The notes below the pieces were generated by a model. The model saw nothing but the letters and a program-made list of their open reading frames with translations, made no database searches and was not told the DNA's origin. A program made the translations under genes and the position numbers. A stretch of DNA of 64,000 nucleotides from Limnomonas spitsbergensis (Eukaryota; Chlorophyta; Chlorophyceae; Chlamydomonadales), in the NCBI GenBank assembly GCA_037349105.1, contig JAYJMM010000116.1, positions 3,348,001 through 3,412,000 on the forward strand, written 5' to 3'. Every line of letters begins with the position of its first letter. Positions within the stretch are counted from its first letter, which is position 1. Shown piece after piece: positions 1 through 64,000 of this stretch.

Positions 1-3000
1 ATCCAGATGGCTCCGGTGGTAGCTCCGGAGCCTGTCCGGGTGTTTGAGGGGCACACCGAGGATGTCCTAGATCTGTCATGGAGCCGAGGAGACATGCTGC
101 TCAGCGCGTCGGTCGACGGGTGCGAGGGGCAAGGGTATGGATCATGCGTGATGAGGTGTGGGGTGGATCTGGAGGGGTTGGGACTTGCCAAACACGTTAG
201 GGTGTGTCAGTTTTAGTTGTCGTTTTACTGGTGTACATGGTTTCAGATGCTGCTTTGTTCAAGGCCTGATCTGGTCGACTTTCCAGTCGAATTGGAGCCT
301 CGTGGTGTGTGGCGTCAAGTTGCATTAAATGTCATTCCAGGGAGGACAGACGCGGTCAGATGTTGAGAGATGTTGTAAACAAATGTCATAATGACGTTAA
401 ATTGAAAAACGACAGAGTTTTGTCTGCCAGGCAGGAGTGCCCTCCACCTGTGGCACATGCAGGAGTTGGGATGCCTTGGGAAGTGAGGTTGCCGGCTGGC
501 ACAGTGCTGCCTAAGTCGATTTGAATTCGAAATTCAAATGAAATGTGTCACTTCCTGACTTTCGGCAGGAGCGTCCGCCTCTGGCACATGAAGGAGTTTG
601 GTTGCCTGCGGGAGTTTACCCACCCCGATTTCGTCACCTCTGTCCGGTTCAACCCATCCAGCTCCACACTTTTTGCAACCGGTTGCGCAGACGGAAGGTA
701 AGGTGCCAGTGATCAATTTTTCGACAGATGTTTGATTCGAATGCATCGGTGTGTGGACGGAAATCGTGTCGGTGTTCAAAATTAAAAACCACAGATGATT
801 TGAATGGAAGTGGATGGAAGGAACGGTACTGAAGGTGAAAATTCGATACCATACTTTACATTGGAAGGGACGTTGATGACGTTACACCTCTAGCCTGGGC
901 CATGCTGAAATGAAGCTCGGCCACGTCGGCAAACAATAAGTCAGCTAGGAAAGTCAAGGGATCATCCTTCACATTGGATTGGGTGTGAAATGTGGACTGC
1001 CTAAATTCCTTTCCTCTCTCAGCCCTGTGCACACTCAAGTTGTCAGTGCGGTGCACAAACCGGATTGCGGGCACCATCCCCCCCCTGCATCAAACTATTC
1101 AAATGTGGTGTACTTCTCATGACTTTCAAAAAGGTGTGTGATCTGCTCAGGGTTCGCCTGTGGGACATCACGGCCGGCGGCGCGGTCCTGGCCAGTGCGG
1201 GGGTGCAGCAGGACATGGTGACCGCGGTGGAGTTCCTGTCCAATGGGCAGAGCCTGGTGGTGGGCACCATGAGGGGCGTGTGCAGGTGGGAAACTAGGGA
1301 CGGAGGGTCAAGGTGGGGTGCCTGGTGAGAACTGCCCAGCAGCCTGCTTGGGGTGGGTTGGAGGGGAAATATACACACCCGCTGTGTCCTTGAGCCTCTG
1401 AAGGCAGATTATAATACAGCCAGGTGACGAGGCTGTGTTCTACGTTGCGTGTTGCTGAAGTGTAGCTGAAGTGTAGCTGAAGCCCCCTCTACTGCCACTG
1501 CTGTGTCATTGAGCCCCTCAACGCAGGTCTAACAGCAGCTAGGTCATGTCAGGGTCGCAGAGTTGTTATGCTGGGTTGTAGCTGAAGTGTAGCTGTAGTG
1601 TAGCTGAAGTGTAGCTGAAGTGTAGCTGTCTGTCTGGACGCAGGTTCTACAACAGCAAGGTGGTCAAATCAGGGCTGACGGCTCCGAAAGCGAGGCTGCT
1701 GTCCCCCAGGCTCAAGCCCTCTGCGACGGTCACATCCCCGAGCAAGCCACCAGCGGCCGGCACCACTTCCAATGCACCGGCGCAAGAGGTTGGGGATAAG
1801 CTGGAGTACCTGGCCCAGGTGATAGGAGGGAAAAGTGGGAATCAGTGGCAGATGAGGGATGGGGAAGAGGCTGGAGTACCTGGCCCTAGCATCACAGGTT
1901 GAAGGGGGGTTGGTGGCAATTGATATGAACCCTTCATCGAAACCCTTCACCATAACCCTAAACCCACTGTGACCGGGCAGCTGGGCGTGATGCACCTGAA
2001 TCCTGAACCCTTAAATCACTGTGATTTGACAGCTGGACGTGAAAGACCTGAACCCTAAATCCTCCAACCACTGTGATTTGAAAGCAGGACGTGAAGAACC
2101 TGAACCCTAAAGCCGTAACCCTAAACCCTTCAAACCCACTCTGATTTGACAGCTAGACCTGAATCCTTAACCCTTTAAACCCACTCTGATTTGACAGCTG
2201 GACCTGAATCCTTAACCCTACAAACCCACTATGATTTGACAGCTGGACGTGAAAGACCTGAACCCTAAAGCCTTAACCCTAAACCCTTAAAACCCACTCT
2301 GATTTGACAGCTGGACGTGAAGGACCTGAACCCTAAAGCTTTAACCCTAAACCCTTCAAACCCACTCTGATTTGACAGCTGGACCTGAATCCTTAACCCT
2401 TCAAACCCACTCTGATTTACAGCTGGATGTGAAGGACCTGAACCCTACAGCCTTAACCCTAAACCCTTCAAACCCAATCTGATTTGACAGCTGGACCTGA
2501 ATCCTTAACTCTTCAAACCCAATCTGATTTGACAGCTGGACCTGAATCCTTAACCCTTCAAACCCAATCTGATTTGACAGCTGGACCTGAATCCTGAACC
2601 CTTCAAACCCACTCTGATTTACAGCTGGACGTGAAGGACCTGAGCCCTACAGCCTTAACCCTAAACCCTTCAAACCCACTCTGATTTGACAGCTGGGCGT
2701 GAAGGACCTGAACCCTAAAGCCTTAACCCTAAACCCTTCAAACCCACTCTGATTTGACAGCTGGACCTGAATCCTGAACCCTTCAAACCCACTCTGATTT
2801 ACAGCTGGATGTGAAGGACCTTCACTCCAACGCGGGTTCCTCTGGAAGCCGTATCGCGGGGCTGCTGGTGCTGCCCTCCAACGACTCCGTCATTGTGTCC
2901 TCGGCAGACTCAAGGCAGGTCCAACATCCGAACTTGATAAATGAAGGCGCCCCTGGGTGTGGATTCAGGGAGTGTGGATTCTAGGGAGCGGCAGGGGGGA

Positions 3001-4942
3001 GCGGCAATTGGCAGAGATTATTTCTGCTGCAGCGGTGACGCAGCTTCCTGTGCAGGGTTTGATCCCTGGAGGAGGGGCAGCCCATGTACCGGAAGAAGCA
3101 AGCCATCAACGCCACATGCATTATTTGGTGGCCCTCGCAGCACACTCGATCTCATCCGATCCCATGCCCTGACCCGGCTTATCTGATCCACCACTCGCAG
3201 GATCCGCCGCTACCGGGGCTATGCGCAGCAGTGCAAGTACAAGGGGCATAAGGTGTGGACAGGGGGGGCAGCTGTCCTTGACGGTACAGCGTTCACACCT
3301 TTTCGGGTTCAAACACGATTTTATATACACGTGTTCACCTGTGGCTCACATGTGCATGATCCTTGTCATCATTGTGAATTCATGGTCATTCGCTGTCCAC
3401 ATAAGGGTATGTCAGTACAGGCTGTTGCTGTTTTTTCCATCCTGCATTGTGTACGTGAGGCGGGTTAGGCGGTGTTACAGCATGGTCGCCTTGCATGCAT
3501 CAAGCAGCGATGTCCAACAGGGTTTTCAGCCTAGAACGCATGCAGGAACGAAAGCCCGGGAGGACAAAAGCCTGGGCAACGTAAAAACGAAACCGAAATA
3601 GTCCCAGTGTCGAAAAGTGGGGTGGGGGGTTGGTGGGGTAGGTTTATTTAATTCTTCGACAATACAAATGCCTTCCAGCATGTCCCCCCCCCCCTTGAGT
3701 GGTGTCCCTGCTGCTGCTGCCGCTTGTTGTGCAGGCCAAGAGCACGTTGGTGCGCGCCTCGGTCTCGGAGTGCGGTCGCCAGCTGGTGTGCGGCTCTGAG
3801 GATGGGCGCGTGTACATCTGGGACACGTTGCTGCAATCCGAGCGGCAGGTCGGTTCACGAGACTCGGGTCTGCGTCACTGGTTTGTGGGATCCTGCGGTC
3901 ATTGGTCAGGCAGGGGCGGAGTGAGGTACAGCCATGTGCCTTATGGTATCAAGGTGATGTGTCATCCTGTCCTGCGTGAGTGTGTGTTGCCCAGTGTGTT
4001 ACCTTTCTGTCAAGATGTGTTATATTCTGCAGAGTCAGGGTGTGCCGTATTCCCCTAGCTGTTTTTAAGCTGAGTCAGCTTGCGTTGCTGATTGACGCCT
4101 CTGCAGAGGCTTGAAGCTGCGGAGCAGTGGGCGCACAATCCGGGCGGGGCCAAGCTTGCAGCCACGATCGCTCAGCGAACAGGTGGGGCTTTGGTGATTG
4201 TGCTGTTGAGGCTGTAGGAACAAGTGAAGCCTGGAAGTGAAGCTCCCTCCCATTTCTGCCAAACTCCCCTATTTCAACAAATGTCGACCCCGCATGCCCA
4301 CCCCCCTGATCATGAAATGGAGTCCCTAGATCCTGCACTCCCTAAATGAAAGCATTGCGGCCATCTGAAATGGATTCCCTAGATCCTGCACTCCACACCT
4401 AGTGCTACGGCCGAACAGGTGGCTTCCTAGATCCACGCCTCAGGGTGTATGGTTCATTTATTCATCCTGTACTCCCTAACTGAAAGCATTGCGACCAACT
4501 GAAACCACTGTGACCAACTGAAAGCTTTGCGGCCAACTGAACGCACTGTGGTTGTGCCTCTCCCTTTCACACTTCAGGCTTCACACCTGCCCCCTCCAAG
4601 CACGGCGGCGGCGATGTGTCCTTCTCGTCCCCAAAGCCAAAGAACAAGAACAACGACTGCGAGGCCTTTTCGACGGATGAGGCGACGGTCACCGTGGCGC
4701 TGCTTGCGTCGCGAAGCATCTGGCGCCAGCAGCAGGCAGCAGGGGCGGCGGCAGGCGAGGCCTCTGCTGCCGGTCCGGGCTCCGCAGCTCAGAGCGCGGC
4801 AGGGCCGCACCCGCCGGCGGATGGGCCGACTGCCGGGCCGCTTCACGGGGCGCTGTTCCTGGTGGTGGGCTTCAGCGGTGTGCTGAGTGTGTATGAGAAC
4901 CTGGTGGCGGCGGCTGGGGCGGATCAGGGGGGCAGGGGATAG
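1..4942 (+). CDS. WDR44-like: WDR44-like WD40-repeat protein (3' part, 9 exons)
   Basis: Exons by splice junction: 1-119, 569-697, 1151-1285, 1644-1818, 2805-2914, 3201-3252, 3735-3848, 4107-4182, 4578-4942 (stop TAG). Phases agree throughout and give 424 codons. WD blades are visible: a GH...SASVDGSVRLW blade across exons 1-2, then DFVTSVRFNP...GCADGRVRLWDI (exons 2-3), VTAVEFLSNGQ...GVCRFY (exons 3-4), SADSRIRRYRGY (exons 5-6) and GSEDGRVYIWD (exon 7). Blade order, the GTxxGxCRFY and DSRIR signatures, and a linker between blades 3 and 4 match the WDR44 (Rab11-binding) group and its plant WD40 relatives. By family it is probably a scaffold in membrane traffic; that role is inferred. The C-terminus is Ala/Pro/Gly-rich. 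The intron after 2914 appears to start with GC (GCAGGT). An ATG lies at 7, but the family has a long N-terminus, so upstream exons probably lie outside the window. Confidence 0.85.
425..480 (+). repeat. Degenerate upstream copy of exon 2 start (WDR44-like gene)
   Basis: This stretch resembles 562-620. Both have a CAGGAG start, a TGGCACATG(A/C)AGGAGTT core and TGCCT(G/T)(C/G)GGGA, so a diverged copy of the acceptor and first codons of exon 2 lies about 140 bp upstream of the real one. It offers a decoy 3' splice site. Confidence 0.6.
872..935 (-). repeat. Dispersed ~60-bp module D1 (copy 1)
   Basis: Reverse-complement copy of a module with core AGAGGTGTAACGTCAT next to a GCGGCCGAGC-like half. 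Other copies lie at 21009-21062, 21151-21212, 28966-29025, 41953-42012 and 42414-42472. Here it sits inside intron 2 of the WDR44-like gene. Confidence 0.6.
1930..2804 (+). repeat. Intron 4 minisatellite carrying copies of the 3' splice junction
   Basis: About 15 units of variable length share a core TTTGACAGCTGGACGTGAAG followed by GACCTGAACCCT. The last unit runs into the real acceptor and exon 5 (TTTACAG|CTGGATGTGAAGGACC at 2798-2820). Each unit therefore carries a potential acceptor plus the first codons (LDVKDL) of exon 5. Telomere-like CCCTAAACCC stretches lie between copies. Confidence 0.9.
4398..4465 (+). repeat. Dispersed repeat pair, copy A
   Basis: Begins GTGCTACGGCCGAACAGGTG and ends CATTTATTCAT. 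A similar copy lies at about 14146-14205 (GTGCTTCGGCCGAATAGGTG ... TTTATTCAT) in an intron of the PP2C gene. Both have the same orientation, which points to a short dispersed element. No target duplication was identified. Confidence 0.6.
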
Positions 4943-6951
4943 ATCTGGCATTGGGGGCAGCACAACAAATCATCTTTGGCAGGCCGCCAGGCAGCGACGA
5001 CTGGGACGATGGGGACTGAACCGTGAACCCGTGAAGAATGGCCCAAGTCGCAGGGCTTGGTGCACCTGGCCACCCGACCAAGGGCCGGGATGTAGATGAT
5101 GGCACATGAAATAAAATATCATGGTTTCCCGAATGGGCTGTGTCTGGGGAGGGGAGGGGGGGGGGGAATCAGTTTTTTTCAAGCCGTTTGAAGCTTGTTT
5201 AGTGACGGTGAACCTGCCAGTCTGTGGTACCCATTGCTCGTTCCTCTTTTCGTCCTTAGGGAGATATTGATGCATTCAGATAGCGCCGCCAACCAACATG
5301 GCATGGACATGCTGCCCATTACCGGTACGCTAGGCCTTGTGGGCGTGCCGGCCTAGATTGTTATCATCTGACTTTGACGCGAGTGTTGGAGTGTGACCGC
5401 CCCTTGTTCCTGTAGGATAAATATATTGTTTATCTTTGCTCCATGTAACTGCTCAATGCTAGCTTGTAATTCTCACACCACAGCATGCCAGATGATGATA
5501 TATTGCAACTACAATTTGCTGGTAAAGCTCCCCCTGAAAGAGAGGGGGGTATAAACAGAGTGGGGAGGGGGGTCATCCTCTTAATTACCGGTGTGCCGAG
5601 ATTGATGAGACTCGACATGCGTGGTATTCAATGTGATTTCCACAGGGGCTGATCGGAAATGTCAAGCCACGGCAAAAGGGGGTAGGGAGTCTTTCTACAG
5701 ACTCTTTATACAATCTCAACAGTTTATGCCACCTCGGAAGGAGGTGGAATTATTTTCGTTGCCCTGGTCCCTCGTGCCATTAAACATGCACTCTGGGCCA
5801 CACTCATGGCAGCCCTGCTGAGATCTGCACGCTATGACAGTCAGACTAAACAGTCAGCATAATCGTGCCAACAAAAGATCTAGGGTACTCGCCCCCCGTG
5901 GACGCCTCCCCAATCACTAGAAAAACAAGTATATGCAGCACACCCTTCGACCAATTAACATATCCTAGGGTTCGTTTATAACTATTATTCGTTACTTCCA
6001 AATGGAGTGGCAGTGACCATACCTTTACCAAGGCATCCGACACATCCTGACTGGAGGAAAATGAAGGACAGACGAGGAATATATGTTTGCCACCCAGCTT
6101 CTTGACCCTGTCCATGCACTCAGACAGGCAGAGCTGAATACCTTAACCCACATTCTTGGATCTCATCAAAAGGAAGCCGTGCCAAAAAAACATAAGTTGT
6201 TGATGTACACGCAATATTCTCCCAACAAGCCACTGCACATCCCGTCAAAAAAACGTTGCTTGGGCATGCGGCATCAAGATGGTCTTGTGCAAGTCGCAAG
6301 TTCCACACAGTGTGGAAGGTGCGGACATAAAATAAAGATTTTGACAATCAGTGTTCATAGGCCATTAATGTTTGACTCAATGAATGGCAAAAAACAGTTC
6401 CAGCCGCACGCAGTCGAGAAAGGGACATTTCACGCAACAACGCCGGCAGTGTTGGACGCAGGGAAACTGCTGAGAGAGAGCCAGGCTGCACAGCCAGACT
6501 CCATGGCAACCCAGACTGCTGACAAGGCACTATCAACACCTAATGCATGGCACACCCAACCCACACCCCCTTCCATCTTTCGAGACAGGGTGGCAGGCTC
6601 CGATTCCAGGGGGACGAGTCCTACAATTTTTAGCTGTATCCCTGAACAATAGCCTCACTGGGTGCTGTGGGCTCACACGCAGTGGCTGAGACAGATTGTG
6701 TTAAGCGATAATGGGATTTTGCCGTTCCTTTCGCCCTCCCCACACTCAACTTTCTTATAGCCATCCCCTGGCAAATAAAATGGAAAGAGACACATCACGA
6801 GCGTGGCAAAGTGCCTCCATACCCTGCACACACTCACGTCGCCCCTCGCATGCGAAAAATGTTTGAAGGCTATTGCTGCAGATCAACAGCAGAGTGGCGG
6901 GTAACCTTCCTCAACAGCCCCAGCGTCCGGCTGGGAGGAAGACTCGCTCTG
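4943..6951. other. Convergent intergenic region, no convincing gene
   Basis: About 2 kb between the stop of the WDR44-like gene and the stop of the minus-strand PP2C gene. It should hold both 3' UTRs; a TGTAA-type polyadenylation motif of the kind used by volvocalean algae is at 5445. The longest ORF (6083-6652, plus, 189 codons) has no family motif I know and no splice or codon support, so I do not call it a gene. Confidence 0.5.
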
Positions 6952-9900
6952 TCATGCCATGCCCGAAAGCTGGGCGGAGAGGCTGCGGCTTGACTTCTCG
7001 TTTTCTCCAGATTCGAGGCCGTACGTCGAGGTGCCGCCGTGACGGGGCCCCACCGAGTCCGGCCTCAGCGGATCCGACCCTCGTTCCAGATCCGGATCCG
7101 GCTCCAAGCTGGCTGGATCCGACACTATAACCGACTTGGCCAGCGCCCCATCTTGCTCGGGACCTGCGCCCCCGCTACGCGAAGCGTCGCTCTCCTCACT
7201 GCCCGGCATCCGCAACGCGATTTCTGCCGACACTGAGCAGCCCGACGCATCCTCCAGGCCCGAGGATGCCGAACTTTTGAGACGCACGACACGGCTGCTG
7301 TGACCTTCAGCATCTAGGTCGGAATCCGCCTCCTCAGACTCCTCCTCGGTCGGCAACAGTCCGACAGGAAAAGCGCAGTGCGTGGGGTCGGACGGCGTCC
7401 GTGCCAGCGACAGGGGACTAAGTTCGCGCCTCTCATCGTTGATTATGGCGGATAATCGATCGTTCTGGCAAAACTCGGAAGACATGTGACGCGCCGCATC
7501 CCCCGACAAGTGCCGGCGGGAGGGGGGTGGAGCCATCCTGTGTGGTTCAGGACATGCCAGGGGTTCAGGTCGTGACAAGGGTACAAGGCATGCCAGGGGT
7601 ATAGGTCATGCCAGAAGTTCAGGGCATCAGGGCATGCCTGGGGTACAGGGCGTGTCAGGGGTTTAGGTCGTGCCAGGGCATGCCAGGGGCCTTCAACCAA
7701 TTGACTGTATTGAGGGGCTTTTTTTAGAGCCGATTCACACCTAGTTCAGTTCGCCGTTTCGGTTGGTTGATTCGGCGTCAGAAAGCCCTCTAGCAGGAAG
7801 CTCAGTTTGGCGAAACGAAACCAATGCAAAACCAATCAAACTGAAACTGGGGGTTGGACCCCAGGTTGCGAAACCGTGCGAAACCGAGGTACCCAAACCG
7901 GCCAAACTCAGCGAAACCAGCCAGGTGTCAATCTGCTCTTAGATGGCAAACCAGGTTCTGCTCATATGGTTCGGCTCATGTTAGACACACAAATATTGGT
8001 CAGCACACAAAGGAACCCAAATCAATGAGAGACCTCACCCACGTAACATGGGCGCAATTTCCCCACCACCCTCACGAGCAGTAGACTCGCCTGCTATCTT
8101 TGGAGCCCGGGCCGGGCTGCGACTTCAACAGCACGTACTTGCCCTTGCTGCTGCTGTTGCTGACTTCCCGCTCGCCCAAGGCACGGCTAGAGGCCACCCC
8201 ACAGCTGCTGCTGCGTGTCATGGTCGCTCGCCTTGGCACGGCCTCGCCCGCGCTGCTGCCTTCGTCCTCCGTCCCTGCCTCCGATGAGGGCTGCGGCAAG
8301 GGCAGAGTTAGTGTTGAGTTGCTGCAGCTAAATCCAGCTAAACCACGGCTAACGGCCGGAGAGGGGGAGGGGCTTTGTGCAGCAAGCCTGCCGCACGGGC
8401 CACCGACCATAGGCTGGTCAAGGTCAGGTCCTCATCAGCCCGGGTTGGCCACTGGTCGGCAGCCAGCCAGAGGTGGTTGGGGCGCTTTTCTGTATGAAAC
8501 AGGCAGAACAGCCTGACGGGAAAGGAGTGATGCAGATGCGCCATCTAACCAACTCGAGGGCTAAAGGGACGAAAGCGAACAGCAGAGAGCGCACAGAGGA
8601 AGAGGTGGTTTCAGGGCCTTGTGACCTGGGAGCCAGCGCCCACAACCACTACTCGCCAAACATCCACCAGGGGCCGTAACCAGCTGCCCTCTAGCAGAGC
8701 ACATGCATTCAAAAGCAAGCCTTGATCAATAGCATGGCTTCATCGCGGGCAAACAGCCTGATCATACCGAAATCCCAATCGACATTCATTTCTTAATACC
8801 TAGCTTCGCTGCATGCACTGGTACACAGTGGCCAGGGATCATCAGCAAGGCATCTTTTAAATGTTTCGCAGCGTCCCTACTACAAGCACAACAATGGTTC
8901 ACTACCACAGCCCTTGTTTTACCTGCAGCGTCAGATCCACCACAATGACCGTAATATTGTCCCGGCTGCCGCGCTCCATGGCGTTCTTCGCCAGCACGCT
9001 CGCGGCAACCCGGCAGCCGCCGTGCATCGACATGCCGCGCAGCTTGCAGCGCGTGATGCAGCGGCTAGCCAGGCTGGTGGCCTCCTGCGGGTGGATCAAG
9101 GCAGCAGGCAGGTGGGCTGGGGGGTCATTTGTGACGTGGATCAGGCTGGTGGCCTCTTTCGAGCAGTTCAGGCGGCTGGCAGGCAGGGAGCAGACGGACA
9201 GGGTAGTGAAATGGTTCACTGGATCAGGCTCGACAACACCTCAACACCTTCTAGGTTCTTTAGTTCCAGAATTTGCATCCAAGGTACCAAGATATAAGTC
9301 AAAGCATCTGGATCCAAGGCATTTGGATCCAAAGCATCTGGATCCAAACTTATTTTGAACCAGTAAAGTGTGGCAAAAGCTGATGTCAGAGTCAAACGCT
9401 TCCACACAAAGCCAAGGTCAGCACCATCAATGCCATTCCTACAGCCAGTATTAAAGTGAAGGCCCCTTAATCTACAGCCAGTATTGAGGTGAAGGCTTAA
9501 ACCCCTTAAACTATCGCCATTATTTCTGCACCCTCGACCCACTGCTACCTTTCCTGTTCCTAGGAACTAGATCATTCACAGACATCTGGCCAGTTAAAAG
9601 CAACCTAATGAAGTGCTAGGAACGATTCCGCAACTGTGCCTGCACACTGTATGGAGAGCCCATGTTCCACATTAAATGGAGAGCCCATGCTCCACACTAA
9701 ATGGAGAGCCCATGCTCACCGTGCCTGCACACTAAATGGAGAGCCCATGCTCCACACTAAATGAAGAGCCCATGCTCACCGTGCCTGCACACTAAATGGA
9801 GAGCCCATGCTCCACACTAAATGGAGAGCCCATGTTCCACATTAAATGGAGAGCCCATGCTCACCGTGCCTGCACACTAAATGGAGAGCCCATGTTCCAC

Positions 9901-12900
9901 ACTATATGGAGAGCCCATGCTCCACAATAAATGGAGAGCCCATGCCTACCGTGCCTGCACACTAAATGGAGAGCCCATGTTCCACACTATATGGAGAGCC
10001 CATGCTCACCGTGCCTGCACACTAAATGGAGAGCCCATGTTCCACAATAAATGGAGAGTCCATTCTCACCGTGCCTGCACACTAAATGGAGAGCCCATGT
10101 TCCACATTAAATGGAGAGCCCATGCTCCACACTAAATGGAGAGCCCATGCTCACCGTGCCTGCACACTAAATGGAGAGCCCATGCTCCACACTATATGGA
10201 GAGCCCATGCTCCACAATAAATGGAGAGCCTGCACATTGTATAGAGAGCCCATGCTCACCGTGCAGCTGAAAACATCCCACAAGCCGTCTGTTGCGATGA
10301 TGAGCACCTCGTCCTCTGAGCTCCGGAGCCGACAGGAGACCTGAGGGGGAGGGGGCGCGCGGGCTTCATTTCTGTGCAGGACCATCCCTTGGAAGGACCA
10401 CAGCCCTTGTGCCCCCCCCCCCCGTTGCAAAATTGCTCAATGTCCAGGGCGTCAAATGCAGGGTGCTTACAGTGCCGGAGTCCCTTATATAATGTGAGGC
10501 TCTATCCACAAATAGAAATATACCTCTTTCATTTGGGAAGCAAGTACACAGGTCACCTGTGACAGGGGGCATCCAGGTGCAGGGGCGGCCCCTATCGAGA
10601 GATCACCGAGTTTTTTCAGCCTGCCGCCTGACCCATTGGAGGTAAATTGCGAAAGAAACTACCAGTAGGCCTTCCCTTTTCCGGTGCCAAGTTGCCCACA
10701 AATTGTAATCTACCAAACCCATCCCTCCCTGTTAGCTTTTACTACTTCGCTCAGTTTCAGGTGCGCGGCAAGAGGCGCATGGACTATGCACCAGCAAACC
10801 AGCTTGGGCTCTATCGACAGATTAGGGGTAGCCACGATCACCCTCATGAATAAAATAACTCTGGTGGGCATGGACAGGAAGTATATTAGGTTCAGCCACT
10901 GTCTTAATGATGCTGATTTTACTGTCCTGCTCATGCTAGGTTCCAAGCAGATCTCCCTCATCAGTGTCATTTCTGAGCTTAACCCAATGCACAGCCGTTC
11001 ATGAAATATTGCAGCTTTCGGCCCCGCAATGAACAAGGTTGGACAGAACGGAAGGACCTGGCTAGCAAACGAGATGTTCCCATGACCAGATATATGGATC
11101 CATGTCCTGCTCAGAATAATACGAAACATTCCCTGTCTTGCCCAGATGGCAGAGGAAATGCTGCAAATGCAATCATGGGGCCCATTTGCCACCTCTGACT
11201 AACAGAATTTGTGTGAGCTGGAAACAGAGCTTGAAAGCAGGCCAGACTTGCATGCAAGACACATGGACTGACAACCACAACACTCAAGTAGGAATATTTC
11301 TATCCAACCAGTGCAGCATGGAGGCCTATCAAGCACCAACTGAAAATGAACTTCCCAACTGGCAACTCATCCCCGAGAGACAAAGCCCTACCCTCAAGCA
11401 AGGAAGATTGAAGGGGTCACTTGGTCCCCAGCCCCACAGCTAGCTACAGTCAAGAAACAGCCAAAGCAAAAACAAAGAGGAGCAAAACAGCATTCTGGGC
11501 TGGTATTGGGTATTTGAATCAACTTTTGCACGTTGTGTGTGGGTGCCCCTAGATTGAAAACCAGATGAGCTGGACCATCCGAGCTTGATTCCACGATTGT
11601 GTTTGAAGATTTTAAACACATGTATGTGCGATAAATACCTTGCCAAATCACATATAGTCAGCCCTGTACCCTGGTCAACCCAGTACCCAGATAAACCTGT
11701 ACCCTGGTCAACCCAGTAGTCAGGTTAACCCTGTACCCTGGTCAACCCTACACCATGGTCAACCCCCGTACCCTGGTCAACCCAGTACCCTAGTCAACTT
11801 TGTACCCTGGTCAACCCAGGACCCTCGTCAACCCTGTACCCAGGTAAACCCTACACCCTGGTCATCTATCAACAATGGCAAGCACCCTGCATCCCTGAGT
11901 ATACCTCGGGCTCTGCGATGACGAACGGCCGCATGTAGTGGTCGCCAATGGCTCGAGACATGGCGAGGAAACCTTGGACACGGTTTGACACGACCTTGCC
12001 TCCCAGATCTTTGATGCGGGACTACGTGGAGGCAAGGAGGAGTGGGGTGTAGAATTCAAGGTCGGCTCCATTACCGTTAAGGTTGAGAACAAGAGGACAT
12101 CACGTGGACAGCAAGGGAATCGGAGCCAAGGGGGCAGGGTTTGGGCCAACAGCGGAGGGTCCAGGGCGAAAGACTAGCTCAGCCAGTCATGTCAGTAACT
12201 GAACAGACACAGCGGGTGCTGACAATAATTTGAAAACACCGCAGACTAGTGATTTGGAGATGTCCGAATGAGGCAGATGGCTCAGGTGCCGGCTTCAGCC
12301 TCCAGAGGCAGAGTGTGGGCGCATATCCCAGTCCACCAGACCTGTCCACAGGACTTCAGATCCTCAACCACACAGCTCAGCCATGCAGGACTGCATTAAA
12401 GCATCTAGAACCCTGCTGAACCTGTTCTCGGCCCAGCTAAGCCCAGCCCCCAGCCCAACCCAGCCCAGCCCCCAGCCCTCAATCCAGCCCAGCCCCCAGC
12501 CCTCAACACAGCCCAGCCATCCCAACCCAGCCCAGCCCAGCCCCCAGCCCAGCCATCCCAATTCCACCCACCGCTTCGTCTTCCCTGTTTGGCTTGTGGT
12601 CGTCAGTCAAGGGGATGGTGTCCCCACTGCTCTGCATCACCGCCCGCGAGTCACCTGACGCGATATTCAAGAGAGACAAAGGGGCAACTCAGCACTAAAA
12701 GGGGGCATCATACGGCAGTAAGACATGGATATGAAGATCCTGTTGAGTAGCCTATTTAACTTCCACTGTTTCATGGGGCTGGCGGGCCATTCTAAAAAGG
12801 GCCAATGCAACTATGCCAATGGTATTTTTCGCTGAAGAGGTCATGAGCCTGCTTCCCCCCAAAACACGGTCACCCCAGTGCGCCGCCCACGTCAGCCTCT

Positions 12901-15900
12901 TGCCCACAACATTGCAACAGCACGTACATCATCTCACCCCCGCCCCCACTCGCCATCCGCCCCCGCCCCTGCTCGCCATCCGCCCCTGCTCACCCCGGTG
13001 CGCCATCCATGTCAGCCTCTTGCCCACAACATTGCAAAAGCACCTACCAACATCATCTCACCCCCGCCCCCGCTCGCCATCCACCCACCATATGTGTGTT
13101 TATTACATCATCTCACCCCCGCCCCCACTCGCCATCCGCCCCCGCAACAGCACCTACATCCTCTGACCCCTGTGTGTTCATTACATTCTCTCACCCCCGC
13201 CCCAGCTCGCCATCCGTCCCCGCTCACCGCAGTGCGCCACCCATATGTGTGTTTTGCCCACAACCACGACAACTGCTGTCGCGCCTACAAACTCCCCCTC
13301 CTCAGTGCCCTTGAGCTCCTCGTCCGTCATGCAGAAGGAGGCGCGAAGAGCATCTGTGACCAAGGCTGTCGGGCAAGTCACGTCGCCTGCGCAGAATAAA
13401 ATAGGAATTAGTGGCGGGGCTGGAGGTTTTGCTTTGCCAACATCTCATCCCACAAGTTGAGAGCTGAGTGAGGTACTCGTGAAGTGTGTACTCCCCGTTG
13501 TCCTTTATAATGATGACAGTGTCAGTCCCTCGGTTCGACAGCTGCTCCTCACGTCTCTTCAGTCAAGTCCCGCTTATGTCAGGGCCACCAAAAGAGCTCC
13601 TCAGGTTGAATCTCCAGAACACATAGCGGATTGAAGCGCTGAAAAACATGTGCCTATGCGACCCAACAGAGTAGCCAAGCGCATTCCCGGAAGCCATACC
13701 TGAGCGGGGAGACGTTGACTCAACAGCCACATTCCAAGCTGCATACAGAAGCAGGGTGTGAAGGTATGCATCTATGCGACTATGCATCAATGCCACCCAC
13801 AAGTGTGCATTGCATCCCGCCATGTCCTCTGAAGGAGCTCACCTGAGCGGGGAGACGTTGACTCAACAGCCACATTCCAAGCTGCATACAGAAGCAGGGT
13901 GTGAAGGTATGCATCTAGACAACTATGCATACGTGCAGCCCACAATTGTGCATTGAACATTTGAATCCCACTGCATCCCCTAGAAGGTGCTTACCTGAAC
14001 CGTGAGACGTGGACTCAATCGCCACCTCAAAGCTGTTGAGCACTGGCAGTGATGACGACAACGAGCGGTCAAACCTGGCGAACATACAACATTACTTTCA
14101 CCATGGTGGTAGTGGGTGCGGGGGAAGCTCTCAGATAGTGCTTCGGCCGAATAGGTGGCAATCTTAATCCACACCTCAGGGCGTATCGTTTATTTATTTA
14201 TTCATAACGGCAAAGCTGCTGAGGCCAGAAACTTGTAGGGCACATGGACTGCTGAGTGCATCAAGCTAAAAGGCATGCGCATGGAGGGCTTCATTGGCGG
14301 TGCTGAAGCACATGACCCACACACAACCTTCCAGGCTAGTTTGGACGGTGGGGCTGTCAACGACAAGATACAAATGACAACATAGCCTTACTGAGCCCTC
14401 TCCCAGGGAGTTCCCGCCTGTCAGGAGGAGACAATGCCTCTTGGAGGTCCGAAAGGAGGTGGGCATAGGTGAGCTCAACTTTTGGGGCCAGAAAGTAGGG
14501 AGATGGGCATGAATGAGCTCAAATTCAAGGGCCAGAAAGTAAGGAGGTGGGCATAAGTGAGCTCAAGTTCAAGGGCCAGAGAGTACTTTGGCCTTGACAA
14601 GAGGCTATATAATCACAGGTGTATGAATGTTCCCAGCAGTTTACAATTACAACACCAAGGACTCGTTTTTCTAACTTGAGCTTGAGGCGTAAGTGACCAA
14701 GTGGGCAGTCAATCTCAAGATATTCCCCCAAGCAGGTCCTGCACACAAACACCCAATGCATCCTCCCTGCCAATGCCTTTCGTGGCTCCAGGGTTCCAAG
14801 CTCAAGAGACAGAACACTCACAGAGCCTGCTCGTCTCTTTCCGCCGCACGCTCCACCTTGCGGCAGATGCTGGCCTCGAGCCTGGTAGAGAAGTGGCTGT
14901 GGAGCCTGCAATGACATAGGGTTTAGGGTATGCGTGTCAGGGATAGGGAGTGCTGTGGAGCCTGCAAGGACACAGGGTTTAGGGTATGCATGTCGTGGAT
15001 AGGGGGTGCTGTGGAGCCTGCAATGACATAGGGTTTAGGGTATGCATGTCAGGGATAGGGAGTGCTGTGGAGCCTGCAATGACATAGGGTTTAGAGTATG
15101 CATGTCAGGGATAGGGAGTGCTGTGGAGCCTGCAAGGACATAGGGTTAAGGGTATGCATGTCAGGGATAGGGAGTGCTGTGGAGCCTGCAAGGACATAGG
15201 GTTTAGGGTATGCATGTCGGGGATAGGGGGTGCTGTGGAGCCTGCAATGACATAGGGTTTAGGGTATGCATGTCAGGGATAGGGGGTGCTGTGGAGCCTG
15301 CATGTAGAGCCTGTAAGAACGCCCGTTTCAGGGAGAGACCATGCTGACTTCCAACGACACGCATCGTATGAGGGAAAGGTCATGTGTATGGAGCCTATAC
15401 TGACAAACATTTTAGGGAGGGAGGTCATACGCGTGAGACCTACAAGAACACACTCTTTCAAGAAAGGAAGCGGTGCTGTTTGGAATGTGGCCCCGAGACC
15501 TGTCCAGGTTTGGGCAACATCGGGCCTTTCACAAGCACAGAGAAACCTACTCGAGGCACATTCTTGGGAATCATGGCCTATTGGCCTAGGAAAGCAAAAC
15601 AAATAAAGATGGGATCCCGCGCAGGGCTGGCCACAGTGGTATTCAAAAGTAATAGCAGTACATTCCTGCGCAATGGCAAACTGCTTGTGGGCAAGGATTT
15701 TGGACTTCTGCGCAGTCAAGAGAAACCTGAAATTGCGACCGCTGCAAGGTAAAAATGAAGGGTCGATGATTTACATATTGTCACCATTTCCTTTGACCAC
15801 TGAATTTTTGACAACAAATCCTGCCTTGTCGTCCACCTAGCTTTTAGTTGAGGGGGCACACTGTCAAGGGCGGCAGCCAACTATTTGCCGACTGGTGGCC

Positions 15901-18900
15901 TAGTGATGTGCCATGTAGTTGACTGGCGATATGCCGTGCAACCAGTCAGTTTCCGGTGCCCCGAAATACAAGCGCCGCAAACAAGCCCAATCCTCTCTCT
16001 CACACATCTGGCAGTCTAGTACCATTAATGACTGTTTGAGGGCAGCTGCGGCGCACTCGACATTGCAAAGTGCCATCAACCCCGGCCGGAGCTCTCCAGG
16101 CGGCGCTGCAGCGGCCGGCAAGTCATTGCCATTTTTCGTCTTGAAGCTCCTGTCCCCATTGCATTCTTCCGTCCAATGGCCTTTTTCACTACATTGTGAT
16201 TCTGTCCCTATTAAAGACAACATCATCAATGCATCGCAAAAAAGCCATTGGACAGAAGAGTGACAGAGCAGCAGCGGGACGTGGCAAGGGCAGTAGGCTG
16301 CCGGCCACTACAGCACCTCACGGAGAGCTTCGCCCCATTCGTCAGCTTTGTTGCGAGCGCTGCAGCAAATCGGGCGATGCTCATCAAGCAGCGATGCTGC
16401 ATCAGCCATACATCCACCACCAAGCCATTCACAGCAATTCAGCTACATCACGGCCCACAGCGGAGGGGCCTGGCACTGCAAGCCTTGCACAAATGGCCAT
16501 GGTAATCCTGCCAGGGTTTTGTCCCAATGGACCTAGTGATGGCCGTCCAGCAGCCACAACAAGCTTATCCGGCGCACAATAAATTATACAGGACTTGGCT
16601 CCACCTCGTCCCAGGCCTCCATCATCATGGTTGCATAAACGATCTTAATACGGTGAGGTCGAGGTTGGGCCACCTCCACCCATGCTGCCCAGTCACAAGA
16701 GTCACAACCTCACTGGCTCCCAGCTGCAGCTGCAGGTCCAGGATACCAAGGCTCGCAAAGTACAATCCTCTAACCGCACACCCAGCTGCACACTCAACAT
16801 GATATCCGAAGGTCTGATTGGAGATCCTCAGTGGAGGACCACAAGAATAGGCGTCGAACATCGTGTTTACAGAATATTCTTTCATGGCTTGGCTTTGGAT
16901 CAGCTCAAGTCAGAGAGTTCCTGACCTCCGGCCCCATGCATAGACTGTCATGCTGGCAGCAGCCACAAGGTCTGTACAGCATGGTGCTCATCAGCCCAAT
17001 ATCTGTGCATTGCACGGGCTTTGGACCCAATCGAACCGTTGACAGCCGCGGTACGGCCAACCAAAAGCCTCATCATGGCCGAAAAAACCCTGCATGCTGG
17101 CTGGACTGCTGTTGCTGAAGCAGCACATGCTCCATGCAAGCAGCACACGCTCCATGCAGCAGCACATCCTCTGTAGGGCTTTTGGAAGAAGCAGAACATC
17201 TGCTGGGCCTGGCCAACTCATCGCTTGACACCCCGCCCAGAATGAACAACCCGAGGAGGGCACACTGATGTGCGAGTCGTTTCGTGGTCTATACAGCTCG
17301 GCGTGCACTACCTCTACTGATTCCACAGCCAACGACATTGAGCTGCTCATGTGATGGCTCCAGCACATTATGTGCGTCAGCAAAGGTAGATATTTCTCGG
17401 TCACCATTCCATCTCTGGGGGGCTTCTGGGCAGCCCCCACTGGGCCTCCTGGCACCAATTTTTCACCAACCTTCAGCCATGGGACAGAGCAGGTGGGCCT
17501 GCTGGACCAAGCTGTATCGGCCATAGGCCAGGTTGTGGCTTAAGTGTAGCTGGAACACACAGCTTCAGAAGTTGAGAGGCCAGCACCTTCATTCATTTGC
17601 ATGCCTGCTATTGGAAAAAAAGGTAGTTGATTCCGGCTGCAAATGATTTCCACAGTTCTCGTCCGTGCCATGGCCGCCCCACTCCATTCGATTGAAAAAA
17701 AATTGTGAACACCAGACGGCGTGCAAACAAATATACAAATGTGACGTCTGGCAGTCTCGCACCTGTCAGAGCAGTGCTGCGCCACCTCGTCTCCCCCATG
17801 GCCATCAAATACAGAGAACAAGGAAAGGTCTTCTGAGAAGCCTGCATGGGGGTTAGGGGTGAAAGCGTGTAAGGCAGGGAGCGGAGCATGCATGTAGCCA
17901 TGCTTTGCTGTGAGTGCCCCACTATGCCGCGCTTTGTGTGCGCCACTTGCCGCTTACTGTGAAAGGGGGGAGTGCAAGAGTCCCAGCCCCTCCCTGAGCA
18001 TAGACGGACAATTTTCACACGGCACTTTAAGTCCCCATGTAGTCCCAAGGGAAACACCTTTGCTCGTAGCCCGAACCAAATGTTTCATCAGGTCTACAAC
18101 AAATCTTCCTGACACTAGTCGTATAGTCCATAGGCCACAGCATTTGGGCAACAAAAAGCTTTGGGGGGGTGCATGCAAGACCTGCCTGCTTGGCTGCTTT
18201 GGTAATCTCCATTTTTGGTGTAAGTGTAACACTGAATTGCAACCAAGGAAGTGGCATCACATGCAAGAGCTCGTGCAGCCAAAATGCAATTAGTCTGCTG
18301 CCATGTTCAGAAATCCAGTACCCTTCAGCCAAAGGCAGTCATAGTCCCAAGAGCCGTAGTCAAGGTATGCTGGCAATGGTCGCGAGGGGGAATCCATCAA
18401 GCATGGCACAGAGCGGTAGAGGAAGCATGCATAAAAAATCTGTCCCATTCCAATGCATGCACCTCAGCATGAACGGAGCTAGTGACCTGACTCAGGCAAA
18501 GGGTGATGTTACCTGGTATGCTGATCATGTTGTCCTCTGGCTCCGTATCCTGATGCCGTGGCGATGAACTCGGGAGCTGGATGTCCACACTGGGTGAACT
18601 TAGCTTTTCTTGGACGGAGTAGCTATCTTCCTGAGATTCGGCAACAACAACGGAATAGCTGGTAAGGTCGGCAAGGCTGGCGCGCAGGGTTACAACTGAA
18701 GAGAGCGGGTGGGGCCTCACCATGTTCTTCGAAAGGCCTTTAGTCGCTTTGACGCCATATCCCTGCGATTGTCACAGTAGAGGGGAACATTGGATGTCGA
18801 GACTGCAACCAAAACATCGATCCCGGTTCATCAGCGTCCCCTGGCGTCCACGGCCCTCCTACCGTGAAGGGCGACTTGAAATTCTTGATATCGTCTATGA

Positions 18901-19123
18901 AAGAAGCAGGGGCCTCCAAAACAAGTTGAGACGAGAACCCAAATTCCTCCTTCAGATCCCGGCACAAGCCACTTTTGTTAACTGGGGGAGCGCATGCGAT
19001 GACTGCTGACTGGCCCATAGTCAGAGATGTAAAACTGGTCTCCTGCATCCCTCCTGGTCCACAGGCAGCGTATTGAGGGAAGCAGTCGCAGCACCCCTCA
19101 ACTGCGACGATCAATGGCGACAA
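6952..19123 (-). CDS. PP2C-type Ser/Thr phosphatase, clade-A-like core (13 exons)
   Basis: Exons in transcript order: 19123-18863, 18762-18721 (42-nt microexon), 18630-18513, 17841-17763, 14905-14822, 14074-13995, 13386-13228, 12654-12572, 12021-11905, 10340-10260, 9084-8923, 8290-8091, 7537-6952. All phases agree; the sum is 2052 nt, about 683 aa. Core motifs in order: [134 protein letters not shown]. The metal-binding Asp residues (ED, DGHGG, DG, DN) are all present. The DHKPxREDEA and [11 protein letters not shown] wording is closest to land-plant clade A (ABI1/HAB1-like) Mn/Mg-dependent phosphatases. A C-terminal tail of about 260 aa is Ser- and acid-rich. The last intron appears to start with GC (GCGAGT); if unspliced, translation stops at 8072. 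The first-exon start is uncertain (MSPLIV at 19123). Confidence 0.88.
8072..8090 (-). other. Read-through stop of the PP2C exon (alternative C-terminus)
   Basis: If the GC donor at 8090 is not used, exon 12 runs on as RRVYCS and stops at TGA 8074-8072. That would give a PP2C isoform about 190 aa shorter, lacking the acidic tail. Both readings are in frame, so this is a plausible alternative-splicing switch. Confidence 0.5.
9121..9190 (-). repeat. Partial copy of PP2C exon 11 acceptor side
   Basis: On the minus strand GAGGCCACCAGCCTG recurs just upstream of the true exon start at 9084. One diverged copy of the first five codons of exon 11 therefore sits in the preceding intron, separated by about 75 bp. 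Confidence 0.65.
9648..10259 (-). repeat. Minisatellite with copies of the PP2C exon 10 donor junction
   Basis: Units of about 25 and 35 bp alternate. On the coding (minus) strand the long unit carries GGCACGGTGAGCATGGGCTC, which matches the real junction TGCACG|GTGAGCATGGG at 10260/10259. The array begins directly at the 5' splice site and fills about 610 bp of the intron, giving many decoy donors. Confidence 0.9.
11655..11870 (+). repeat. ~23-bp tandem repeat in a PP2C intron
   Basis: Degenerate units of the form GTACCCTGGTCAACCCAGTA, about nine copies, just downstream (transcript sense) of exon 9. I see no clear match to the exon edge here, unlike the neighbouring introns. Confidence 0.7.
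12425..12570 (+). repeat. CCCAGCCC-type simple repeat
   Basis: Short CCAGCCCAGCC units, about 145 bp, lying against the donor of PP2C exon 8 at 12572. Low-complexity intron sequence. Confidence 0.7.
12866..13227 (-). repeat. Degenerate repeats including copies of the PP2C exon 7 donor junction
   Basis: On the minus strand the exon 7 end (GTTGTGGGCAAAACACACAT to GCGCACTGCG|GTGAGC) recurs in diverged form at about 13030-12977 and 12920-12866. The copies read GTTGTGGGCAAGAGGCTGAC and then GCGCACCGGGGTGAGC or similar. Between them are CGCCCCCGCTCGCCATCC units, also derived from the first intron bases. Confidence 0.75.
13697..13912 (-). repeat. Two copies of the PP2C exon 6 donor junction
   Basis: The minus strand at about 13697-13770 and 13842-13912 carries GGCTGTTGAGTCAACGTCTC then CCCGCTCAG|GT. 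This resembles the true exon 6 end (GTGGCGATTGAGTCCACGTC ... GGTTCAG|GTAAGC at 13995). The two copies are nearly identical to each other and diverged from the exon. Confidence 0.8.
14146..14205 (+). repeat. Dispersed repeat pair, copy B
   Basis: Partner of the element at 4398-4465 in the same orientation, sharing CGGCCGAAYAGGTGGC and CCTCAGGGYGTAT. Located in PP2C intron 5. Confidence 0.6.
14906..15303 (-). repeat. 56-bp tandem array carrying copies of the PP2C exon 5 acceptor
   Basis: About seven units of 56 bp. On the minus strand each ends CCCTATGTCATTGCAGGCTC (some TGTCCTTGCAG), which is the same as the real acceptor TGTCATTGCAG|GCTCCAC at 14905. The spliceosome therefore meets a run of nearly identical AG|GCTCCAC sites before the exon itself. 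Confidence 0.92.
15960..16420. repeat. Inverted pair of copies of one coding-like element
   Basis: The left copy (minus, about 16200-15960) reads [11 protein letters not shown] ... PGELRP ... CNVEC. The right copy (plus, about 16235-16420) reads SHWTEE, then after a frame shift [20 protein letters not shown] and LCCERC. At DNA level TTCCGTCCAATGGCCTTTTT is mirrored by AAAAAAGCCATTGGACAGAA. They look like head-to-head decayed copies of a transposable-element ORF with a short Cys/His knuckle. They lie in PP2C intron 4; the family is not recognised. Confidence 0.55.
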
Positions 19124-20719
19124 TCAGATATATAGAAGTAGTGAAAAGTACAGAAATCGTAATTGTGTCAAAGAGTCCTTCCGCCTGGGTCGTGGAGGGA
19201 AAGCACTTCGCAGTTCACACTCCCCACCCACCTCTCATCCCCAGTGGACTTCAGGGCCAGCTTCATAGCCTGCCTTCTACAAACGCTGAGTCAGCTCTGC
19301 TAGTGGGACTGCCCCCTTTTTTCTCGGCCATGCAATCTGGCCATGCATGTGGCACAATAAACAGTTGATCGGCTTCATACGTCTCTAATTTCCGCCTCTT
19401 CGCATGAACAATATATAAGCTCTGCACCTAATGCCCAGCTAATACGTCGACATGTAATGCCATGCGAGTGCCCAAAGAAAGTCTCTCGTCAGCCTTCGAA
19501 ATTCCGACCGTGTACAGGAACGTGGATCGCCAATGCGGGATCGGTGTTCGGGATGCACTTCCTGCCCTAGTCAACACCGGTACGTAGCCAAAGAGCCAAA
19601 CAGTGCACGTCCGCCGTAGTTCTTTGTGTTGCATGTAGTCCTAGGATTAGGTATGTGTCTCACTTACCGAAACAAGTTCAATCGTCCTGCCTCTCTTGCA
19701 AGGCTACTACAGTACGGTACCAGTGTTGCTTTTACAGGCGGCCCTGGCATACATGACACAGGTGGCAGCGGGTACACAGGCTGGGGCATCCTCCCAGATG
19801 AGCCATGGCAGTGCTGGCACTGTGTCCTGAAAGGAACGCGGCCTTAACCTCATCAGTACAGGCCCAGCAGACTGGAATGCATGCTATCTCACCAGGTAGG
19901 ACATGCTCATTGCCGACAAACAGCTTTTGGGCTGGGATGCACATGACCAAAGTCTGGGAAGGTTCGGGAGAGGAGGAGCTGGCTGCCAACCGGTGTAGGG
20001 GCAGCCATGCCGCAATGTTGCATGCACGGCCTCATCAGCTAGCAGCAATGCTCTGACAAATTCCCCTGAAAAAGTAGCGGCAATGCTCCGTGGAATGTGT
20101 GGGTGGGAATCTTTGTGATGGGCCTTCGCGCTCAAGGCCTCGGCCTGTGACACGTTCAGGAACGAGACGGTGGAGACCAGTCTTTATTTTGGGATGCAGC
20201 ATCTTTACTTCAGCTACCATTTGGCCTACAGCGGACAGGGCATGGTGCAAGTAAGTAGCCCTGGTGCTTTGGCCAAAATACAAAATGGCTGATGCGCACC
20301 ACAGCTTGCCACGCAAATAATGCACCCCTGAGACTGTGCTATCATACAACGCCGATAATGCAAGACAAGGACACATGTTGCAAAACGGTTGCCGCAAAAC
20401 TGGCTTATGGGCATTCGCATGATGTTATATTATTGTTATTGCATTTTTTCTGCACGCTGCTAGGTAGGTCTGTAGGTGGTTGGCATTATTTTGAAGAGAC
20501 GCCGCCCGAGACCTGATGCTTGCCTAGATTGAAATGGCTGAGGGCTAATGTACTGATTACTTTGCTGCATCTCACCCGAAGCTGAGCATGCAAGCTAGCA
20601 TGCTCATTCTTCTGCCATATGGAAGTTTTGTACGCGCAGCTGTGCATGCCTGCCGCGGCACTCACTGAGCACGCCTGTCGTGGGCCAACATTGGCCATAA
20701 GTCCTGGTACATCAAGTAG
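19124..20719. other. Intergenic, nothing convincing
   Basis: Upstream of the likely PP2C start. It should hold the PP2C promoter and 5' UTR exons, but I cannot place a TATA box or transcription start with confidence. Only short, motif-free ORFs are present. Confidence 0.4.
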
Positions 20720-20724
20720 TACTT

Positions 20725-20913
20725 CAGTAGATTTAAATTGCCTTCCCTCATAATTAGCATTGTTAAGGGGTGGGGGATTCATTAAAATACGAATAATTTT
20801 CAGTTTCAGTCAGACGTCTAGAGTTTGTGTCCATATGTTTGCCGGAGGGGAGTATTAAAGTAATCAAAGAAACAATTAATTCATGGCTTAGGGAAGGCAA
20901 TTTAAATCTACGG
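20725..20913. mobile_element. MITE, copy 1, with 5-bp target duplication
   Basis: A 189-bp element with terminal inverted repeats of about 22 bp (left GTAGATTTAAATTGCCTTCC, right its complement ending TTTAAATCTACGG). It is flanked by TACTT at 20720-20724 and 20914-20918. It has no coding capacity and an AT-rich middle. A second family member is at 62322-62508. The transposase superfamily cannot be set from this alone. Confidence 0.8.
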
Positions 20914-21008
20914 TACTTTGCGCCTCGATGCATGGCCCTGTGGCCTCTCCTTTTGTTCCTTTCCCCCCCCTCTTCCTTTTAGTTTCTTCTTTTCTCCCTT
21001 CTGAACAG

Positions 21009-21062
21009 TTGGGCGCCCACGCGGCCGAGCTTTGAGCGGGCCCAGAGGTGTAACGTTATTGA
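21009..21062 (+). repeat. Dispersed module D1 (copy 2)
   Basis: GCGCCCACGCGGCCGAGC, then GGGCCCAGAGGTGTAACGTT. The next copy lies 142 bp downstream in the same orientation. Confidence 0.7.
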
Positions 21063-21150
21063 CTGGCTGTGGTGCCATACGTTGCCTTTCAGCTCAGCAT
21101 ACATGTATTACCCCTGGTGTTTGTTTTGCTCTGTCCTCCCAACCCTTCAG

Positions 21151-21212
21151 TTAGGCGCCCACGCGGCCGAGCCTTTTGAGTCGGGCCCTGAGGTGTAACG
21201 TCATTGACATGT
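21151..21212 (+). repeat. Dispersed module D1 (copy 3)
   Basis: GCGCCCACGCGGCCGAGCCT, then GAGGTGTAACGTCATTGACA. Best-preserved copy in the window. Confidence 0.7.
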
Positions 21213-21397
21213 AATACCGCTCAGCATGGCTTGCTGTTCAAATGAGGCATGCCATGCTTGCTGTACTTGACTCCTGGCGCTAACTTCCGTATGTATTTAT
21301 GTGCATGCCTGCAGCTTTACTGACTTTGAATGCCAGATGCTCCGCCATTCAGCATGTGTTTAACTTTTTTTCCCGCCCTAGTATTGCGACCTGACCG

Positions 21398-22025
21398 CAA
21401 TAAGCGCTGGCGATGCGGTCGGGCCATGGTTTGTTGATTTAATCAGGCACATCGGGCTGAACAGCCAAGAACCATGTAGCATGGTGCACACTAGCCCGGG
21501 CCAGTGGGCAGCAAGCCTAGACAAGAAGTGAAGGAAGAGAGAGTCGGTGGCCGCAAAAGTCGCGGTGATGCGGTCGGGCCATGCGTTGTGAATGTACTCA
21601 GGTACATCGGATTGAACATCCAAGACCCTTGCAGCATGGTGCACACTAGCCCGGGCCAGTGGGCAGCAAGCCTAGACAGGAAGTGAAGGAAGAGAGAACG
21701 GGCGCTGGCCGCAATGAGCTGCGGTGATGCGGTCGGGGCCATGGGTTGTTAACTTACAAAGGCACATCGGGCTGAATAGCCAAGAACCCTACAGCATGGT
21801 GCCCAGTAGCTTGGGCCAGTGGGCAGCAAGCCCCGACAAGACGTGGAGGAGGAGAGAGTGAGCGCTGACCGCAATAAGCTGCGGTGATGCGGTTGGGCTA
21901 TGCGTTGTTTATTTACTCAGGTACATCAGGTTGAACAGCTAAGAACCATGCAACATGGTGCACAGTAGCTTGGGCAAGGGGGGAGCAAGCCTACACCGGA
22001 AGTGAAGGCATAGAGAGTGAGCGCT
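21398..22025 (+). repeat. ~155-bp tandem repeat, four copies
   Basis: Each unit contains GCGGTGATGCGGTCGGGCCA, CATCGGGCTGAACAGCCAAG and CAGTGGGCAGCAAGCC, and ends near AAGTGAAGGAAGAGAGAG. Divergence increases towards the right end. No ORF is conserved between units. Confidence 0.85.
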
Positions 22026-22714
22026 ATACAAGGAGCCGGTTTCGGAACATGCTTATGCTGAGTAAGTGGCTCCTTGGCATGGGGCAGTGTTTTGGCTTGG
22101 GTGCGACTTTTCCTTGCTTGTGCATGAAGCCTAGGCTGGCGCTGAAATTTTTTGATACCGTGGCTTTTGCTAAACATTTCTGTAGGAAAGCATAGGGCTG
22201 TGTCTCATTTGTACTAGGCTTATACGAGGAACTCATAATTATGCACTGCCTACCAGTCACTCAAACCTTCAAATTGCCTTCCGGTAAATTTTTGCCTAAT
22301 GGCGTCCTGCACGGTGAAACATATTGTGTGCATTCTATCTAGCAAAATGTATAGCTAGGGTGCAGTCTGATTGGCTACATGTACCTCTCATGGTGTTACC
22401 AAGAAATTTCCAGTAGTGTGGTAGCTGATGAGGCTGCCTTCCGAAATATGCACTGACTACGTACATGACCCATTACAGCAACTTCGTAGTCAATTATATA
22501 CTACCAAATCATGCACATTGCCTACCAGATGAGCATGCGTACTGCCTGCCAGTAAACCCGCAGGCTGCTCACCAGTAACCCCTGCATACTGCCTATCTAC
22601 CGGCAGCTAAGAACACATGTGCACAATTTATTGTGTGCTACAGTTTGTAGGGACAATTTGGGGATAGACTCGCGGTAATCTCGAACTCCTACACGATGTA
22701 CATGTAGGACTCCA

Positions 22715-22790
22715 CACAAATGGTCCAGTGGTATAACGCTGGTGGCATCCATACCCAGGAGGGATCGAACCCGCCACACAATCTTCTCTC
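22715..22790. other. tRNA-like / possible SINE-type fragment
   Basis: TGGTCCAGTGG resembles a pol III A box, and GGGTTCGATCCC (minus strand) resembles a B box. They are on opposite strands, and no full cloverleaf with a 7-bp acceptor stem can be drawn, so it is not a functional tRNA as I read it. Confidence 0.25.
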
Positions 22791-23312
22791 CCCCCGGCTA
22801 TACCGCCGGGTTCCATGTTCCTGCCCCCTCATATAGAAAGATGGCATGGCTGCAACATGGCCCAGGCTGTGCATGGTAGCAGAAATTGAGCCTTGTCATT
22901 CCCTACCAGCCCCACTTGGCCGAGCGTCCAGCAGGGCCCAGCGGGTATGCAATGTTCTAAACATGCAGAACTCCTACAGAGCATAGCACTGCTACGCTGC
23001 TCTTATGTCTGTAGCAATGCAATACTGAAATATACTACAGTGTAGGACTGCTACTAGCACTGCTACAAATCGGGACAGGAATTTCAAGGGGGGTCAGAAT
23101 TCACTGTCAGAGTGTGAACCCCAGAAAACCTGAGACGCTAACATAGAAAAATAGCCAGGGTGCGTATGTGGCCCTCGTCTTCAGCTGAGACAAGGCGAGC
23201 AGGAACAGGAAAGTCGTTTTTCTTTTAAATTTTCAAAAGGCACACGACTCACACGGCCGTGATAGCCTGTCAGTCACACTATTTGTACATACAGACCACG
23301 GAGATTACTTAT

Positions 23313-23379
23313 CCCGTGCCGCCGTCCGTGCCCCCCGTGCCCGTTGTACGGGCACGGGGGGCACGGACGGCGGCACGGG
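23313..23379. repeat. Perfect GC-rich hairpin, 32-bp arms, 3-nt loop
   Basis: The left arm 23313-23344 (starts CCCGTGCCGCCGTCCGTGCC) is exactly complementary to 23348-23379, with loop TGT. The arms are about 84% GC. It lies in an otherwise AT-richer intergenic stretch. Confidence 0.95.
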
Positions 23380-23824
23380 AGGCACGGCCTACCGGAACTT
23401 AGGCACGACCATCGAGTCATCGACCAGATATATTTTGGGGGACGGCTGGATGATCGAATTCGTGATACACGTATGTCCCTGGTCTTCGTTTCCTGCACTG
23501 ATTGGCAGCCGCAGCAATGGCCGCAGCATACGATACCGGTCACTACTGGAAATGCGCAGTAGGAAAACCTCGGTATTACCATGGTTTACATCAGTAAAAA
23601 CTTCCGTTACCATGGTAACCGAGTTACGTTGTAACCAAGGCCTTACATATGTAAATTTACTGCGGACGAAGGCTCTGTCGGTTTACATCAGTATTTCCGT
23701 GATAGTCGACCATGGTATTGTAACCAATGTCAAGCTACAACTAAAGCTTCCGAGTTTGTTATCTAACCAAGCGTTTACTGCATTTTTACTTATGTACTTT
23801 TACTGAGCTCCTACTCAGCTTGTA

Positions 23825-24112
23825 CAATGGTCATCCTACTGATTTTTTACCAGGCCTTTACCAAGGTCATCCTACTGAGTTTTTACCAGGCCTTTACCAA
23901 GGTCATCCTACTGAGTTTTTACCAGGCCTTAAGCATGGTCATCTTACTGAGTTTTTACCAGGCCTTTACCAAGGTCATCCTACTGAGTTTTTACCAGGCC
24001 TTAACCATGGTCATCTTACTGAGTTTTTACCAGGTTTTTACCAAGGTCATCCTACTGAGTTTTTACCAGGCCTATACCAAGGTCATCCTACTGACTTCTT
24101 ACTAGGTTGGCC
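23825..24112 (+). repeat. 36-bp tandem repeat, about 8 copies
   Basis: The unit contains GTCATCCTACTGAGTTTTTA then CCAGGCCTTTACCAAG. The unit length is a multiple of three, so several frames stay open through the array; that openness is not evidence of coding. Confidence 0.9.
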
Positions 24113-25272
24113 TACTGAGAGAAGCAGTACTAGTATTGCACCGTTGCATAATAGTTGTGATACACTATTAATCTGTTGTTGTACTACGCGTGTGCTATTG
24201 GCAATGACATTACACCTTGCCCACGAAGGCTTGGCCGCATGGGCGCCGAAGTGTCAGACTGTGCGGAAATAAAATTGAATGCGAAGGGGGGATGGAAGAA
24301 AACAACATAAAATAAAAAGGAAAGACCCACCACCCCACCCCAAAAGCCCTCTTCGAGTCAAAAGGAAAGGGAGGGGCAAAATTGAAATACCCCTCAAAAT
24401 GAATGCTAGCATGATACGAGTTATCATTTGCTGATTGTCTGATTTATAAAAAAAATGGACACACATAGCCAACACAATTAGCTGCACTACGTCAGCTCCG
24501 TATCTCAAAAAATGTAGCGTGTGCGCTTCTTCGTACACATTGTGATGCCTGGCCATGATATTCATGATGCTCTTCGAAGATTCCACCCATGTGCGTGGAT
24601 GAACACCTGGAGATTATGGGGTCGAAGCAAAAAATCAGCACATAGAGCACATTTTCTTTTAACCTACAAGTCATGAACAATTCAGCCAGCCGGTTCGTTA
24701 GATGGCCATTTATGAAAACTCACCGACGTTTCAATGGACGGTAGCTGCGCCAAAATCAAGGTGACAATGACAATGGTAGAGGCCCCGTAATGTGTTCTGT
24801 TTCTCAGAGTGTGTGCCTGTGGAAAGTACAGAGCCACGGTGTTAAGCTTTGGTCTGGATACAGGACTGGTCCCAAACAAAGCAAACATGCAGATCCCCAA
24901 GCTTACCTGGAAATAGTGTGCTATTGGGATGACGCTGTACTTGGCAGCCTTTAGCTAGAGATCACCGGTATACCATACATACTCCATCATTTGGGTTAAC
25001 AGATTAAGGTAATTTTGTTCCGTCAGAATGGATTTGTTTTTCTCCTTTTCTTACTTCACTCGAACTCAGTCTCAAGCGCATAGTACAAGCTCTCTGCCAC
25101 ATCACAAGTCGAAATCCATTGTTCCACCTGAACATTCTGAAGAGACACAATAGATTGGAGATGTCACCCTGCCTTAGTTGTGAGAACGACAGTACATGAC
25201 CTGCCATAAAACCTGCTTGGCAGCATCCTCATCCGTGCGGGCAACTGGAAGGAAGCTGGAACCAATATAGCA

Positions 25273-25936
25273 GCATGGAACGTGTGCCCAGCATGGCGCG
25301 ACTGCTTACGCGGCAACCTGCCCCGCATAGGGGACCTCTTGATGGAAGTCCATGGCGCCGAGGAGCCGCTCATGCAAGCTGCCTCTTGCAACAGCCCGGC
25401 CGTAGACAGCATCGTGCTGGTGAGGCAGCTTCTACGCTTTGCGAGGGCTGACTGCCTCGATGGACATCTTCTAGTTCGTGCTGCATATTGCGGCAACCAA
25501 GCGTTGGTCCGGATGACTCTGCCTTGAGTGGCCAGAGCATGCGCATCGTGCAGATTGCCTAGATTGCAAGGCGTTGCGTTGTGCAGCTTCAAATGGCGAT
25601 GGGGCTGTGGCGCGTATCCTGTTGGAGTGGCCTGAACACGCACCTCGTGCGGATTGTATGGGTGGCAAGGTGTTGTGCATTGCAGCTGGGGGTGGCTACT
25701 ATGCCTTGATGCGTACACTGCTTGAGTGGCCAGATCATGCGCCTCGCGCCGACTGCTTGGATGGGCGGGCGTTGTGCACTGCAGCTTTCAGTGGCCACGA
25801 CGCTTTGGTGCATTTACTGTTGGATTGGCCGGAGCATGCGCCCCGCGCGGACTGCAAGGATGGCGAGGTGCTGTGTCTTGCAGCTGAGGGAGGCTACGAG
25901 ACTTTGGTGAGGGGGGAAAAACTTAAGAAACTTTAG
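25273..25936 (+). pseudogene. Ankyrin-repeat ORF with frameshift
   Basis: About five ankyrin-type repeats of roughly 33-34 aa, each built as LLEWPEHAPRADC.DG..LC.AA..G...LV. The frame 25282-25527 ends MTLP*, but the next repeat (LEWPEHAHRADCLDC) continues in another frame. An extra C in CTCTGCCTTGAG near 25520 explains the break. The downstream frame reads through three or more repeats to a stop at 25936. Intact relatives are typically long tandem ankyrin proteins expanded in some algae. There is no clear promoter or splice context, so a decayed family copy is likely; a sequencing error is the alternative. Confidence 0.6.
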
Positions 25937-26146
25937 AAAGGGACGAAGTTACCAATTTGTGCAACTGCCGGGATACACGGACCCGGCAAGCCCTAATTAA
26001 GAGTACGGTAGAATCTGCTCCCCCTCTGCGTAAGCGGGATTCTGAGTTCCAGATCAGATCAGGAGACTCCGCAGGGAAGCTGTGGAGGCTCTACGGTCGC
26101 AATCAGCGGCCTAAACGGTTCTGTCACGTATACTGCAATATACTGT

Positions 26147-27350
26147 GACAAGCTTTCAGTAGCTTGTGCTGACCCTGTCTGGCCCCACGGATTATTGGCA
26201 GCGGCATAGAGCTTTCAGTAGCTTTTGCTGATCCTGTCTGGCCCCACGGATTTCTGGCAGCGGTATAGAGCTTTCAGTAGCTATTGCTGATCCTGTCTGG
26301 CCCCACGGTTTTCTGGCAGCGACACAGAGCTTTCAGTAGCTTGTGTTGATCCTGTCTGGCCCCACGTTTCTGCCTTTCTGGCAGCGGCATAGAGCTTTCG
26401 CTAGCTTTTGTTGATCCTGTCTGGCCCCACGGTTTTCTGGTAGCGGCATAGAGCTTTCCCTAGCTTTTGTTGATCTTGTCTGGCCCCACGGATTTTTGGC
26501 AGCGGCATAGAGCTTTCAGTAGCTTTTGTTGATCATGTTTGGCCCCACGGTTTTCTGGAAGCGGCATAGAGCTTTCAGTAGCTATTGCTGACACTGTCTG
26601 GCCCCACGGTTTTCTGGCAGCGGCATAGAGCTTTCAGTAGCTTTTGTTGATCCTGTCTGGCCCCACGGTTTTTTGGCAGCGGCATAGAGCCTTCAGTAGC
26701 TTTTGCTGACCTTGTCTGGCCCCACGGTTTTCTGGCAGCGGCATAGAGCTTTCAGTAGCTTTTGTTGATCCTGTTTGGCCCCACGGTTTTCTGGTAGCAG
26801 TATAGAGCCTTCAGTAGCTTGTGCTGACACTGTCTGGCCCCACGGTTTTCTGGTAGCGGCATAGAGATTTCAGTAACTTTTGCTGATCCTGTCTAGCCCC
26901 ACGGATTTCTGGCAGCGGCATAAAGCTTTCACTAGCTTTTGCTGACACTGTCTGGCCCCACATTTCTGGCAGCGACACAGAGCTTTCAGTAGCTTGTGTT
27001 GATCCTGTCTGGCCCCACGTTATTGGCAGCGGCATAGAGCTTTCACTAGCCTTTGTTGATCCTGTCTGGCCCCACGTTTCTGGCAGCGGCATAGAGCTTT
27101 CCCTAGCTTTTGCTGACACTGTCTGGCCCCACGGTTTTCTGGCAGCGGCATAGAGCTTTCAGTAGCTTTTGTTGATCCTGTTTGGCCCCACGGTTTTCTG
27201 GTAGCGGCATAGAGCTTTCAGTAGCTTTTGCTGATCCTTTATGGCCCCACGGTTTTCTGGCAGAGGCATAGAGCTTTCAGTAGCTTTTGCTGACCCTGTC
27301 CGGTCCCACGGATTTTTGGCAGCGGCATAGAGCTTTCAGTAGCTTTTGAT
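26147..27350 (+). repeat. 59-bp tandem array, about 20 copies
   Basis: The unit contains GCGGCATAGAGCTTTCAGTA, GCTTTTGCTGATCCTGTCTG and GCCCCACGGTTTTCTGGCA, with point variants such as CAG/CAC/CCC before TAGC. Intergenic; directly follows the ankyrin remnant. Confidence 0.93.
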
Positions 27351-27399
27351 GCGACAACTTATTGTTGATCCTCTCTGGCCTCATCCACTAAACCATAAA

Positions 27400-27512
27400 A
27401 CCTAAACTAGCCCCAGTCCTATAATCCCTGAACTAGCCCCTAAACCCTATAAACCCTGAACTAGCACATAAACCCTATAAACGCTGAACCAGCCCATAAA
27501 CCCTATCAACCC
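27400..27512 (+). repeat. Short AACCCTATAAACCCTGAACTAG repeats
   Basis: Degenerate units of about 28 bp around ATAAACCCTGAACTAGCC and TAAACCCTAT. They resemble diverged telomere-type sequence but are not a true telomere array. Confidence 0.6.
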
Positions 27513-27599
27513 TATGGCGATGGGACTACCATCCCCAGAGCACATGAATGGGTTTACCTGATGTGGTTGGCCCACGGTGGGTAAGCCAAGCTATGAAAT

Positions 27600-27990
27600 A
27601 ATGGGACTACCATGGTGAGGTCATGTAGCGTGGGTGTGACCATCCCGGAGTTCCCACTGTGGGTTCCCCCCATGTGGGGATCCCCACGATAGTCCGACTT
27701 ACGTGGGTCAGCCTATCGCTGATGACCCACTATGGGTATCCCCATGTGGGGATCCCCACGATAGGGGAACATGAGTGGGACCGCCCATCGCGAAAGCCCG
27801 GTTGGGGGGAATCCTCACACTTGGACCTACCGTGGGAGTCTCCCATCAGACATACCCCACTGATGCCAACCCATTGCGGAGCCCCACGACATGTATCCCC
27901 ACGGTGAGGATACCCACTGGGGCTGGCCAATGCCCAGTGGGGCGGCCCACGGTGGCCGACCCCACACCAATGTCCCCCACGTGTACTTTT
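27600..27990. repeat. Palindrome-rich block around GTGGGGATCCCCAC
   Basis: The 14-bp palindrome occurs at 27674-27687 and 27746-27759, each within CATGTGGGGATCCCCACGAT. Many CCCACnnTGGG and TGGGnnnCCCAC half-sites surround it for nearly 400 bp. It may be a nested foldback element or an unstable repeat. Confidence 0.6.
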
Positions 27991-28965
27991 TCCGACGTTA
28001 GTGGTAAGCGGCTGCATATCTGAGTTCAGCAGTCAGACACGTAGCTAGGAATCATTATTATCAAGCAAACCCACAAGACCTGCTTGGTTTGAACATAAGC
28101 TGAGACCAGGCTTGGTAAGCGGCTGCATACCAGTGTTCTGTGGCTGGGTCAGTCCTTGGGGCCCCTCCGGCCAGTTATATCCAATTCTGCTTTTTGCTCC
28201 TAGGCTGCGTCTAATAGCTCCAGCAACTCCGTGACCGGTAGCGTCTGTGGGTCAAAGGCTTCATGACACTGTTTGGGGAGCCACTGGTGCTGCCACCAAT
28301 CCCGTTGTAACAGCTGGATCTGCAGCTCCGTCATAGTACGACCTCCCACCTAGTGGTGGATGTATGCAGGTAGCACCGCAGCCTGGTTTTGAGGTAGATA
28401 AGGTTTTGCAATGCCACATTGCCACGCGTGGCTTCTGTCGCCAGATGTCATTAGTAGCATTGCGGAACCCTACAAACCTCAACAACAAGCTACCCGGGGA
28501 GAGTTGCCCAGCGGTCGACCGTTGAGCAACCCTCCCGGATTGGCTTGCTTGTTGTTGCTGGTGTTGTAGAAGGCTGGACTGCATCCTGCTCCTGAGGTCA
28601 AGCTGCGACCGGAGGAGACTGGTCGCCCACACGGCCACACCCCATTTCCGAAGTTTGCCTCAGGAGCTGCGTAGACAACAACCAACAAGATGCGTTTAGG
28701 CAGACAATGCCTTGTACGCACTTTGACGCACGGTGGTTTGGCGAGCAAGTCGCAGCATGGCTGCAGGAGGCGTCTTCCTACCTTGCATGGCGTTCCCCAT
28801 GCTGCCGATTTCGTGCCGAATGGATGTCAAAGAACTTGAATTCCTGAACACGATTCAGAAAAGCCTGAAGACAAAGGCTGTACACACAGAAATGGGCTGG
28901 CTTTCGGCGTTACGCTGCCAAGCGGCTGCCATAATCTAAGATCTCTGTCGTGCGAACGTGTCAAT

Positions 28966-29025
28966 CAATGACGTTACACCTCTGGGCCCTGCTCAAAATG
29001 GCTCGGCCGCGTGGGCCAACGTGTA
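28966..29025 (-). repeat. Dispersed module D1 (copy 4)
   Basis: Reverse-complement copy: AATGACGTTACACCTCTGGG, then GGCTCGGCCGCGTGGGC. About 560 bp upstream of the glutaredoxin start codon. Confidence 0.7.
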
Positions 29026-29587
29026 ACTGGAGCTGTTTATGAGCTTCCGACACATGAAAGGCATCTAGCATGCGCTGCTCTGTCAGGCTCCAGGCTAGGA
29101 GGCGGCAAGCATGTCATGTTACTCAAGATATGTATGGTCTGCATGCATCGCACAAATATTTGGAGGCCTGATTCTATGATGAGGTCTCAGCTCATGCAGT
29201 ATACCGTCTGTCCGTCTCATCTCACGCTGTTTCTTTTCTGATCCTTGGCTGCTACCTTGTGTGGCATTCATGCTTGATGGGGTTTAACTCCCAATGAGGC
29301 CAAGAAGGCTTTGAAGAAGGACTGCCAAGATGGTGCCAATCAGACAGGTCGCCCAGGGTTCAGACTTCATGGTCGCTGTTCATACTCTTCGATGTGGGGA
29401 GGCAACTTCCTCTTTTAGGACTGCGGCCTACGTAAATCATCTGCATTTGCTTCGGCGTTCCTTTCTTTCAACGATCAGACTTTTAACGCTGTGTTAAACA
29501 CTAGGACACAAGACTCCCGGTTCATAACCCCAAAAAGTGCTGAGCCACCTTCTGTCAGGCTTCGGCACCTCTTTACTTTCGTTCGGT

Positions 29588-32500
29588 ATGGAAGCCATGA
29601 TGGAGGTCAAAAGCCTGAAGGATGTTGGCTCGACCGGCAAGGTGCGCGCTTGCGGGGGATTCAGTAACTAGATCTTGCCAGCTCTGTGCACACCAATGTT
29701 TCCCGATGGTTCAAGAACGTGTAATAATCCTTTCGCTATTTCGCAATCGATTGCCTGACGCCTCACCGGTCCCGCATGTGCATGCATGTACAAGTGCTGC
29801 AACCCGCTCAAGGATGTGTTTACTGCTTCTCGCCCCTTCTGACCACTTCTTACGCATGTTCGACGTGCAGGCTATCCTTCACTTTTGGGCGTTCTGGAGT
29901 GAGCCTTGTAAGCACATGGATGCTGTGTTCCAAGAGCTCGCCAATGAGTGCACTGCAAACGGCGTGTCATTCAAAAGGGTGGAGGCTGAGGAGGTGGACG
30001 AAGTCACGGAACAGTATGAAGTGACTTCAGTCCCTACTTTTATTTTTCTTCAGGCGAGTGAGGGCTGGCCATCCTCACAAGCCTGGCATGCTGGATCGCG
30101 TATGGCATGCAGGTTATGCACTGACATGGCATGAGCGCATGGCATTATGGCGCTCAAGTATATGGGATATATTTGTCTATTGGATAGACAAGGCATCGCA
30201 TTAAAATGCAGGTGCAGAGCATGGCATGTCACCTCAGTATGGAAGCAAGCCATGACGCTGAGCAGCGCCATGTTGATGCAAAGCTCTGCGCACGGCCTTG
30301 GCTGAGTGCCAGACATGGATGGAGAGGGATAGGAAGTTCGACTCAACATCAGGAAGGTCCCTTGAAGCTGCTTCGGAACTCAGAATCGAACCTTGTCTCC
30401 ACCCTGAATCTGTACAAGTGTGAACGTGTGAGCAGGACGGCAAGGTTGTCGATAAGCTGGAGGGTGCGGATGCTCCGGCGCTGACACAGCGGGCGACAGC
30501 CTTTGCCGGCGGCAGTGGCGCTGTTTCCACGGCTCCTGCAGCGGCGGCAGCTGAGGGGCCACCAGATGTGGTTGGACGCATAAAATACATCCTAGCTTCG
30601 CACCCTGTTGTGCTATTTATGAAGGTAGGCGTATGTGTGCAACAGCAACCACATCTGGTAGAGCAGTTACCACATCTGGTGCAACAGTCACCACATCTGG
30701 TGCCATGATGGTTATGGGTCTGGGATGGCTTAACCGTTGTGCTTATTTTCGGGTCATTCAGCTGCACTTCCGCTACAACGCAGCTTGCAGCCGGCTGGAC
30801 CTGGTGCTATAAGCCCTGCTGCTTGGGCCACCGTGCTGCTTGGGCCACCGGCCGCAGGCTAGACACGCTTTGGCATCCATCGGCCCAGTGATGGCCGCCC
30901 GGCCGGCGGCCGCCTGCCCAAGGTGGTTTGGTGTGCAGCAATTAGAGATAGTTATGCCTCTGACGAGGCTTCACAAGAATCCCTTGCTGAGCAGTCCATC
31001 ACAGAGCAACCGGAGGGGGGGCAAGCTATACAAACAATGTGTGCGATGTGTGACAAGTTAAACAATCCAGGGCCACCTCTCCCTCTGGCTTGAAAGCTGT
31101 AGAAAAAGGCAGCTTGGCAGTAAAAGGCAGCTAGAAAAAGGCAGCTCACGCCATCACAGCCCAGTGGAATGAGCCTGATGTATGGGGGCCAGTTTTGCGC
31201 ATGTGCCAATTACGTGAAGGTTGAAACCCCGAAACTCGTGACTACGTGAGGCGGGTTCGTGGGGGCTAAATATGTTTGTCGCTGTCGAAATTTTGAAGCT
31301 AGCGAGAGTTTTGCTAGATTACAAAATAATGTTTTTAACTCTTCAACTCCATCAGACCATGGAGGTAGCGTGATCTTCCCTGGTGAATCCCTGTAAATTA
31401 CCTCACACATGAACCACTGAACAGCCAGCCTGCGTGTCTACTCAACATCCCTGAACAGTCCCAAATGGCATAGCAGCCACTGCCATTTTTGAATTTGATT
31501 TTGAATGAATCCGATGTTTCCAGGGGACAGCTGATGCGCCACGATGTGGATTCAGCGGGCGAGTGGTGGAGACTCTCAACAGCCTGCAGGTGAAGCGCTG
31601 CTGGAAGTTATACTGGGGGGTGGGGGAACATAGGCCCTCAAGCATACGCCTGATCAAGCGGAATAGTCACTTTATCAGTGATACCAGGGGTGGAGCTGAG
31701 TAGAAGTGGGTCTGTATAACCCAACAATGAGATCACAGCAGCCTACATGTGAAGTTCCGTATATTCTTTGAGGGCGAGATGAAAGTCTTCAACAACCTTT
31801 CGATAAACAGTGGAACTAACAGTGTAACTAACAGTGTAACTACCAGTGGTGGTGAGGAGGGGGGGGGTAGCAAACCTCCAGCAGCCTTGTAAAGTGATAT
31901 TGGGAGGGTGCCCACCAACAGCCCACAGGTGAAATGTAGCTATCAATGACACTGGGAGGGGGGCGGTGTAGTAGCCCTCCAACAGCCTACATGTGAAGTG
32001 TAACTAAGTGATATTGGGGAGGGGGGAGCAGTTGCCCTCCAGCAGCGTACAGGCAAAGTGTAACTGAAATCGACACCGGAAGTGTGGATGATGGCTCTCC
32101 TATTGTCCCTCCCTCCTCTGGCATACTTTTCTACCTTTGCTCCTAGCTGAAACCAGAATTATTCTTCTGCTGCATCTACTAGCAGTTTCCATAGTGTCTC
32201 AATTGCATCCAAGAGGGTCTGAAAAGTCATGTTTACGCCTCAACCCTGACCCCACTTCAAGCCTAAACCCCCCCAGACCCATCATCAAGCCTCACCCCCC
32301 CCCTGACCTCTCCTCAAGCCTCACCCCTCCTGACCCCTCCTAGAGCCTCACCCCCCCCTGACCCCTCCTCAAGCCCCACCCCCCCCTGACCCCTCCTCAA
32401 GCCTCACCCCCCCTGACCCCTCCTCAAGCCCCACCCCCCCCCTGACCCCTCCTCAAGCCTCACCCCCCCCTGACCTTCCTCAAGCCACACCCCTCCTGAC

Positions 32501-35500
32501 CCCTCCTCAAGCCTCACCCCTCCTGACCCCTCCTCAAGCCTCACCCCCCCTGACCTCTCTTCAAGCCTCACCCCCCCCTGACCCCTCCTTAAGCCTCACC
32601 ACCCCTGACCCCTCCTCAAGCCTCACCCCTCCTGACCCCTCCTCAAGCCTCACCCTCCCTGACCCCTCCTCAAGCCTCACCCCTCCTGACCCCTCCTCAA
32701 GCCTCACCCCTCCTGACCCCTCCTCAAGCCTCACCCCCCCCTGACCCCTCCTCAAGCCTCACCCCCCCCTGACCCCTCCTCAAGCCTCACCCCCCCTGAC
32801 CCCTCCTCAAGCCTCACCCCTCCTGACCCCTCCTCAAGCCACACCCCTCCTGACCCCTCCTCAAGCCCCACCCCCCCCTGACCCCTCCTCAAGCCTCACC
32901 CCCCCTGACCCCTCCTCAAGCCCCACCCCCCCCTGACCCCTCCTCAAGCCTCACCCCCCCCCTGACCTTCCTCAAGCCACACCCCTCCTGACCCCTCCTC
33001 AAGCCTCACCCCTCCTGACCCCTCCTCAAGCCTCACCCCCCCTGACCTCTCTTCAAGCCTCACCCCCCCCTGACCCCTCCTTAAGCCTCACCACCCCTGA
33101 CCCCTCCTCAAGCCTCACCCCTCCTGACCCCTCCTCAAGCCTCACCCCCCCTTGACCCCTCCTCAAGCCTCACCCCCCCTGACCCCTCCTCAAGCCTCAC
33201 CCCCCCCTGACCCCTCCTCAAGCCTCACCCTCCCTGACCCCTCCTCAAGCCTCACCCCCCCCTGACCTTCCTCAAGCCACACACCCCCCTGACCCCTCCT
33301 CAAGCCTCACCCCTCCTGACCCCTCCTCAAGCCTCACCCTCCCGACCCCTCCTCAAGCCTCACCCCCCCCTGACCCCTCCTCAAGCCTCACCCCCCCCCT
33401 GACCCCTCCTCAAGCCTCACCCCTCCTGACCCCTCCTCAAGCCTCACCCCTCCTGACCCCTCCTCAAGCCTCACCCCCCCCTGACCCCTCCTCAAGCCTC
33501 ACCCCCCCCCTGACCCCTCCTCAAGCCTCACCCTCCCTGACCCCTCCTCAAGCCTCACCCCACCTGACCCCTCCTCAAGCCTCACCCCCCCTGACTCCTC
33601 CTCAAGCCTCACCCCTCCTGACCCCTCCTCAAGCCTCACCCCCCCTGACCCCTCCTCAAGCCTCACCCCCCCCCTGACCCCTCCTCAAGCCTCACCCCCC
33701 CTGACCCCTCCTCAAGCCTCACCCCTCCTGACCCCTCCTCAAGCCTCACCCCCCCCTGACCCCTCCTCAAGCCTCACCCCTCCTGACCCCTCCTCAAGCC
33801 TCACCCCTCCTGACCCCTCCTCAAGCCTCACCCCCCCTGACCCCTCCTCAAGCCTCACCCCTCCTGACCCCTCCTCAAGCCACACCCCTCCTGACCCCTC
33901 CTCAAGCCTCACCCCCCCCTGACCCCTCCTCAAGCCTCACCCCCCCTGACCCCTCCTCAAGCCTCACCCCCCCCTGACCCCTCCTCAAGCCTCACCCCCC
34001 CCTGACCCCTCCTCAAGCCTCACCCCCCCCTGACCCCTCCTCAAGCCTCACCCCCCCCTGACCCCTCCTCAAGCCTCACCCCTCCTGACCCCTCCTCAAG
34101 CCACACCCCTCCTGACCCCTCCTCAAGCCTCACCCCCCCTGACCCCTCCTCAAGCCTCACCCCCCCTGACCCCTCCTCAAGCCTCACCCCTCCTGACCCC
34201 TCCTCAAGCCTCACCCCCCCCTGACCCCTCCTCAAGCCTCACCCCTCCTGACCCCTCCTCAAGCCTCACCCCCCCTGACCCCTCCTCAAGCCTCACCCCT
34301 CCTGACCCCTCCTCAAGCCTCACCCCCCCTGACCCCTCCTCAAGCCTCACCCCCCCTGACCCCTCCTCAAGCCTCACCCCTCCTGACCTCTCCTCAAGCT
34401 TCACCCCTCCTGACCCCTCCTCAAGCCTCACCCCCCCCTGACCCCTCCTCAAGCCTCACCCCCCCCTGACCCCTCCTCAAGCCTCACCCCCCCCTGACCC
34501 CTCCTCAAGCCTCACCCCTCCTGACCCCTCCTCAAGCCACACCCCTCCTGACCCCTCCTCAAGCCTCACCCCCCCTGACCCCTCCTCAAGCCTCACCCCT
34601 CCTGACCCCTCCTCAAGCCTCACCCCCCCCTGACCCCTCCTCAAGCCTCACCCCTCCTGACCCCTCCTCAAGCCTCACCCCCCCTGACCCCTCCTCAAGC
34701 CTCACCCCTCCTGACCCCTCCTCAAGCCTCACCCCCCCTGACCCCTCCTCAAGCCTCACCCCCCCTGACCCCTCCTCAAGCCTCACCCCCTCCTGACCTC
34801 TCCTCAAGCTTCACCCCTCCTGACCCCTCCTCAAGCCTCACCCCTCCTGACCCCTCCTCAAGCCTCACCCCCCCCTGACCCCTCCTCAAGCCTCACCCCC
34901 CCTGACCCCTCCTCAAGCCTCACCCCCCCTGACCCCTCCTCAAGCCTCACCCCCCCTGACCCCTCCTCAAGCCTCACCCCTCCTGACCCCTCCTCAAGCC
35001 TCACCCCTCCTGACCCCTCCTTAAGCCTCACCCCCCCTGACCCCTCCTCAAGCCTCACCCCCCCTGACCCCTCCTCAAGCCTCACCCCTCCTGACCCCTC
35101 CTTAAACCTCACCCCTCCTGACCCCTCCTCAAGCCTCACCCCTCCTGACCCCTCTTCAAGCCTCACCCCCCCTGACCCCTCTTCAAACCTCACCCCTCCT
35201 GACCCCTCTTCAAGCCTCACCCCCCCCTGACACCTCCCTTCCCTCAACAGGCCAGTTTCCACACTGTGGATATCCTTGAAGACGATGCAATCCGCCAGGG
35301 TGTCAAGGCTTACAGCGACTGGCCGACCTATCCCCAGCTGTACGTCAAAGGAGAGCTGGTGGGGGGCTGCGACATCATCAACGAGATGCAGGTGAGGCCG
35401 GCCGTGCAAGTGTGGGAGGATTGTCAAGCAAGTGTGGGCTGCTGGTGGGGGGCTGCGACGTTATCTATGAAGAGCTGGTTGTGGAATAGTTTTCTGTTTT

Positions 35501-38500
35501 TTGAGCCTCAGCAACCGTCCAACTGCCGTTCAGCTACAGTTCAGTGATGTATCGGTTGGAGGCCTCATACAGGGCTTGCCATGCTGTTTGGGCTGATAGC
35601 CAAAAGCCGGTTCTGACTTTGTCCCCATCGGGCTTTTCGCGGCATGGGGCAGCCCTCCCGCAGATGGCCTTTTAGCTGGAAAAACAAACACGAGCTGTGG
35701 AACGGTTTATCTTGTACGGAGGCTGCAATCACTGCACATGGCCAACCGCTGTCCACTTGTCTGCATTGCATACCAAATAGCGTTTCATATCAGGCATTGT
35801 TTTATCAGGTGTTAAATGCCAGGTGTAATGCCAGGTGTAATGCTAGGTGTGAAATGCCAGGTGTAATGCCAGGTGTAATGCCAGGTGTAATGCCAGGTGT
35901 AATGCCAGGTGTAATGCCAGGTGTAATGCTAGGTGTGAAATGCCAGGTGTAATGCCAGGTGTAATGCCAGGTGTAATGCCAGGTGTAATGCCAGGTGTAA
36001 TGCCAGGTGTAATGCTAGGTGTAGAATGGCAGGTGTAATGCCAGGTGTAATGCCAGGTGTAATGCCAGGTGTAATGCCAGGTGTAATGCCAGGTGTAATG
36101 CCAGGTGTAATGCCAGGTGTAATGCCAGGTGTAATGCCAGGTGTAATGCCAGGTGTTAAATGCCAGGTGTAATGCCAGGTGTGAAATGCCAGGTGTAATG
36201 CTAGGTGTGAAATGCCAGGTGTGAAATGCCAGGTGTAATGCCAGGTGTTAAATGCCAGGTGTAATGCCAGGTGTAATGCCAGGTGTAATGCCAGGTGTTA
36301 AATGCCAGGTGTAATGCCAGGTGTGAAATGCCAGGTGTAATGCTAGGTGTGAAATGCCAGGTGTGAAATGCCAGGTGTAATGCCAGGTGTTAAATGCCAG
36401 GTGTAATGCCAGGTGTAATGCCAGGTGTAATGCCAGGTGTAATGCCAGGTGAAATGCCAGGTGTGAAATGCCAGGTGTGAAATGCCAGGTGTAATGCCAG
36501 GTGTAATGCCAGGTGTGAAATGCCAGGTGTTGAATGCCAGGTTTTCATCCTGGCGTTGCAGGTGTTCAATGTTTGGTGTTTCATATTAGGCGTTTTTTGC
36601 TTGTCATTAAAACGGACTTGTATGGGTCTTGCGTTATATGCTGGTGGCTGGAGCATCATGACCTGCAACTCAAAGTAGCTTGATCTGTCAGCAAGAAGCC
36701 CCATCCCAGCCCTGTGACATTTGTGGGACATTTGTCGGACTCCTGCAACAAAAATAGTGATAATGTGTGAGGATTTCAGCTATCACCATGCGCAGCCCCT
36801 ATCCCCCTCTGCCCTGCCCTACCCTGTGCGCACCTGTAAAACCTGATGGCTGTCGTGTCTGCCCCGAACGGTGACAGGCGTCCGGTGAGCTGAAGCAGCT
36901 GTTGGACGAGAAGGGCGGGCCCCCACCTCATCAGACCGTGACAGCGCCCGCACCAGCACCAGCGCCAATCGCCGCCCCGGAGAGCAAAGAGCAGTTGACC
37001 GCGCGGATCAAATCGCTGCTCGGCACGCAGCCAGTCATGCTGTTTATGAAGGGAAACCCGGAGGCGCCAAGATGTGGGTTCAGCCGCAAGGTGAGCGGGG
37101 CTGAAGGACGAGCTTTCGGTTTAGGGTTCAGGCGCAATGTGAGCAGGGCTGAGGGAGGTAGTTTCGGTTAAGGGTCTAGGGTTCAGCGGCAGGGTGAGCA
37201 GGGCTGGGGGACGTGGTTTCGGTTTAGGGTTTAGCCGCAAGGTGAGCAGGGTTGAGGGACGTGGTTTCGGTTTAGGGTCTAGGGTTCAGCCGCAAGGTGA
37301 GCAGGGCTGAGGGACGTGGTTTTTGTTTAGGGTTAAGGGTTTAGCCGCAAGGTGAGCAGGGCTGAAGAACGTGGTTTCGGTTTAAGGTTCAGGCTTTAGC
37401 CGCATGGTGAGCAGGGTTGAGGGACGTGGTTTCGGTTTAGGGTCAAGGGTTCAGCCGCAAGGTGAGCAGGGCTGAAGGACGTGGTTTCGGTTTAGGGTTT
37501 AGCCGCAAGGCGAGCAGGGCTGAGGGACGTGGTTTCGGTTTAGGGTTCAGGGTTTAGCCGCAAGGTGAGCAGGGCTGAGGGACATGGTTTCGGTTTAGGG
37601 TTTGGGGCTCAGGCGCAGGCTGAGCAGGGTTGAGGGACGTGGTTTCAGTTTAGGGTCTAGGGTCCAGCCGCAAGGTGAGCGGGGCTGAAGGACGTGGTTT
37701 CGGTTTAGGGTCTACGGTTCAGCCGCAAGGTGAGCGGGGTTGAAGGACGTGGTTTCAGTTTAGGGTCTAGGGTCCAGCCGCAAGGTGAGCGGGGCTGAAG
37801 GACGTGGTTTCGGTTTAGGGTCTACGGTTCAGCCGCAAGGTGAGCGGGGCTGAAGGACGTGGTTTCGGTTTAGGGTCTACGGTTCAGCCGCAAGGTGAGC
37901 GGGGTTGAAGGACGTGGTTTCGGTTTAGGGTCTACGGTTCAGCCGCAAGGTGAGCAGGGCTGAAGGACGTGGTTTCGGTTTAGGGTCTAGCCGCAAGGTG
38001 AGCAGGGCTGAGGGACGTGGTTTCGGTTTAGGGTCTACGGTTCAGCCGCAGGGTGAACAGGGCTGAGGGACGTGGTTTAGGTTTAGGGTTTAGGGTTTAG
38101 CCGCAAGTCAAGCAGGGCTGAGAGACGTGGTTTCGGGTAAGGGGGTGATGGTTTGTGGGTTCAGCCGCAAGGTGAGCGGAGCTGACGGGTGCGGTTTCGT
38201 TTTTTGCTGCGAGGCATGCATATCTGGGCGAGCTTTGGGGGGCGCCGTCTCTCAGTGTTTATGGAAGACTTGCATCTTGTAATGATGGGCGTGGCTTCGG
38301 TTTGCTTGGAAAGGCGTGTGTGTATGGGACTGAATGAGAAAGCTTTTGTATCCCCGGAGTGACTCCCTCAAAGCATGTCCCTTATCCTTGCTGCACCTGC
38401 CCCCCCTCCCCTGGACGGCTATATGTAATCTCTGGAAAAGGTCACCCGCATATGGTTGTGTAGGGGAGGGGAACCTTAATGTCGCAGCTACCAGCCAACT

Positions 38501-41111
38501 CCTTGTCGCACCTTGTTAATGGTGTAGGGTTTAGGGTGCACCCGCAGCAGGGTCCAGCGCCCACCCTCTCATCGTGGTGTAGGGCATGCTAGATGCTCCA
38601 GGGGCCAGCCAGGTCCAAGTCACGACTTGTCAATGGCTTAGGGTTCTACAGCACATCATTTCAATGGTGCAGGGTTCTCCAGCACATCATATCAATGGCT
38701 TCGGGTTCTCAAAAGCACATCAGGGTCTGGCTGTCTGGCGCTCACCCACACATTTCATGTGGGCGAAGCTTTATGTTACAGTGGCCAGCCTGGTGCTGGC
38801 CACACCTTGTTGATTTAGGGTTCTCCAGCACATCAGGGTCTGGCCGCCCAGCACTCACCCACCCATGGTCATGTGGGTGAAGGTTTATGTCAATGTGGCC
38901 AGTCTGGTCCTCGTCACACCTTGTCAATGGTGTAGGCTTCTCTGGCAGATCAGGATCTGGCGCTCACCCATGCGGCCATGAATGGTCATGTGGGCAAACG
39001 TTGATGTCCCGGTGGCCAGCCTGGTGTTGGCCTCACATTATGAGGGTGTAGGGTTTACACAGTTAGGGTCTGGTGCTGCAGTGACGCACTGTGCTCCAGC
39101 GCCGGCGTCAACGTCTCATTTGAGGGGCCTTCAGCGGCGTTTCAGCCACACTGCATCATGGATGCTTGGCCTTTGGCCGGAATGGCTGCGCGCAGCAAGC
39201 CCAATGCCGTTGAGTCCACCGCCTGGAGCCGGGTTTTGTCCCAATGCATGTTTTGTTCCCAATGCATGATTTGGTACGCATCGGCCTGGTGGTGGGCGTG
39301 CAGCGGTCCCTCACATGTGTTCTAGCTTGCAGAAAAAATTCGCGCGACATAAGAAAGAAGTGTAGCCCTTGCACTTACCCTGAGGACATCCAAAGGTGAA
39401 GCGGATACCCAAAGGTGGTCTGGCTCACAGGGAAAAAATCACAAACGTAAGGAAGAAGGAAAGAAAAATCACAACCCTGAACCTTACCCTAAAATGTCAG
39501 CTAAAATGTTACCTTACCCTACACCCAGGAAAATCGGCCCTGCTTCCCCCTGCAGGTTGTGGACGCCCTGCGGTCCATTGAGGTCCCCTTCGGCACCTTT
39601 GACATCCTCTCGGATGAGGTGATACGCGCCGGTCTCAAGGAGTACAGCAACTGGCCCACCTACCCGCAGCTGTTTGTGAAGGGGGAGATGATGGGGGGCT
39701 GCGACATCATTTTGGAAATGCAGGTGAGATTTGAGGGCACGCGGGGCGGATTTGGGTATGGGGGCGGGGTCGGAGAGAGGGAGGTATCAGATTTGGGGAT
39801 GGGGTATTTTCTTGGTGAAGCGTGTTTTCCAAGGGTGAAAAGATGGGAGGCTCGGACATTGTTCTGGAGATGCTGGTGAGGCCAGGGGGGGGAGACGCCT
39901 TGTAAGCCTCAATGGCATGCGGGGCAAATTTCGGTATGGGGGCAGGGGTGGGCAGGAGGGAGATATTTGATTGGGGATGGGCCTTGTTCTTGGTGAAGCC
40001 TGCTTTGTCGGTATTTTGTCAAAGGGTACATGATAGGAGGCTCCGACATTGTTCTGGAGATGCAGGTGAGGCGGGGAGGGGAGACACGAGGTGAGACGCA
40101 AGGGCATGCACGGAGTGCAACATCTTGAGTTGATGCTTGCTTGGGGGAGGTGATTGGATTCTGCGACATCATCTTGGGAGGAGCATGTGAGACGTATGGG
40201 AATGAAGGTGAGACATGTGACGTATGGTTGCCCTGGGCAAATATTTCAATCTTTGAAGGGGGGTGGGGAAAGCATTTGAGACGCAAGGGAGCGTGCATGG
40301 GAGGTCACCTCGGACAAATGTTTGTATGCAGGCGAGGGCGGGAGGGGGGGAAGCCACTAGGAGGGGTATACATTATCCTGGAGATTCAGATGATGAGATG
40401 CATGGGCATGCACAGAATGTGAAATCCAAGGCAAATGTTTGTAAAAGGGAGGGAGGAGGGAGGGGTGAGCCATCCGATAGGGGGCTGTTCGTATCCTTGG
40501 CAAATTGCGTCTTGTTTTGTGCAGGAGGTGGGTCTGGGAATACAGGATACAGATTTCCAAAGGGCGTTGAAAACCGCGTGCGCCAGCAACGTCTTTTTTA
40601 GCGTGTGCCTGACCGCATCTTGGGGGGGGCCGCCGGGCGGTTACCATGCGGCCAATCGGGACCAACCCTTGACCGGCCTTCGGCCAGTGGCCTGCGCAGC
40701 ACGGACCCGAGAGATAGCCCACATCATGACACCTTGGACCCCCAGTGTTGATGTTTGTGTGCACTGTTTTGCCCTACCATGTGGATAGGTATTAGGCAGC
40801 CACCACTTAGCTAATGGGGGGCTCAGAGGTGTAACGTCCATAGCTTAGCTGATGGGGGGCTCAGTGGTGGCTGGTAGCCCAAGCAGGAAGCCAATGGCCG
40901 GTAGCCCAGGCAGCAGGCACCTTGCTGACCTGCCCATGGGGTCCATGTAGGCCGTTGATGTACCTGGGCCCTGTACCCAGGCCGATGTACCTGGATTTAA
41001 GACAAAGCACTTGAACATGACTGCCGGTGACCTCCCGTCTCGCAGGGGACCGGAGAGCTCAAGGCAGCGATGGAGGAAATGATGAAGAGCGGCACAGGGA
41101 GTGCGGCATGA
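29588..41111 (+). CDS. GLRX3/GRXS17-like: Multidomain monothiol glutaredoxin (Trx-like + two CGFS Grx domains)
   Basis: Eight exons: 29588-29641, 29871-30053, 30436-30624, 31524-31589, 35251-35391, 36878-37090, 39556-39723, 41046-41111. All introns are phase 0 and the protein is 359 aa. The N-terminal Trx-like domain (about 19-85) has [16 protein letters not shown] with a single Cys, as in PICOT proteins, and SVPTFIFLQ. Grx1 has [19 protein letters not shown] and [20 protein letters not shown]. Grx2 has [19 protein letters not shown] and [20 protein letters not shown]. Both CGFS sites and the WPTYPQ and GGCDI glutathione-binding motifs are intact. The family binds bridging [2Fe-2S] clusters with glutathione in cytosol and nucleus and acts in iron homeostasis and cluster delivery. 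Two Grx domains match animal and fungal GLRX3, against three in land-plant GRXS17. The start ATG opens [13 protein letters not shown]. Intron 2 appears to be GC-AG (GCGAGT at 30054). Confidence 0.93.
30640..30712 (+). repeat. Inverted copies of a glutaredoxin exon segment
   Basis: Three copies of ACCACATCTGGT(G/A) lie just after exon 3. The exon contains CCACCAGATGTGGTTG (about 30557-30573), their reverse complement, so exon and intron RNA could pair. Confidence 0.6.
31590..32060 (+). repeat. Degenerate copies of the glutaredoxin exon 4 donor junction
   Basis: The real junction is CAACAGCCTGCAG|GTGAAG (31589/31590). Similar strings recur near 31740 (CAGCCTACATGTGAAG), 31918 (CAACAGCCCACAGGTGAA), 31980 (CAACAGCCTACATGTGAAG) and 32043 (CAGCGTACAGGCAAAG), spaced by about 60-180 bp. 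Confidence 0.75.
32215..35240 (+). repeat. 3-kb C-rich minisatellite, ~27-bp unit, about 110 copies
   Basis: The unit is close to CCTCAAGCCTCACCCCCCCT plus GACCCCT, with C-tract length variants. It fills the 3' part of glutaredoxin intron 4 up to 10-20 bp before the acceptor CCCTCAACAG|GCC. The plus strand is almost free of G. Minus-strand frames reading GGVRLEEGS are by-products of the 27-bp period. Blocks of several units recur (for example about 32330-32640 and 32870-33140), showing higher-order duplication. Confidence 0.95.
35433..35470 (+). repeat. Partial copy of the glutaredoxin exon 5 end
   Basis: GCTGGTGGGGGGCTGCGACG TTATCTATGAAG closely follows the exon 5 end (GAGCTGGTGGGGGGCTGCGA CATCATCAACGAG), about 80 bp downstream. 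One more exon-edge duplicate inside the next intron. Confidence 0.75.
35815..36545 (+). repeat. 12-bp array AATGCCAGGTGT
   Basis: About 60 units of AATGCCAGGTGT with variants (TAGG, TTAA, GAAA spacers) in intron 5. The core ATGCCAGGTG differs by one inserted C from the exon 5 donor junction GAGATGCAG|GTGAGG, so every unit carries an AGGTG donor-like site. Confidence 0.9.
37081..38185 (+). repeat. Minisatellite carrying the CGFS-exon donor junction
   Basis: About 18 units of roughly 55-60 bp. Each contains TTCAGCCGCAAGGTGAGC (or TTTAGCC...), identical to the end of exon 6 and its donor (GGGTTCAGCCGCAAG|GTGAGC at 37079-37096), then GGGGCTGAAGGACGTGGTTT and CGGTTTAGGGT. The codons for F-S-R-K of the active-site exon are copied with the splice site. 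Confidence 0.95.
38510..39075 (+). repeat. ~120-bp degenerate repeat in glutaredoxin intron 6
   Basis: Four or so copies of GTAGGGTTCTCCAGCACATC, AGGGTCTGGC, CACCCA...CATGTGGGCGAAG and GTGGCCAGCCTGGT. No exon match seen. Confidence 0.75.
39724..40400 (+). repeat. Degenerate copies of the glutaredoxin exon 7 donor region
   Basis: The exon end GGGGGGCTGCGACATCATTT TGGAAATGCAG|GTGAG recurs as GGGAGGCTCGGACATTGTTC TGGAGATGCTGGTGAGG (about 39845-39882), ATAGGAGGCTCCGACATTGT TCTGGAGATGCAGGTGAGG (about 40030-40072), and weaker copies near 40150 and 40370. Two keep a full GTGAGG donor. Confidence 0.9.
40625..40705 (+). repeat. Dispersed GC-rich module D2 (glutaredoxin intron 7)
   Basis: GGCCGCCGGGCGGTTACCAT, CCAATCGGGACCAACCCTTG and ACCGGCC. 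It shares blocks with 30815-30935, 51145-51290, 52085-52215, 53595-53740, 58200-58320, 62520-62655 and 62955-63105. Several members end with one or two GTAGCTGAA-type units. Confidence 0.6.
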
Positions 41112-43266
41112 AGGAGCTGTGGTGCTTTGCAGTGTAGTGTAGCCGGCACGGGCAGTGGGGCATGATGATGCTTCCAGGGTGCTGTGCAGTGTAGTGGGAC
41201 TAAAAAGGGGGCGGGAGCACCTGGTAGGGCGATTTGTTGGCACTGCTGCCAGGCGGGCCAAGTTAATCCGATTGGATGGCCTTGTCCAGGGGTGAAGTGT
41301 GGGCGTAGCTGATGCATAACGCTGCTTAGTGGAGTGAAGTCATAACAAGAGTGGTGACGGTGTGCACATAAAAGCCACCTGCATTTGTGAGGCTGAGTAT
41401 AGTTTGACTACCCAGTACCTACTGGTCATTGCAATATTTAGAGAGATGGACGTGTGCCGTTTCTGTCTACTAGTCAATCCTCAGCGGGCCGCCGTAGACC
41501 TGATTGTGGCCAGGCTCATAGGCCCAGGCCCAGACAGCATGCCTGGGCACACACGGGGCCTTCGGCTGAACTTCTGGAAGTAGCTGAAATGTAGCTGAGC
41601 CATAAAACAGTAAATTGCATCAAGGCCAATCAGGTAGCCGAGGCAAGTGACCAACGCTTTCCTCACCTTGCCATCTAGGTTTCCGAGCAATGGAGCATGA
41701 TTTTGGTGGCGGGCAAGTGAAGTGGTAGGCAAGGCTAACTTGCTTACACAGCGGGTCAAAGACGTCTTACCTCTGGACTGGATACGTAACTACTACGCCT
41801 AAACGATGTTGGGGCCGCTTCATCGTACACAAATGACGTACCATCCATTTGCGCAGCTCAAGGAAACTAGACTGAGGCACATTTGAGCCTCTGCGCTCTT
41901 ATTGCAGTATATCCATGAAGGGTGAGACACAGGAAGGCTCTAACTAAAACTCAGCTGGGGGACGCCGACATGGCCTTCTAGGGCGGGGCCCAGAGGTGTA
42001 ATGTCACTGACAAAAACTCAGCCATCTGGCCACAGACCGGTCGTGTGACATACATTTGACTGAGAATACAAATCAGCATCTATGTAAACTGGCCAAAACC
42101 ACTACTGGTAATCTGGTATGGTGCGTGGCACTTTAGATGCCTGATGTGTCCATGACTGCATGTTTAACAGGTACCTAACCACGCTGGGTAGGCCTTCTTC
42201 CCTACACGGTGCACTGAAAACATGAGAATTTACTGGATGCGGTATGCAGAAGATTGAAGTAAGGAGATGTACGCCGTCATAATCATTGCTAGTGGCCGCT
42301 TGTTGAAGCCGACAGCATGCACTTCCATCATCTGACCCAGCACACAGGACGGTCATCATGACCGCATAGTTTGAGGTTGCAGCAGCCTGCACATGGCTGG
42401 AACAGGACAGTTGCGCGCCTACGCAGCCAAGCCTTTTTTAGCAGGGCCCAGAGGTGTAATGTCCTTGACATGGTTGCAACGGTTGCAGCCATGTGACAAA
42501 GGGTGAGGCAGGCCTGCCTCCCAGCTGACCTACCTTATTGACTTATGTCACATTGGGAGCATCTCCTTGGTTTTGGATGCGCTGCTTCTCCTCGTAGAGA
42601 AGCCATGTACGTGCCATGGAAGTGCTAGCGGTTATCCATAAGTCAACAGGTGATTGCAGGTAAAAAGGGAATGTGGTGAGGAACGTGACCGGTTTAGCAT
42701 GCTGTAGCGTACCAGTACCTAATTTTGACTTTCATGGACTTCTACTGAAGTTCAAGGATGTGACCTGATGAATATAGAGATAAGAGGCATGATGGTGTCA
42801 TATGCCGGGAGGGATAAGTTGAGTTGCATCGGGTATCAAATTGGACGCAGCCTACTGGCCTCTTGACCTAAACATCAAGTACACGCGCTATGACCCAAGC
42901 TCTGGCGGCCCTGAAAGGCGAAGGGCACTGGAAGTCGGGTGTCTAGAAGTGGAAGACGACACGAAGGTGCGTGCAAGCAGGGGTGCAACAGCCGGTGCAA
43001 CATCCCTTGGTGCAACCTGCTTCGAATAGTGGGCAGACCAATCGTCTTCTTGGTTATTTTTAAGACAGGCAATGATGTTTTTCTTGCTGCTACGAGGACC
43101 ATCCGCTTGGTGCACATTTCGACATTCACACGCCAATCAAGTGGCGAGAATTCTGAAAAAAAGAAAAGAAAAGAGAAGAGAACGCCGATGCGGCGTGGAT
43201 TTTGGGAAGTACAGGTTGACGAGACGCCCAAGCCCCGGTCTGTATACCCTTAAAGGGAGAAAGGGG
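41112..43266. other. Intergenic; D1 and D2 copies, no gene seen
   Basis: Holds the presumed glutaredoxin 3' UTR, a D2-like module at about 41485-41605 ending GTAGCTGAAATGTAGCTGAG, and D1 copies at 41953-42012 and 42414-42472. Only short ORFs without motifs. At about 43150-43175 the minus strand has a long polypyrimidine tract followed by CAG, acceptor-like, possibly linked to the upstream minus-strand element. Confidence 0.5.
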
Positions 43267-46200
43267 CTATGGCGGGTCAGTGAGAACAGGGGGAGATGCT
43301 GGACGGCAGTCGGGTGGACTGTTTTCAAGGTAACGGCGAAGTCGATGAATGGAATAGGCAGATTGGACAGTGTGAACTGCTAGTTGTTTGAGCAGTGGGG
43401 GGACGTTGAAGGGTGTGATACCAAGGACTGGAAAGAGGTGCATGATATCTTTATAGAAAATGCCAGAGCAACCAATGATGACGAGGTGAACATAGGGGTA
43501 GAGGATGTCTTTAGCAGGGGGGGGTAACAGATATGTAAGAGGGTGGGGGGCAGGAATGTGGAGAGGGTCTATAACAGGTGTAGTGAGGTTCCATCCTGCG
43601 GAGCGAAGCAATTGTACTAACTGTGCATGTTGTGTGGATTTGTGGGACAGGCAGAATTGTAGATTGGAGGTAAACCCGAGCTCAATAACATGGATGGTAC
43701 AACGGTGTTGGAGGTCAAGAAGGAAGGCAGGGTCGGCAAGCCGGGCGGGAGGATAACTGTGGAGATCGGCAATGGTAAGGCCTTCAATTAAGAGGAGATC
43801 AGGACGAAGGCGGCAGAGTGTGGCAGGGGGGACAGCGGGAAGCATCCATTGCGGGATACGGGTGTCATAGACTCCTGGTGGGAGGGATGTAGCGGGTGTG
43901 GCATCCATAATTGTGAACATTCCACTCTTTGTGCCTCTGTGGAGGGAACGTTGGATGAGGCAGAGGGCCTTGTTGTGTCGGGAGATATAAGAGGCCTGCA
44001 TACGGGGATGCCTGCATCTTCCAAACATGTGTCCCTGTGTGTCAGAAGTAGCGTCAGGTGGGCCAGTAGGAGGTGGTGTACATATGGGGCAAAGGCCATC
44101 GGTAAACGAGCGCACTGTTGTTTTGTAGGGAATACGGAAGAGAAGTGCCCGTTTAGCTGTCCATAAGAGGTTGGCTCGCATACGGAGGATGCAGCGCTTC
44201 AGAGAAAAGTGGCAAGCAGAAGACTGCCACATGTGATTGTTATACAAGGGTAAAGAGTGGGCATTTTCTTCGATTATGCGGGTATAAGTAGCACAAGATA
44301 TGGTGGTGTCACCGTCCGTAACGTGAGGGCAAGAAGAGTGAAGGTGTGCCTTGATAGAGGAGGTGAGGTCAGAAGTGAACCAAGGGGTGTCGTTTGTATC
44401 CGTTTGAGTATCGTCTTGGGGTAGGCAAGGCCAAGCTGGGAGGGAAGCCATGTACTGGTTGTTGATATGGGAAAGGTTAAATGTACAAGTGCTGGGTGCG
44501 TCCAAGGCTCGTGTTGCCCCAATGTCAGCAAGTTCATTGCCGATAATACCAATATGTGATTTCACCTTCTGGATGAGCGTTGGTAGGCCTATGTTGGCCC
44601 GTGAAAGGAGTAGGCGGCGGATGGCCAGGAGAAGCGGTGCATGCTTGTCCTCAAGGAGATCATGTGGGTAAAAGACAGCTTTCTGTATGAGGTACATGCT
44701 GCAAAGACTGTCAGTGAAGATAGTAAGGGAAGGGGCAATGGTCAAGGCGGGGCCAGAAGGTGTATGGGCATGATCGAGGGCTGCATGAATGCCTCCAAGT
44801 TCAGCCCTGGTGATAGTGTTCGTTTCACATTTTCCAGTAGGGTTGACTGTATGGGTGGAGCCATCGACAGTGAAGTAAAAGGCAGCCCCTATCAAGTTAT
44901 TGCCGGCGTCATCCTGTATACAAGCTCCGTCTGTGTAGTATGCCGGAAGCAACGGCCAAGCAAGTGGATAGGTAGGGGGGTAGAGAGATCGGAGTTCATC
45001 GAAAAGGATAAGGGGGAAAGTGAGTGGGGCAAGTGGGAGAGGGGTAGGCGGGGTAGTGTGCGTGTGTAGGTGGGAGGCTACAGAGAATCCAGCGGGGTGT
45101 TGCCATTTCGCATGCGAACCGGGAAGTTGGGATTGGCGCCGGGTGGGTGGGTGTGGACGGTGGGCAGGTGTGGTACCAGGTGGGTGTCCATGTCCAGATA
45201 GTGTGTGCACATTGGAATCGACTGGAGCAGTGGGAGGTGGGTCAGGGTAGAAGCGAGCGAGGCCCTCTGTGTTACCAATGACAAGAAGTTGTAGTGGCCA
45301 TTTGGGAGTGCCGTATGTTGGTTGGGTTGCTGTGTAGATGTGTGCCAAGTGGTCCGGGGCTGAAAAGCGAAAGTTGGGGTCGGTATGAAGAGTCAGAACA
45401 TGAACCACATTGGCATGGGAGGTCCAATTCATGAAAGATGAGTTCTTCCAAACTGGGGTAAGGATAATAGTGCATGTGGGTACCGTAGTCATGCTGGCGG
45501 ATGAGACGGCCCAACGGATTGCCTTTGTGATTGTTTTTATCTTGAAGTCTGGATGAACGAACGAGCTGCCGGTCCAAGGTGTGGAGTACGCATTATGGAG
45601 AGCCCCAAAAAGACAATCGTGATGGTGGGTGGTATAGTATGTGCGTGCATGGTAGGAGACGTCGAGAGGAGAAGCAAAACGGTGGAGATGGGTGGACATG
45701 GTATCTGAGAGCACTTGCATCATGGGTTCCGGGAGACACCAAGTCGTGTTAGGCGCGGTTCCTGTTTTGTGCTTGGTATGAATGGGGTATCGGGCAAGAA
45801 GGGAAGCAAGATCTTGCTCGAAGGAACCCTCAGAGTGGGCGAGGTGTAGGGCAGGAAGGGTAAGTTTCGTATGATCATAGCATGCACGAAGCCAGTGCAG
45901 GCGGCGGGCAGGGATGCAACCAACAAGAGTGCCATTTGGGCGGTATAGGTAGGCATAGTGACATTGCCATGGAAGGGGTTGCGGATCAGAGGCAGGGGCG
46001 GAAGGTAAGGGGGGAGGGTGTAACGGGCCGGAAGAGGGTGAGTGGAGTCCAATCTGGATAGTGAAGGAATGTGGTGGTATGATGTCGAAGTCAGGATGGA
46101 CAGGATTTATGTTAAAGGAGACGTGTTGGTCGATGCATGAGTGATCTTGGTTCGCAGAGGATGGGACCCATTGGGTGCGGGGATGGGGATTTGTGGAGCG

Positions 46201-46950
46201 TAAACGCCAGAGCCCTTGACGTTGGAGGTTTGTGAGGCCGAGGTCAAGGGGACGGGTAGGGGAAGGAGGAAGCAAGGGACAGGCGGGGTCCGTATGTGGG
46301 TGTGCTTGGTCTGGTAATGTCCGCTTACGTGAGAGGGATGTACGGTTTAAGGGAGGGTGGTGTGGGGTAGAGGAACGATAGGGTGGACGAGAGTACGAGA
46401 CGAACGGTTGATCCAACAATCCTGAGCGAGTCGTGGGGGGGCATAGACGGGGGGGGGGCGGGGGAGGGGGGCATGAGAGGTCTAGAATGTAGTCATGATG
46501 ATGAGGGAGTGGGGGACCGGGGGGTGCAGCCAGGTCCAGGACAAACAATGTGGGAGGAGGGATGTGGGGCAAGGTGGAAGGGACAGGGGGAGGAGAGGGA
46601 GGGGGGCATGAAAGGTCGAGAATGTTGTTGGGATGGTGGGGGAGTAGGGGGCATGGTGTCGTGCCCAAGTGTAGGACAAAGGGAGCATGAGGAAGGGGTG
46701 GGCTAGAGGGAAGGCCTGGGTTGGGAAAGAGCTCTGGAGCGCGGGTATGAGTACTACGGGGGATAGTGGGACGGGCGCGCTTTGAAGTTGCTTGAGGGCG
46801 TGGGGAGAAGCATTGGGGGAGGAGACCAAGGGCCTGGTCGGCACTGGGAGCAGAGGCGATGTGGGGGAGGGTGGTCGAGACAACCTGAGGGAGTTGGGAG
46901 AAGTCATGGGCGATCTGACTGTCTGACCTGGCGCACGCCAATGTTGCCAT
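43267..46950 (-). CDS. Retroelement-like protein with RNase H and C-terminal Cys/His motif, no RT
   Basis: A single open frame of 1227 codons. Residues 1-330 are Pro/Ser/His-rich and low complexity. RNase H spans about 665-820: YYTDGACIQ (about 669), TRAELGGIHAALDH (about 715), IFTDSLCSMYLIQ (about 744), KVKSHIGIIGNELADIGA (about 797-814), giving the D-E-D-(H)-D set. C-terminal to it is CPIC...H..GRCRHP, like the Cys/His motif after RNase H in many non-LTR retrotransposons. No YxDD or other RT motif appears in the frame. Residues about 330-560 (TIILTPVWKNSSF, PKWPLQLLVIGN) look conserved in style but are unassigned. It may be a truncated LINE 3' end or an autonomous RNase H protein family of algae. 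The ATG at 46950 is the first in frame. Confidence 0.75.
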   Translation of the reverse strand: MATLACARSDSQIAHDFSQLPQVVSTTLPHIASAPSADQALGLLPQCFSPRPQATSKRARPTIPRSTHTRAPELFPNPGLPSSPPLPHAPFVLHLGTTPCPLLPHHPNNILDLSCPPPSPPPVPSTLPHIPPPTLFVLDLAAPPGPPLPHHHDYILDLSCPPPPPPPRLCPPTTRSGLLDQPFVSYSRPPYRSSTPHHPPLNRTSLSRKRTLPDQAHPHTDPACPLLPPSPTRPLDLGLTNLQRQGLWRLRSTNPHPRTQWVPSSANQDHSCIDQHVSFNINPVHPDFDIIPPHSFTIQIGLHSPSSGPLHPPPLPSAPASDPQPLPWQCHYAYLYRPNGTLVGCIPARRLHWLRACYDHTKLTLPALHLAHSEGSFEQDLASLLARYPIHTKHKTGTAPNTTWCLPEPMMQVLSDTMSTHLHRFASPLDVSYHARTYYTTHHHDCLFGALHNAYSTPWTGSSFVHPDFKIKTITKAIRWAVSSASMTTVPTCTIILTPVWKNSSFMNWTSHANVVHVLTLHTDPNFRFSAPDHLAHIYTATQPTYGTPKWPLQLLVIGNTEGLARFYPDPPPTAPVDSNVHTLSGHGHPPGTTPAHRPHPPTRRQSQLPGSHAKWQHPAGFSVASHLHTHTTPPTPLPLAPLTFPLILFDELRSLYPPTYPLAWPLLPAYYTDGACIQDDAGNNLIGAAFYFTVDGSTHTVNPTGKCETNTITRAELGGIHAALDHAHTPSGPALTIAPSLTIFTDSLCSMYLIQKAVFYPHDLLEDKHAPLLLAIRRLLLSRANIGLPTLIQKVKSHIGIIGNELADIGATRALDAPSTCTFNLSHINNQYMASLPAWPCLPQDDTQTDTNDTPWFTSDLTSSIKAHLHSSCPHVTDGDTTISCATYTRIIEENAHSLPLYNNHMWQSSACHFSLKRCILRMRANLLWTAKRALLFRIPYKTTVRSFTDGLCPICTPPPTGPPDATSDTQGHMFGRCRHPRMQASYISRHNKALCLIQRSLHRGTKSGMFTIMDATPATSLPPGVYDTRIPQWMLPAVPPATLCRLRPDLLLIEGLTIADLHSYPPARLADPAFLLDLQHRCTIHVIELGFTSNLQFCLSHKSTQHAQLVQLLRSAGWNLTTPVIDPLHIPAPHPLTYLLPPPAKDILYPYVHLVIIGCSGIFYKDIMHLFPVLGITPFNVPPLLKQLAVHTVQSAYSIHRLRRYLENSPPDCRPASPPVLTDPP

Positions 46951-47370
46951 GTATTGCTGCGAGCCTGCAACGTCCTACCTCGCTCGCCCACACACGCTCA
47001 CGTGCTCCCGCGACTGTGCTAATCCATCTGCAAATAAATCAAACACTAACGCCTCGTGATTAAAATGATTGATACTGGCTCAACCTGGCAAGGCGCGATG
47101 CTAGTCTGAGTCACCCACCCCAGCTGGCGCATACCGGTATTGAGGGCTCCTTCGACAGCGTTAGATCCCGTAGCGCTTGTTCAACGGCGAAGCTGCAGAT
47201 TATTCATTACAACCTTAGTAGATTCACACAGCCAAATTGTGCATAACGTGGCTCGCTGTTGACACACACGACCAAGCGGGCCCGGAGTCACCTGATAACC
47301 CAGCAGGTTAGGGAAGCGGAGGCTATTCTATTGCGTCTCGGAGCAAGCACACGCCACCTTCGCTCTCGAC
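46951..47370. other. Short divergent intergenic gap
   Basis: 420 bp between the start of the minus-strand RNase H ORF and the MGAGIS start. It could serve as a shared promoter region. No TATA box or known element could be assigned. Confidence 0.4.

Positions 47371-64000
<16,630 letters not shown>

Follow-up and report, generated by a model that had tools for sequence, protein, structure and literature searches.

Exon-edge and splice-site copies in introns of the green alga Limnomonas spitsbergensis show no preference for the exon edge over intron interiors

Do the introns of Limnomonas spitsbergensis preferentially copy their own exon borders, and do they arise or grow in this way? The question is raised by a 64-kb stretch of its genome (the window; positions 3348001-3412000 of contig C116), for which the original prediction listed 19 stretches of intronic repeats holding exon ends or starts fused to the adjoining splice site. 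It read these as duplication favouring the exon edge, as in AGGT-type intron birth, and as a possible genome-wide mechanism of intron growth. The published assembly of the species (260,248,090 bp in 124 contigs; GC content, 54.15%) is described as built from PacBio reads, with IsoSeq transcripts available (PMC11228838). The genome used here comprised 260,226,709 bases in 124 contigs, with contigs megabases long. We report how the listed stretches fared and how often exon edges are copied elsewhere in the genome.

Exons of a PICOT/GRXS17-like gene (forward strand) and a PP2C gene (reverse strand) were set by tblastn and spliced alignment to algal homologues; PICOT was modelled against Chlamydomonas eustigma P0001, and C. 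eustigma was its closest protein relative (66%). Probes of 30 bases (junction or exon side) were used, and the best match was compared with 200 random regions. Ten of the 19 stretches were examined, of which eight held up, one (31590-32060) was weak and one (35815-36545) failed. The examined set leaves out 14906-15303, 47463-47730, 49931-50300, 50470-50690, 51781-51965, 54742-54990, 56850-57115, 57886-57960 and 62050-62905. Window pieces from 47 to 63 kb gave nothing over the cut-off against Pfam (best hit CSN5_C, E 0.16) and no homologue fixing exons; several of the eight stretches listed there are tandem arrays according to TRF.

PICOT intron 5 (37091-39555, +) holds a donor-junction array at 37124-38157 with a unit of about 55 bp (TRF). 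Across 37081-38185, the junction at donor 37091 recurs in 20 copies matching at 23-29/30, whereas the reverse complement of the probe reaches only 16/30. Where the intron following PICOT exon 6 begins (39724-40400, +), the final 30 bases of the exon and the donor recur in diverged form (exon side of donor 39724, 24/30, with 0/200 random regions as good; junction, 20/30, with 1% as good). Intron 3 (31590-35250, +) begins with weak donor-junction copies at 31590-32060 (junction, 20/30, equalled by 1% of random regions; exon side, 18/30, equalled by 5%), none reaching 21/30 for donor 31590. They are followed by a C-rich minisatellite at 32244-35237 (27-bp unit, about 110 copies) that occupies most of the intron. 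In intron 4 (35392-36877, +), the end of the exon before it recurs once, in diverged form, at 35448 (22/30). The 12-bp array at 35815-36545 was rejected as an exon-edge copy, as 95% of random regions did equally well as its 14/30. Intron 1 (30054-30435, +), which appears to be of GC-AG type, and intron 2 (30625-31523, +) have no edge copies at 21/30 or better.

On the reverse strand, the PP2C intron at 9085-10259 contains a donor-junction array at 9648-10259, with five copies of the junction at donor 10259 at 21/30 (about nine exon bases in common, judged by eye), and one acceptor-type copy near 9171. The latter falls in the listed stretch 9121-9190 (acceptor 9085; junction, 23/30; exon side, 18/30) and lacks the AG. 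The intron at 12655-13227 has donor-junction copies near 13008 (25/30) and 12888 (21/30), the better of which upholds 12866-13227 for donor 13227. At the intron start spanning 13600-13994, the exon end before the GT at 13994 recurs at 13872 with a donor-like GT, within the listed 13697-13912 (24/30, with 0/200 random regions as good; donor 13994 was taken from the open frame only, not from a template). The introns at 10341-11904 and 12022-12571 gave no edge copies at 21/30 or better. Among the nine PICOT and PP2C introns tested, five were without a copy at that level, and one of those five (donor 31590) has the weak copies.

Two acceptor-type cases on the forward strand lie near the start of the window. 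In a WD40 gene (Pfam), exon-start bases are copied within 425-568, upstream of the true exon start at 569; for the listed 425-480, probed with the site set one base into the intron, the exon side matched at 23/30 (0/200 random regions as good), but the junction at only 16/30 (16% as good). The second is an array at 1930-2804 that ends at a presumed exon start at 2805. A 20-mer spanning the acceptor (2804/2805) is found again, exact, at 2416; the exon is placed without a template, and a 27/30 match there compares copy with copy (master taken at 2423). TRF gave 86 tandem-repeat rows in the window and 382 in five dynein loci elsewhere in the genome (median period, 25 bp), that is, minisatellites in the sense of head-to-tail units of about 10-100 bp. 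One array (14860-15400), searched against the whole genome as an introner check, matched itself and one 133-bp segment at 75%. The window also holds a putative coding stretch at 43270-46974 (-; 1,235 codons stop-free, the visible start proline-rich), a 20-bp array of 57 copies at 47901-49040 in which all three minus frames are open, and a long (CA)n tract at 61085-61628.

Statistics beyond the window come from one gene family in one assembly. A PF12774 profile search gave 89 matches, read as 16 dynein heavy-chain genes, of which 14 on 11 contigs were used and two (on C36 and C120) left out. Introns were called by spliced alignment to seven green-algal dyneins, and candidates with an alignment score below 2 per residue or a length mismatch above 6 residues were dropped. 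This yielded 148 introns (116 in five genes and 32 in nine others; contigs C86 and C119 yielded only 8 and 7), and the window genes were excluded from the counts. The best protein relative for one dynein heavy chain was again C. eustigma (74%), which for both PICOT and dynein is consistent with the published placement of Limnomonas. The first set of 116 introns had a median intron length of 504 bp and a median exon length of 166 bp. A 24-mer was called copied if at least 20/24 bases matched elsewhere within its own intron.

In the first set, 23/116 introns held a copy of the last 24 exon bases, 16/116 one of the first 24 and 49/116 some boundary copy; the 32 further introns, a poorer set, gave 3, 2 and 7, respectively. 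Over all 148 introns in 14 genes, the counts were 26, 18 and 56, so that about one donor in six has an exon end with a near-copy in the same intron. With other introns as targets, 0-0.6% of probes from the first set were copied. Edges were compared with exon interiors as the original prediction had proposed, and 0/754 deep-exon probes from the exons upstream of the 116 introns were copied; in the five genes, the copy rate reaches zero past about 60 bp inside exons. In these five genes, TRF repeats made up 9-64% of intron sequence, depending on the gene (35% in the one sampled best), versus 0-5% of exon bases, and under a wider repeat definition 45% of intron bases were repeated (148 introns). 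Copies of exon edges are thus real and occur far outside the window, and the pattern persists in what is apparently a long-read assembly.

The other half of the claim, that the edge is favoured, did not survive a comparison with intron interiors. Interior 24-mers of the same 148 introns were copied at 18.0%, giving edge-to-interior ratios of 0.97 (95% confidence interval [CI], 0.62-1.44) at donors and 0.67 (95% CI, 0.38-1.01) at acceptors. Junction-centred probes gave 0.86 (0.54-1.29) and 0.79 (0.49-1.16), and with probe lengths of 16, 20 and 30 edges likewise did not exceed interiors. Edge preference was therefore rejected: for copying, the exon edge is one more piece of intron-side DNA. The exon interior is the wrong null because duplications inside exons should be purged, and that comparison shows only exon protection. 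If anything, the edge should be over-detected, because its exonic master copy is constrained. At acceptors, copying is if anything rarer, as would be expected if decoy acceptors lying upstream carried a small cost.

Donor copies numbered 57 in 33 introns and held 12-62 exon bases each (12 being the floor of the method). Most (46/57) lay within 250 bp of the donor, with first-copy offsets of 47-309 bp, and GT was intact in 50/57, which bears out the predicted rows of decoy splice sites. In the exon-seeded sets, GT was kept in 23/27 donor copies and AG in 14/19 acceptor copies (hand tally), and splice dinucleotides in decoys were about as well preserved as the exon bases accompanying them. Similarity extended into the intron beyond the splice dinucleotide (p < 0.02) in 22/27 donor and 15/19 acceptor copies; most copies thus carry intron flank, and are therefore taken to be DNA-level segments that crossed the junction. 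The remaining 5/27 and 4/19 had no intron-side similarity. Eight copies had neither intron-side nor neighbouring-exon similarity, some of them beginning near the exon border; plain tandem duplication does not account for these. Among exon-seeded donor copies, the two GT positions were kept in 23/23 and 20/23 versus about half from +6 on, a better retention that we provisionally ascribe to constraint on the real donor. On our reading of the donor-copy table, the exon part of a copy tends to be under half the copy offset in length, a bias not predicted by uniform placement.

The closest known parallel comes from birds. For chicken dot chromosomes, Hron et al. 2026 (PMC12954441) characterise "sequence stuttering" by three features, including extensive intraspecies length variation, and "exon stuttering," in which a lateral part of an exon is copied through the intron together with the splice donor or acceptor. 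They report it for 190/5,572 dot-chromosome introns (3.4%), strongly concentrated on the GC-rich dot chromosomes, with more than 90% of sources at most 1 base from the border, a median of 4 copies per expansion and a median exon part of 36 bp; among other vertebrates, they state, only gerbils showed stuttering. We reused the published screen settings (blastn-short; length, at least 20; at least 42.1 bits), omitting the manual curation and repeat filter of Hron et al., and found 24/148 introns positive (16%), with a median exon part of 35 bp. All 34 matches (34/34) lay in the adjoining intron in sense orientation; shuffled introns gave 0, and within the dynein genes no exon-copy match fell in a non-adjacent intron. 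Incidence is thus 16% in the alga (one gene family, several contigs) versus 3.4% of dot-chromosome introns in the chicken, and exon parts are nearly equal in length. Sources at most 1 base from the border make up 16/26 versus more than 90%, and the median is 1 copy per expansion versus 4. Two of the three described features are found here, namely, introns full of imperfect local tandem repeats (TRF, 9-64% per gene) and fragments of coding-exon edges repeated with their splice site in the adjacent intron (24/148). What happens in the alga resembles stuttering in how it works, and the two probably represent one kind of phenomenon in widely separated lineages. Intron GC was 56% (148 introns), and affected genes lie on several contigs. 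No G-quadruplex association was seen, as G4 motifs were about equally common in affected and other introns (38/56 versus 58/92).

Three other papers describe partial parallels. In human segmental duplications, variable tandem repeats sit at exon-intron boundaries (PMC2812944); there, too, minisatellites on the border alter splice-site numbers, but unlike in the alga they concern recent primate paralogues, are often kept in exons and are tied to new introns. The potato RdRp case described in PMC4974935 likewise involves tandem duplication across an exon-intron boundary, whereas the alga duplicates inside pre-existing introns whose two ends are dissimilar. In C. reinhardtii and V. carteri, tandem-repeat density is reportedly highest in introns, increasing towards intron ends (PMC3887541); that study counted repeats, and its passages on the subject make no mention of exon-edge copies. 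Our literature search found no report of stuttering outside vertebrates.

Taking the copies with their position, orientation, density and lack of edge preference, we consider it highly probable that boundary copies are the border-crossing members of a general local tandem duplication in non-coding DNA. Short local duplications would arise throughout the non-coding DNA of this alga and be repeated into minisatellites, presumably by replication slippage, repair synthesis or unequal exchange. A duplication across a donor or acceptor would place an exon edge and splice site in the intron. It would be tolerated if the site joined to the complete exon, presumably the outer one, remained and was still used, leaving the mRNA unchanged. 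Duplications within exons would probably be removed by selection, and introns would grow out of their own sequence. Plain tandem duplication fits less well for copies that show no intron flank although the youth of their exon part implies that some should remain (introns 1 and 29; acceptor copies 23, 26 and 57), and spacer-containing or repair-type duplications may contribute. Exon-edge copies far above chance and above exon interiors would also be expected if the AGGT-like junction itself started duplications, as a route of intron origin or growth. Sources in the blastn-short screen lay at most 5 bases from the border in 21/26 exon-intron pairs, and the 9/46 copies without intron-side similarity include some starting near the exon border. 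We nevertheless regard such targeting as improbable: edges show no excess over intron interiors, though a constrained master makes them easier to recognise; purging of duplications deeper in exons would by itself leave sources at the border; donor junctions do not resemble acceptor junctions; and the positions of introns with boundary copies are no less often shared than those of other introns.

Copying by way of RNA, in which reverse copies of pre-mRNA or mRNA fragments enter the intron close to a splice site (for example, in break repair), would account for the sense orientation and for the few copies that start near the exon border (acceptor copies 23, 26 and 57). It is hardly plausible given that 37/46 copies carry intron flank and 34/34 screen matches adjoin their source; copies of mRNA type were rejected, as continuation into the next exon occurred in 0/27 donor copies and into the previous exon in 1/19 acceptor copies (p = 0.007, one of 46 tests). 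Selection for alternative splice sites, or relics of cassette exons, could be read from the consensus sites kept in many decoys and from offsets divisible by three in 24/57 donor copies (19 expected). Since dinucleotides are kept only about as well as co-copied exon bases, and only part of the exon is copied, we find this very unlikely. Least credible of all is a collapsed or stuttered long-read consensus. The published assembly is indeed based on PacBio long reads and arrays are hard to assemble, but donor copies are 67-96% identical to their master, unlike read-error copies, and the assembly has megabase contigs and was, according to its description, polished with PacBio and Illumina reads (PMC11228838).

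Local tandem duplication, as preferred here, bears on intron growth more than on intron birth. For AGGT-type birth no clear sign emerged. Donor and acceptor junctions resembled each other at or above the 99.9th percentile in 2/116 introns (23 and 21 of 40 matches, a weak likeness); otherwise the two ends of one intron were no more similar than ends taken from different introns. The exon end recurred in the last 80 bp of the intron at 18/24 or better in 0/116, and the exon start in the first 80 bp at that level in 0/116. Intron positions were common to a paralogue for 25/56 introns with boundary copies and 28/91 others (53 shared overall versus 8.0 expected after shifting; 147/148 introns mapped); at least those at shared positions are therefore old introns that have since grown. 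Introns with boundary copies were longer (median, 538 versus 445 bp; p = 0.0045; 116 introns). Intron growth, as predicted, agrees with these lengths; an edge-targeted mechanism does not fit the data.

Composition changes along the introns as well. They begin G-rich (5') and finish C-rich (3'), GC skew by decile running from +0.42 to -0.50 (148 introns); towards the 3' end, repeated parts have a stronger skew than unique ones. In the zone 90-150 bp from the acceptor, mean skew was -0.41 in introns above 650 bp (n = 36) versus -0.14 in those of 310-450 bp (n = 46; p = 0.001), and at the same distance from the donor it was 0.26 versus 0.07 (p = 0.04). Skew zones that reach further in longer introns would be expected if internal duplication stretched the introns, but not from foreign insertion; selection for splicing signals could also contribute.

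We tentatively suggest, holding it somewhat less probable than its opposite, that stuttering, rather than being peculiar to birds, is a route by which introns grow in general. Introns of this alga would lengthen mainly by local self-duplication, which would stretch the G-rich zone at their 5' end and the C-rich zone at their 3' end, and as a by-product about 40% of them would hold decoys that the spliceosome passes almost without cost by choosing the full-exon copy. In a unicellular alga whose incidence is almost five times that of chicken dot chromosomes (one gene family), mechanism and cost would become testable, because full-length transcripts have been made for the species. With one donor in about six near-copied and 20 junction copies in PICOT intron 5, the introns also offer a natural experiment on splice-site choice. 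The intron-interior control bears in turn on the more than 90% of border sources in the bird study, which random local duplication with purging would also yield.

Two telomere-like motifs were enriched in the 116 introns of the five dynein genes. CCCTRAA occurred 78 times versus 8.5 expected, and 16 of the 78 start 21-40 nt ahead of the intron's 3' end, where the branch site probably lies. TTYAGGG occurred 40 times versus 6.2 expected, with 27/40 falling within the first 30% of intron length.
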